From Lonicera japonica (lineage: Eukaryota > Streptophyta > Magnoliopsida > Dipsacales > Caprifoliaceae), in the NCBI GenBank assembly GCA_021464415.1, contig CM038463.1, positions 186,001 to 250,000 on the forward strand: a DNA stretch of 64,000 bases. Direction: 5' to 3'. Below the pieces are notes generated by a model that was given only the letters and a program-made list of their open reading frames with translations, searched no databases and was not told the DNA's origin. The position numbers were made by a program, and so were the translations under genes. Below, in pieces: positions 1 to 64,000 of this stretch; the first letter of the stretch is position 1; every line of letters begins with the position of its first letter.

Positions 1-1884
1 CCTACACTCAATCAGCCTGCCCCAACCTCCAATGCAGACTTTTTAGAGCCCACAAATGTCAATCAAAAAGCTGTACATACTGTACCTTCCTCCTCAGATA
101 TTCCAGCCACCAAACCTTCTTATGCCAGCTTTTTAAAACCCAAGGCCGTCCCACCAACCATTCCTGTCACACAGCTTCCAACGCCTTACAAAAAAGGACA
201 CCTGATGGCTGTCAAATTAGATGAGGAGGTGTATCAAAGGTCACTAAATTCATGCAATAACAATCTCCATGGCAGATTAATAATACCCCGAGGTAGAGCT
301 CCAGTTAAAACAGCAGATTTACAAATCTCCCTGGCAAATGTGTGGCAAACTAAAAACCTGTGGTCAATAACCCCCATTGGAAAAGGTTTTTACACCATCA
401 GATTTTCCAATGCTGATGATAAGCAAAAGGTGTGGGCCTCTGGAAAAACTATCATCAACGAAGGCACTTTCCATCTTCTTAAATGGACCAAAGATTTCAA
501 ACCTAGTCAGCAGAAACAAACCAGAGCCCATGTCTGGGCCAGACTGCATGAAGTGCCCGAAGAATATATGCATTTCCACCTTCTCATGAGTATGGCAAAT
601 GTCATAGGCAACCCTGTCACCATTGACCCCTTCACACTCAAAAAAGAGTTTGGCCACTATTGTAGAGTTGAAGTTGATGTAGACCTTAAATCTGCATTGC
701 CATCTTCCATTCTTGTAGAAAGAGAAGGATTTAACTTCGAGATTGAAGTTTCATATGAGAGAATCCCAGATTTCTGCTCCCACTGTTCGGTCATTGGGCA
801 CTTAGTAACTGCTTGTAGGTCTATCAAAAAAATTCAGGAGCACCATGAACTCCAGTCCAAGCTGCCTCCAAAAACCAACAATTTTCCAAAAGCCAGAACC
901 ACCAGAACATTCCAACCAGGCAACAACACAGCCACCACCCCAACACCTCCTTTTCCTTCAGTCAACATAGAACCAAATGAAGCAAACCACAATGTTGATA
1001 ATAACACTCTCCAAAAGGCTGCTTGTTCCTCAGCTCCTATGCACACAGCACAAGCCAATACTCCCACTGTCTCACAGCAAAGGGCCCTGACCAATGCTGG
1101 GTTGATGGACACCCCCAGTAGTGGCCACAACACCACAACACCCTTCAATAATGAATCCATGAATGCCAGAAATGAACCAGATATAGCCCATCAAGTTACT
1201 GTTACCTCGGATCCAATAGACACCTCTTCCTTCTCACAAAACCTCACTTCACCAGCTGAAACTGTTGTCCCATGTTCAGTTGACCAATGCCACACTCCCA
1301 CATCTCCACACATTGAGCTTCTCCCAATCTACTCACCCCCAACCCCCACCTCAGTACACAACTCTTTCTCTCCACTGAATGGTAAATTCTGGTCAGACAT
1401 GGAGGATGAAGAACCTTTGATAAGCTCAGAAGCTGCTGCTGATGCTAAGTTGGCTGAAATTATCCCACAAGTTTGCATTCAATTGATGGCAGATGAGAAT
1501 ACTTCTGTCTTTGACCAAGCAACCCCATGCAGGAGCAATGGAACCCCTCCCACTATACAATCCATTTATTCCAATACAGCAACCAGTCAGACCTCAAAAC
1601 CCCATGCCAATGGAAAGAAAAAAGCACCACAATCAAAAACCAAGCAGAAAAAAATTGCAGTTGCTGCTAACAGAAAAGCCAGGATAGATGCTAGACATGC
1701 TCCAATTGTTCAATGCAGCTCCCATGAAACCTATGAGGACAGGTTATACAATGAAATCATTGCCAAAAACAATAATACCCTAAACTGCTCTCTTGATGGT
1801 TCAGCCTCCACCTCCCAGGAAAAACCAAATTCTGACAGTTCTGAGTACTCCCCCTACAGAACCACCTCCACCCAATCCTCATGA
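1..1884 (+). CDS. LINE ORF1 (gag-like), 5' partial: DUF4283 domain + CCHC zinc knuckle
   Basis: Open from the first base in frame 1, so the start codon is outside the window; an internal ATG at 205 aligns with the middle of the homologous E3 ORF1. The codons just before it encode a SYASFLKPKA-type motif that precedes DUF4283 in the other copies. The DUF4283 region (a plant LINE ORF1 domain, RRM-like in character) covers about codons 68-230. A zinc knuckle CSHCSVIGHLVTAC (C-X2-C-X4-H-X4-C) starts at codon 259. The rest is a long Pro/Ser/Thr/Asn-rich, probably disordered tail with an acidic FWSDMEDEEP motif and a conserved end around LYNEIIAKNNN. By family knowledge the protein binds LINE RNA and forms the RNP. 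It ends at TGA overlapping the ORF2 ATG (ATGA, 1881-1884). No disruption is visible. Confidence 0.93.
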   Translation, partial: PTLNQPAPTSNADFLEPTNVNQKAVHTVPSSSDIPATKPSYASFLKPKAVPPTIPVTQLPTPYKKGHLMAVKLDEEVYQRSLNSCNNNLHGRLIIPRGRAPVKTADLQISLANVWQTKNLWSITPIGKGFYTIRFSNADDKQKVWASGKTIINEGTFHLLKWTKDFKPSQQKQTRAHVWARLHEVPEEYMHFHLLMSMANVIGNPVTIDPFTLKKEFGHYCRVEVDVDLKSALPSSILVEREGFNFEIEVSYERIPDFCSHCSVIGHLVTACRSIKKIQEHHELQSKLPPKTNNFPKARTTRTFQPGNNTATTPTPPFPSVNIEPNEANHNVDNNTLQKAACSSAPMHTAQANTPTVSQQRALTNAGLMDTPSSGHNTTTPFNNESMNARNEPDIAHQVTVTSDPIDTSSFSQNLTSPAETVVPCSVDQCHTPTSPHIELLPIYSPPTPTSVHNSFSPLNGKFWSDMEDEEPLISSEAAADAKLAEIIPQVCIQLMADENTSVFDQATPCRSNGTPPTIQSIYSNTATSQTSKPHANGKKKAPQSKTKQKKIAVAANRKARIDARHAPIVQCSSHETYEDRLYNEIIAKNNNTLNCSLDGSASTSQEKPNSDSSEYSPYRTTSTQSS

Positions 1885-4800
1885 AAGTCATGTATTGGAA
1901 CATAAGAGGTCTCAGCAAGGTTGAGTCCCAAAATGCTCTTAAAAATCTCTGTCTCAAGCATAAGCCTGATCTGCTCTTCATTTCTGAGCCTTTTGTTGAT
2001 TTACAAAAAATCCCTCCCTTCTTCTGGGTTTCCATTGATATGAAGCCTATAGCTGTCAACAACAGGCCATCTAAATCCTCCAACTTGTGGATATGCAAAT
2101 CTACAAACAGCCCTCAGCCCAGCATTATTTCCATTGCCAGTCAGCATATCACTTTCCTTGTCAGTTACAACAATGCCCCTTTTATGATCACAGCTGTCTA
2201 TGCTCACAATGACCATAGAATCAGAAGATCCTTGTGGGAAGAACTTGCTAGCATTAGAAGTAGCCAACATGCTCCTTGGGCTGTGATTGGAGACTTCAAT
2301 TGTGTCCTGGGGGCACATGAAAAAAGAGGTGGAAGGCCCCCTAATGCCACTTCTTGTATGGAGTTTCAAGCTTTCTCTGATACATGTGATCTGGTGCATC
2401 TGAACACAAGTGGTTTGTTTTTCACATGGACAAAGAACTCCACTTCTAGCATGGACTCCAGGTTGGACAGGACCCTTTGTAGTCATGATTGGTTTGATAG
2501 CTGGAACTCAGTCAACTGCTCAGCCCTCAATAGGCATACCTCAGATCATGCCCCCCTTTTGTTCACATCTTCTAATGATGTCATTAGTGGCCCAAAGCCT
2601 TTCAGATTCATCTCTGCTTGGTCCCTGCACCCAGCCTTTCAGGAGGTGGTGGCTAACTCCTGGTCAAAAGCTGTGCCAGCAACTTGCCCCATGGTTACAA
2701 TACAGCTTAAGCTGAAACAACTCAAACAAGACCTAAGAATTTGGAATGTTGAAGTGTTTGGGAATGTCAATGATAAAGTCAAAAATGCCACTGATCAGTT
2801 GCAGAAAATTCAACTCCAAATTGACACTGAAGGTCACTCTCATGCTCTTGACATTAAAGAAGCTGAAGCACAGTTTAACCTCATCCAAGCTAATCAAATG
2901 CAGGAGAAATTCTGGAGAGAAAAGGCTAGGATTAAATGGTTAAAAGATGGGGACAGGAGCACTTCTTTCTTTCACAGAATAGCCAAGCAAAGATGGGCCA
3001 CAAACAAGATCACAGCTCTCAAGCATGAAGGAACCTCTATACAGGATCCCAGCTCTTTAAAGAACCACATTCTGAGACACTTCCAAAACCTTTACAGCTC
3101 CCAAAATAGCACCAATGACCAAACCTTAATCTCTCAGGTTATTCCCTCTCTGGTTTCCAATGATGATAATGATCAACTTTGTGCTATTCCATCTGATGAG
3201 GAGATCAAAAAAGCTGTCTTCTCCTTGAACCCAAACTCAGCTCCAGGCCCTGATGGTTTCTCTGGTTCTCTATTCCAACAATGCTGGCATATAGTGGGGT
3301 GTGATGTTTGCAAAGCTACCAAGTTTTTCTTCCAAAGAGGATGGATTCTCCCAGGTTTCAATTCAAATTTTGTGACTTTGATCCCAAAATGTTCAAATGC
3401 TGATACCATCTCAAGTTATAGGCCCATCACTTTGGCTAACTTCATTTTCAAAATCATCCCTAAGATCCTGAGTGATAGATTAGCCACCATTGCTCCCAAA
3501 ATCATCTCTCCCCAGCAGAATGGTTTTATAAAAGGCAGACAAATTCACAACTCCATAGGAGTCACTTCTGAATGTTGCAATATGCTGGACAGGAAAAACT
3601 TTGGTGGAAACTTGGCAATTAAAATAGACATAGCAAAAGCTTTTGATACTCTTGACTGGGATTTCTTGCTCAAAGTTCTCAATGCCTTTGGTTTTAGAAG
3701 AGAGTTCATACAGTGGGTAAAGTGCATTCTGCACTCAGCCAAGCTTTCTATATTAGTCAATGGAACCCCTTGTGGGTACTTCAGCTGTTCTAGGGGGGTT
3801 AGGCAAGGTGACCCATTAAGTCCAGTTCTCTTTTGCTTGGCAGAGGATGTTCTAAGTAGATACCTCTCCCTACATGCCAACAATGGATCCCTAAAGCCCA
3901 TCTCTTCTCCCAAATGGTGCACTGCCCCAACACACTCATTGTATGCTGATGATGTGATGATATTTTGCAGAGGAGACAAAAATAATCTCAAACTTGTCCT
4001 CAGAATTCTGGATGACTATGCTAAAGCTTCAGGTCAACACATCAACTTCCAAAAGAGCAGAATTTTCTTTGGAAAAGGTAACATTGACAGAAAACCAGCT
4101 ATAACCAATTTGATGGGCATGGCTGCTGGAAATATCCCTTTTGATTACTTGGGAGTGCCAATCTTCAAAGGTAAACCCAAGTCCAGCCACCTACAACCTC
4201 TAGCTGACAAGGTGAGATCCAAGTTAGAAGGTTGGAAAGGCAAAGTCCTCTCTTTTGCAGGAAGAGCTGAACTCATAAGATCTGTGGCAATACCTATGTT
4301 ACTTCACTCCTTCATGGTATACCTTTGGCCTTCAAAGCTCATCCAGAATATCTCCACATGGCTTAGAAATTTTCTGTGGACAGGAGACATTGCAGGCAAA
4401 AAACTTGTTACTGTGGCATGGAATGATGTCTGTACTCCCAAAACACATGGAGGGCTTGGTTTGAGAAACATAAAGCAAGTTAACAAAGCTGGTTTGCTCA
4501 AACACACCTGGGATCTAATACATTCTAACAGTCAATGGAGCAATCTGATTAAAAGCAGGTTCAACATACAACACATTAAAGCCACTACCTCTTATAAGAT
4601 CTCCTCAATCTGGCCTGGGTTCAAACTTGCCCTCAGAGACATTGAAGAGCAAGCACAATGGGTGATTGGTAATGGAAACAAAGCCAACATTTGGGATGAC
4701 ATTTGGCTGCCTTCTTCACCTATCAAATGCCCTCAGATCCTCCTCAAGCATAGAAGCAATGTCAGCAGTTTTATTGCTGATAACCACTGGAAAGTCCCCC

Positions 4801-6008
4801 CCTGGTTCAAGCATCAATTTCCCTATCTGCTGCAGGAAATCAACCAAATCACCCTGCCAAACCCCCCTCTGGATGATATGTTGATATGGCCCCACTCCTC
4901 TAAAGGAGATCTCAACTTTAAAGATGCCTATTCCTTCTACTGCAACAGCAGGTCTGCTCAATGGGCAACTCATATCTGGAAAAGTTTCATACCACCCAGA
5001 GTCTCATGCTTAGTGTGGAAATTTAAACTAAACAGGTTACCTACTCAGGACAACCTTCAAAAAAGAGGTATGGTCCTTGTCCCTAGGTGTGCCATCTGCA
5101 AATGCAACTCTGAGAATGTGGAGCATGTGTTTCTCAAATGCCCATTTGCTCACACTCTTTGGAATTGGCTGTTCTCAACCTTCCACAGAACCATTTCTGT
5201 CCCTCAAAATCTTCCAATTCTTTGGAAGATTATTAGCACACCAAAGATGAGTCCCCAACTCCAAAACCTCTGGATCACTGGTTGCCTCCTGTCCCTCCAT
5301 CTCATTTGGGAAACTAGAAACCAGGCCATCTTCCACCACAGAAATCCCATTATTTCTAGCACCCTTCACCATCTCAAAGGCTGGCTTAAAGATCTCTCAC
5401 CTCTTATGAATGGCTACATGAAGAACACAGTGGTGGATCTTTCAATTTTAAACACCCTTGGGGTCAATTGTCAGCATAAAGGCACCCCCAACATCACTGA
5501 AGTTCAATGGATACCTCCTCATTTCCAATGGACTAAGGTGAATACTGATGGCATGGCTTTAGGGGCTCCTGGCAAGGCTTCCATAGGTGGCATCTTCAGA
5601 ACCAACAGGGGTTTCTCTAAGGGCTGCTTCTGCAAATACATAGGCATTCAAAATGCCTTTGTTGCAGAATTGACAGCTTTCATTGCAGCTGTGAACCTTG
5701 CTTGGTCCAAGAATTGGAAGAAAGTGTGGTTTGAGTTGGACTCTCAATCTGTGGTGCAATGCATAAACAGTTCCTCTTTCAAACCCCCCTGGCACTTGAT
5801 CACTGAATGGTCCAATTGTAAAAACCTGCTGAGTCAGATGCAATTCCACTCCTCACATATCTACAGAGAAGGTAATCAAGCTGCAGATATGCTTTCTAAA
5901 ATGGGGCTCAAACATGAAAAGCTCAAATGGTGGGACTCCTACCCTCCCCAACTCAACTCCATCCTTGCCAATGAATATGCTAGCATGCCCAACTACAGAT
6001 TCAAATGA
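1881..6008 (+). CDS. LINE ORF2: AP-like endonuclease / reverse transcriptase / zf-RVT / RNase H (1375 aa, intact)
   Basis: Complete polyprotein, starting MKVMYWNIRG and ending NYRFK. Endonuclease (EEP fold), about residues 1-235, with N7, E36, D138/N140 (GDFN) and S221-D222-H223. Reverse transcriptase about 470-760, with a GVRQGDPLSP box and catalytic YADD at 688-691. A zf-RVT segment about 1020-1090 has C1070, C1073, H1082 and C1087. RNase H about 1215-1345 has acidic residues D1223 (NTDG), E1263 (AELTA), D1287 (ELDS) and D1336 (QAAD). These are the activities needed for target- or end-primed reverse transcription and RNA removal. The start is set by the ATGA overlap with the ORF1 stop, which suggests stop-coupled reinitiation. 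All catalytic motifs are present, so it may be active. Confidence 0.96.
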   Translation: MKVMYWNIRGLSKVESQNALKNLCLKHKPDLLFISEPFVDLQKIPPFFWVSIDMKPIAVNNRPSKSSNLWICKSTNSPQPSIISIASQHITFLVSYNNAPFMITAVYAHNDHRIRRSLWEELASIRSSQHAPWAVIGDFNCVLGAHEKRGGRPPNATSCMEFQAFSDTCDLVHLNTSGLFFTWTKNSTSSMDSRLDRTLCSHDWFDSWNSVNCSALNRHTSDHAPLLFTSSNDVISGPKPFRFISAWSLHPAFQEVVANSWSKAVPATCPMVTIQLKLKQLKQDLRIWNVEVFGNVNDKVKNATDQLQKIQLQIDTEGHSHALDIKEAEAQFNLIQANQMQEKFWREKARIKWLKDGDRSTSFFHRIAKQRWATNKITALKHEGTSIQDPSSLKNHILRHFQNLYSSQNSTNDQTLISQVIPSLVSNDDNDQLCAIPSDEEIKKAVFSLNPNSAPGPDGFSGSLFQQCWHIVGCDVCKATKFFFQRGWILPGFNSNFVTLIPKCSNADTISSYRPITLANFIFKIIPKILSDRLATIAPKIISPQQNGFIKGRQIHNSIGVTSECCNMLDRKNFGGNLAIKIDIAKAFDTLDWDFLLKVLNAFGFRREFIQWVKCILHSAKLSILVNGTPCGYFSCSRGVRQGDPLSPVLFCLAEDVLSRYLSLHANNGSLKPISSPKWCTAPTHSLYADDVMIFCRGDKNNLKLVLRILDDYAKASGQHINFQKSRIFFGKGNIDRKPAITNLMGMAAGNIPFDYLGVPIFKGKPKSSHLQPLADKVRSKLEGWKGKVLSFAGRAELIRSVAIPMLLHSFMVYLWPSKLIQNISTWLRNFLWTGDIAGKKLVTVAWNDVCTPKTHGGLGLRNIKQVNKAGLLKHTWDLIHSNSQWSNLIKSRFNIQHIKATTSYKISSIWPGFKLALRDIEEQAQWVIGNGNKANIWDDIWLPSSPIKCPQILLKHRSNVSSFIADNHWKVPPWFKHQFPYLLQEINQITLPNPPLDDMLIWPHSSKGDLNFKDAYSFYCNSRSAQWATHIWKSFIPPRVSCLVWKFKLNRLPTQDNLQKRGMVLVPRCAICKCNSENVEHVFLKCPFAHTLWNWLFSTFHRTISVPQNLPILWKIISTPKMSPQLQNLWITGCLLSLHLIWETRNQAIFHHRNPIISSTLHHLKGWLKDLSPLMNGYMKNTVVDLSILNTLGVNCQHKGTPNITEVQWIPPHFQWTKVNTDGMALGAPGKASIGGIFRTNRGFSKGCFCKYIGIQNAFVAELTAFIAAVNLAWSKNWKKVWFELDSQSVVQCINSSSFKPPWHLITEWSNCKNLLSQMQFHSSHIYREGNQAADMLSKMGLKHEKLKWWDSYPPQLNSILANEYASMPNYRFK

Positions 6009-6953
6009 TTGGATCTCAGTCTCTCCTTTCAGGCCCCACCTCAGTACACAGAGAACTGTAGCATTACCTAGAATGCTACCAGCAAAATTTTCAAACTGCA
6101 GAATTTCTGTTGAAACACACAGGGTTAATCATGCTTACAGTTGGTATACCTGCAGGCAAAAATCAAAGCACACTCTTCATAGAGGGGTTTTAACTGGAAA
6201 TGGAACACTCTTTATGGTCCCTAAACAGTCTCATCTCCTCCTGCAAAGTGACAATACTTCAGAGAAGGAAATCAGGCTCAATTCTCAGAAATGCTGCACT
6301 CCTGCCCAGTTGATCTGCTGCTCCATCTGCCCAGAGAACTGGAACTTGAGGACTCAGTTTGACAAGGGCTATAAGTCTCCAATGAATAAGGGGATTTTGA
6401 GGAACAGAAATGGTTATGAAGCTGCTATCAAAGCCTGCAAAACACTCACCTGCTCAATTCTGCCAATATATCATCAACTGCTTCATGGCCTGCACCTCTG
6501 GCTATTACATTGCATTATCAATCCTCAGCAAAGTGGCAATTTCACAGAGAAGTTTTACAGGGCCCTTTCTAATTCTCCCACCCACAGCTATGGCAGTCTC
6601 ACTATCAGCAATGCAGCTACATGTATCATTGCAAACTCCCAGAAAATCTGCTGCAGAATTACTGTTCACTGGAGCAATTTAGCAGAGATTAGTTCTTTTG
6701 ATGTTGACACCTACTGTATTTCTGATTGTAATATCTACATTTTCCTTGTAAATAGGAATAGAATGGTGCTAGGGTGCTGTATTACTAAATTGAATAGTGG
6801 ACTTATGATAATTTACATAAGTCCATTATCCAATTTTCTGATTTTCTTTGTTTCTTGGCTTCATAGACCTTGGAGATGGTCTTATTGTATCTCCCATCCA
6901 CATTTTAGTTATTTATGGCATGACTCTATGGCCTCTTAGGCCCTAGAGATTTT
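6009..6953 (+). other. E1 3' UTR with serial hairpins
   Basis: Non-coding tail of about 945 nt. Hairpins visible by eye: AGTGGACTTATG (6796-6807) with CATAAGTCCATT (6816-6827); GGAGAT (6872-6877) with ATCTCC (6889-6894); and a terminal stem CTCTATGGCC/GGCCCTAGAG at 6924-6948, a few bases before the A run. A box TTTTGAGGAACAGAAATGG near 6395-6413 recurs in the E3 and E4 tails. The conserved order before poly(A) suggests an RNA signal read by the ORF2 protein, as in LINEs with stringent 3'-end recognition. The open frame at 5914-6939 has no LINE homology and is chance. Confidence 0.8.
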
Positions 6954-7205
6954 AAAAAAAAAAAAAAAAAACCCTAAACCCTAAACCCTAAACCCTAAAC
7001 CCTAAACCCTAAACCCTAAACCCTAAACCCTAAACCCTAAACCCTAAACCCTAAACCCTAAACCCTAAACCCTAAACCCTAAACCCTAAACCCTAAACCC
7101 TAAACCCTAAACCCTAAACCCTAAACCCTAAACCCTAAACCCTAAACCCTAAACCCTAAACCCTAAACCCTAAACCCTAAACCCTAAAAACCCTAAACCC
7201 TAAAA
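6954..7205 (+). repeat. Poly(A) tail plus telomeric (CCCTAAA)n tract T1
   Basis: Eighteen A residues (6954-6971) followed without spacer by about 33 nearly perfect CCCTAAA units (6972-7205); one unit near the end has two extra A. The C-rich strand reads left to right, so the terminus-facing side is left. It joins the E1 3' end to the complete 5' end of E2. Confidence 0.97.
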
Positions 7206-7295
7206 AGAAAACACAATGAAAATTTCTAGAGAGAGAAAGTATGATTATTCTCTCCATCCTCTCTCCTCAATTTTTTAATATTATTTTAGTTGATA
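7206..7295 (+). promoter_or_regulatory. E2 5' leader with conserved motif and upstream ORF
   Basis: It contains AAAATTTCTAGAGAGAGAAAG, then a CT-rich block TTCTCTCC...CCTCTCTCCTC; the GAGAGAG and CTCTCTC parts can pair. A 20-codon uORF runs from 7216 to 7278, beginning MKISRERK and containing PLSS, and ends 17 nt before the ORF1 ATG at 7296. The same layout occurs in E3 and E4. LINE promoters are internal, so this leader probably also contains the promoter (inference). Confidence 0.75.
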
Positions 7296-10200
7296 ATGAT
7301 TCCGGCCACCTTGCCACAACCTTCCCCCACCATTCCTCCACCCCTTTACCACCATGCCCCACCACAAAACCACCTTCCCTCACCTCAAAACCACCAGCCT
7401 CCACCGGAAAACCACCTTCACCTAAACAATTCTTCAACACATACACAGCATCAAAATCAGCAGCATCATACACAAAATCTGCTCCCCATGGCAGATTTAG
7501 CCATTTTCCTTCAAAATATGCAAGATAATCAAGCAAAACTCCAAGAACAGTTAGTGCACCTGCTTCAAAACAACTTTCCTGCTCCCTCAGTCCCTCAGCA
7601 GCATCATAACCCAATTCATAGCAGATATGCAGCAGATTCTGCAGATTCTGCAGCAAAAATGCAGGTCCAAGGAAATTTTCCAGTTCAATCTACAGAATCA
7701 GGTACATTGATGATCCAGGACTGCCCACACACTTCAAATACTATTCTAAGAACTCCTGAAGCAACCCCATCTCTCCCAGCAGCTCCAGGCATTTTCTCAC
7801 CCTCCAATGGGACATTTTTTGGCCAAAAAGCCAGTTTTCCAGTTCATATAGTTCCAACAAGTCCCGATCAATTCTGGACCTGCCCACAAGTTTCTCATAC
7901 CTCTATTGTCATCCCCCCATCAGTCCCCCCTTTTCCTAGTGCCCCTAGCAATTTTCCACTACCCAAAACCCCCTCTTTAGGTCATTTTTCATTCAAAAAC
8001 CCTAGTTCTGCAGATCTTGGGAATAATGGAGGGTTGTTTCAAGCCATACAGCTTCAAGGTTTCCCCCAGGCTTCTTCTGGTTCAGAGGGAAACTTAGTTG
8101 GAGTTTCTATGACTGAATCTGCATTTTCTGCAGAAACCAGGCCTTCTTTCAACTCCTCCACAGAGCAGCAACCAGCCCCAGCTAACTCTATGGTTCAGTC
8201 ATCTCCACAATCCATAAATATCAGCCAAAGAATTTCAGAACAGGTTCCTACTTCTTCCGTGGGTCAGAATAACTTTTCACACACTAAAACCTCTTCATCT
8301 GCCATCATTTCTGGTTTTTCTGCCAACTCTGACCATGAGCTGGCCAGGCAGCTCCACCAACAGCAAAAAGAGGATTTTTACTTACCTTCAATCTCCTCCT
8401 TAGGTATGGTAACACAGCTATTGGAGAATAATACTTCTGTTGCATGTCCTAAAACCTGCATTTTAGGAGAAAATAATAATTTTTCTTTCCCTTTGCTCCA
8501 TCATACTCAGAAATCCCCAGCAGGTTTTGATCCTCATTTTATTGATGGTTTTAATACCACTTGTGGTATTCCGGAGGCACAAAACCAGTACCTCAGCCCC
8601 ACAGTTTTTTCCCAGCCAAGCAGTCTTTTACCCAATAGTACAAATGCTCTGCCTGCTCTGTGCAATGTGACTGGAAAAGTGCAGACTTTTCACCCTCTTC
8701 CTGATGGCTCTGTGTCTGCAGGGGCACATAGCTCTAGAACAGCTTTTACCCAACAAAACACACTTCCTGTCACTTCACAAAAGCCCTGTCAAGTCAGCTC
8801 TCCATGCAGTCAATATGTACCACAGCAACCTAGTCATTTCCAAACCCTTTATCAACCAAACAACATAGTTGAAAACCCCCCCATTGTCCACACTCTTAGT
8901 CCCATTCGAACTGATCTTCCTCTTGGTTCCTCCTCCAACTCTTTAACAGAATTAATTACAAACAAATCTGAGATTGTAACGAATTCTTCCCCTTCCCAGC
9001 CAGAGCTCAATCAGCCTTCTTTTGCAAGCTTGTTCCAACATAACAAATCTTCAACCCCTGTCCCTCTTGCTCCTCTGCCAATTCCTTATTCTAAAGGAAA
9101 TTTACCTGCCATTAAATTAGATGAGCATGTTTATCAAAAGCATTGCATGCCAATTTAACCTTAGCTTGTAGGTTGTTCTCCCAAAAGGCTCTCATCCCAT
9201 CACCACCTTTGATCTTCATGCTAAACTTCAATCCATATGGAAAATCAAATATCAGTTCATTCTTACCCCAATTGGTAAGGGGTTTTTCTGCCTTAGATTA
9301 GAGCAAAGAAGACCAAAATCATGCTTTCTTGGCTGGGAAATTGAATCTAAATCCAGGCACCTTCAGACTTCAACCTTGGATTAAAGATTTCAACCCTTAT
9401 AACCAGAAAACTACCACATACAATGTGTGGATTCGGTTGCATGATGTGGCTCAGGATTACTGGGATCCTCATATCTTGATTAGCATTGCCAGCTTAGTTG
9501 GAATCCCACAGGCCATTGATAACCAGAAAACTACCACATACAATGTGTGGATTCGGTTGCATGATGTGGCTCAGGATTACTGGGATCCTCATATCTTGAT
9601 TAGCATTGCCAGCTTAGTTGGAATCCCACAGGCCATTGATAGAAACACCTTGCACTTCATTTTTGGTCATTATGCTCGATTGAAAGTGGAAGTTGACTTG
9701 CTACACCCACAGCCCTCTAAGCTATTGGTAGAAAGAGAAGGATTCAGCTTTGAAGTCCCAGTCACTTATGAAAACCTGCCCAATTTCTGCTCTTATTGCT
9801 TCTCTATCGGCCATTTGGTGGGAGAATGTAGAGCCCTCAAAATCACTCAGGTAAATTTGCCTAAGGTCAAAATTAATAGGACAACCAAACAGTCCCATGC
9901 CCCAAAAAATCAACAGACAGACACTGATCCTGTTCATATAATAGGCAACACAGCTGCTAATTTGCCTATTGCTTCTAATGCCTCCCATGAGCCTATCCCT
10001 CAGCACATAACTCCTCTCATGGTTACTGAGAAAGCCTCCCCTCCTGCACACCAATGCCATGATAAGAAACCTTGTGAATCCCATCATATGCAACTTTCCT
10101 CAGCTAGCCTTCACGGCTCTTCAAAAGAAACAATGGTGCCTTGCTCTTTCTCTCCAAAAAAGAATAAGACAGACTTTAAATCTAAGAACCATAGCACTTC

Positions 10201-11116
10201 ATTTTATAAACAAAATACTCCCACACCCTCCATAAACAGGTCCCTCTCCATCTCCAATAACACTTTCAAGAACAAAAATCGATTTCAAAACCAGTTTGAC
10301 CCAATTTCGGATCTTCATTGGGAAGATGATGGTGAAGGTGAAAACTGGAACTGCCTAGGCAGTTCTGAGGATGATGATAACTCCTCTATGGGAGGCTACT
10401 CTCCTGTAGGTACTAATCATTTTACAGGTGTTCCTAAACTCAATGTACATGAGGCCCTCAACTGGAGTTCTATGGCTGAAGAGGAGCCTTTGAAATCTAT
10501 GGAAGCTCTGGCAGATGACCAATTTGCTGCTGCTTTAAACCATCACAGTCAAAATGCAGGTGCAGGAGAATGCATTCAGCTGCTTCAGGACACCAATTCA
10601 TCCATTTTGGACCAAAATTTCCCCCCTCTGCATTCAAGTTTATCCCCCCCTTCCATCAAGCATAAAACACAACCTTCACCCTCCACTAATACCTCCCCAT
10701 CCAGAGGCTCATCTTACACACCTTCTCCCACATCTAAAATCCAGAAAACCAAAAAGGCCTCCAACCCCTCTCTGCACAAGCAAAAGAAGTTGTCCAAAGC
10801 TGCCAAAAGAGAGGCCAATGCCCTCTCTAGGCTCTCTAAGTCCAACATCAAGCTCCCACAGTATAATCAGGATGAGTATCAATGGAATCTGCTCCTGGCA
10901 GATCAGCAGAAAAGACAGAATGCAAACACTTATGTCTTGAATATTGCAGAAAATTCTGATGCTTTGCAGAATAGGGAAGGACATGCAGCCCCTGATGTCA
11001 CTCATGTGAATGAAGGATGGAAAGTAACCATTCATCCTCCACATCAGCCCATTAAAGCAAATTCTTCTAACAAAGAGAACAATTCTGCAGAATTACACCC
11101 TGCAGGCAGTGGCTGA
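7296..11116 (+). pseudogene. LINE ORF1, family B (gag-like), frameshifted
   Basis: Starts at ATG 7296; a TTG in frame just upstream is not a likely start. The N-terminal half is a long Pro/Gln/Ser-rich region, open until TAA at about 9158, just after DEHVYQK, where DUF4283 begins. Compared with E5, a net 5-nt loss follows DEHVYQK, then an in-frame TAG and a 1-nt loss near 9297, so the first part of DUF4283 is unreadable. The frame reopens and runs to TGA at 11116 with the rest of DUF4283, a zinc knuckle CSYCFSIGHLVGEC (from 9788), and an acidic tail with SDLHWEDDGEGENWN. A 120-bp in-frame duplication lies inside DUF4283. No ATGA and no ORF2 follow the stop. Confidence 0.88.
9401..9640 (+). 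repeat. Perfect 120-bp tandem duplication inside E2 ORF1
   Basis: Bases 9401-9520 are repeated without a mismatch at 9521-9640. The unit encodes 40 residues of DUF4283 (NQKTTTYNVWIRLHDV... to ...GIPQAID), so the duplication keeps frame. E5 and the other families have a single copy. Perfect identity means it is recent, a replication-slippage or assembly-level event. Confidence 0.95.
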
Positions 11117-11667
11117 GCTGCTTCAGTCCAGGCCTGCTACTGTTCTTCTGCTTTTGCTGCTTCTAGACAGCTCTACGGGCTAGCTCTATGGTGCTGCTGG
11201 TTTTAGTTGTTTGCTTGGTGGAGCTTCAAGCTTTTATTCTTGCTTTTCTTTACATTCCAATTTTCTGCTCTTTTTTTTTGGTTGCTTACAGCTTAGGAGT
11301 GTTCTTCTGGCCAATTTCTTCCAGCTTCAGCCTGTTCATGCTGTGCAGTCTTTTTTGCTTAATGGCCATCTGTTTAGGCCCTGTTCAGTCCTTTCTTTAT
11401 TTTTTGTTTTGCTTTAGGCAGTTGTTGAATGTTTTGGCTGCTTGCTCTTTCTTTTGTTGGCCATCTGTTTAGGTCATGTTTCTGCTTTTCTACTTAGTAA
11501 TTGCTTGGTGGACTTTTCGGATTACCTCCTTTAGTCCATCATTCAATTTAAGCCCTTTCATTTGTGTTTTTCTTTTTTGATGGTCATTGGGGAAGGCCTT
11601 TGTTTCCCCCTCCTCTTTTTCTTTTTTATGGCATCTCTCTATAGCCCTTGGGCTTAGAGAATTTATT
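11117..11667 (+). other. E2 3' UTR (family B type)
   Basis: T-rich tail of about 550 nt. Hairpins: GTGGACT...AGTCCAT around 11507-11539; GGGGAA (11589-11594) with TTTCCCC (11603-11609); terminal CTCTATAGCCC/GGGCTTAGAG at 11637-11659. It is similar to the E5 tail, and its middle hairpin is shared with E6. Confidence 0.78.
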
Positions 11668-11920
11668 AAAAAAAAACCCTAAACCCTAAACCCTAAACCC
11701 TAAACCCTAAACCCTAAACCCTAAACCCTAAACCCTAAACCCTAAACCCTAAACCCTAAACCCTAAACCCTAAACCCTAAACCCTAAACCCTAAACCCTA
11801 AACCCTAAACCCTAAACCCTAAACCCTAAACCCTAAACCCTAAACCCTAAACCCTAAACCCTAAACCCTAAACCCTAAACCCTAAACCCTAAACCCTAAA
11901 CCCTAAACCCTAAACCCTAA
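11668..11920 (+). repeat. Poly(A) plus telomeric tract T2
   Basis: Nine A residues, then about 35 uninterrupted CCCTAAA units (11677-11920), the longest and purest tract in the window. The last unit is cut after CCCTAA, where the E3 leader begins. Confidence 0.97.
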
Positions 11921-12001
11921 GGAAAAAAGATGAAAATTTCTAGAGAGAGAAAGTGTAAAAATTCTCTCCAACCTCTCTCCTCTATATTTTATTAATTTTT
12001 T
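11921..12001 (+). promoter_or_regulatory. E3 5' leader with conserved motif and upstream ORF
   Basis: The leader repeats the E2/E4 motif (ATTTCTAGAGAGAGAAAG, then TTCTCTCCAACCTCTCTCC). The uORF spans 11930-11995 (21 codons, MKISRERK...NSLQPLSS...) and ends 6 nt before the ORF1 ATG at 12002. It starts right after telomeric CCCTAA. Confidence 0.75.
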
Positions 12002-14815
12002 ATGTTTATGAGTTTTCCGGTGGGATCTATGAGTTTTCCGGCAAGCAATATGATTTCTCCGGCAGACCAACACCTCCACACCTCACCCAGATCTACACCA
12101 GCCCCCCCCATGCCTATACAAGATCCCTCTGCCTCCCATGCGCCTCACGCGCCACCCCACGCGCCTCATGTGACATCCCACGCGCCCACCCATACAGCCC
12201 ACGCGCCACCTTCTTCAACCTACAACAAGAAAACAGACACCACCAGAACCACCCTACATACCCCATCCCCCATAGAAGATCTGGCTCACATGTTAACAAT
12301 CCAAGTGCAATACCAACAGAAAACGGCCATGCAAAATCAAAAAATGGTGGAGGAGCAAGCAAGGCAACAGGAGGAACAGGCCAGACAACAGCAGGCCATG
12401 TTAAAGCTTCTGAATAGCTTTATTACATCTAACAATGGCACTGTGATGCAAAGAACAAAGCCATGTATTGAATCTCTCCCTCCACAATCGAATGCCGCCA
12501 TTGTTGATGATAAACAGGTTCAGTTTGACCCTACTGAGTATAGTGGAGTTCACGGAACACAAGCCATGCCTGACAGCATTCATAAATCTCATGACCCTTC
12601 AGTACTAGTAGCTATGGAAAGAAAGAAGAATGCAGTTCATCTTGGTGAAGTTTTAGTTGAAGAATATGCAAAGAATGCTCAATCGGCTGCCATCGATGCT
12701 CAGTTGTTGTTTGAGTTGAAAAAGCAAGATATACAGCCAGCCTCAGTCCATGTAAAAAAACTTGCAACCAACTCATCCATGGTGGCTGAAAAAGATGGAG
12801 CAGAAGAAGATCAGGTTATGGCGCCAAATGATGAGGACACCCTATTACCCAATGGTTGTTTCAATGCTAAAGCTGTTATGCAGTGTCCCACACTCAATCA
12901 GACTGCCCCAGCCCCCAATGCAGAACTTACAGAGCCCACAAATGTCAGTCTAAATGCTGTCAACCATGTACCTCCTACCTCGGATATCCCAGCCACCAAA
13001 CCTTCTTATGCCAGCCTTTTAAAACCTAAGGCTACTCCACCAGTCATCCCTGTCACACAGCTCCCAATGCCTTACAAAAAAGGCCACCTGATGGCTGTCA
13101 AAATAGATGAGGAAGTGTACCAAAGATCTCTCAAATCCTGCAACAACAACCTCCATGGCAGACTTATTTTACCCCGTGGCAGAGCCCCAGTTAAAACTGC
13201 AGACTTACAGATTTCTTTAGCTAATGTGTGGCAAACCAAAAACCTTTGGACAATAACCCCCATTGGAAGAGGTTACTATACTATTAGGTTTCTCACTGCT
13301 GAGGACAAACAAAAGGTGTGGGCCTCAGGCAAATCTCTCCTCAAAGAAGGTACATTTCATCTCTTCCAATGGACCAAGGACTTTAAACCTAGTCAACAGA
13401 AGCAAACCAGAGCACATGTATGGGCTAGGCTTCATGAAGTGCCTGAAGAATATATGCACTTTCATCTCCTTATGAGCATGGCTAATGTCATAGGTAATCC
13501 TGTCACCATTGATCCTTTCACACTCAAAAAAGAATTTGGCCATTATTGCAGAGTTGAAATTGATGTAGACCTCAAATCTGAACTACCATCTTCCATTCTG
13601 GTTGAAAGAGAGGGTTATAACTTTGAAATTGAAGTATCTTATGAGAGAATCCCAGACTTCTGCTCCCATTGTTCTGTGATTGGGCATTTAGTGACTGCTT
13701 GCAGGTCTATCAAAAAGATTCAGGAGCACCTTGAGCACCATTCCAAGCAGCCTCCAAAAACCACCAATATCCCAAAAGTAAAAACCACTAGATACCACCA
13801 GCAAGTTAACACCTTGGCCTCCATCTCAACATCTCCAATTCCCCCAGTCAATACAGAAAACTATGCAGCATTTGGCAATGCTACCATTAGAACTTCTCAA
13901 AAAGCTAACAACCCCACAGACCATTTGTCCCCTGTGCAGATGACTTCCCAAACACCTTTTGCATCCTCACAAAGCATGAATCTCACTGACTCTCAGCAAA
14001 AAGCTTTAGTAAATGCTGGTCTGGTAAATACTCCCAGCACCTCTCAAAATCCTCCACTACCCTTTAATGCTTTGCCTAGCCCCTTGGAAGCCATCAATGA
14101 GCAACAATCTACCCCAACTAATGCTGGTGGACCAGATGCACCATACACCTCACCATCTCATCACACCCACACCTCACCAACTGATACATTTGTCCCATGC
14201 TCAGTTGACCTATGCCATACCCCCTCATCTCCACACATTGACCATCTCCCAATACACTCTCCACCCTCTCCTACCCCAGTGCATAACCCTTTCTCTCCTC
14301 TCAGTGGCAAATTCTGGTCAGACATGGCTGATGAGGAACCCTTTCCTAGCTCTGAAGCAATGGCTGATGCCCAGCTGGCTGATACACTCCCACAGATCTG
14401 CATCCAACTAATGGAAGATGATAACACCTCAGTATTCAATCAGTCCACACCCAACAGGAGTAATAATGCACCTCCCACAATGCATTCTGTCTCCTCAAAC
14501 TCCACCAGCAAGCAGCTTTCAAATGGCACTCACAAGGGCAAGAACAAAGCAGCACCATCTAAAGCAAAGCAAAAAAAGTTACTATCTGCTACTAACAGAA
14601 AAGCAAGAGTTGAAGCCAGGCATGCATCAAGTCCCAGCACCCAATCCAGCAACAATGAGACCTATGAGGATAGGCTCTATAATGCTATTATTGCAAGGGA
14701 CACAAATATTCAGAGCTGCTCCTTAGATGGTTCTGAATCCCTCTCACAGGAGAAGCCAAACTCTACAAGTTCTGACAGGTCCTTTTGCAGAACTACTCCC
14801 ACCCAATCTTCATGA
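12002..14815 (+). CDS. LINE ORF1 (gag-like), family A, complete 937 aa
   Basis: Intact from ATG 12002 to TGA 14815. Residues 1-95 are Pro/Ser-rich with a repeated His-Ala-Pro block (about 45-70) encoded by CpG-rich CACGCGCC units. Residues about 97-145 are Gln/Glu-rich and look like a coiled coil, suited to self-association. A SYASLLKPKA motif precedes DUF4283 (about 364-525). The zinc knuckle has C554, C557, H562 and C567. The C-terminal third is low complexity with a PLSGKFWSDMADEEP acidic motif, CIQLMEDDNTSVF and a terminal LYNAIIARD block. The stop overlaps the ORF2 ATG as ATGA (14812-14815). Role by family: RNA chaperone/RNP protein; a telomere-targeting role is my inference, by analogy with HeT-A Gag. 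Confidence 0.93.
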   Translation: MFMSFPVGSMSFPASNMISPADQHLHTSPRSTPAPPMPIQDPSASHAPHAPPHAPHVTSHAPTHTAHAPPSSTYNKKTDTTRTTLHTPSPIEDLAHMLTIQVQYQQKTAMQNQKMVEEQARQQEEQARQQQAMLKLLNSFITSNNGTVMQRTKPCIESLPPQSNAAIVDDKQVQFDPTEYSGVHGTQAMPDSIHKSHDPSVLVAMERKKNAVHLGEVLVEEYAKNAQSAAIDAQLLFELKKQDIQPASVHVKKLATNSSMVAEKDGAEEDQVMAPNDEDTLLPNGCFNAKAVMQCPTLNQTAPAPNAELTEPTNVSLNAVNHVPPTSDIPATKPSYASLLKPKATPPVIPVTQLPMPYKKGHLMAVKIDEEVYQRSLKSCNNNLHGRLILPRGRAPVKTADLQISLANVWQTKNLWTITPIGRGYYTIRFLTAEDKQKVWASGKSLLKEGTFHLFQWTKDFKPSQQKQTRAHVWARLHEVPEEYMHFHLLMSMANVIGNPVTIDPFTLKKEFGHYCRVEIDVDLKSELPSSILVEREGYNFEIEVSYERIPDFCSHCSVIGHLVTACRSIKKIQEHLEHHSKQPPKTTNIPKVKTTRYHQQVNTLASISTSPIPPVNTENYAAFGNATIRTSQKANNPTDHLSPVQMTSQTPFASSQSMNLTDSQQKALVNAGLVNTPSTSQNPPLPFNALPSPLEAINEQQSTPTNAGGPDAPYTSPSHHTHTSPTDTFVPCSVDLCHTPSSPHIDHLPIHSPPSPTPVHNPFSPLSGKFWSDMADEEPFPSSEAMADAQLADTLPQICIQLMEDDNTSVFNQSTPNRSNNAPPTMHSVSSNSTSKQLSNGTHKGKNKAAPSKAKQKKLLSATNRKARVEARHASSPSTQSSNNETYEDRLYNAIIARDTNIQSCSLDGSESLSQEKPNSTSSDRSFCRTTPTQSS

Positions 14816-17800
14816 AAATCCTGTACTGGAACATAAGAGGCATCAACAATGTTGAGTCTCAGAAAGCCCTCAAAAACCACTGTAATAATCACAAACCAGA
14901 CATGCTGTGTATTGCTGAGCCCTTTGTTGAATTTCAAAAAGTCCCCCCCTTCTTCTGGATCTCTATAGGCATGCAACTTTTTGCTGTCAACACTAGACCC
15001 AACAAACCCCCTAACCTGTGGGTTCTCTTCTCCACAAGCAGTACTCAACCCACCCTTATATCTTCTGCCAATCAACACATAACCTTCTCTGTGTGTCACC
15101 ATAACAAATCTTTTTTGATATCAGCCATCTATGCTCACAATGATCACAGAGTTAGAAGAGCCCTTTGGGAAGACCTTACTTGCATAAGGAGAAATCAGCA
15201 GGACCCATGGCTGGTGATTGGAGATTTCAATTGTGTTTTGGGAGCCCATGAAAAAAGAGGTGGAAATCCCCCTCTTGCTGCTTCTTGTTTGGAATTTCAA
15301 GCCTTCACTGATACTTGTGATTTGGTTCATTTGGATTCTATTGGGCATTTCTACACCTGGTCCAAACATTCCACTTCAAACCTTGACTCTAGGCTGGATA
15401 GAGCCTTATGCAGCAATGACTGGTTTGAAAACTGGCACACAGTTAATTGCACTACTCTCACCAGGTATGCTTCAGACCACACCCCCCTCCTCCTAAATTC
15501 CCACAGAAATCTCATCAGTGGCCCCAAGCCTTTTAGATTCACATCTGCCTGGATGCTTCATCCCTCATTTGAAGAAGTAGTTACAAAAGCTTGGTCTAAA
15601 GAAGTGCCTACTTCCTGTCCAATGATCACCATTCAGTTAAAGCTGAAGCAGCTCAAACAGGACCTAAAAACTTGGAATGCTGAAGTTTTTGGGAATATTC
15701 ATGATAGAGTCAAAAATGCTACTGATCAACTGAAGAAAATTCAACTTCAAATTGACTCTGAAGGTCATTCTCATACTCTTGATCAGAGGGAAGCTGAGGC
15801 CCAGGCTAAACTTATTCAAGCTAATCATATGCAAGAAAGGTTCTGGAAAGAAAAAGCAAGGGTCAACTGGTTAAAGGATGGGGACAGAAGTACTGCTTTC
15901 TTCCACAGAATAGCTAGACAAAGGTGGTCCACTAATAAGATTACTGCTTTGAAAAGTGCAGGAGCTACTATCCATGATCCCACCCTCCTCAAAAACCACA
16001 TTGTCAGCCATTTTCATACCCTGTACAGCTCCCAAAATCATACTACTGACCATACTTTGGTGTCCCAAGTTATCCCTCAACTGGTCACTAGTGCTGATAA
16101 TAACATGTTATGTGCCATTCCTGATGATGATGAGATCAAAAAAGCTGTCTTTAGCTTGAATCCCAACTCTGCCCCTGGCCCTGATGGTTTCCCAGGCTCC
16201 TTGTTCCAAAAATGTTGGCCAATTGTAGGTGAATCTGTTTGCAAAGCCATCAAATTCTTCTTCCAAAAATGTTGGATTCTCCCAGGTTTCAACTCCAATT
16301 TTGTGACCCTAATCCCTAAATGTCCAAATGCTGACTCTATAACCAGTTACAGGCCCATTGCCCTTGCCAACTTCATTTTCAAAGTTATCCCCAAACTCCT
16401 GAGTGACAGATTGGCCACCATAGTCCCCAAAATCATTTCCTCTCAACAGAATGGGTTCATTAGAGGCAGGCAGATACACAATTCCATTGGAATAACCTCA
16501 GAATGTTTCAACATGTTGGACAGGAAAAACTTTGGTGGTAATATTGCTATCAAAATCGACATAGCTAAGGCTTTTGACACTCTTGATTGGGAATTCTTGC
16601 TAAAGGTTCTAAGTGCTTTTGGGTTCAGTGCCATCTTTACCCAATGGATACATTGCATCCTGCAATCTGCCAAACTCTCTATTTTGGTGAATGGCACCCC
16701 TTGTGGCTTCTTCAGTTGTTCTAGGGGGGTCAGACAGGGAGACCCCTTAAGTCCCACCCTTTTTTGCTTGGCAGAAGAGGTGCTGAGCAGATATATTTCC
16801 ATTCAAGCCAGCAATGGATCTCTTAAGTCTATCTCAGCTCCTAAAAGTTGTGCTGCTCCCACACACTCATTGTATGCTGATGATGTTATGATCTTCTGTA
16901 GAGGAGATAAGAACAACCTAAAGCTCATTCTCAGAATTTTAAATGAATATGCTATGGCTTCAGGGCAGTTTATAAACTACCAGAAGAGCAAAGTCTATTT
17001 TGGCAAGGGAGCAATGAATAGAAAGGCAGAAATCACAACTCTCTTGGGTATGGCTGCTGGTAACACTCCCTTTGTTTACCTTGGTGTTCCCATCTTCAAA
17101 GGCAAGCCCAAAACAGTTCATTTGCAACCTCTAGCTGACAAGGTTAGAATCAAATTGGAGGGATGGAAGGGCAAGGTCCTTTCCTTTGCTGGAAGAGCTG
17201 AGCTCATCAAGTCTGTGGCTATTCCCATGCTCATTCATTCTTTCATGGTTTACCTGTGGCCAGCAAAAATCATCCAAACAATCAACACATGGTTCAGAAA
17301 TTTCTTGTGGACAGGTGACATTGCTGGAAAGAAATTAGTCACTGTTGCTTGGCATTTGGTTTGCACACCCAAGCAACATGGGGGATTGGGTTTGAGAGAC
17401 ATAAGGCAACTGAACAAAGCTGGGTTATTAAAGCATACATGGGACCTTCTCCACAATGACAGCCAGTGGAGTAACCTTGTAAAGAGCAGGTTTAACATAT
17501 TCCAAACTAGAGCCTCTAACACTTATAAAGTGTCCTCTATTTGGCCTGGATTCAAATCAGCTCTCAGTCACATTGATGATCAAGCATTCTGGGTGGTGGG
17601 AGATGGTTGCAAAATCAACATTTGGGAGGACCTTTGGCTCCCTTCTTCCCCTATTCTGTGCCCACAGGCCCTGCTAAAACATAGAAGCAAAGTCAGCAAT
17701 TTTATTGCTGAACAGAATTGGAAAGTTCCTGCTTGGTTCAAACACCAATTTCCTTTCCTGTTAGATGAAATTAACCAAACTACTCTGCCACAAAGTCCTC

Positions 17801-18390
17801 AAGAAGATTTTTTGATCTGGCCCCACTCATCTAAAGGAGAACTTTTATTCAAAGATGCCTACACTTTTTACTGCAAAAGCATTCCTGCTCAGTGGGCTTC
17901 CATCATATGGAAAAAGTTCATTCCCCCTAGAGTCTCATGTCTTGCCTGGAGAATGCTCCTCAACAAACTCCCAACTCAAGATAATTTGCAAAAGAGAGGC
18001 ATGGTCCTAGTCCCTAGATGTGAAACATGCAAGAATAATTTGGACAATGTGGACCATGTTTTCATCACATGTCCTTATGCTTCCACCCTTTGGAAATGGT
18101 TGTTTGACACTTTCCAAATTACCATTTCTGTCCCTCAAAATCTCCCTGATCTATGGAGATTTATTTGCAAAACCAAAATGAGCTCCCAAATCCACAATCT
18201 TTGGATCAGTGGATGTCTCATCTCATTTCATCTTATTTGGGAAGCCAGAAATCAAGCTCTTTTTCACCAAAAAATCACTGTGCTGTCTAGCACTCTCCAT
18301 CATCTAAAAGGCTGGCTCATTGACCTCTCTCCTCTCATGACTGGTAGCATGAAAAATACAGTGGTGGACCTTTCCATCCTCCATAGATTA

Positions 18391-18772
18391 TGTGACGCCC
18401 TGAGTGATGAGTACTCCCTTGTGTGGAGGAATGGTAGCTCGAGCGATGAGTACTCCCTTATGTGGAGGAATGGTAGCTCAAAGGGGGCATTCACACCGGA
18501 AGTTGGGGGATCCTTGGAGACCCATATAAGTAAGATATGGTCGCTAATTAAGTATGAGGCCTTTTGGGTAGCTCACTGGCTTCGGATCCCATAAGAACTC
18601 CGAAGTTAAGCGTGCTTGGACCAGAGAAATCCAGGGATGGGTGACCCCCTGGGAAGCTGGTCGTGAGCTCCCAAAAACAAAGCCGTGAGGGTAGATGTCC
18701 TGGGGCTGATGCCTGGCTAGGACGCTACCCAGAGCGGACAATATCGTACTGAGGTGCGACCGGGTCGTTACA
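18391..18772 (-). repeat. LTR containing a 5S rRNA-derived segment (Cassandra-like)
   Basis: 382 bp bounded by TG (TGTGACGCCC) and CA (GGTCGTTACA). It includes a directly repeated ~38-bp unit (about 18407-18480, GATGAGTACTCCCTT...) and the 5S-like block. Cassandra-type TRIM elements are known to carry 5S sequence in their LTRs; the combination here with a gypsy-like PPT and over 2 kb of internal DNA is larger than a standard Cassandra. Confidence 0.65.
18570..18673 (+). other. 5S rRNA-like sequence inside the LTR (not a functional 5S gene)
   Basis: It matches plant 5S rRNA from about its position 30 onward: GGATCCCATAAGAACTCCG, AAGTTAAGCGTGCTTGG (A-box region) and GGATGGGTGACC..CCTGGGAAG (C-box region). 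The 5S 5' third and the normal 3' end are missing, so it is not a gene copy but may keep Pol III internal promoter elements. Confidence 0.85.
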
Positions 18773-21534
18773 ATCTCCCCTCCTTAATAAATTTCGTCCT
18801 CGAAATTCCCATAGGATAGTTATCATCCCAATGTACATGTGGCTCTGAATTCCACATAGTTGTCCTTCCTTAAAAGAGAAGACCATAATAGTCAATGAAG
18901 AAAGATCCTGAACTCAAGATTCAGAACAAGAGAAATAATCTTACCAAATGATAAGGAAAAGAGGTCACATAACTAAAGTTATTCAAGTCATTCTCTTTCA
19001 CAAGACACAATCTCTATAAGGGCTTCAATGGAAGGAGATACTGACCAAACATGAGCGCTTTCCACTAGTCGATATACACAAACTAAGTAGTGGAAGATAA
19101 AACTTTCCTTAGACAGCTTCTTTCTCTCTTCCAACTTATTGGGCAAGGTAACAATCTTTCCTTCACCAACGTAATGTCTTATCACCATATACTTCTACTT
19201 AATATCAGTACTCTACTCAATCTCCGTCTCTTAATGGCTTTAGAAGTTTCTAGCTCAGGAAACTTAGGATCATCATATAGTAATATGAGGTGATTGTAGT
19301 TCCATCCAGAGTTATCCTCAAACAGATTCTTAAGTGACACTAAGTTTCAGATATGGAAGGGTTTTCAGTGTCTCATTTCTCACGGAAAGGTGCCATCCCC
19401 AAAGAATCAAAGAATGACTGAAGGATCCAAAATGAAGTGTTAGGTCTACTTTACGGTATATCGATAGCCTGAATCTAATTTCCATATACTCGGGAGAAAA
19501 GAGTATAAGCCAATTTCCCAAAAGTTAAATAAAACTGATTCTCAATTCGGTTGTGATAACTATAGTGTTATCTAGCCAGTAGACAAATAGCTCCAAAAAA
19601 AAAGGTTGCAGGCACCGAACCAAAATCACTACCGTTTGGTTATGGAAACCAAATTCCGTACCGTGCTTGAAATTTTGAACTGGGTTCCAATTCCACTCAA
19701 TCAGAACAAGCAAACGAGGAGAAATGCATGGATCGATTTTCAAAAGGTGAATCTGAATAACTCACAAAATTCATAATTCAAATTCTTAGGAGGTCTATTC
19801 AAAATACAAGCGGTAGTCATACTAACAAATGCATTCCTTCCCCTGAATGTCTTCTCTTAGCCTAGACGAATTCCTGAACCAAGAACGGAATTTCAATGGA
19901 CATCACGTAAACTTCAGACAAAGAAAATAGGCTCACTGAGAGCTCGCTAAATTATAGGGAATGTTTGAAGTCCTCTCATCTGAATATATGATCCTGTGAT
20001 CACTTCGTAATCATGACCCCAACTATTCCACTAATAATCCAAGAGGTGGAGTATCGCACTCACAGTCACGAATTGACTGACAAAGTATAAATACTGCACA
20101 TCCAACTGTAAGGATTTTCTCGTAATGCATCTGCCATGCATTGCATTTCCAATAAAACAAATTTATAGGATCTTACCTTGTCTTCCCCTTAACAAGCAAT
20201 AAACACATATCTTTGGAAAATCTGTTGGGGGTTTCCACTATACAAATAGCAAAATTGATACACGTATAGTATGCTAGCATGATCTTAGGAGAGTTCATAC
20301 TCCTTCAAAGGATGTAACTCATACGCAATAGAATAATTCAGACTGTTTTTCCCCGAGCCAGAACAAGTTTTAACACACCCAAATATATATAGTTGTAAGA
20401 CGGAAGGGAATAGCGGTAGAAATGAGGTCTACTTACCTCAATCGAGTGTCGTCTCCCCTCCTTAAAGGGTTTGCCCGTGATTGGATTCAATAAGGCTTGA
20501 ATCTGGAGTACCTCTTCAAATCCCAAACTAGAATCAAGAAGGGAATAGGAAGGTCTCAAGCTTGAAATGCTTACCTCATCATCACCTGAACTCTTGGAAT
20601 GGGGTAGGAGAAATTCTTACCAGAACACTCACTCCAACTTAACATATGATTTTCTGCTCCAGACTTCTCCTTTAGCAAAAACTCGCTTTATAGCTAGCAT
20701 ACACATCGCTCTAACTGGATGTCTACATAGGAGGATGGGAATGACTTCTTGAAAATGCTCATCTCGTCAAGGCCAACTCAATAAGGTTTAAGCAATGGTA
20801 CACCTCGTGTCTCAGAGGTACTACACCTTTCTAGCATGAGGAGAGTTCAAATCCTTAGTTCACTAAACCTCAATTGATACAGCATCATGCAATTATTGAA
20901 CAATTCAAACCAATCTCCTCTATCAGAATAAATGAAATCATATTCAACTTGAATGTATACCCAAAGCTCCACTTAAGAATAACAAGGAGTCAAATGTCAG
21001 CTCAGCAAGTCTCCCAAGATCACTGAAGTTCACTGGGTTCCCCCACACACACAATGGCTTAAAGTTAATACAGATGGCATGGCTCTTGGATCTCCAGGCA
21101 AGGCTGCTATTGGAGGTATCTTTAGAACCAACAGGGGGTTTTCTAAAGGTTGTTTTTGTCAAAACATAGGCATTCATAATGCCTTTGTTGCAGAATTAAC
21201 AGCCTTCATTACTGCTGTGAAGATAGCTTGGTCCAAAAATTGGAAACAGGTTTGGTTTGAACTGGATTCTCAAGCAGTGGTCAAATGCATTCAAAACTCA
21301 GCTTTCAAGCCCCCTTGGCACTTAACCAATGAATGGGCCAACTGCCTAAACCAACTGCAGCAAATACAGCACCACATCTCTCATGTTTATAGAGAGGGTA
21401 ACCAGGCAGCAGATTTTCTTTCTAAAATGGGCCTCAGCCATAAGGACCTGCAATGGTGGAATTCATATCCTCATCAAATTTCCCACATTCTGGCCCTGGA
21501 ATATGCAAACCTTCCCAGCTACAGATTCAAGTAA

Positions 21535-22297
21535 GATGTTCTCATGTTCTTGTACCATGCACAACCTTTCAAGCTCTTACACAGCTCTGAGAATCTTTTG
21601 CTCCTGCCATATGCACAATTGGTCTATTAAATCTGGGGGAAACAGCCATCTCTGCAGAATTCAGCTGAATCTGCCCAGGAACTGCATATTGAAGACTCAG
21701 ATTGATGGTGATAATAAATCTCCAAAGAATAAGGAGATTTTGAGGGACAGAAATGGTTCTGTGGAAATCTCAAACCAGCTCTATAGATCTCCCCTTCCTG
21801 ATTTCATAACCTGCAGAACCCTCAGCTGCAACATTCTGTTCTACATTCTTTCTTGCTCAACCATCCAGTTCTGGACCTTCAACTTGGAGCAGTTACACAA
21901 GGATCTCCTTAATTTATTCACTCATGAGTTTAGCATTTCCTCCAGCAGCAACCCAGCCTCTAGTGTTATTGCCTATTCTCAGAAGATCTACTGCATAATC
22001 ACTGTTCACAGTGCCATTTCTGCAGAATTTATGCTTTTTGATGTTGCTACCAATTGCTCTACCCATTGTAATATTTGCTGTTACCTTGTAACTAGTGGTA
22101 GATTTTTGCTAGGGTGTTGTACTATTAAATTGGATAGTGGACTTTTGACTGTTTCTCTAAGTCCATTAACCAATTTTCTCATTTTCTTTTCTTTGTTTTT
22201 TGTTCTTATCGACCTTGGAGATGGTCTTTCTGTATCTCCCACCCTCTTTTTAGTTATTTATGTTATGACTCTCTGGCCTTCTAGGCCTTAGAGGTTT

Positions 22298-22298
<1 letters not shown>
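21535..22298 (+). other. E3 3' UTR with serial hairpins
   Basis: The tail carries AATCTCC...GGAGATT around 21718-21740 leading into TTTTGAGGGACAGAAATGG; GTGGACTT...AAGTCCAT at 22137-22167; GGAGAT (22217-22222) with ATCTCC (22234-22239); and the terminal stem CTCTCTGGCC/GGCCTTAGAG at 22269-22293, directly before the A run. Confidence 0.78.
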
Positions 22299-22333
<35 letters not shown>

Positions 22334-22367
22334 CTAAACCCTAAACCCTAAACCCTAAACCCTAAAA
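22299..22367 (+). repeat. Poly(A) (33 nt) plus short telomeric tract T3
   Basis: The longest A run in the array, then only five CCCTAAA units (22332-22367) before the E4 leader. Both flanking LINE ends are complete. Confidence 0.96.
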
Positions 22368-22451
22368 AGCCAACATGAAATTTCTAGAGAGAGAAAGTAG
22401 TCAAAATTCTCTCCAACCTCTCTCCTCTCCTTGATCAACTCCAAGAACACT
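22368..22451 (+). promoter_or_regulatory. E4 5' leader with conserved motif and upstream ORF
   Basis: ATGAAATTTCTAGAGAGAG and TTCTCTCCAACCTCTCTCC match E2 and E3. The uORF spans 22375-22434 (19 codons). A 1-nt loss near its start is offset by a 1-nt gain before NSLQPLSS, so the peptide's second half keeps the frame seen in E3. It ends 17 nt before the ORF1 ATG. Confidence 0.72.
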
Positions 22452-25406
22452 ATGAATATTCCGACCACCCCCCAACCACCATCATCCACCACAACCGGCG
22501 GCCAACCTCCCTCACCTCCGGTCACCCACACTCCACTGGACATTCTTTGGAAGTCTGCCACCTCTCCTCTGTCCCAGCATCAAAGTTTCAGGCCTCACGC
22601 GCCCTCTGGTGTGCCCCACGCGCCACCAGTAATGACCCACGCGCCTCACGCGCCACCATCACTACAGAGCTTTCCCCCTCTGGTGCAATGTCCTACCACC
22701 CTCCCTCAACCTTCTGCCACAGTTACCAGCCCCATCCCATCAGTGGTACAGCATTTTAGCACCCCAAACCAAGCCTCTATGGTGGAAATAACCCAAATAC
22801 TTGCCCAACAAATGCAGCAACAGCAGCAAACCATGTTACAGCTCTTGACTAGTCTGTCTAACAACCCTTCAAGCTCTTCTCATAATCATAATGTGGTTCC
22901 AGCCCCTGCTGTCATGCATTCTGGTTTTTCTGCAGAAAAAAGGCAAGAACATGGATTTTCTGTCACTAACAATCATGCAGTAGCCTTACCCAGCACTAAA
23001 GCCATCCCACAACATTCAAATAACACCCTTAGTCAGGGGGAATCGGGTTCAGTTGGAAATATGGATGTCTGCAAAATTTCACCACCTGGAGGAGAAACTC
23101 TATGTCAAAAAGCTTTTAATGCCTGCACTTCTGTCACAACCACCCACATTTCTGACCCTTCATTCATAACAGCTCTCCCACAACCTCCAAATGACTATCC
23201 AAGTGCCCCAAGCCATTCACATTGCACAGATCAGGTTCAGACAGAAGTTCTTAACCTGCCAGTGAGTAAAGCCACTCCAAGCACTGAACAAAGTCACAGC
23301 CTTGATGCAGCTCTGGTTAGACTCCTTCAACAGCAAAAGTGTGATGCAGTTCAGGCCTTTTCTAGCATTAATACAGTTGCCAACTTGGATCCTTCAAGTC
23401 TACAAAATTCAGGTAGTCTTCCCATTCTTCCCAACCAACAAATGTCTGATAAAACCACCATCTCTTCTTTAGTTCCTCATGACTTTCAGCCTGGAAAAAA
23501 CTCCACATCTGAGTCCTCATCCCACACCTCTATTGCCCCTCCATTTACCCAGCAGTTCAGTGTATTACCCAGTGGTCCTGGTGGTGCTCTAGGTAGTACT
23601 ACAGTGCAGCAGGCACAGAGTTCTGCCATCCTTCAATCTGTCAATCCTGTCACCTTTGCCAGTCTTTTCTCACCTAACAAGCCCTCTATCCAACACAGCC
23701 ACCTTGATCTTCCAACCCCTTATTTTAAGGGTGATGTACCAGCCATAAAGCTAGATGAGGACACATACCAGAAAGCCCTGGTTAAATGCAAATACAACCT
23801 AATTGGCAGGCTCATTCTGCCAAAAGGTACAGATCCCATCAAATGTGCCTCCTTACACTCAAAGCTTTCCATGATGTGGAATCTTAAAAAAGCCTGGACC
23901 ATCTCTCCATTGGGAAAAGGTTACTTTTGTCTTAGGTTCTCAGATGCTGCAGATCAACACATTGCTTGGACTGGTGGACAAAAGCATCTTAAACCTGGTA
24001 CAATCAAACTATCTCCTTGGGTTCCTGATTTTGTGCCTGAGAAACTCAAGCAAACTAATGCACAGGTGTGGGTTAGATTGCACTCCATCCCTTGGGAATA
24101 TTGGGATGAGCCTTTGCTCTTAAGCATAGGAAGAACCATTGGTATTCCTCTGATTGTTGACCCTGCTTCTCTCAGAAGAGAATTCTGCATGTATGCTCGA
24201 ATTCTAATTGATGTAGACCTACAGCACCCCTTGCCTTCCAGAGTATTGGTTGAAAGGGAGGGTTTCAGCTTCGAAGTTAATGTTTCATTTGAAAAGCTAC
24301 CTGATTTCTGCACTCATTGTTCCATTGTTGGACACTTTGTGGGTGAGTGTAGGGCTCTAAAAAAGGTGCAGGAAGAGTCAGCTAAAGTCAATGACTCAAA
24401 AGAGTATAGAAGCAAACATCTAGCAAAGAAGAAGCAGCAAGTTGGTCACTTTAACACTGGCAACATTTCTCCTGTCCCACTGAACCCAATCTCCACAAAT
24501 CCACAAATCACAACCATGAACCCTCAGCCTGATTTCACACCACAGAAACCAAATAGCACCCCTGGGAAAATGGACATAGCCAGTACAAGTTATGTGATTA
24601 ACAAGGAATGCCATACCAGTTCCCACATCCAACCCCAAACAGAACTCACCCACACAGTGGCATTGCAGGTGGAACCATCTTTTAATTGCCACATCCTCAA
24701 TGAGGACTGTGCCACACCCACCTTTCTCCCCTCTTCTCCTCTGCATAACTACACCTCCCAGTCTGGCAGCAAACATAAGGACACTCAATCTGTAGAATCT
24801 TTTGTTCCTAACACTGAGCCAGATCAGAACAGCCCCAAACACAAGCTAAATTCCCAACAGAACCACCTCAGTACAAATAAATTTGCCCCTCTTTCAGGCA
24901 AGTTCTGGGGAGATGAAGAGGATGAGCCTCCCATACAATCCTTTGTTCATAGTGCAGATGAAATCATGGAAGAAACAGAACCCCATCCATGTATTCAACT
25001 TGGGGAAGACCTTGATCAATCAGTTTTGAATCAGGAAACTCCTGAAAACTTGAAGAATACAGGCTACCTTTCCTCCCTATACTCAGACTCATCACCTTCT
25101 CCAAACTATAACATCCATTCTCCCACTGATTCTTCATATTCTCCCCACAAAGACTCAGACCTACTGAGTTCATCTCCCAGCATTCCTCTTCTAACCTACA
25201 CTACCAGCAAAGCCAAAAACAAACAGGCCAGAAAAATCCAAAAGGAAATGGAGGATATGGTCAAAGCTGGTGTCCCCCAAGCCTCTATAGACTGGTGTTT
25301 CAGAAATGAGTCCTCAGATGGCCCCCATTCTCAAGAATCAAATGCTCATGGGAGCACAAACACTAATTCCAAAAGAAAAAACAAAAAACATTCTTTCAAT
25401 CAATGA
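22452..25406 (+). CDS. LINE ORF1 (gag-like), family C, complete 984 aa
   Basis: I start at ATG 22452 (MNIPTTPQPP); the frame extends upstream only through a TTG. A His-Ala-Pro/CACGCGCC block lies around residues 50-75, followed by a Gln-rich segment (about residues 110-135, IAQQMQQQQQ-like) that may self-associate. A FASLFSPNK motif precedes DUF4283 (about 430-590); the zinc knuckle CTHCSIVGHFVGEC has C620, C623, H628 and C633. The tail is Ser/Pro/Asn-rich with FAPLSGKFWGDEEDEPP and ends in a basic Lys/Arg-rich stretch (SKRKNKKH), which family A lacks. The TGA overlaps the ORF2 ATG as ATGA. No lesion seen. Confidence 0.92.
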   Translation: MNIPTTPQPPSSTTTGGQPPSPPVTHTPLDILWKSATSPLSQHQSFRPHAPSGVPHAPPVMTHAPHAPPSLQSFPPLVQCPTTLPQPSATVTSPIPSVVQHFSTPNQASMVEITQILAQQMQQQQQTMLQLLTSLSNNPSSSSHNHNVVPAPAVMHSGFSAEKRQEHGFSVTNNHAVALPSTKAIPQHSNNTLSQGESGSVGNMDVCKISPPGGETLCQKAFNACTSVTTTHISDPSFITALPQPPNDYPSAPSHSHCTDQVQTEVLNLPVSKATPSTEQSHSLDAALVRLLQQQKCDAVQAFSSINTVANLDPSSLQNSGSLPILPNQQMSDKTTISSLVPHDFQPGKNSTSESSSHTSIAPPFTQQFSVLPSGPGGALGSTTVQQAQSSAILQSVNPVTFASLFSPNKPSIQHSHLDLPTPYFKGDVPAIKLDEDTYQKALVKCKYNLIGRLILPKGTDPIKCASLHSKLSMMWNLKKAWTISPLGKGYFCLRFSDAADQHIAWTGGQKHLKPGTIKLSPWVPDFVPEKLKQTNAQVWVRLHSIPWEYWDEPLLLSIGRTIGIPLIVDPASLRREFCMYARILIDVDLQHPLPSRVLVEREGFSFEVNVSFEKLPDFCTHCSIVGHFVGECRALKKVQEESAKVNDSKEYRSKHLAKKKQQVGHFNTGNISPVPLNPISTNPQITTMNPQPDFTPQKPNSTPGKMDIASTSYVINKECHTSSHIQPQTELTHTVALQVEPSFNCHILNEDCATPTFLPSSPLHNYTSQSGSKHKDTQSVESFVPNTEPDQNSPKHKLNSQQNHLSTNKFAPLSGKFWGDEEDEPPIQSFVHSADEIMEETEPHPCIQLGEDLDQSVLNQETPENLKNTGYLSSLYSDSSPSPNYNIHSPTDSSYSPHKDSDLLSSSPSIPLLTYTTSKAKNKQARKIQKEMEDMVKAGVPQASIDWCFRNESSDGPHSQESNAHGSTNTNSKRKNKKHSFNQ

Positions 25407-28400
25407 AGATTTTGTTCTGGAACCTCAGAGGCATCAGCAATGCTGATACCCAAAGAATCCTCAAAAATCATGTTCTTTCTCATAGACCAGATTTCCTTTT
25501 CATTGCTGAACCCATGACCAGCCTTAACTCTATTCCTCCTTTCTACTGGACCTCTCTGGATATGCAATTTGTTGCTGCTAATAATAGACCCTCTGGTCTA
25601 CCTTCTCTTTGGATGCTTAGCAAACTTAATACCCCTCCCCCTCTTCACATACACTACCATTCTCAGCATGTTACTATTCTACAGCCTACTGAAGTAGGCA
25701 ATCTCATTATTTCTGCCATCTATGCCAACAACAGTCATTACATCAGGAGAGAGCTCTGGGAGGATCTCTCTAACATATACTCTTTGTACAAAGAGCCATG
25801 CTTGGCCATTGGAGACTTTAACTGTCTTCTTGGTGCTCATGAAAAAAGAGGTTTGCCTCCACCTCACTCCACCTCCTGCCTTGAATTTCAGGCCATGATT
25901 GATAGCTGTGATCTTATTCAGCTCCAAAACACAGGGTCCAAATTTACCTGGTGCAAAAGAGGCTACCCAGCTATGGATTCTATGTTAGATAGAGCCCTTT
26001 GTAATCAAAGTTGGCTCCACCTTTGGGACTCTCTTTCTTGTCATACCCTTGCTAGAACAGCTTCTGATCATACTCCCCTTCTTCTTCATTGTGAAAGCAA
26101 CAGATTGAGGACTCCTAAACCTTTCAGATTTCTCTCTATCTGGACTTCACATGATACCTTCACTGATGTGGTCCAACAGTCTTGGGACAGTCAATGCCTT
26201 GCCATATGCCCCATGGTTAGGCTTCAGATTAAACTGAAACAGCTCAAACAGACCCTCAAACAGTGGAATAAAGAGGTGTTTGGTAATGTCAATCAGCAGG
26301 TAGAACAGGCCCAATCTGAGCTCCACAAAATCCAGCAAGAAATAGACCTTTTGGGCCACAATGCTCACAGGGATAGGCAAGAAGAAGTTGCTCTCCAGCA
26401 GTTCATTAAAGCCCTGAGAAGGCAAGAATCTCTTTGGAGAGACAAGTCCAGGGTTAAATGGTTGGCTGAGGGAGATAGGAACACATCCTTCTTTCACAAC
26501 ATAGCCAAGCAAAGATACACCACCAACAAAATTATCCAGCTCAAAGACAGTGGTAGCCTCATTACTGATCCTAATTTGATAGCCAAGCACATCACTGATT
26601 ATTACCAAAATCTCTATTCTAGCTCTAATAGCATCATTCAAAATGGCATAATTGAGAAAGTGATTCCTAAAATGGTAACTGAGGTTGACAATATCTCTCT
26701 TTGTGCTCTGCCTAATGAAGAAGAGATCAAGAATGCTGTCTTCAGCCTAGACCCTTCATCTGCTCCAGGTCCTGATGGGTTTACAGGTCAATTTTTTCAG
26801 AAATGCTGGCACATTGTTGGTTCAGATGTTTGCAAAGCTGTGAGCCTCTTCTTCTCCACAGGTTGGATTCTTCCTGGCCTTAACTCCAACTTCATCACTC
26901 TTATTCCCAAATCCCCTCATGCAAACTCTATGCCTGATTACAGACCTATAGCCTTAGCCAACTTCATCTTCAAGGTTATTCCAAAGATCATCAGTGAGAG
27001 ACTTGCTCCCATTGCTGCCAGAATCATTAGTCCTCAACAAAATGGCTTTGTGAGGGGCAGAGATATTCATCACTCCATTGGTATTGCATCTGAATGCATC
27101 AATCTCTTGGACTCCAAAAATCCTGAAGGGAACATTGCCATGAAGATTGATATAGCCAAAGCTTTTGACACAATGGACTGGTCCTTTTTGCTAAATGTGC
27201 TGCAGGCTTTTGGATTCAGTTCTGTGTTCTCAGGCTGGATTGATAGCCTTCTAAAGTCTGCTAGAATGTCCATTCTTATTAATGGAACCCCTCATGGGTA
27301 CTTTTCTTGCAAAAGAGGGGTCAGACAAGGGGACCCTCTCAGTCCCATTCTTTTCTGCTTGGCTGAGGAGGTTCTTAGTAGAGCTATCATCATGGAGGTT
27401 CAAAAAGGAAATCTCAAGCTTATGACTGGACCCAGAGGTGTTCTGATGCCCTCACACTCTTTATATGCTGATGATGTCATGCTTTTTTGCAAAGGAAATG
27501 CCTCAAATCTACAGGTTGTCAACAGAATTCTTTCAGTTTATGGAGAGGCCTCTGGGCAAATTATGAACAAGTCAAAGAGCAAACTGTTTATTGGTAAAGG
27601 AGCTAGCTATAGAAGACACTCCATTTGTGCTGCCCTCTCCATGACTGAAGGTACTCTTCCCTTCATCTACCTTGGGGTTCCTATCTTCAAAGGAAAACCC
27701 AGGAGTCAACATTTACAAGGCATAGCAGACAAGATTAGAGCTAAAATGGAGGGTTGGCAGGGAAGAATTCTCTCTTTTGCTGGCAGAGCTGAACTCATCA
27801 AATCTATCATCACTCCTATGCTTCTTCACACTTGCTCCAACTACCTATGGCCTACTTCTTTGCTTAATACTATCCAAAAATGGTGCAGAAATTTCCTTTG
27901 GACTGGTAGTATTTTTGGAAGAAAAATCATCACTGTGGCATGGCATAATGTTTGTTCTCTAAAAACCTCAGGAGGGCTGGGCATCAGGCATTTTAAATCT
28001 CTCAACAAAGCTGCTCTTCTCAAGCAAATGTGGAGCATTCTTGTGTCCAAATCCATTTGGAGCAACCTGATTGTCAGCAGATTTCAAATTCGAGGGCATG
28101 AGGCCCCTCACACATACAAATCCTCCTCTATTTGGCCTGGTTTTAAGCTTGCTCTCAAAGACATCAAGGCCCAGGGCAAGTGGATTATAGGAAATGGCAA
28201 AAGTATTAATATTTGGCAAGATAGATGGCTCTCCTTCTCTGATCTGAATGCTGCCTCTGCCCTTCTCAAAAGGCCTAGCTGTTAGGAAATTAGGGCAGTA
28301 ATCATGCATCGCATACACTAATTTACGCACTAATCATTGAATCCTATGATCTATGCAGTTCAATAAGATCGACAGATGACATACCTTAATCGAGATTTGA

Positions 28401-30867
28401 TGTCAATGAAACGAACAGGATGGATCTGATCCTTCTGTTGTTGTCGTCCTTAGCGTAGAAAACACGACGCCTCTACGGTATGCACACACGAACGAGATGA
28501 GATCTTGCTTGGTGTACTAGCGCCCTCTAGGGTTCTCTCTGCTATTTCGAATTTTCTTGCCTCTCTCAATTTCGTTGACGGCCAAGAAGAACAAAGGTTC
28601 CCTTTTATAAGGGAACCCTAGTGAGAACCCTAAGCAACAAACGAACTGGGCCCAAGTCCAACTTGGCCCGTTTTAATTCGTTTTGATCCAACTCGTTTTG
28701 GTGTGCGACCCTGTAGGTTTTACACTCTTTGGCCGTACAATTAAAACCCGTTTTATTATACGAACAGTAAGCGGTTTCTAGTAAAACATTACTATTATCC
28801 AAAGGGTATAAAGGTCAAAAACGACACAACCTTAAATTGATATTTCACACATTAACTCCTTTTGTCAATCGATATCTAGATTGAACACAAGACTAGGCAA
28901 GTGTCATTCTTGTATAGTTCAATCTTTATTTCTTGATCTCTAAGTATAATTAATCCAAAACAAATGACATCTCATTTGTGCATGGCCATGCAAATATTAA
29001 TTACACTTATCAAGGGGCCCAACGATATCTCTCTCAATATATGAGAGTGACAAATCCCATCTTGATCAACCACATACCTCTACATAGTTCATAGTATGCT
29101 CGGTCATCATCTTTATAATTACTCGGTCAAGAGCAACGTTTGATAATGCCTGACATGCTAATCCCTATGTTGGTAACCATGGCGATCTCAGGTCTGAGGA
29201 TAATACGATATCACAAATGGGGAACATCACTGATGACATTATATAACACTCCTCGCAGTGTCCCCAAAGCGGGTCAGTCCAATACTTTGTTCCCTAACAA
29301 GTATCAGTATGTTCAGCTTGATATCTCCATATCCATGACTTGTGGAACATAGTCATCAGCTGACCCATACTCTAATCATTATATCAATGTGATCCTAGGT
29401 TATTGATACATGATTAGGGGCATCTAAACAATATTATTATTACATTACTAGCATCCCACAATCTAGTCACGTACTTGATGAACTAGTATTAATAAATATT
29501 ATTTACAAGAGATTATAAAGTAAAATAAATAAACTTTATTAATAACAATAAGCATAAGATATCCAAGTACAAATCATAATCTATGAATAGTCCTAGGACA
29601 TATCTCTTTCACTAGCAACCTTGCCAATTACATATCTCATCAAACCTGGAACTTTCCTAGCTGGTTTGCTCATCAGTTCCCCCATATCATGGGGGAAATC
29701 AACAACATTCTTCTCCCCACAGTTCCAAAGGATGACAGGTACATTTGGCCATTCTCTGCTCATGGAGAAGTTCATTTCAAAGATGCCTATGTATTCTACA
29801 GCCCCCCTAAAGCAGATAACTGGTTCAAGCTATTGTGGAAGAGCTATATTCCACCCAGAGTCTCTTGTACTGCTTGGAAAATTTTCAATGACAGACTCCC
29901 CTCCCAGGATCAGCTTCAGAAAAGAGGCATGCACATTGTCTCTAGGTGTGAAATGTGCAAGTTACATGTAGAAACAACAGAGCACCTCCTTGTGTCCTGT
30001 AAGTTTGCTAACTCCATTTGGAGATGGATATGGAATGTTTTCAACATCAAGCAGCACATACCCAATTCAATCTCTCAATTGTGGTCTGTGGTAAGGGCAT
30101 TTAAAGGTAGCAGTCAAATTAAAAGGCTTCTGATTGTAAGCAATCTCCTTGGGTTCCATTTGATTTGGGAAAATAGGAACAGATGCATTTTTGATGGGGC
30201 TAAGCCTGTTTCCTCCAGCACTATACACCATCTTAAAGGTCTTATTAGAGACATAGCCCCCCTGGTTAAAGGCCACATGCACAACCACATGTCAGATTTC
30301 TCCACAATAAAAGCCTTGGATATTAAAGGCAACAGGCCCACTGCAACTGTTATCACTGAAGTGAACTGGTTCCCCCCCCTCCCTGGATGGATCAAGATCA
30401 ACACAGATGGCCTAGCTTTGGGCTCTCCAGGAACAGCAGCCATTGGAGGAATAGTCAGAAATCACAGAGGTTTTTTCTTAGGAGCTTTCTGCAAACAGAT
30501 TGGCATTGCTAATGCCTTCACAGCTGAGCTCTTAGCATTCATTCAAGCTATTGATATAGCTTATGAGAAAGGATGGAGGAAGATTTGGGTTGAAATGGAC
30601 TCCCTCATCCTGGCTAATAGAGTTCTGAAAAGAGAGTTCAAACCCCCTTGGCAATTGGAAAACCTGTGGTACAATTGCAGGAAGAAAATGGATAGCATGA
30701 CTCTTAGAGTCTCCCACATTTACAGAGAAGGAAATCAAGCTGCAGATAAGCTGTCAAAAATGGGTTTACATCATCACAATCTCACATGGTGGTCCTCTAT
30801 ACCTCAAGGGTTAAATGGTTACATTTCTCATGATTACTCAGGCCTCCATAATTACAGGTTCAAGTAA
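25403..30867 (+). pseudogene. LINE ORF2, family C, interrupted by a solo LTR (1375 codons without it)
   Basis: Starts MKILFWNLRG at the ATGA overlap. The first block (to 28279) holds the endonuclease (GDFN, SDH), RT (GVRQGDPLSP; YADD at 688-691, codon start 27464) and connector. After the LTR and one TSD copy, the same frame continues at 29617 through the zf-RVT (CEMCKLHVETTEHLLVSC) and RNase H (NTDG, AELLA, EMDS, REGNQAAD) to NYRFK and TAA at 30867. Subtracting 1337 bp leaves 1375 codons plus stop, the same as E1 and E3. Apart from the LTR it looks intact, so the insertion is younger than the LINE. Confidence 0.93.
28280..29611 (-). repeat. Solo LTR of a Ty1/copia element in E4 ORF2
   Basis: 1332 bp running TGTTAGGAAATTAGG to TCTCTTTCA, flanked by a 5-bp duplication CTAGC (28275-28279 and 29612-29616). 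It is closely similar to the two LTRs of the copia element at 53875-59363 and lies in the same orientation. No internal domain is present: typical of LTR-LTR recombination. Confidence 0.92.
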
Positions 30868-31663
30868 CCATCTGCTCACTACCCCTCTCAGCCTTTCCTC
30901 TAGTCTCATAGCAGCCTTAGACACAGATTTTTTCTGCAGTCTTGCTGGAACTGCCACTTCAGTACTTCTTTCAATTAATTATACCTCTCAGCTCCACAGT
31001 ACAAATCTTAGAGCTGGCAGCCACAATCCTCATTGCTTCTACTCAGGAACTTTACATTTGAGGGCTCAGTTAGGTGGTGTTCATAAGTCTCTAATTTATC
31101 TGGAGATTTTGAGGGACAGAAATGGTTTTGTGGGTTGCAGAAACAGAACTTCAGGTGTTGCAGCAAATCACTCAAGGCCTACTTTCTTGTTGCATACAGT
31201 CTTTTACAAGTCCACTCTCTCAACTCTTTGTGTGCAGGGGATTCTTAGAGATAGAAGTTCTCATCTGGTCATCCTTATCCACCCAGCCCAGCCTTGCATC
31301 CAGGCAGCTTCTACAGCAGATGATACTCAGGCAGGCTATACAAATTCCTTTGCTGCTACAGTGCTTTGTATTTGGTGGTTTTTTCTGTTTATTTTTTGTA
31401 GTAAGCAAGCTTTTAGCCTTTTCATTATGGGCCAGTCATGTATAGTCTTTTATGTAGGCCCTTTGTTCTTAGATAATTGCTGTGTGGACTGCTCTCCTTC
31501 AGTCCATAAAGCAATTATAGTGTTTTCTATTATTGAACACAACATCATCAAGAATTGGCTTTTTTGTAAGGCTTTGGGGGTGAGCCACATACACCTTCCA
31601 ATTTGTATCTTTATTTTCATTTTTATGATATGCCTCTAGCTCCTTTGGGGAGGTAGAGATTTT
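30868..31663 (+). other. E4 3' UTR (family C type)
   Basis: It contains the TTTTGAGGGACAGAAATGG box (about 31108-31126); TGGACT (31485-31490) with AGTCCA (31501-31506); TGGCT (31556-31560) with AGCCA (31583-31587) around a conserved GCTTTGGGGGTG loop segment; and the terminal stem CTCTAGCTCC/GGGAGGTAGAG at 31634-31658. Confidence 0.78.
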
Positions 31664-31878
31664 AAAAAAAAAAAAAAAAACCCTAAACCCTAAACCCTAA
31701 ACCCTAAACCCTAAACCCTAAACCCTAAACCCTAAACCCTAAACCCTAAACCCTAAAACCCTAAACCCTAAAACCCTAAAACCCTAAACCCTAAACCCTA
31801 AACCCTAAACCCTAAACTCTAAACCCTAAACCCCTAAACCCTAAACCCTAAACCCTAAACCCTAAACCCTAAACCCTA
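31664..31878 (+). repeat. Poly(A) plus telomeric tract T4, slightly degenerate
   Basis: Seventeen A, then about 198 bp of CCCTAAA (31681-31878) with several CCCTAAAA, one CTCTAAA and one CCCCTAAA variant. It ends CCCTA, fused directly to E5 ORF1 codons. Confidence 0.96.
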
Positions 31879-33787
31879 CCTATTCCATACTCTAAAGGGA
31901 ACTTGCCTGCTATTAAAATCGATGAACATGTTTATCAAAAATCTATCAATGCTTGTCAACTCAACCTTATTGGTAGACTTATTCTCCCAAAAGGATCCCC
32001 TCCCACCACAACCTCTGATCTTCATGCAAAGTTGCAATCCAAATGGAATCTCAAGAATAACTACATCCTTACCCCAGTTGGTAGAGGGTTTTTCTGCATT
32101 AGGTTCCAAAGCAAAGAGGACCAAAACATTGCCTTTTTGGCTGGTCATTTGAACCTAAGCCCTGGAAGCTTCAGGCTTCAGCCTTGGACCAAGGATTTCA
32201 ACCCCCAAAACCAAAAAAGCTCCATTTGTAATGTGTGGATTCGTCTTCATGATCTTGCTCAAGATTACTGGGATCCTCACATTTTGATTAGTATTGCTAG
32301 CCTAGTTGGTTTACCACAGGCCATTGACAAAAATACCTTGCATTTTACTTTTGGTCATTATGCTAGGTTGAAGGTGGAAGTTGACTTATTGCACCAACAA
32401 CCCTCTAGACTTTTGGTTGAAAGGGAGGGTTTCAGCTTTGAAGTCCCAGTCACCTATGAAAATCTGCCTAACTTTTGCTCACATTGTCACTATATTGGGC
32501 ATTTGGTGGGTGAATGTAGAGCTCTCATAAATATACAAGCAATTTCGACCAAAGAGAGGAATAACAAGGTAGGCAACCTGCCTATTGCCAATGCCAATTT
32601 CAAAGCCTTCAAAGTGAACAACACTAAACATACTCCTGCTCCTCCTAACCAAGATAAGTCTCAAAATGCCCCTTCTATTAGCAATTCTTCTCATTTTGTT
32701 AATGATACTGGGCATCCTTCATTGGTTGAGATACCTAAACATGATCAAAAGTCTGCAGAAATCTCTCATTTGCCTTTGATCAATCCTCACAGCTCTTCAG
32801 GGGAAACTGTTGTCCCCTGTTCAGTCTCCTCGAAAGAGAACAAAAGCACTGCCAATCCAATGCTCCACAATTCTTCTTTCTACAAGCAGAGCACTCCAAC
32901 CCCATCCACTAACAGATCTCTTTCCACATCCCATAATTCTTTTAAGGTTAAACAAAAGTTTCAAAACCAGTTTGACCCAATTTCGGATCTTCACTGGGAA
33001 GATGATGGTGAAGGTGAAAATTGGAACTGTTTTGGCAGTTCCGAGGATGATGACAACTCCTCCATGGGAGGCTACTCTCCTGTAGGTCCTACCCATTTTA
33101 GAGAAGCTCATAATCTTAATGTTCAGGAGGCCCTCAACTGGAGTTCTATGGCTGAAGAGGATCCTTTGAAGTCAATGGAAGCCCTGGCAGATGAACAATT
33201 GGCTGTTGCTTTAAATTAGCATAACCAAAATGCAGAAACAGGGGACTGTATTCAGTTGCTTCAGGACACCAATTCTTCCATTTTGAATCAAAATTTCCCA
33301 CCTCTGAGCTCTAGCCTATCCCCCCCCCTCCATACACCATAAATCTCAACCTTCATCCTCCTCTAATTATTCCCCATCAAGCGGCTCCTCTTACACCCCT
33401 TCCACTACATCCAAAATTCAGAAAACCAAAAAGACCCCCAACACCCCATTGCACAAGCTAAAGAAAATGTCTAAGGCTGCCATAAGAGAAGCCAATGCCA
33501 TCTCTAGGCTCTCCAAGTCCAGCACCAATCACACACAGCATAATCCTGAGGAGTATCAATGGAATCTGCTCCTAGCAGATCAGCAGAAAAGAAATGATGC
33601 CTCTACTTCAGTTTTGAGTGCTTTGGCAAATTCTGATCAGAATAGGGCAAGCCAAGTAGCTACTGAAGTTTCTCATGTGAATGAAGGTTGGAAAGTTATC
33701 ATTCATCCTCAACATCAACCCATTAAAGCAATTTCCACTAACAAAGAGGACAATTCTGCAGAATTACTCCCAGCAGGCAATGTCTGA
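31879..33787 (+). pseudogene. LINE ORF1, family B, 5'-truncated and mutated
   Basis: The frame starts at the telomere junction with codons for PIPYSKGN, the exact counterpart of E2, then DUF4283, zinc knuckle CSHCHYIGHLVGEC and the acidic SDLHWEDDGEGENWN motif. TAG at 33217-33219 ends the first frame; indels around 33325-33345 shift it, and a last block (33449-33787) ends in NSAELLPAGNV, matching the E2 C terminus. Both family B copies end here and pass into 3' UTR, so this is the native family B end. Confidence 0.88.
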
Positions 33788-34122
33788 GTTGCTTCAGTTC
33801 TGCTTGCTTCTCAGTTTTGGCATGTCCTTTATCTATGTTCATGAGGCAATGTCCTAATCTTAATGTTCTTGAGGCCCTGCTTTCTTCTGTTTGATTGGCC
33901 ACCTGTTTAGGCCCTGCTTTCTTCTCTTTAGCCTTTGTTTAGTCTTTCCCAGGTCCTTTTGAATTGTTTGGTGGACTTTTTGGTTGTTTCCTCTAAGTCC
34001 ATTTTACAATTTTGGTTCTTTTCATTGTGTTTTTTGGAGGTCATTGGGGAAGGCCTTTTGTTTCCCCCTCCTTTTTCCTTTTTTAATGGCATTACTCTAT
34101 AGCCCTCGGGCTTAGAGGATTT
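33788..34122 (+). other. E5 3' UTR (family B type)
   Basis: About 335 nt, shorter than in E2. Hairpins: GTGGACTT (33971-33978) with AAGTCCAT (33995-34002); GGGGAA (34046-34051) with TTTCCCC (34061-34067); terminal CTCTATAGCCC/GGGCTTAGAG at 34095-34117. Confidence 0.78.
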
Positions 34123-34193
34123 AAAAAAAAAAAAAAAACCCTAAACCCTAAACCCTAAACCCTAAACCCTAAACCCTAATCCCTAAACCCTAA
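34123..34193 (+). repeat. Poly(A) plus telomeric tract T5
   Basis: Sixteen A, then eight CCCTAAA-type units (34139-34193), one reading CCCTAAT. Confidence 0.95.
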
Positions 34194-36102
34194 CACCCCT
34201 TATTTTAAGGGTGATCTGCCAGCCATCAAATTAGATGAAAGCACATACCAAAAAGCCTTAGAAAAGTGCAAATTTAATTTAATTGGCAGAGTCATTTTAC
34301 CAAAAGGTGCTGAACCAATCAAATCTGCAGCCCTGCATTCTAAGCTATCCTCCATCTGGCACCTCACAAAGGCATGGACCATCTCACCTCTTGGGAAAGG
34401 GTACTACTGCCTCAGATTTTCTGATGCTAATGATCAGCACATAGCATGGACTGGTGGGCAAAAGCAGTTGAAGCCAGGTATTATCAAGCTCTCTCCTTGG
34501 GTGCAAGACTTTGTCCCTGAAAAACTGAAACAAACTAATGCCCAAGTATGGGTCAGATTGTATACTTTGCCCTGGGAATACTGGGATGAAACTTTACTTT
34601 TGAGTATTGGGAGAACCATAGGCATTCCTTTACTTGTTGATCCTGCAACTCTTCGAAGAGATTTCTGTCTGTATGCTAGAATTCTTGTGGATGTTGATCT
34701 GCAGCTCATATTGCCCTCAAGAGTGCTTGTTGAGAGAGATGGTTTCAGCTTCGAGGTCAATGTTACTTATGAGCAGCTACCTGACTTTTGCACACATTGC
34801 TCTTCAGTAGGGCACTTTGTGGGAGATTGCAGAACTCTTAAAAAGATGCAGGAGGAATCTAACAGAACATCTGATAACAGAATCAAACAGCAGCAGAAGA
34901 AAAAAACTCAGATACACTTAAAGAGCACAGCCAATCCTCCTTTATCTGCTAATGCTGGTTCAGTGCTCCCTTCTTCTGGGGAACCCAATGCTACTCACAC
35001 CTTTCATAATGTCACAAGTATAGAGACTCACACCTCTTCCCTCTTTAATGCTATGCCTCCTCCCAGAAGCACAATCAATGCAACAACCCTAAACCCTAAA
35101 CCCTAAACCCTAAACCCTAAACCCTAAACCCTAAACCCTAAACCCTAAACCCTAAACCCCTTATTTTAAGGGTGATCTGCCAGCCATCAAATTAGATGAA
35201 AGCACATACCAAAAAGCCTTAGAAAAGTGCAAATTTAATTTAATTGGCAGAGTCATTTTACCAAAAGGTGCTGAACCAATCAAATCTGCAGCCCTGCATT
35301 CTAAGCTATCCTCCATCTGGCACCTCACAAAGGCATGGACCATCTCACCTCTTGGGAAAGGGTACTACTGCCTCAGATTTTCTGATGCTAATGATCAGCA
35401 CATAGCATGGACTGGTGGGCAAAAGCAGTTGAAGCCAGGTATTATCAAGCTCTCTCCTTGGGTGCAAGACTTTGTCCCTGAAAAACTGAAACAAACTAAT
35501 GCCCAAGTATGGGTCAGATTGTATACTTTGCCCTGGGAATACTGGGATGAAACTTTACTTTTGAGTATTGGGAGAACCATAGGCATTCCTTTACTTGTTG
35601 ATCCTGCAACTCTTCGAAGAGATTTCTGTCTGTATGCTAGAATTCTTGTGGATGTTGATCTGCAGCTCATATTGCCCTCAAGAGTGCTTGTTGAGAGAGA
35701 TGGTTTCAGCTTCGAGGTCAATGTTACTTATGAGCAGCTACCTGACTTTTGCACACATTGCTCTTCAGTAGGGCACTTTGTGGGAGATTGCAGAACTCTT
35801 AAAAAGATGCAGGAGGAATCTAACAGAACATCTGATAACAGAATCAAACAGCAGCAGAAGAAAAAAACTCAGATACACTTAAAGAGCACAGCCAATCCTC
35901 CTTTATCTGCTAATGCTGGTTCAGTGCTCCCTTCTTCTGGGGAACCCAATGCTACTCACACCTTTCATAATGTCACAAGTATAGAGACTCACACCTCTTC
36001 CCTCTTTAATGCTATGCCTCCTCCCAGAAGCACAATCAATGCAACAACCCTAAACCCTAAACCCTAAACCCTAAACCCTAAACCCTAAACCCTAAACCCT
36101 AA
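34194..36102 (+). repeat. Two extra tandem copies of [0.9-kb ORF1 fragment + telomere tract]
   Basis: Segment 34194-35088 encodes family C ORF1 from TPYFKGDLPAIKLDE through DUF4283 and the zinc knuckle to ...INATT, then turns into CCCTAAA repeats (35087-35157). The same segment recurs at 35157-36049 with its own tract (36048-36102), and a third time at 36103, where it continues into full E6. The spacing is 961 and 948 bp. The three are almost identical (one G/A difference noticed, CAGTTGAAG against CAGTTAAAG). Copies 1 and 3 share the junction CCCTAACACCCC; copy 2 has CCCTAAACCCC. Confidence 0.95.
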
Positions 36103-36103
36103 C

Positions 36104-37849
36104 ACCCCTTATTTTAAGGGTGATCTGCCAGCCATCAAATTAGATGAAAGCACATACCAAAAAGCCTTAGAAAAGTGCAAATTTAATTTAATTGGCAGAG
36201 TCATTTTACCAAAAGGTGCTGAACCAATCAAATCTGCAGCCCTGCATTCTAAGCTATCCTCCATCTGGCACCTCACAAAGGCATGGACCATCTCACCTCT
36301 TGGGAAAGGGTACTACTGCCTCAGATTTTCTGATGCTAATGATCAGCACATAGCATGGACTGGTGGGCAAAAGCAGTTAAAGCCAGGTATTATCAAGCTC
36401 TCTCCTTGGGTGCAAGACTTTGTCCCTGAAAAACTGAAACAAACTAATGCCCAAGTATGGGTCAGATTGTATACTTTGCCCTGGGAATACTGGGATGAAA
36501 CTTTACTTTTGAGTATTGGGAGAACCATAGGCATTCCTTTACTTGTTGATCCTGCAACTCTTCGAAGAGATTTCTGTCTGTATGCTAGAATTCTTGTGGA
36601 TGTTGATCTGCAGCTCATATTGCCCTCAAGAGTGCTTGTTGAGAGAGATGGTTTCAGCTTCGAGGTCAATGTTACTTATGAGCAGCTACCTGACTTTTGC
36701 ACACATTGCTCTTCAGTAGGGCACTTTGTGGGAGATTGCAGAACTCTTAAAAAGATGCAGGAGGAATCTAACAGAACATCTGATAACAGAATCAAACAGC
36801 AGCAGAAGAAAAAAACTCAGATACACTTAAAGAGCACAGCCAATCCTCCTTTATCTGCTAATGCTGGTTCAGTGCTCCCTTCTTCTGGGGAACCCAATGC
36901 TACTCACACCTTTCATAATGTCACAAGTATAGAGACTCACACCTCTTCCCTCTTTAATGCTATGCCTCCTCCCAGAAGCACAATCAATGCAACAACCACT
37001 CTTCTCACCCACCCTAACTCTTATGACCCAACCAACACTGACTCAGTTGTTAAAAACCACCAACCTCCAGAGAATTTCTTGGTGCCCACTCTTGGTGACA
37101 ATGTCCACATTAACTCCAACCAACAGCAAGATGTACCCTCTACCTTTCACCCTCAAGCCATGCAGACTCCTGCCTTCACTAAATCCAATTCCTCCAATTC
37201 TATTGAATCATTTGTTCCTGACACTTTGCCAGTCCAGCATCCCACTTCTCCCACCAGGAGTAATGACTCAATTAACTCTCACAAACCTCTCAACTCCACC
37301 TCCACCTACACCTCTACCAACAGTTTTGCTCCCCTGCAAGGAAGATTTTGGGGAGATGAAGAAGATGAACCTCCAATTCAATCTTATGTGCACAGTGCAG
37401 ATGATAATATGGGCCTATCTGACCCACAGTTATGTGTTCAGCTTGAGGAAGATCTGGACACATCAGTCCTAAACCAAGAAACTCCAGAGCACCTAAAAAG
37501 CACTGGGTACCTCTCCTCTTTGTACTCAGACTCCTCCCCCTCTATCAGCAAAACTCTACACTCTCCCAGTGAGTCTGAATACCTCCCCTCATCTCCCATT
37601 AACTCATCTCCCCTTTTTTCCTCTCCCTCATTCATTCCCTCTGTCCCTCTCATTAAGACAACATCCAATAAAGCCAAGAGAAAGAAGGACAAGAAAGAAC
37701 AAGCAGAAATAGAGGCCATGATTAAGGCAGGTGTCTCTAAGTCAGCCATTGACTTCTGCTTCAGGTCAAACCCTGAAGAGAATAAATCAGCTTCAGCTAA
37801 TTCTCCTGCATCCTCTCTGAGGACTAAAAGGCACACTTTTCACCAATGA
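36104..37849 (+). CDS. LINE ORF1, family C, 5'-partial
   Basis: Open from the telomere junction (codons TPYFKGDLPAI) to TGA at 37849. DUF4283 is followed by zinc knuckle CTHCSSVGHFVGDC, then a Ser/Pro/Asn-rich tail with FAPLQGRFWGDEEDEPP, CVQLEEDLDTSVLNQETP and a basic end (RTKRHTFHQ). It lacks the N-terminal half and start codon. The stop overlaps the next ATG as ATGA (37846-37849). Confidence 0.88.
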   Translation, partial: TPYFKGDLPAIKLDESTYQKALEKCKFNLIGRVILPKGAEPIKSAALHSKLSSIWHLTKAWTISPLGKGYYCLRFSDANDQHIAWTGGQKQLKPGIIKLSPWVQDFVPEKLKQTNAQVWVRLYTLPWEYWDETLLLSIGRTIGIPLLVDPATLRRDFCLYARILVDVDLQLILPSRVLVERDGFSFEVNVTYEQLPDFCTHCSSVGHFVGDCRTLKKMQEESNRTSDNRIKQQQKKKTQIHLKSTANPPLSANAGSVLPSSGEPNATHTFHNVTSIETHTSSLFNAMPPPRSTINATTTLLTHPNSYDPTNTDSVVKNHQPPENFLVPTLGDNVHINSNQQQDVPSTFHPQAMQTPAFTKSNSSNSIESFVPDTLPVQHPTSPTRSNDSINSHKPLNSTSTYTSTNSFAPLQGRFWGDEEDEPPIQSYVHSADDNMGLSDPQLCVQLEEDLDTSVLNQETPEHLKSTGYLSSLYSDSSPSISKTLHSPSESEYLPSSPINSSPLFSSPSFIPSVPLIKTTSNKAKRKKDKKEQAEIEAMIKAGVSKSAIDFCFRSNPEENKSASANSPASSLRTKRHTFHQ

Positions 37850-40532
37850 AAATCCTCTTCTGGAACATTAGAGGTATCAATAATTCTGACTCTCAAAGAA
37901 TTCTCAAAAATCATGTTCTCTCACACAGACCTGACATTCTTATCATAGCTGAACCTATGGTTCAGTTTGATACCATTCCCACCCATTTCTGGCACAGCAT
38001 GGCTATGCAACTAGTCACCACTAATAACAGATCCAACCTAATGCCCAATCTCTGGGTGTTAAGCTCCTTATACAACCCCCCAATCTCCCTCATGCAAAGC
38101 AGCAGTCAACACCACGCGCCTCACGCGCCATCTTCTTCAACCCATAACAAACACTCAGCAAACATGGAACACCCCACACATATCCCTTCTCCCATAGCTG
38201 ACCTGGCCCAAATGTTAGCAGTGCAAGTTCAAAATCAGCAAAGAATGGCTCTTCAACACCAAATAATGGTGGAAGAACAAGCCCGGCAGCAGAAGGAGCA
38301 GACCAAGCAGCAACAGGTCATGTTCAAGCTCCTGAGCAGTTTCATGAACACTGACAATGACAAAAACCAAAGCATTTCCAGGCCATGCACAGAAAATCAC
38401 TCCCTTCAGCTGAAACCCGCCATTATTGAAGGTGCACAGGTGGTTCAGGTGGTTCAGCCTTATAAGAACAACCACAATGGAGTTCATGGAGCACTAGACA
38501 CTCATGCAGGAACTACAGCAACCCACGAGAACATAACTGAAGCCTCGAAGGAAAAGCAAACAGCTGTCCAGTTTGGTGAATTCTTGGTGGAAGAATATGC
38601 CAGAAATGCTCACTCAGATGCCATTGATGCCCAGCTCCTGGTTGAGTTGAATAAACAAGGTAAATCTCTTCTCATAGATACAGAAGAAGTCCTTAAAAAT
38701 CCTCCTCTTCAGCACAATATTATTGGGTCTACGTGTGAAAATCAACCCACTGAGGCTCAGGTTCAAAACCAGCAGGTGAGCTCCTCATTGTTGGTTGACT
38801 TACAACCAGATATACAAGCCAAAAATCAAGCCTCAGATCACGAAAAAAACCATGAGTCCAACATGGCAATGGTGGTCGAAAATGGTAGAGAAGAAGAGGT
38901 ACAGTGTTTGGCGCCAAAAGGTTGTACCACCCTTTTACACAATGGTCATGTCAATGCTAAAAGTATTGTGCACTGTCCTACACTCAACCAGTCTGCCTTA
39001 GCCCCCAATGCAGACTCCTCAAAACCCACAAATGTCAACCAGAAAGCTGTCAGCTTTGTACCTTCCCACTCTGATATTCCAGCCACCAAACCATCATATG
39101 CCAGCCTTTTAATACCTAAGGCTGTACCACCTGTTATTCCTGTCACACAACTCCCAATGCCATACAGAAAAGGTCATCTGATGGCTGTCAAATTAGATGA
39201 AGAAGTGTACCAAAGGTCCCTCCATTCCTGCAACAACAATCTTCATGGCAGATTGATTTTGGCTCGAGGCAAATCCCATGTCAAAACTGTGGACCTGCAA
39301 CTATCTCTTTCTAATGTATGGCAAACAAAAAACCATTGGACAATAACCCCCATTGGGAGAGGCTACTACACCATCAGATTTACCAATGCTAAGGATAAAC
39401 AAAAGGTTTGGACATCAGGAAAAACCATTACCAAAGATGGCACCTTTCATCTCTTTCAATGGACCAGAGATTTCAAACCAAGCCAACAGAAACAGACCAG
39501 GACACAAATTTGGGCCAGACTCCATGAAGTGCCTGAGGAATATATGCACTTCCATTTACTTATGAGTATGGCTAATGTTATTGGCAATCCAGTCACCATT
39601 GACCCTCACACCCTCAAAAAAGAATTTGGCCATTATTGCAGAGTTGAGGTGGATGTGGATCTCAAATCTGAACTGCCTAACTCTATTCTGGTTGAGAGAG
39701 AAGGTTTTAACTTTGAAATTGAAGTGTCTTATGAGAGAATTCCGGATTTCTGTTCACACTGCTCTGTAATTGGACACCTGGTGACTGCTTGCAGATCACT
39801 CAAAAAGATACAGGAACAGCAAGAACAACCCTCAAGAACCTTCACCAAAACCAGTCAACTTCCAAAATTCAAAACCACCAGAGTTTACCAACCAGTTTAC
39901 AAAGCAGTCCCCTCCTCAGTTCAGCATTCCCTCCCAGCCAATGCAGATCCTAATGCTACCAAGGTCAATGCTAAGGTTAATATTCCCCTAATATCAGCTA
40001 CCTGCCCAGATTCCCTACCCCCAGTGTCAAACATTCCTCAGCAATCTCCTGATCCACCACTGAACAGGTGTTTTACTGAATCTCAGAACTTAGCCCTCAT
40101 TAATGCTGGCCTGATGGCCACATCTAATTCATATTCCACTTCCTCACCCCATCTCAATGGCCTGGTTGCTCACAATTCAGTCATCAATGAGTCCTCTTAT
40201 AGCCCATCTCATGTTGCTATCCTAAATGCCACAAACAACTCTTTGTCATACCCTACCTACACATCACCAGCTGACACTTTTGTCCCATGCTCAGTTGATC
40301 AATGCCACACTCCTCAATCCCCCAAAAATAATCACCTCCCCATACACTCCCCCCTTCTTCTACCCCAGTTCACAACTCATTCTCTCCTCTCAGTGGTAAA
40401 TTCTGGTCTGACATAGCTGAGGAGGAACCTCTCCCAAGTTCTGAAGCTGCTGCTGATGCTCAGTTTGCAGAAAATACCCCCCAAGCCTGCATCCAGTTGA
40501 TGGAAGATAATAACACTGACATTTTTGATTAG
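37846..40532 (+). pseudogene. Chimeric frame: ORF2 N terminus (family C) fused to ORF1 (family A)
   Basis: Begins MKILFWNIRG as family C ORF2; at about 38107-38112 it passes in frame into family A ORF1 at the HAPHAP block. The Gln-rich coil, SYASLLIPKA, DUF4283 and zinc knuckle CSHCSVIGHLVTAC follow. Only a fragment of the endonuclease is present (no GDFN or SDH motif). A 1-nt loss near 40345 moves the frame to a stop at 40416; in the original frame a TAG follows at 40530-40532. Without those lesions the product would be an endonuclease stub plus almost complete ORF1. Confidence 0.85.
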
Positions 40533-42807
40533 CCCACCCCATGCAGGCACATCACTGCCTCTCCCACAGTTCACTCCATTTCATCAGGTACAGCCAGCAA
40601 TGAACTCTCTAGTTCTGCCAAGAAAGAAAAGAAAAAGGGCACCATTTCAAAAGCCAAACAAAAGAAGTTGCAAACAACTGCCATTAGAAAAAGTAGAAGT
40701 GAAGCCAGACACTCTACCACTCTCAGCACTCAAGTTAGTACCAGTGAATCCTATGAGGACAGACTATACAATGCTATCATTGCAAGAGACAACAATTCTC
40801 AATATTTTGAAGGAATATGCTAGGTCCTCTAGACAATACATCAACTACCAAAAGAGCAGAATCTACCTTGGTAAAGGGGCTTGGCACAAAAAAAGTGAAA
40901 TTTCTAATTTCATGGGAATGTTAGTGGGCAGCACCCCTTTTGTCTACCTAGGAGTTCCTATTTTCAAAGGAAAACCAAAAACCATTCACCTCCAACCCAT
41001 AGTTGACAAAGTGGGGATCAAACTTGAAGGCTGGAAAGGGAAAGTTCTCTCTTTTGCTGGCAGAGAAGAGCTCATTAAATCAGTGGCAGTCCTCATGCTT
41101 ATACACTCGTTTATGGTGTACCTCTGGCCTGCAAAACTCACTCAAATTGTGTCCACTTGGCTAAGAAATTTCCTATGGACATGGGACATCTCTAGCAAAA
41201 AATTGGTGACTATTGCTTGGCACTCAGTTTGCACTCCTAAACATCATGGTGGATTGGGTATAAAGGACATAAAGCAAGTCAATAAGGATGGTATTCTCAA
41301 ACACACCTGGGATATTCTTCACACCAGTAATCAATGGAGCAACATGGTCAAAAAGAGGTTCAATATTCAGCAAACTAGAGCACACACCTCTTATCTGGTG
41401 TCATCTATTTGGCCTGGTTTCAAAGGGGCCCTTCTTGATATAGATGCTCAGGCCTTTTGGGTGGTACGTAATGGCAGCAGCATAAACATCTGGGCAGATA
41501 TGTGGCTACCTTCCTCTCCTATTCAATGCCCCCTGCTCTCCTCAGAAAGACAAGCAGTCTAAAAAGTTTTATTTCTGAACAAAATTGGCAGATCCCAGCA
41601 TGGTTCACAGACCAATTTCTTTTTTTAACAAAGGAAATATACCAAATTACCCTACCTCAAAGGCCTCAGGAGGATCATCTGATCTGGCCTAAATCCCATA
41701 AGGGAAAGCTCACTTTCAAATATGCATACCTCTTCTATTGTAACAGCAAGCCCTCTCAGTGGACCACTCAGATATGGAAGAGTTTTGTGTCCCCTAGAGT
41801 GTCCTGCCTGGCCTGGAAATTGCTGAAAAACAAACTTCCAACACAGGACAATCTCCAAAAGAGGGGGATGATCATGGTTTCCAGGTGTGAAATCTACAAA
41901 TCTAACTTGGATAATGTGGAGCATATCTTTATCAAATGTCCCTTTGCTCACACCCTGTGGCAGTGGTTGGTTGATACCTTCCTTATAACCATTTCTGTCC
42001 CTCAAAACCTCCCTGATTTATGGAGATTTATCTGTACAGTCAAACTCAGCCCCCAGCTCCAAAATCTGTGGATAAGTGGCTGTCTTTTGGCTTTTCACAT
42101 GATATGGGAAGCTAGAAATAATGCCATCTTTTACCAAAAGAAAACTGTGATATATTCCACCTTTCACCACATTAATGGTTGGCTTAAAGAATTATCCCCT
42201 CTCATGAATGGCTGTATGAAGAACTCTGTAGGAGACCTCACCATTATCCACAAATTGGGAGTAAAAGGCAAATGCAACCCTTCTCCCAAAATTATTGAAG
42301 TCAACTGGACTCTTCCTCACTTCAACTGGATCAAAGTAAACACAGATGGCATGGCCTTAGGATCTCTAGGAATGGAAGCTATTGGTAGGATATTCAGAAA
42401 CAGTAGAGGATTTTCTAAGGGGTGTTTTTTGCAAAAACATTGGCATACAAAATGCCTTCTTTGCTGAGCTAACAGCATTCATCAATGCTGTGAACTTGGC
42501 CTGGCAGAACAGGTGGTTACAAGTGTGGTTTGAAATGGACTCTAAAACAGTGGTGGATTGCATTCATAACCAATTATTCAACCCTCCATGGCAATTAATA
42601 AACAGTTGGTCTAACTGTTAATCCCAACTGAAGCATATGCAGCACCATGTTTCTCATGTGTATAGGGAGGGCAATCAAGCAACAGATATCCTATCGAAGA
42701 TGGGATTAAGGCACATGGAGCTCAAATGGTGGAAAACATACCCTCAGCAACTAAACAGCATTCTTGCGCATGAATATGCAAATCTTCCTAATTACAGATT
42801 CAAGTGA
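40533..42807 (+). pseudogene. ORF1 tail joined to ORF2 C-terminal part (internal deletion)
   Basis: ORF1 codons up to LYNAIIARDNN (about 40795) are followed at once by ORF2 codons from ILKEYARSS, downstream of the YADD box. Endonuclease and most of RT are absent. The join falls in ATTCTCA, which resembles both partners. The remaining RT thumb, zf-RVT and RNase H regions contain frameshifts near 41530 and 42425 (in a T run) and a TAA at about 42620, and end NYRFK with TGA 42805-42807. Confidence 0.85.
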
Positions 42808-43403
42808 AGGAGTGGGTGCACTTTCTGCAGTTCAGAATCATGCTAGCAATGCTCTTTCAAGCATTTCATCAAACAAGTGGTGTTCACTGCTGGAAAGCTA
42901 GCATCATCATCATTACAATGCAGTGCTTCCACATGCATGTTCAAGTTATTAAACACAGCACAACTAAAAAGGCATACCTGGTTTACCGGCTTCACCTGGG
43001 AGATTGGAAACATTTTTCTATTGTCTTCTCTTGCACCCTTCCTGCCGAGCACAGCAGTTTCATCAATTAGCACTCAATTATGCAAATAGCTACTTCCCCA
43101 CACCCCCTCCACAAGACTCACACAGGAGAAAGTCTCCCTCGGCATTGGAACCTTGATTCTGCCCTCTCTGCCGGAATGCATCCCATCTTAAACAAGCACA
43201 CGTTTTGGGGGCTACACATCATAGATAAATTGTTTAGAGTACTTATGTTTGTTAGCACAAGTCCTACAAGCAATTTATGAAATCTTTGTATTTTTTTCTT
43301 TGTGTTCTTTTTGGTCATTGGGGAAGGCCTCTTCGTTTCCCCCTCGGTTGTATATTTTTTGTTATTAATGTTATGTATCTAGCCTTTTTTGGCTAGTTTT
43401 TTT
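42808..43403 (+). other. E6 3' UTR (family B-like end)
   Basis: It contains GGGGAA (43320-43325) with TTTCCCC (43336-43342), in a GGTCATTGGGGAAGGCCT context found otherwise in the gag-only elements, and a terminal stem CTAGCC/GGCTAG at 43379-43396. The TGGACT/AGTCCA hairpin is missing. Short open frames here are not supported. Confidence 0.72.
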
Positions 43404-43454
43404 AAAAAAAACCCTAAACCCTAAACCCTAAACCCCTAAACCCCTAAACCCTAA
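43404..43454 (+). repeat. Short poly(A) plus telomeric tract T6
   Basis: About eight A and six CCCTAAA-type units, two with an extra C. Confidence 0.93.
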
Positions 43455-44200
43455 GATGCAAAGAATGAACATTAGAGTTTCTCACATTTACAGAGAAGGT
43501 AATCAAGTGGCATACAAGCTTTCAAAGATGGGCCTTCATTGTCCTCAATTAAGATGGTGGAATTCTGCTCCTAAGGATCTAAGTGGATTAATATTTCATG
43601 ATTATTCAGGACTTCCCAATTATAGATTCAAATAGGTCTGATTTGAGGCCAATTAGGCCTTGCTTTTTTTGCAACATCCTCACCCCTCCTCCTGCCAGTT
43701 ACAGCACTCAACTCACAGCCACAGCACATGCTGCTCAGTTCACTGTCAACAGAGTTTCAGTCTCCATGCCCATTTAAACAGCACAATCCATCTCTCCAGC
43801 TCTTCCCACAATCAGAAGGGTTTGAGTGTCAAAGACACCACTGCCTACTGCCCCACTGCTCCCTGCTTCAGTCCAAATTTACTGCCTACAGCCTTGGTCA
43901 AGCATTTAGCTTTTTGTTATTGTAATGGTCACCTTTATGCTAGCCCTTGTAAAGTTTTTTGTATAGGGTTTTTTTGTATCAGTAATTGCCTTGTGGACTT
44001 TCATTATTTAGTCCACAAGACAATTTCTTCTCATTTAGTTTATTATTTTTTTGACATAGGTGATCATTGGCTTTTTTGTAAAGCTTTGGGGGTGAGCTTT
44101 AACCACCTTCCACTTTGTAATTTCCTTTTTCATTTTATGGTATCTCCTCTAATGCCCTTTTAGGGTGTTAGAGTTTTTTTTTTTTTTTAAAAAAAAAAAA
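43455..44200 (+). mobile_element. LINE E7, extreme 5' truncation (family C-like)
   Basis: Only the last 59 codons of ORF2 (43456-43635), a 3' UTR and a 12-nt A run remain. The 3' UTR keeps TTGTGGACT (43991-43999) with AGTCCACAA (44010-44018), a decayed GCTTTGGGGGTGAGC box, and the terminal stem CTCTAATGCCCT/AGGGTGTTAGAG at 44147-44173. Confidence 0.9.
43456..43635 (+). pseudogene. ORF2 C-terminal fragment (end of RNase H)
   Basis: Fifty-nine residues, MQRMNIRVSHIYREGNQ... to NYRFK, homologous to the end of E9 ORF2. The usual QAADKLSKMG reads QVAYKLSKMG, losing the last RNase H acidic residue. Confidence 0.85.
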
Positions 44201-44213
44201 CCCTAAACCCTAA
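44201..44213 (+). repeat. Minimal telomeric spacer T7 (13 bp)
   Basis: CCCTAAACCCTAA between the E7 A run and the truncated E8 start; fewer than two units. Confidence 0.88.
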
Positions 44214-46119
44214 GGGTAATGAGATCTCCCGAATCCCTTTGCCAATCACTCCTCAGAATGACCAACTGTTGAGGCCCCATTCTCCTAAAGGTATGCTCAC
44301 CTTTAAAGATGCTTACATGCACTTTGGCAATAGCAGGCCAGTTCATTGGACAACTCATCTATGGAAAAACTTTGTTCCTCCTAGATTCTCTTTCTTGGTT
44401 TAAAGAATGTTACACAATAAAATCCCCACTCAAGACAACCTCCAAAAGAGAGGGATGAACTTTGTTTCCAGGTGCGAAATCTGCAAAACCAATTTAGACA
44501 ATGTGGACCACATTTTTATCAAATGCCCTTTTGCTAACTCCTTGTGGAAATGGCTGTTTGATATTTTCCATATAACCATTTATGTCCCTCAAAATCTCCA
44601 CTTTCTTTGGAGATTTATTAGCTCCATCAAACTCAACCCTCAAATACAAAATTTGTGGATAGGTGGTTGTTTATTAGCCTTTCACATGATCTGGGATGCT
44701 AGAAATCAAGCCACTTTCGATCAAAGGAAGCTCATCATTTCCAGAACTCTTCATTATCTAAAAGGATGGCTGGCAGACATTGCTCCCCTTATGAAGGGGC
44801 ACATGCAGAACTTTGTGGGAGACCTTTCCATTCTCAATAAACTTGGGATTAAAGGCAAGTGCAGTACTTCCCCCAAAATTATAGAAGTTTTCTGGACTCC
44901 TCCTCACATAAATTGGCTCAAAATAAACACTGATGGAATGGCCCTTGGTTCTCCTGGTCTGGTTGCAATTGGTGGTATATTTAAGAACTCCAGAGGATTC
45001 TCCAAAGGTTGTTTTTGTAAGAGCATTGGCATACAAACTGCTTTTTTTGCAGAACTTTTGGCCTTTATCACTGCTGTGGATATTGCTTGGTCTAAAAACT
45101 GGAAGCACATTTGGTTTGAACTTGATTCCCAGACAGTGGTCAATTGCACCAAGAATAAAGCTTTCAAACCTCCCTGGCAGCTGACCATTGAATGGGCTAA
45201 TTGCCAGGCCAAACTGAGTAAGATGCAGCACCACATTACCTATGTCTATAGGGAGAGCAATCAAGCTGCTGACAGATTATCCAAACTGGGCATCAATTTC
45301 TCAAATCTCAATTGGTGGGACTCTTACCCTCACTAACTAAATCACATTCTTGCTCATGAGTATGCCAATATGCCCAACTATAGATTCAAGTGATTGGGGC
45401 TCTATGTCTACCTCCCAAACAGCAAACCCCACAGTTCAGTACTCCTACAGATCTGATTGCAATCATGCTACTTCACATCTGTAGTCTAGCCAGCACATGT
45501 TTAACCCCAAAGAGCACAAGAGCACAAAAAAGGGCTCTACCCCATACCTCTCAACCCCTAATCAGATTAACCAGATTCACAGCATCATCAAATCTACCAA
45601 CAGTTTGCACTGCCAGATTCCCACCTGCAGAATTCTGCTCTGCCTGCTTTGCTCTTATAATCAGTTCTGGCCCCTCAATTTTGGGCAGATACACAGGGCT
45701 CTCTATGAGTTATTTGACAACAAACTCTCCTCCCACACCCAAGGCATTAGCATTCTCACCAACAGCAATCCAGCCTCATGTTTTACTGTAGATTTTCAGA
45801 AGATTTTCTGCAGAATCACTGTTCACAGTGCTATTTCTGCAGGAATCATGTTTTTTGATGTTGCTACCTCTTGTACTTCTATTTGTATCATTTGCATTTA
45901 CTTTGTAATAGGTAGTAGCATTGTGTTAGGGTGTTGTTATACTAAATTGGATAGTGGACTTATGATTAGTTATCCAAGTTCGTTAACCAATTTTCTTACT
46001 TTCTTTGCTTTTTGGTTTCATAGACCTTGGAGATGGTCTTCTTGTATCTCCCACCCTCATTTTAGTTATTTATGCTATGACTCTATGGCCTTTTAGGCCT
46101 TAGAGGTTTTAAAAAAAAA
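44214..46119 (+). mobile_element. LINE E8, 5'-truncated family A-like copy
   Basis: It begins in ORF2 upstream of zf-RVT. The 3' UTR is of family A type: TGGACTTATG...AAGTTCGTT (45952-45983, decayed), GGAGAT (46029-46034) with ATCTCC (46046-46051), terminal CTCTATGGCC/GGCCTTAGAG at 46081-46105, then nine A. Confidence 0.9.
44215..45393 (+). pseudogene. ORF2 C-terminal half: zf-RVT + RNase H, two stops
   Basis: In-frame reading starts at GGT after the telomere junction (GNEISRIPLP). TAA at about 44401 replaces a conserved Trp/Arg region after FVPPRFSFLV. The zf-RVT reads CEICKTNLDNVDHIFIKC; RNase H has NTDG, AELLA, ELDS and REGNQ-like RESNQAAD. A second TAA at about 45336 replaces Gln in SYPHQL; the residual frame ends NYRFK with TGA 45391-45393. 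Confidence 0.9.
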
Positions 46120-46129
46120 CCCTAAACCC
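46120..46129 (+). repeat. Minimal telomeric spacer T8 (10 bp)
   Basis: CCCTAAACCC only, between the E8 A run and the E9 start; identified as telomeric from its position and phase. Confidence 0.75.
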
Positions 46130-49100
46130 CTCCACCTTCAACCACCACTACCACCGTGCAGCAGCCTATGCCGCCAGCCACCTTCCCCCCACCGGACCTC
46201 ACAGACAGTTCAGTAACCCTTCCAATGGTTCAACACCACCCTGTTATGGCTCACGCGCCTGGAGGTGGATCTTATGCGCCACCGGTTGACACCCACGCGC
46301 CTCACGCGCCACCATCTCCCCTGCATCTCCCACCATTGAATATTCCCTCCATCAACCATTCTCTACCTTCTTCATTGTCTCATTCCCCTAATGCAGCAGT
46401 AGTTCCATCTTTCAACCCTTCAAACCACCATTCTATTGTGGAAATCACCCAAATTCTAGCCCAACAGATGAAGAACCAGCATAATCTCATGCTGCAACTC
46501 TTGTCTAATCTTCCCAGCACCTCTATGACCACACCACAACCCCTCAGTGATGATCCCTCTTTGGCTGTCTCACATTCTGCCATCACAGCAGGAAATGTGC
46601 AGAAAATGGGCTCCAACACCTCAATCAACAATGCAGCAGGCATTCTATCTCTCCCACCCCTCACACAAGTTTCAAATACTCACCTAAGTCCTTTGGAATC
46701 GGTTTCAGCTAGTGCTAAGGCTCACTGCAGATTTTCACCTTCCAAAGGCAAGGAATTAGGCCAAAAATCTGCTCAGGTCAGTCAATCTGTGGCAACTATC
46801 ACCCATGTTCTTGACACCCCTCTCCACCCTCATCCACATGATTTTAATGTCAATAAGAGTACCTCAGTTACTTCCCATGGTCTAGATAATGGTCCTGTCA
46901 TTTTTTCACCCCTTGAAGGAGGTATTTCAGGCCAAAAATCTGTTGATACTTCTCTTCTTGATTATGGCTTGGTTAGAATCCTGCAACAACAACAATGTGA
47001 TGCAGCTCAAGCAACTACAAGCCTCAGTAAGCCCTCTCTTTCTGCCCCTTATCTGCCTCCACACACAGATTTTATTATACAGCAAAATACATTGGGTGAT
47101 CATTCAGTTAATATCAATTCTTCTGCCTTGGCACATGATTGTTTCCCTGCAAATGGTTCTTCTCCGATGCCTTTGCACACCAGCAATACTCACACACCTA
47201 TTACCTAAGAGTGCTCAGTATTACCCAATGGTCCTTCAGGTGAAGATAATAGTACTGCTGTCAAGCAATCAGTCAGCACTGATGTGCTGATAGATGGGAA
47301 AACTGTGCATGCAGGGGCACATAGCTCAAAACAGTCCTATGCCAGTCTTTTTGCTACTCATAATCCCATTTCCCACAGCAAATTTCTTGAGCTTCCCACC
47401 CCTTATTTTAAGGGAGATCTTCCTATAATTAAACTTGATGAAAATACCTATCAAAAAGCTTTAGAAAAATGCAAATTCAATTTAATTGGTAGAGTGGTTT
47501 TGCCAAAAGGTTCCGAGCCAATCAAAACAGGTGTCCTTCACTCAAAGTTGTCATCTGTTTGGAGCATAAAAAAGGCTTGGACTATTTCCCCTATTGGGAA
47601 AGGTTACTTTTGCCTCAGATTTTCTGATGCTGATGACCAACACACAGCTTGGACTGGTGGACAAAAACAACTGAAGCCTGGTTCAATCAAGTTGTCCCCT
47701 TGGGTTCATGACTTTGTCCCTAAAAAGCTAAAACAAACAAATGCTCAGGTGTGGGTTAAGTTGTACTCTCTTTCATGGGAATATTGGGATGAGACTTTGC
47801 TTCTTAGCATTGGAAAAACTATTGGAATACCCTTGCTGGTGGACCCTACCACTCTTCGTAGAGAATTTTGTCTCTATACTCGAATACTTGTAGATGTGGA
47901 TCTGCAACTACCTCTGCCTTCAAGAGTTCTTGTGGAAAGAAATGACTATAGCTTTGAACTGAATGTTAATTATGAGCAACTGCCAAATTTTTGTACTCAT
48001 TGCTCTGCTGTGGGCCACTATGTGGGTGAGTGTAGAGCTCTTAAGAAGATGCAAGAAGAATCCTCTAGAACCTTTGATAACAGGACCAAACAACAGCAAA
48101 ATAGAAAATCACACCCCTCTTCTAAAAACACAAATGGGTATCCCTCCAAACCTGTCAATTTGGAATTAGAAAATCCTTCTCTTTTGCAGAATGTTGTTGA
48201 CTCTCAAAGGCCTTTTATAACCACTGCTGCAACCCAACCACCAGTCTCATTTAATGACTTGCCACACCCTCCTCATAATATTAATGCCACAACCACCCAC
48301 CTCACACACCCTTCTTCATATGCCCCTGCCAGTACTGAGGAAAACCATGTGGTAAATGCCCCCTCAGAATGTTGGTGGAGCCCACTTTTGATTGCAATAC
48401 TCACATTAATGCCTCCAATGCCCCTACAACTTCTGTTTCTCCGCACCCACAAACTCCTCACTCATATGACTCACAAAATACTCCTTCTTCCAACTCTGTT
48501 GTGTCCTTTGTCCCAAACTCATTCCCTGAAAAACATCACTCTCCTACCTCTAATAGCAAGAATTCTTCACACACTTCTAGTTCTCCCCCATGTTATTCTC
48601 CCAACTCCTATACAAACAAGTTTGCCCCTCTCTCAGGCAGGTTATGGGGAGATGAGGAAGATGAACCACCCATTCAGTCTTTTGAGCACAGTGCTGATGA
48701 AAATCTAGGTCTCTCGGACCCTCAACTATGCATCCAACTTGAGGCAGATTCAGACAATTCAGTTCTGAATCAGGACACTCCAGAAAACTTCAAAAGCATT
48801 GGCTACCTCTCATCCTTATACACTGATTCTTCTTCATATGCTAGTAGAACCTTACTCACATCTAGTGAGTCTGAGTATCAACCTTCTTCCCCCACTCAAA
48901 ACTCCTCTCCCAGCATTACCACTACACCCTTCACTCCCACAGTTCCCCTCCTCACTACCACCACAAACAAAGCCAAAATTAAACATGCTAAGAAAATTCA
49001 GGCAGAAAAAGAGGAGATGCTAAAAGCTGGCATTTCTCAGTCATCAATTGACTTTTGTTTCAAAAATGAAGGCACAAAAGAGCAGGCTTCCCACAGTACA

Positions 49101-49148
49101 CCAAACACATCCTCTAAGAGGAGCAAAAGGCATTCTTTTTCCAAATGA
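46130..49148 (+). pseudogene. LINE ORF1, family C, one stop and one frameshift
   Basis: Without its native ATG; the frame runs from the telomere junction through a His-Ala-Pro/CACGCGCC block and a Gln-rich segment (ILAQQMKNQHNLMLQ). TAA at 47206-47208 aligns with Gln of QQFSVLP in E4. DUF4283 follows PTPYFKGDLP; the zinc knuckle is CTHCSAVGHYVGEC. A frameshift near 48365 moves to the frame that ends 49148 with FAPLSGRLWGDEEDEPP and a Lys/Arg-rich end. The stop overlaps the ORF2 ATG as ATGA. Confidence 0.88.
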
Positions 49149-52100
49149 AAGTCCTCTTCTGGAACATTAAGGGCATCAATAACTCTGATTCTCAAAGAGT
49201 TCTCAAAAATCACCTCATCACTCATAAACCTGACCTTCTTATCATTGCTGAACCTATGATTCATTTTGACAGCTTTCCTCCTCAGTTTTGGCTTAGCATT
49301 GGTATGCAATTAATTGCAACCAATAATAGACCTAACCTTAAACCCAATCTCTGGGTGATGGGTTCTTTTAACATTCCCCCTCCTGTCAATATCCAAAGGC
49401 ATGACCAGCATATTACCTTTATTCAGCCCTCTCCTATTGGTGAAGTTCTTATTACTACTATCTATGCCAACAATAATCAATACACTAGAAGGCTGTTATG
49501 GCAAGAATTTTTTTAGATCATTTCTTACCACAGGGGTCCTTGGCTGGCTATAGGTGACTTTAACTGTTCTCTTGGTGCCCATGAAAAGAGAGGGCTCGCT
49601 CCTCCTCATTTATCTTCTTGTTTGGAGTTTCAAGGCATGACTGATAGCTGCAATCTCTTACACCTTCCCACCACTGGCTCTCTCTATACCTGGTCCAAGA
49701 AAAGTTATCCCTCAATGGACACCAGGCTTGATAGAGCCATATGTAACCATGAGTGGCTTCAAAGTTGGAATCAGGTTTCTTGCACTGCCCTCCCCAAAAT
49801 TGCCTCTGATCACAACCCTCTCCTATTGCATTGCATTGATTCTACTCATGTGGGTCCTAAACCTTTTAAGTTCATGGCTACCTGGTTCACTCATGAGAGT
49901 TTTCTGGAAGTGGTTAATCAGTCCTGGCAAAGCCCTTATTTGGTTGTTTGTCCTATGGTCAAAATCCAGTGGAAATTAAAGCAGCTAAAAAATGCTCTTA
50001 AGATCTGGAATGTTGAGGTGTTTGGAAATGTTCACCATGCTGTTGCTGATGCTCATGCTGCTCTAATTGACATTCGACAAAAGATTGACTATATGGGTCA
50101 CTCCTCTCATAGAGACAAGCAAGAAGAAAAGGCTCAGCATAAATTTTTTTTTTTGCTCTTAAAAGGCAAGAGAGCTTGTGGAAGGAAAAATCCAGAGTCA
50201 AATGGCTGGCTGAAGGAGACAAAAATACCACCTTCTTTCACAAAATAGCCAGGGAAAAATATGTTACCAACATAATCACCTCCCTCAATGATCATGGCAA
50301 ATCTATTTCTGACCCTCACCTTATCACCAGCCACATCCTCAGTTACTTTTAGAACCTTTACTCCACTCCTAACAATGCTGTGAACAATGGTTTCATTCAA
50401 CAAGTCATTCCCAATCTTGTCTCCGATCTTGATAATGCTGTTCTCTGTGCTGTTCCCAGTCCTGAGGAGATCAAAAATGTTGTGTTTGGCCTGATCCCCT
50501 TTCAGCTCCTAGCCCTGATGGTTTCACAGGTATCTTCTTCCAAAAATGCTAGCACATTATTGGTGATGATGTCTATAAGGCTATTGCCTTATTCTTTACT
50601 TCTGGTTGGATTCTGCCTGGCATGAACTCCAATTTTATCACCCTTATCCCAAAAGTCCCTCATGCCAATACTTTGACTGATTTCAGACCTATAGCTCTTG
50701 CTAATTTCCTTTTCAAAATCATCCCAAAAATCTTAAGTGAAAGAATAGCCCCCATTGCTGCCAATATTATCAGCCCCCAACATAATGGTTTTGTGAGAGG
50801 AAGACACATACATAATTCTATTGCTACCACCTCTGAGTGTTTTAATATGCTAGACACTAAGAATTCTGGAGGTAACATTGCTCTCAAAATTGATATAGCC
50901 AAAGCCTTTGATACCATTGACTGGGATTTCCTGCTTTAAGTGCTTCAAGCTTTTGGCTTCAGCCCCACTTTTATTGGCTGGATTAACACTTTGTTAAATT
51001 CTGCCAGAATGTCAGTGCTTGTGAATGGTTCTCCTCATGGGTATTTTAGTTGCAAGAGAGGGGTGAGACAAGGAGATCCTCTCAGTCCCATTCTATTTTG
51101 TTTGGCAGAAGATGTTCTCAGCAGGGCCATCACTTTGGAAGTTGCCAATGGCAATCTCAAGCTCATAACTGGTTCTAGAGGTGTTAATATGCCCTCCCAC
51201 TCTCTTTATGCTGATGACATTATGCTCTTCTGTTGTGGGTCTAAAAGCAATCTCAAGGTGGTTAGCAAAATTCTTTCCATATATGGGGAAGTATCTGGGC
51301 AAATCATAAACAAAAGCAAGAGCAAGGTGTATTTTGGCAAAGGGGCCATTCACAAAAAAACATACTATATGTTCTGCCCTCTCTATGACTGAAGGAAATA
51401 CCCCCTTTTCTTATCTTGGAGTTCTTATTTTCAAGGGAAAACCCAAAAGCCAGCACCTTCAATGCATTATGGGCAAAATCAGATCTAAGATGGAAGGATG
51501 GCAAGGCAAATTATTATCTTTTGTAGGCAGAAATGAATTGATTAAAGCAATGATTCTTCATATGCTCATTCACTCCTTCACTATATATCGATGGCCTACC
51601 AAGCTCCTCAAAGACCTGCAGATATGGTGTAGAAATTTTCTGTGGACATGTGACCTGCTATGTAGGAAATTAGTTACTGTGGCCTGGCATACAGTTTGTA
51701 CTCCTAAGCATTCTGGTGGACTTGGGATCAGACACATTCCTGACCTCAATAAAGCTGCTCTTTTGAAGTACATGTGGAGTATATACAAGTCAGAATCTCA
51801 GCTGAGGTTTATGCTCCATTGCAGATTTAATTTTAGAAAGCATTGCTCCACCTCTACCTACAAACCTTCCTCTATTTGGCTAGGTCTTAAACAGGCTTTG
51901 CAAATTATTAATAATCATGGTTTTTGGATTGTTGGTGATGGCCAAAACATCAACATCTGGCAGGACAACTGGTTTTCTGATGATGAGATATAGCCTGTCC
52001 CTGCCTTGCTCTCTAAGCCCAGCAAATTGGCCACCTTCATCAATCATAAGGCTTGGCAGATTCCTAGCTGGTTCCAACACCAGTACCCTCATCTTGTTGC

Positions 52101-53271
52101 TATAATCAAGGGTATTCCTTCCTCAGAATCACCAAGCTGAACAGTTCATTTGGCCCTACACTTCTCATGGAGACATCACTTTTCAAGAAGCCTACAGATT
52201 TTTCACTACTTCCACTGAGGTAGTTTGGTCAAAGCATTTGTGGAAATCCTTCATTCCTCCTAGAGTCTCTTGTGATGCATGGAAAATCCTCCATAAAAGA
52301 ATTTCCACACATGATCAATTTCAAAAAATGGGCATCCACATGGCTTCCAGGTGTGAGCTCTGCAAAAATAGCACTAAAACCATTGACCATATGTTCATAC
52401 AATGTAGATTCTCTGCTATTCCCTGGCAGTGGATTTGGTTCCATTTTAAGATCTCTGGGCAGATTCCCACCACTACTATGGGAATATGGTATCATATAAG
52501 CAATTACAAAGGCAGTCCTCAGATCAATAGCCTTCTCATAGCTTGCTGCCTCATCTGCTTTCATATTGTTTGGCAAATCAGGAATAAAGCCATCTTTGAC
52601 TGTGGAAAGCCTATAATCTCCAGCACCATTCACCATCTTAAAGGTTGGCTAATGGAAATTGCTCCATTGATCTCCAAACACATGCATAATAACATCACAG
52701 ATTTCACCATTCTCTACTCTCTGGGCATTAAAGGCAATACCAAGCCATATCCTTCCATCATTGAGGTTTTATGGCATCCTCCTCTGCCCTCTTGGATCAA
52801 GGTCAATACTGATGGCCTTGTTTTTGGCTCTCCGGGTCCTACTGCTATAGGAGGGGTTTTTAGAAACTATATAGCCTTCTTCCTTGGAGCTTTTTGTAAA
52901 CATGTTGGTATTCACATTGCCTTTTCAGCTGAGCTTCTGGCTTTATGCAAGCCATTGATCTTGCTTTTGATAAAAGATGGCATAGACTTCGGGTTGAAAT
53001 GGACTCCCTTGTCCTTGCTAAAGGGGTGATAAAAAACACCTTCAAGCCTCCTTGGAAATTCTCTACTCTCTAGACCATTTGCCATGACAAAATGCAAAGA
53101 ATGCACAAAAGAGTTTCTCACATCTTCAGAGAAGGCAATCAAGTGGCAGACAAACTATCAAAATTGGGCATACATAGTCAAAATCTCACATGGTGGAGTT
53201 CAGCACCTAGGGAGCTTAATGGCCTCATCTCCAATGATTATTTTGGGCTTCCCTTTTACAGGTTCAAATGA
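49145..53271 (+). pseudogene. LINE ORF2, family C, multiply disrupted
   Basis: Starts MKVLFWNIKG. Lesions: TAG at 49514-49516; a frameshift in a T run near 50145; TAG near 50350; a frameshift near 50500; TAA at 50937-50939; a frameshift near 51360; TAG near 51991; further shifts near 52130 and 52945; TAG near 53071. GDFN, a GVRQGDPLSP box, YADD, zf-RVT (CELCKNSTKTIDHMFIQC) and RNase H motifs remain recognisable in their fragments. It ends FKF-type residues with TGA 53269-53271. Inactive. Confidence 0.9.
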
Positions 53272-53818
53272 GTGCTCTGGCTGGATCTACTGCTGCTATC
53301 ACCTCATTCTTTGCATTAGTAATCTTCCAATTCTGCCAGAGCTATGTCTACACAGTTCTCAATGTCCAGCCAGCTACAATTCCTCCTGCATTTATCTCCT
53401 TTATTCTTAGAAATACTGCACTCATGCCCAGTTGCCTTGCTACTTCATCTGCCCTTTGGTTCTCTGCTGCAGTTATGCTAAGCCTCCCTGCTGCACCAGT
53501 TTTGGTACTGCCCAGCCCACAATTCTTTATATTCTTTTTTGTATTATTTTTTGTATTACCAATGGTCATTCTCTCTCCAGCCTTTGTATAGTTTTTTGTA
53601 TAGGGCTTTTATATCACAGAAATTGTACTGTGGACTCCATGTTTTCAGTCCATAAAACAATTTCTTTTTCCTATTTTGTAACTTCCTTAGATGACCATTG
53701 GCTTTTTTGTAAGGCTTTGGGGGTGAGCCATAACCACCTTCCAACTTGTATTTCCCCTCTTTTTTCTTTTTATGCTACTCCCTCTAATGCCCTTATAGGG
53801 TGTTAGAGTTTTTTTTAG

Positions 53819-53871
53819 AAAAAAACCTAAACCCTAAACCCTAACCCCTAAACCCTAAAACCCTAAACCCT
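53819..53871 (+). repeat. Poly(A) plus degenerate telomeric tract T9
   Basis: A short A run, then CCTAAA and about six CCCTAAA-like units including CCCTAACC and CCCTAAAA (53826-53871). The copia element is inserted at its right end. Confidence 0.92.
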
Positions 53872-53874
53872 GCC

Positions 53875-55205
53875 TGTTGGGAATTAAGGCAGTAATCATG
53901 CATCACATACACTAATTTATGCACTAATCATTAAACCCTAGGATCTATACAGTTCAATAATTATCGATAGAAAACATACCTTGTTCGAGATTCGAATTAA
54001 AATCAGTGAACACGGTGGACAGAATCTTCTGTTGTTGTCGTTCTAGCGTTGAAAATACAACGCCTCTACGGTATGCACACACGAACGAGATCGGATCCTT
54101 ACTTGGTGTACTAGCGCCTTTAGGGTTCTCACACTAATTTCGTACTCTGCCTCTGTTTCTCTCACAGTGCGGCCAAGAGGAACAATGGTCCCTTTTAAAG
54201 GGGAACCCTAGTGAGAAACCCTAAGCAACAAAACGAATTAGGCCCAAGTCCAACTTGGCCCATTTTCAATTCGTTTTGATCCAACTCGTTTTGGTGTGCG
54301 ACCCTGTAAGTTTATACTCTTCGGCAGTATAATTAAAAGCCCGTTTTATTATAGGAAATAGTAAGCAGTCTCTAGTAAAACATTACTATTACCCAAAGGG
54401 TATAATGGTCAAAACAACACAACCTTAAATTGATATTCCACATATTAACTCCTTTTGTCAATCGATATCTAGATTGAACACAAGACTAGGCAAGTGTCAT
54501 TCTTGTATAGTTCAATCTTTATTTCTTGATCTCTAAGTATAATTAATCTAAAACAAATGACATCTCATTTGTGCATGGCCATGCAAATATTAATTATACT
54601 TATCAAGGGGCCCAACGATATCTCTCTCATTATACGAGAGTGACAAATCCCATCTTGATCAACCACATACCTCTACATAGTTCATAGTATGCTCGATCAT
54701 CATCTTTATAATTACTCGGTCAAGAGCAACGTTTGATAATGCCTGACATGCTAATCCCAATGTTGGTAACCATGGCGATCTCAGGTCTCAGGATAATACG
54801 ATATCACAAATGGGGAACATCACTGATGACATTATGTAACACTCCTCGCAGTGTCCCCAAAGCGTGTCGGTCCAATACTTTGTTCACTAACAAGTATTAG
54901 CATGTTCAGCTTGATATCTCCATATTCATGACTTGTGGAACATAGTCATTAGCTGACCCATACTCTAATCATTATATCAATGTGATCTTAGGTTATTGAC
55001 ATATGATCAGGGACATCTAAACAATATTATTATAACATTACTAGCATCCCATAATCTAGTCACGTACTTGATGAACTAGTATTAATAAATATTATTTACA
55101 AAAGAATATAAAGTAAAATGAAATAAACTTTATTAATGACAATAAGCATAAGATATCCAAGTACAAATCATAATATATGAATAGTCCTAGGACATATCTC
55201 TTTCA
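53875..55205 (-). repeat. copia 3' LTR (left copy)
   Basis: 1331 bp from TGTTGGGAATTAAGG to TCTCTTTCA; nearly the same as the right LTR. The polypurine tract, minus strand AAGTGGGAGAC, adjoins it at about 55206-55217. Confidence 0.93.
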
Positions 55206-55219
55206 GTCTCCCACTTGTA

Positions 55220-56360
55220 CTAGGACCATTCATTCATAAAACGAATGCCTAGTGCACTAAAATGACGATCATGTTTAGATTGAGAAAGTGGCTTAGTCAA
55301 AGGATCAGCTACATTCTCGTCTGTGGGAACCTTGCATATCTTTACATCACCATTACTGATAATCTCACGAATGAGGTGCACTACTCCTTTTGAGTCCCTA
55401 TACATTTGCACAAATGTGAGATGCACTACCAGTATCTAATACCCAAGAAGTAGAAGAAACTGAAGTAACATTTACTTCTATAACGTAAGTACCTGAAGAC
55501 GAAGGGGCTAGTCCCTTCTTTTTGTCGTCAAGGTATTTCTTGCAGTTTCTCTTCCAATGACCCTTTTCATTGCAGTGAAAACATATCATTTCAGCTTGTA
55601 GATTAGGCTTGGGCTCAGAATTTTTCTTTTTGTTGTTCTAGTTCTTAACTTGAGCTTTACCCTTGCTTTTGGCACTGGACTTTCCTTTGCCATTTCCACC
55701 TTTCTTGAAACCCTTTCCCTTTTGAACCATCAGAACATTATTCTTACCTTTCTTAACAATGTTCTGCTCAGCTGTTTTCAGCATCCCATGCAGCTCAGTT
55801 AATGTCCTTTCCAGGCTGTGCATATTGAAGTTCATAATGAAACCATCATATGACTCAGGCAGCGACTGGAGAATGACATCAGTGGCCAACTCTTGGCTAA
55901 TGGTTGTCCCCAACCTTTCTAGGTGATCAATGTACCCAATCATTTTGAGTACATGAGGACTGACTGAGCCTCCCTCGGGAAGCTTGCATGAAAACAAAGA
56001 CTTAGTAGTCTCGAAGCATTCGACTCGAGCTTGTTCCTGAAACAAACTCTTCAGTTCCTTAACCATGTCGAATGCATTCATATTTTCAAACTGCTTCTGC
56101 AGATCAGCATTCATGCTAGCAAGCATGAGACATGAAACATCTAAATCATCATTTAAATGCTTCTGATATGCATCTTTCTGTGCACGAGGAGCATTAGCTG
56201 CCGATTCTTCAGGAATAGCATTTTCGAGGACATAATCTTTCCTCTCCTGTTTGAGAACAATTCTCAGATTCCTAAACCAGTCTAGGAAGTTGGTTGTATT
56301 TAGTTTTTCCTTCTCAAGGACAGATCGCAACGAAAAAGCAGTTGTATTATTGTTCGTCAT
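55220..56360 (-). pseudogene. copia gag + CCHC + protease start fused to RNase H end
   Basis: Gag (UBN2-type) runs from 56360 (MTNNNTTAFSLRSVLEKEKL) to a TAG at about 55638; the same frame then gives zinc knuckle CFHCNEKGHWKRNC and the protease active-site segment WVLDTGSASHICANV. At about 55405 it joins the terminal RNase H part (IREIISNGDVKICKVPTDEN, DPLTKPLS) in another frame, ending at 55220. Integrase, RT and most of RNase H are deleted. The single stop between Gag and the zinc knuckle is probably a decayed Trp codon. Confidence 0.9.
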
Positions 56361-58036
56361 CTATCTACAGCAAAATAACATATGCAAACATTTAATATGC
56401 TTATTAAAAAAATTCCTACTATGTCTTACATGCAATTGTCCCATTAGGACATAGTAGGTCCAAGATCCATATTACACAAGGTATTAGGAAAGCTTTGGCT
56501 TTTCTCTTAAACTTTGTTAATTAGGTAAGCAACATTTGTTAATTACATTCTATGCAACTCTTGGTTAGTTGAGTTTTACATCTTATGTTTCGGCTTCTCA
56601 ACACTTTGCCTCAAGGCCCAAAACCGTTTTGATGGCCTTGTGAAATCAAACCAACACTTTTCTGACTTATGGATGTCCGACTTCCATTCTATTAATTTAT
56701 GATGATCTAAGATAACCCCGCTTTGGCAGGCGTCTTCTATAATAATCATAAAATTAATAGTTATCAGTGTTGGAAAGGCACAAATAATTTCTTTTGTTCT
56801 AGGGACATAAATATGCAGTCACACAATAATACAACAGAATATTTAAACAAGCATAAACCAATAAATATGTGATATAGTATGGCCAGAGATATAAAGCTAC
56901 TAATTAACTATGCTCTCCATCCTTCGTAGCTTTGGACACTCCAAAGTTCTTGGCTATCTTCTCTTGTGATAAGGGATCCTCCATCTTCTATGCGAGGTAA
57001 TATACAAAAAATGTACAGCCTAATACAAGAGACTAGTAATATAAAATTACATTGCAAAACACAAAACGACACACAGGCCGTATTTATATATTACAATAAA
57101 AACAAGACGACGCGCAGGCCGTATTTAGTTTGGCCATACTATATCACTATAAATTATAATCCTGCAAGTTAGTATTATCTTATAACACAACATATTGCAT
57201 ACACATAAATGCGAAAATTAAATTTAATCAATTATTAAGTAAACACTAAGGGGTCGAGGGGCAACGCCCCCGCGAGGTTTGGGGCAGCGCCCCAACGGGG
57301 TCGAGGGGCAGCGCCCCAACGGGTTCGAGGGGCAGCGCCCCCGCGGGGTTTGGGGTAGCGCCCCAACCGGGGTCCAGGGGGACACCCCGGCGGCGGTCCC
57401 GCTGACCGGTCAGCGGGCTCGGTTTATGACCTGCAAGAGAATCACACCTCTGCCACCGTGGAGAATTTGAACGATTTCAAATCATTTTCTCCAGAAACGT
57501 GTCTAACCATATTAGACAGATTCGTCTAGATTAATCATGTTAATCTGTCCTGTCTCATTAATCAAATTAATCGTGAAGAACCCTATAGCCGTGATCTTAT
57601 CAGGTCTATAACGATTGCGTAAACCCTAACAGAACAATTTTGACATGCTTGTATGATAATTGTGGAATTAAAATCATGACAGCATAAAGATCCTAACGAG
57701 TAACATGCCAAAAGATGAACCCTAACCGAAAACGGCTTAACAGAATCATGAACATGTCGATAACAATCATACAGTAATCATGTTTTTGACATATCAGATC
57801 TCTATTAATCAGATTATAAAAGGACATATCGTATATGCAAACTGATTAACGAAAACAGAAAACATGCTACAGAAAACGATTAACCCATTAATCGATATTA
57901 ATAAAACCTAGCATGATACTAAAAACCGAATATGATATTAATCGAAATTTAAACGAGAATAGATCTTCAAGTTATAAAACGACTATAATCATGATCGAAA
58001 ATTAAAGAACAGTAAATAACCTCGCTCTGATACCAC
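56361..58036 (-). other. copia 5' leader and primer-binding site
   Basis: Non-coding, AT-rich interval between gag and the 5' LTR. The minus strand TGGTATCAGAGC (plus strand 58024-58035) is the initiator-Met tRNA primer-binding site, one base from the LTR. A GC-rich palindromic repeat block lies within it at 57249-57410. Confidence 0.85.
57249..57410. repeat. GC-rich imperfect tandem repeat with palindromes in copia leader
   Basis: Five or so units of about 28-34 bp built on GGGGCAGCGCCCC, spaced by AACGGGGTCGA-like linkers, followed by GCTGACCGGTCAGC. The surrounding DNA is AT-rich. Each unit is self-complementary, so the RNA would fold into consecutive stable hairpins. Confidence 0.85.
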
Positions 58037-59363
58037 TGTTGGAATTAGGGCAGTAATCATGCATCACATACACTAATTTATGCACTAATCATTAAACACT
58101 AGGATCTATACAGTTCAATAATTATCGATAGAAAACATACCTTGTTCGAGATTCGAATTAAAATCAGTGAACACGGTGGACAGAATCTTCTGTTGTTGTC
58201 GTTCTAGCGTTGAAAATACAACGCCTCTACGGTATGCACACACGAACGAGATCGGATCCTTACTTGGTGTACTAAGGCCTTTAGGGTTCTCACACTAATT
58301 TCGTACTCTGCCTTTGTTTCTCTCACAGTGCGGCCAAGAGGAACAATGGTCCCTTTTAAAGGGGAACCCTAGTGAGAAACCCTAAGCAACAAAACGAATT
58401 AGGCCTAAGTCCAACTTGGCCCATTTTCAATTCGTTTTGATCCAACTCGTTTTGGTGTGCGACCCTGTAGGTTTATACTCTTCGGCAGTATAATTAAAAG
58501 CCCGTTTTATTATAGGAAATAGTAAGCAGTCTCTAGTAAAACATTACTATTACCCAAAGGGTATAATGGTAAAACACACACCTTAAATTGATATTCCACA
58601 TATTAACTCCTTTTGTCAATCGATATCTAGATTGAACACAAGACTAGGCAAGTGTCATTCTTGTATAGTTCAATCTTTATTTCTTGATCTCTAAGTATAA
58701 TTAATCTAAAACAAATGACATCTCATTTGTGCATGGCCATGCAAATATTAATTATACTTATCAAGGGGCCCAACGATATCTCTCTCATTATACGAGAGTG
58801 ACAAATCCCATCTTGATCAACCACATACCTCTACATAGTTCATAGTATGCTCGATCATCATCTTTATAATTACTCGGTCAAGAGCAACGTTTGATAATGC
58901 CTGACATGCTAATCCCAATGTTGGTAACCATGGCGATCTCAGGTCTCAGGATAATACGATATCACAAATGGGGAACATCACTGATGACATTATGTAACAC
59001 TCCTCACAGTGTCCCCAAAGCGGGTCGGTCCAATACTTTGTTCACTAACAAGTATCAGTATGTTCAGCTTGATATCTCCATATTCATGACTTGTGGAACA
59101 TAGTCATCAGCTAACCCATATTCTAATCATTATATCAATGTGATCCTAGGTTATTGACATATGATCAGGGACATCTAAACAATATTATTATAACATTACT
59201 AGCATCCCACAATCTAGTCATGTACTTGATGAACTAGTATTAATAAATATTATTTACAAGAGAATATAAAGTAAAATGAAATAAACTTTATTAATGACAA
59301 TAAGCATAAGATATCCAAGTGCAAATCATAATATATGAATAGTCCTAGGACATATCTCTTTCA
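58037..59363 (-). repeat. copia 5' LTR (right copy)
   Basis: 1327 bp, TGTTGGAATTAGGGC to TCTCTTTCA. It differs from the left copy by scattered substitutions and small indels, so the insertion is not brand new. Confidence 0.93.
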
Positions 59364-59368
59364 CTGCC

Positions 59369-60078
59369 TCCATCTAGTTCACCTAATGGTGGTGCCCCAA
59401 ATGCCCCAAACACCTCTCTAACACACCACAACTTCACCTCATCAACTGAAACCATTGTTCCATGCTCAGTTGACCAAAGCCATACCCCTTTATCCCCACA
59501 AAATGATCACTTTCCCATACACTCTCTTCCTTCCTCCACCAGTTCATAACTCATTCTCTCCTCTTAATGGAAGATTCTGGTCTAACATGGCTGAGTAAGA
59601 ACCATTTTTAAGCTCTGAAGCTGTTACTGATGCTCAGTTGGCTAAAAATATCTCCCAGGCTTATATTCAATTAATGGAAGGTGATAACACTTCTGTCCTT
59701 GATCAGTCTACCCCATGCAAAAATAACAGTGCCTCTCCCATAGTGCACCCCATTTCTTCAGTCACAGCTAGCAATAAAGCCTCCAGTTTTGCTAATAAGG
59801 GCAAGCATAAGGCCCCTCTTTCCAAAGCTAAACAAAAGAAGTTACAAACAGTTGCCAATAGAAAAGGCAGAAATGAAGCCAGGCATTCTGTTAGCCACAG
59901 CACTCAAGCAAGTACCAATGAAACTTATGCGGACATATTATACAATGATATCATTGCCAGGGACAACAATGCTCTGAGCTGCTCCTTGGATGGTTCTGAA
60001 TCAGTCTCACAAGATATGCCAAATTCTGCCAGTTCTGACAGTTCATACTGCAGAAATACTACCACCCAATCCTCATGA
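59369..60078 (+). pseudogene. LINE ORF1 C-terminal tail, family A
   Basis: It corresponds to the family A tail from TIVPCSVDQSHTP onward. A 1-nt loss near 59535 and TAA at about 59596 (in WSNMAE*EP) break it; from 59638 the frame is open to TGA 60078 with YIQLMEGDNTSVLDQ, basic KGKHKAPLSKAKQKK and LYNDIIARDNN. The stop overlaps the ORF2 ATG as ATGA. Confidence 0.87.
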
Positions 60079-61216
60079 AAATCCTTTATTGGAACATTAG
60101 AGGCATCAACAATGTTGAGTCTCAAAGAGCCCTTAAGAACCATTACAGCAATCATAAACCAGATATGTTATTCCTCTCTCAACCATTTGTTGAATTTCAA
60201 AAAGTTCCCCCCTTTTTTTGGATTTTTATTGGCATGCACTTCTTTGCTGTCAATAACAGACCTAATAAACCACCCAATCTGTGGATTCTCAAATCTACAT
60301 GCTGTCCTCAACCCAATACCATCTCTTCCTCTAGTCAACATATCACTTTCTCTGTAAGATACCACAATAAACCTTTTTTGATATCAGCCATATATGCCCA
60401 CAATGATCATAGAACTAGAAGAATTTTTTGGGAGGAGCTCACTTGCATCAAAAGTAGTCATCAGGATCCTTGGCTGGTCATTGGTGATTTTAATTGTATT
60501 CTTGGAGCTTATGAAAAAAGAGGTGGGAAACCTCCTCTTGCTTCTTCTTGTTTTGAATTTCAAGCCTTCACTGATACTTGTGACATGGTACACTTGGATA
60601 CCACTGGCCATTTTTTCACTTGGTCTAAACATGCCACTTCAAACATAGACTCTAGGCTGGATAGAGCTCTATGTAGTCATGATTGGTTTGATAGTTGGCA
60701 ATCAGTCAACTGCACAGCCCTCACCAGATATGCTTTAGATCATACTCCTCTCATCCTAAACTCCTATAATGATACCATTAGTGGTACCAAACCCTTTAGA
60801 TTCACTTCAGCCTGGATGCTCCACCCATCTTTTGAAGATGTTGTGACCAAGGCATGGGCTAAAGATGTGCCTGCAAATTGCCCTATGGTCACCATTCAGC
60901 TTAAGTTAAAACAGCTCAAGCAGGACCTTAAAATTTAGAATGCAGAAGTGTTAGGAAATATTAATGACAAAGTCAAAAATGCTGCTGAGCAATTGCAAAA
61001 AATCCAACTTCAAGGATGGTCATTCTCATGCCTTGACCTGTTGGAAGCTGAGGCACAAGCTAAGTTCATCCAAGCTAGTCACATGCAAGAAGTGTTCTGG
61101 AAAGAAAAAGATAGAATCAACTGGTTAAAGGATGGGGACAGGAGCACAGCTTTCTTTCATAGGATAGCTAAACAAAGATGGGCAACTAGCAAGATCACAA
61201 GCCTGAAGAGTGGACT
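60075..61216 (+). pseudogene. LINE ORF2 N-terminal part, family A: endonuclease and linker
   Basis: Starts MKILYWNIRG. GDFN and the SRLDRALC segment are present; the SDH motif reads LDH (ALDHTPL), a change at a conserved endonuclease position. TAG at 60936-60938 replaces Trp; the same frame then continues through GNINDKVKNA and WLKDGDRSTAFFHRIAKQRW to about 61216, where the insert begins. Inactive. Confidence 0.88.
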
Positions 61217-61506
61217 TTACCATTATTTTGGATGATGGGCTATGGATTTGTACAAACGGTTTTTTATATATATATATGTGGAGTTGGTTGTGATTGTGTT
61301 TGTGTTAATGTGTTTTGTAAACCTCTTAAACTTGGTTTTACTTAAATAAACTCCACATACCGAGCATTTGTAAAACTGGACATTTTATTTAGGAAAAGTT
61401 TTTAAAAGTCATGGATTTTATATTTTAAACCCGCCGTCGCGTACGGCATCCGTGATTAACCGGGTCCCGGAGGTGAAAATCTCAGAACGGGATTCGGGGC
61501 GTCACA
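61217..61506 (+). repeat. LTR-like fragment inside E10
   Basis: About 290 bp unrelated to LINE, with a TATATATATA run, AATAAA-like sequence and a GC-rich end running CCGCCGTCGCGTACGGC to GGGCGTCACA. The end matches, in inverse orientation, the start of the DNA at 61947, so both are termini of one LTR family. The left boundary is approximate. Confidence 0.65.
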
Positions 61507-61930
61507 CCAGCCCCCTCTTTCAGCTCTGTTTTCTGCCAGCAAAACTTAACACAGTGCACTGTTTTCTCCATTTAGTGCACTGCCAGAAGAATGTACATTG
61601 ACAGCACTTGTAGCATTTGGAGCTTTTTCTATTTTTTAGATAGGCTCTATTTTTTGGCTGCCACCTGTTTGTGGCACAGTTATTGCTATTTCCTTTTTGG
61701 TATATGTTGTATAGTTTTTTGTCTTAGGCTTTTTCATAATTATAATTACTTTGTGGACTGTTTGAGTTCAATCTATAAGGCAATTATTCTTTTTTTGGCC
61801 TTAGTTACCAAAATTAATAAAAAATGGGTTTTTTATAAGGCTTTAGGGGTGAGCTGTATCCACCTTCCAATTTGTATTATTTTTTATGGCATTTCCTCAT
61901 ACTCCTTGATGGCAGTTTGAGATTTTATTT
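61507..61930 (+). other. E10 3' UTR
   Basis: T-rich tail with GTGGACTG...CAATCTAT (a decayed form of the TGGACT/AGTCCA hairpin, about 61752-61777), a GGCTTTAGGGGTGAGC box as in family C, and the terminal stem near 61896-61921. The upstream ORFs are family A, so the element is mosaic. Confidence 0.68.
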
Positions 61931-61944
61931 AAAAAAACCCTAAA
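61931..61944 (+). repeat. Poly(A) plus a single telomeric unit T10
   Basis: Seven A and one CCCTAAA, then non-LINE DNA. This is the innermost telomere-type junction in the window. Confidence 0.75.
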
Positions 61945-61946
61945 CA

Positions 61947-64000
61947 TGACGCCCTAAGTCCCGTTAGAGGATTTCTCCTCTGGGACCTAGTTAATCACGG
62001 GTGTCGTACGCCGACGGCGGTTGAATTAGGTGATGATTCCTGGAAACAATGCGAAAAATTCAATGTCTAGATAAGGAGACTAAGGTATGTCTCATACTCA
62101 TCATACAAACCATACATTATGCAATTAAACTAGTAGCATGACAACAAGCCTCCAAAGAGATCCCAGAACATTAAGTCTACAATCTCTATACAATACATAA
62201 GTTAAAATAAAAAAAGATACATATGAAGTCAACAAAATTTTATGAGCAATGGTCCTTCCCTCGCGGGGACTCTCGACCAACTGTGGTATAGAGGCGACCT
62301 ATGAAGTTGCGTCTTTCCCTTTCCTTTTTTCCGAAGAACCTACGGAAGTACCTGTGTAGGAAAATCAAAAGGGGTGAGTCAAACGAACTCAGTAAGAATC
62401 ATATATAATGAAATTGTGAGGAATATAGTATGTACAATCTTTTAAGTAACCATATAAAACCAGTTCATAGTGCTGTTGTATACATATATAAGCGTTTCAT
62501 AAACTTCGAACCGCTACACTGATAATACTCGCACCATCCAAGCGTACACCAGGTCTGCGTTTCATGGCCTTTCACCCACACGGCTACAGAGCCTCACGAT
62601 TGTTTCCATTCACGGTTTTGGGTCTTGCACCCAGGAGACGTCGTCCCAACTTTCGGCCCCATCTGATGAGACCTCACCTGGGACCGTTCATAGACTAGTG
62701 CTAATGGATATTTCCAACAAGATATCAACCATCCCAATTTATAATAATAACGCCTTATATACATTTATCCATAAAACCCACATTACTTTAATAATGTAAT
62801 CAACAAGAGGAAAGTTATATTAATACTTGTAATTGGTATATTAATTTGTAATTAAGGGTTTCATAAGTAATTTCCACCACTTGAAGTTGTAAGAGTAAAC
62901 AATGAACTTATATAATAAGGTTATCAACAAAAATGTGAGGTTCAAGTGGGTTTTGCAGCAAAACAAGCGAGTAGCCATAATTTCTCATCGTATCTAGGAG
63001 TTTTAAACCATATTACGACTATTCAATCCATAAATTTCAATATTTAATAAAAATCCCAAGATATATACATAGACCTATTTAGAAAACCTAGGTTTTCGAC
63101 AAAACATGTGGTAAATTCAAAATAAAGCTACAATAAGGTGTAAAGTAGGTTTTAGTACTAGATTCCTACCTCAATAAAGCTTAATCCTTGAGTTTTAAGG
63201 GTTGAACCAAGCCAATTCCACTGAATTTTGAAATCCCCCAAAGTGTTGCTTCTTGCCCTAACAATGGTGATTGATGAGATGAAGAAGAAGAAGATGGAGA
63301 TGAAAGTGGTAGATATGATGATCTTAAGTTCCCATCTTAAATCAAGGATGAGATCCTTCAAGAAACCCTAAAATTTTCCCCTCCCTTTCTCTCTGTAAGT
63401 CTTGAACTCGAAGGTTTGAAGAATGAGAAGAAAGGGTGTGTTTAGAGGTTTAAAATCGGGTCAAAATTGGTCAAAGAAGATCTGTTCTGATGAGTAAGAT
63501 CGATCTTAGTAGTAAGATCAATCTTACTCTGGGTAAAAAGTGTTCTGGTTTGGTTTGTCAACAATTTCAGATGAGTAAGATCGATCTTACTCCAGGCAAA
63601 AAGTGTTATGTCTTGAATCTGCTCAAAATTGACCCTAGTAAAATAGATCTTACTTGGGTCAGCAATAAGTGCCCCTGTTATACTAACACGTAGGTCCTCG
63701 AGACGCTGGAATCTCGTTTTGGTCCAAACACGAAACTTGTAGAGGGGAATGAGATGGAACTTTTGGCACTAACGGGGACTCATTTAAGCATTGGATGAGG
63801 AAGTTATGACCTCTCAAAAATGGCCAAAATTAAGGAATCGTAAAATGTCAAAACGTGTGATTATTGCCTTTTATTCAGTATGGGCCAACCGAATCATGAA
63901 ACGATTGTTCAAGAAAACTTAATTATACCGATACAATATGTTGAAAGTGATAGACTAAATAAAATTCACTCGGGTCATGATATGACCATCCGAAATAACA
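61947..64000 (-). repeat. LTR-like / subtelomeric non-coding DNA, runs off the window
   Basis: It starts TGACGCCCTAAGTCCCG and continues with TTAATCACGGGTGTCGTACG, the inverse of the LTR end in E10. I infer an LTR of a Ty3/gypsy-like element read on the minus strand; no coding domain is visible in the 2 kb. It includes GGGGTGAGTC...AACTCAGTAAG near 62370, a purine-rich (GAA)n stretch at 63280-63300 and a cluster of palindromic AGTAAGATCGATCTTACT motifs from 63493. Short ORFs here have no recognisable product. Confidence 0.55.

Follow-up and report, generated by a model that had tools for sequence, protein, structure and literature searches.

The window analysed here, a stretch of 64,000 nucleotides of the Lonicera japonica genome (C1:186001-250000 in an assembly of 886 Mb and nine chromosomes), is situated on chromosome C1, at 186-250 kb from its assembled left end. 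It carries ten LINE 3' ends, each on the + strand and each leading directly into telomere repeats (Table 1). The initial annotation had described every LINE as joined to CCCTAAA; this holds for nine of the ten joints, the one at 53819 leading into CCTAAA, and the supposed last tract, at 61938, consists of no more than one CCCTAAA unit. Recognisable LINE sequence in the innermost unit (body 53872-61930) is limited to a piece of endonuclease and the 3' end.

Table 1. Units of the array and their 3' junctions in the window (junctions begin at the first position of poly(A))
Feature	Position	Strand	Description
u28	1..6953	+	Autonomous L1, starting upstream of the window at C1:184876; 3' hairpin ahead of poly(A)
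u28 ORFs	ORF2 1881-6008	+	ORF1 968 aa, ORF2 1375 aa (EN, RT, zf-RVT, RNase H); both open
Junction after u28	6954..7206	+	poly(A)18, 235 bp CCCTAAA tract
u29	7207..11667	+	Gag-only; frame-broken ORF1 with DUF4283 and zinc knuckle; without EN/RT; 5' motif
Junction after u29	11668..11920	+	poly(A)9, 244 bp CCCTAAA tract
u30	11921..22298	+	L1; ORF1 12002-14815, ORF2 14785-18594; extra DNA separates zf-RVT from RNase H
Junction after u30	22299..22368	+	poly(A)33, 37 bp CCCTAAA tract
u31	22369..31663	+	L1; ORF1 22431-25406, ORF2 25403-28285; zf-RVT/RNase H part apart at 29689-30867
Junction after u31	31664..31882	+	poly(A)17, 202 bp CCCTAAA tract
u32	31883..34122	+	5'-truncated, ORF1 only
Junction after u32	34123..34194	+	poly(A)16, CCCTAAA tract
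u33	34195..43403	+	Composite; about 0.95 kb tandem triplication at start, then ORF1/ORF2 pieces
Extra CCCTAAA tracts in u33 triplication	35085-35159, 36046-36107	+	Not adjoining poly(A)
Junction after u33	43404..43454	+	poly(A)8, 43 bp CCCTAAA tract
u34	43455..44188	+	Short LINE copy, 5'-truncated
Junction after u34	44189..44213	+	poly(A)12, 13 bp CCCTAAA tract
u35	44214..46110	+	L1 copy, 5'-truncated (zf-RVT, RNase H)
Junction after u35	46111..46137	+	poly(A)9, 18 bp telomere-like tract
u36	46138..53818	+	L1, ORFs broken (traces of ORF1, EN, RT)
Junction after u36	53819..53871	+	poly(A)7, degenerate CCCTAAA tract
u37	53872..61946	+	Innermost unit, proximal array edge; LINE 3' end, poly(A)7 from 61931, single CCCTAAA unit at 61938

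Structure of the array at the left end of C1

The array extends beyond the window, from C1:1 to near C1:248k, and its continuity is broken once by 38.7 kb of non-array sequence and by a 100-N gap. The head-to-tail order with poly(A)-telomere joints, first recognised in the window, applies to its whole length: all 37 LINE 3' ends in C1:1-248k lie on the + strand, are of a single hairpin type, and have a poly(A) of 7-34 nt followed immediately by telomere repeats, in tracts of 9 to about 750 bp. These ends were picked by eye from 66 A-runs in the region, the other 29 being runs within elements, 5' fillers or unrelated sequence. Three of the latter (C1:136843, 139658 and 140809), which lie in the non-array stretch and continue into ordinary DNA, could represent 3' ends from another LINE type, one without this hairpin. 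A search of the - strand of C1:1-260000 for the same type of 3' end returned a single row, which was not such an end.

Junction phase is nearly uniform, with 33 of the 37 joints beginning CCCTAAA in one phase and the other four off phase (CCTAAA, CTAAA or CACTAAA). Just upstream of poly(A), a hairpin of at least 6 pairs folds in all 37 ends (21 distinct sequences; the comparison with shuffled sequences covered eight of the ends). The 5' sides had been proposed to face the next telomeric tract, and a 5' motif was indeed found 2-30 nt from a telomere unit, across a variable, A/G-rich filler, in 21 of the 37 units. Units u09 and u13 were excluded from these 21 full-length copies because some 1.5 kb of 5' sequence found in u20 is missing from them. 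Possible telomerase seeds were looked for at 11 of the 5'-truncated joints, eight of which had relatives for comparison (for u33, its own tandem copies); a short repeat overlap occurred at only about two of these eight, and is not counted as support. Tract purity showed no clear trend between distal and proximal parts (183/2017 vs 253/2031 non-canonical bases, respectively).

The array elements are plant L1 LINEs by their poly(A) 3' end and by their domain set, which in the window comprises DUF4283 and zf-CCHC (zinc knuckle) in ORF1, and Exo_endo_phos (PF03372, the APE-type endonuclease), RVT_1, zf-RVT and RVT_3 in ORF2. The three LINE families distinguished at first proved too few. In the wider array, the reverse transcriptase (RT) domains of 18 copies form about ten groups, mutually 59-85% identical, plus one frame-broken copy; the latter, u23, was an outlier in the RT table, but was rejected as a family of its own as its DNA is 97.5% identical to that of u28. 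Copies with open ORFs are present, and several units have ORF1 only. Beside the RT families there are two Gag-only groups, with ORF1 and no RT, which occur only near chromosome ends and have a dN/dS of 0.36. Their ORF1 is long (1235 aa in u25, 1175 aa in u26, 1112 aa in u04) and is followed by a 3' UTR of about 550 bp; no EN or RT was found in these three units. The 3' hairpin is common to RT-coding and Gag-only copies. Among the matches listed for ORF2, the nearest named relatives are plant proteins with about 40-47% identity; the two best matches reach 69% and 56%, and no Lonicera name appears among the 120 matches listed. The Gag-only protein has an 84% match to Lonicera macranthoides.

Distribution over chromosome ends

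Sequences of these families are concentrated at chromosome ends. The poly(A)-telomere junction pattern occurs at 30 places genome-wide, whereas reversed-pattern controls gave no match, and all 25 placed junctions lie within 300 kb of a chromosome end (0.18 expected). The same limit holds for 29 of 34 placed matches to the family-1 3' UTR (0.24 expected; best 40 of 123 candidates), for 45 of 47 placed exact 5' motifs (0.34 expected; 59 exact among 100 of 260 places listed), and for 35 of 36 matches to the GGCTAG-type 3' UTR, one being interior (best 40 of 90 candidates). For the Gag-only probe, for which each of the 29 candidates was scored, 22 of 23 placed matches fall inside the 300 kb limit and the remaining one lies no deeper than 330 kb. 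In total, 14 of the 18 chromosome ends carry these families, as do six unplaced contigs; C2 left, C3 left, C3 right and C5 right gave no match to the family-1 3' UTR, junction or 5'-motif probes. Chance or reader error is ruled out by the zero-match controls together with this distribution, and the concentration at ends also leads us to reject, for the main families, an origin by insertion of dispersed LINEs into interstitial telomere repeats. Neither a purely interior location of the window nor dispersal of the families with random flanks, the two outcomes named beforehand as refuting a telomeric system, was observed. Related copies do occur in interiors: five of the 34 placed family-1 matches (best 40 of 123) are relatives in chromosome interiors, 2-6 Mb from an end and with ordinary flanks, and, among the matches listed (100 of 260 places), 13 of 41 one-mismatch 5' motifs are farther than 300 kb from any end.

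The outermost assembled bases are LINE sequence at eight of 17 readable ends, with the 5' side outward in all; C4 right is additional to these eight, by a weak match only. Ten ends show the expected polarity, with poly(A) toward the centromere, and four contain reversed blocks (C8 left, C9 left, C2 right and C9 right), which account for the seven of 25 placed junctions of opposite polarity. Flipped terminal contigs would explain these blocks and are a candidate cause. The physical chromosome tip is absent from the assembly, so that terminal position is resolved only as far as the scaffolds.

Exact telomere tracts are short throughout the assembly, the longest measuring 322 bp. Nine are of at least 196 bp: five at C1 left, three at the C4 ends and one on an unplaced array contig (C647). 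An exon encoding the RNA-binding domain (TRBD) of telomerase reverse transcriptase (TERT) was found (2.3e-37) without stops. The intact TERT exon and the long perfect tracts between copies support ongoing telomere repeat addition, as far as can be judged from sequence.

Possible modes of array growth

The head-to-tail arrangement of LINEs whose poly(A) is joined to telomere repeats suggests, in line with the initial annotation, that these ends were likely lengthened by retrotransposition and telomerase together. We consider it probable that the array grew by terminal priming. In this model, pairing is predicted between the poly(A) of LINE RNA and GGGTTT, the RNA would be reverse-transcribed from the TTTAGGG 3' end of the chromosome, and each copy so added would then be capped anew by telomerase with TTTAGGG repeats, giving rise to the tracts between copies. 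Gag-only copies may be mobilised by the RT of autonomous copies through the common 3' hairpin. Priming at a TTTAGGG 3' end had been deduced from junction polarity; the polarity does fit, but would not by itself separate terminal priming from an in-tract nick, since an L1-type nick at GGGTTT^AGGG gives the same junction, and for this reason we infer, rather than observe, that the primer was the chromosome terminus. Target-site duplications are unreadable in perfect repeats. Also weighing against terminal priming are the lack of a clear purity trend, the weak seeds at 5'-truncated joints, the junctions of opposite polarity, the interior relatives and 5'-motif variants, the four ends without matches and the copies multiplied by recombination.

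The principal alternative, which we regard as possible but doubtful, is target-primed insertion of the SART/TRAS type, in which the endonuclease would nick the G strand at GGGTTT^AGGG within double-stranded tracts, with telomerase alone keeping the ends. In its favour, an APE-type endonuclease domain is kept in ORF2 and the joints are predominantly in one phase; in the available part of one report (PMC8091179), the mammalian L1 cleavage site is given as TTTTAA, which GGGTTT^AGGG resembles, and a precedent for site preference of a plant L1 is described in L1-CS of Cuscuta, found in satellite CUS-TR24. Inter-copy tracts as short as 13-18 bp are better accommodated by stepwise end growth than by repeated hits within a long tract, and the assembly offers no exact tract longer than 322 bp as a target, although terminal repeats may be missing from it.

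We regard it as improbable that the array arose from a small number of ancient insertions, amplified between tracts by unequal exchange, break-induced replication or sister-chromatid events, while retrotransposition has recently been rare. In favour of this view, some copies were also duplicated by recombination, since the triplication in u33 includes a telomere tract and u15 is an inverted duplication with five TTTAGGG units at its centre; in addition, u18 is a mosaic copy, and u09, u13 and u19 have a common 5' filler. Twin priming was rejected as the origin of the inverted unit u15, because its inverted part repeats the same element stretch as the forward part. As a general account, recombination is opposed by the interleaving of many families in no repeated order, by the presence of open-ORF copies, and by near-identical bodies that differ in their surroundings. 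Units u24 and u30, up to 99.9% identical over pieces, differ in what adjoins them and in the lengths of poly(A) and tract, which is what separate insertions would give. It is highly improbable that the pattern is an artefact of assembly or that LINEs fell by chance into an ordinary block of interstitial telomere repeats: C1 left does consist of two pieces that meet at the 100-N gap, preceded by the 38.7 kb of other DNA, and several terminal blocks are reversed, but many of the joints lie within gap-free stretches (C1:1-156331 and C1:156432-260000), and the recurrence at other ends and on unplaced contigs, with empty reversed-pattern controls, speaks against both.

Starting from terminal priming followed by telomerase re-capping, we tentatively propose, as a broader possibility, a hybrid upkeep of chromosome ends in a flowering plant. 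Kilobases would be added by an ancient and varied set of L1 elements dedicated to telomeres, its Gag-only and RT-coding families being under selection and split like HeT-A and TART, and telomerase would give only the short TTTAGGG tracts between copies. If this is true, a land plant retained telomerase and independently evolved telomeric LINEs that are divided, like those of Drosophila, into RT-coding and Gag-only elements; such a plant would provide a system in which telomerase and retrotransposition work at the same ends, and would raise the question of what protects ends that have no long uniform repeats.

Comparison with known telomeric retroelements

Ends combining LINEs with telomere repeats have been described in insects, fungi and protists, and, as far as we could find, not for land-plant LINEs. 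No telomeric LINE array in a land plant was found in our literature search, whose coverage was mostly open-access and leaves absence in print unproven. The available part of a 2025 review of plant transposon localisation states that no Drosophila-like telomeric retrotransposons have been found in plants (PMC12477314).

The honeysuckle domain set is that of plant L1 (DUF4283, zf-RVT, RNase H), unlike that of HeT-A. HeT-A belongs to the jockey clade. As summarised in the accessible portion of one account (PMC5537684), HeT-A, TART and TAHRE form head-to-tail arrays at the ends of Drosophila chromosomes, their poly(A) pointing to the centromere, HeT-A being without RT beside RT-coding partners; the honeysuckle array resembles them in order and polarity and in its Gag-only partner without RT. 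Drosophila ends consist of elements alone, with no telomerase, whereas the honeysuckle copies are separated by CCCTAAA tracts and the TERT exon is intact. SART and TRAS are R1-clade elements. In the same partial account (PMC5537684), those of Bombyx and Tribolium are APE-endonuclease non-LTR elements among telomerase-type repeats in hosts that kept the telomerase gene, a setting like that in honeysuckle; their endonuclease specificity has been shown, whereas a telomere specificity of the honeysuckle enzyme is putative, and Gag-only families distinguish the honeysuckle array.

To our knowledge, MoTeR has no APE endonuclease domain; MoTeR1 has a putative REL-ENDO domain, unlike the honeysuckle ORF2 with PF03372. 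Excerpts of the published descriptions of MoTeR1/MoTeR2 (Magnaporthe) and FoTeR (Fusarium) report head-to-tail copies with 5' truncations and with intervening telomere tracts that range from half a unit to over 20 units, a non-autonomous MoTeR2 that has ends in common with the RT-coding MoTeR1, and a FoTeR 3' side adjoining TAACCC repeats. Head-to-tail copies separated by short telomere tracts are thus common to these fungi and honeysuckle, which differs in its two-ORF L1 elements with poly(A), its roughly ten RT families at one end, and its arrays of more than 100 kb. Zepp of Chlorella vulgaris, which we compare through a secondary account only, is described in the part available as a LINE-like element at the telomeres of a green alga (PMC5537684), its host, unlike honeysuckle, being unicellular. 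Finally, L1-CS of Cuscuta europaea, 91% of which lies near CUS-TR24 according to the available part of its description (PMC8091179), is likewise a plant L1 with a strong site preference, its target being a satellite and not telomere repeats.

Position of the LINE arrays in the assembly

The assembly of Lonicera japonica comprises 886,079,548 bases in 967 contigs. Among the 20 contigs whose lengths were compared, nine (C1 to C9) are chromosome-sized, with 63-117 Mb each and 752 Mb in total, and nine is also the number of pseudochromosomes given for the species in the published passage on this point (PMC13254203). Five probes taken from the LINE copies were placed on these contigs, and nearly all matches lie within 300 kb of a contig end: 29 of 34 loci for the 3′ UTR of the first window copy (0.24 expected; best 40 of 123 candidates scored, 34 of them on C1-C9), all 25 places for the poly(A)-telomere junction (0.18 expected; up to two mismatches allowed, 30 places overall), and 45 of 47 for an exact 5′ motif (0.34 expected; 59 exact places among the matches listed). 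The 3′ UTR of the GGCTAG type gave 35 of 36 loci (best 40 of 90 scored), and a piece of ORF1 from Gag-only copies, i.e. those with ORF1 but neither endonuclease (EN) nor reverse transcriptase (RT), gave 22 of 23, with the other at 327 kb; the remaining seven of its 30 matches are on five unplaced contigs.

Taken together, the first three probes have matches at 14 of the 18 chromosome ends, C9 left being counted on a single locus, and none at C2 left, C3 left, C3 right and C5 right among the matches listed. Six unplaced contigs carry at least two such matches apiece, of uniform strand within each contig. The outermost 200 bp match a LINE at C4 and C6 left (+ strand) and at C1, C2, C6, C7 and C8 right (- strand), and weakly at C4 right. 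The first base of C1 also falls within a LINE, by that copy's own 3′ end, and the outermost bases of C7 left are N. By the same three probes, the arrays run in the expected direction at ten ends, with whole blocks reversed at C8 left and C9 left, and one block per orientation at C2 right and C9 right. Each reversed block is uniform inside. Scaffolding flips or inversions may account for the reversals, and misoriented terminal contigs would be the simplest cause.

Perfect CCCTAAA 28-mers number 505 + 772 genome-wide, 314 of them within C1:1-260000. Only nine exact tracts of at least 196 bp exist in the genome (five at C1 left, one at C4 left, two at C4 right and one on C647), all in stretches matched by LINE probes. 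Since the longest spans just 322 bp, an ordinary long telomere is absent from the assembly, from which terminal repeats may have been lost. The ends of the assembly are formed by arrays, not by uniform telomeres.

Five relatives of family 1, the family of the first window copy, lie 2-6 Mb from the ends and show 80-81% identity. In all five, a hairpin of similar sequence and poly(A) lead into ordinary DNA; joining to telomere repeats is therefore particular to the terminal copies and does not follow inevitably from the element's tail.

Organisation and rearrangement of the C1 array

The window (C1:186001-250000) was analysed jointly with C1:1-186000 and 250001-260000. Most of C1:1-247,946 consists of serial LINE copies (numbered u01 to u37), each closed by a hairpin followed by poly(A) and then telomere repeats. 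All 37 hairpin-type LINE 3′ ends, picked by eye among 66 A-runs, are on the + strand. When proteins were compared with that of the first window copy, 42,912 aligned residues (pieces summed) fell on the + strand, against 621 on the - strand, the latter all confined to a single inverted unit. The array is interrupted by a non-array stretch (Table), closed by a 100-N gap (through C1:156431) that lies between two arrays. Past the gap the sequence resumes within a family-1 LINE whose 5′ part is missing; two array pieces were therefore joined there, perhaps from two chromosome ends or two haplotypes.

Table. Features of the LINE array at the left end of C1
Feature	Location	Description
Non-array stretch	C1:117,593-156,331	38.7 kb; copia element, DUF659 protein, L1 pieces of other type
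u28-u37	window 1-61,946	ten units
u28	first window unit	autonomous L1, ORF2 open, 1375 aa
u29	second window unit	Gag-only, frame broken
u33-u37	window	truncated, composite or broken
u15	C1:74804-78896	inverted duplication of one LINE stretch, TTTAGGG x5 at centre
u18	C1:88157-92474	mosaic; first 2.3 kb 99.0% identical to Gag-only u14, last 2.0 kb 99.4% to RT-coding u10/u11
Triplication in u33	window 34139-36107	triplication; tandem units of about 0.95 kb including a CCCTAAA tract and a 5′-truncated LINE piece

The triplication in u33, the inverted duplication in u15 and the mosaic u18 make it clear that the array was enlarged in part by recombination. The centre of u15 holds the sole G-sense tract of at least three units within C1:1-260000, and this unit has the appearance of a chromosome end that fused or folded. 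Either template switching or recombination could have produced u18. A 1.33 kb sequence found at different element positions in u24 (C1:163938-165269) and u31 (window 28280-29611), 99.7% identical between the two, is probably another mobile element inserted into the array. The innermost, largely non-LINE unit (u37) includes 5.5 copies of a 24-bp tandem repeat (window 57250-57380).

LINE families and their Gag-only partners

Among the matches listed, the closest named relatives of the array ORF2 are plant proteins. The RT domains of 18 copies fall into about ten groups, with 59-85% identity between and 96-100% within groups, and YADD is retained in 17 of the 18. Unit u23 aligns poorly because its frame is broken; at the DNA level it shares 97.5% identity with u28. 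ORF1 (968-1067 aa) and ORF2 (1375 aa) are both open in u07, u10 and u28. In u03, u04, u14, u25, u26, u27, u29 and shorter Gag-only copies, ORF1 is present and EN and RT are absent; the 3′ UTR that follows is 549-560 bp long in four of these (u03, u04, u25, u26) and 403 bp long in u27.

The 1235-aa Gag-only protein is 84% identical over almost its full length to a 1207-aa protein of Lonicera macranthoides. Between the Gag-only groups of u25 and u26, dN/dS is 0.36 at a dS of 0.81 (1119 codons); values for u04/u26 (0.36) and u04/u25 (0.38 at dS 0.02) are similar, and all three indicate selection on the Gag-only protein. The ratio for u26/u14 is about 1.0 (470 codons; u14 is broken). A short hairpin 1-15 nt upstream of poly(A) folds in all 37 of the chosen 3′ ends, with 21 distinct sequences and z scores of -1.8 to -4.4 in the eight compared with shuffles. 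Hairpins of the same kind are common to Gag-only and RT-coding copies, which suggests that the former may have been moved by the RT of the latter.

A single TERT locus with an intact RNA-binding exon was found (C7:57,621,491-57,621,889); it has a full Telomerase_RBD profile and no stops, and lies in a 449-aa open frame. No telomerase-negative plant is known according to one publication (PMC7046594). Telomeric non-LTR elements have been described from insects, Giardia, fungi, Chlorella and an anole. For plants, another publication states that nothing similar has been found, and names Penelope-like elements in Selaginella and subtelomeric Retand in Silene (PMC12477314). On these statements, a flowering-plant chromosome end that combines telomerase with L1-based LINEs, both RT-coding and Gag-only, would add a further variant to the telomeric non-LTR systems already known.

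Junctions with telomere repeats and a candidate primer

Poly(A) and CCCTAAA are joined in phase at 33 of the 37 junctions and off phase at four. This agrees with pairing of poly(A) RNA to a GGGTTT 3′ end, and a candidate primer for LINE reverse transcription would be a TTTAGGGTTT 3′ overhang. In a HeT-A-like mechanism, named after the Drosophila telomeric element, this 3′ end would be the chromosome terminus. The same pairing fits equally well a SART-like mechanism, named after the Bombyx element, with a nick at TTT^AGGG within a telomeric tract. We regard such nicking as less likely, because copies can be separated by as little as 13-18 bp of telomere repeat, no long tract that might serve as target is seen in the assembly, and many families are interleaved in a single polarity. 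For these same reasons we lean towards priming by the chromosome terminus.

At the 5′ side, a motif lies 2-30 nt from a telomere unit in 21 copies, with a variable A/G-rich filler in between. The bodies of u24 and u30 are near-identical and their fillers differ, as expected if each end were completed separately; one filler is common to u09, u13 and u19.
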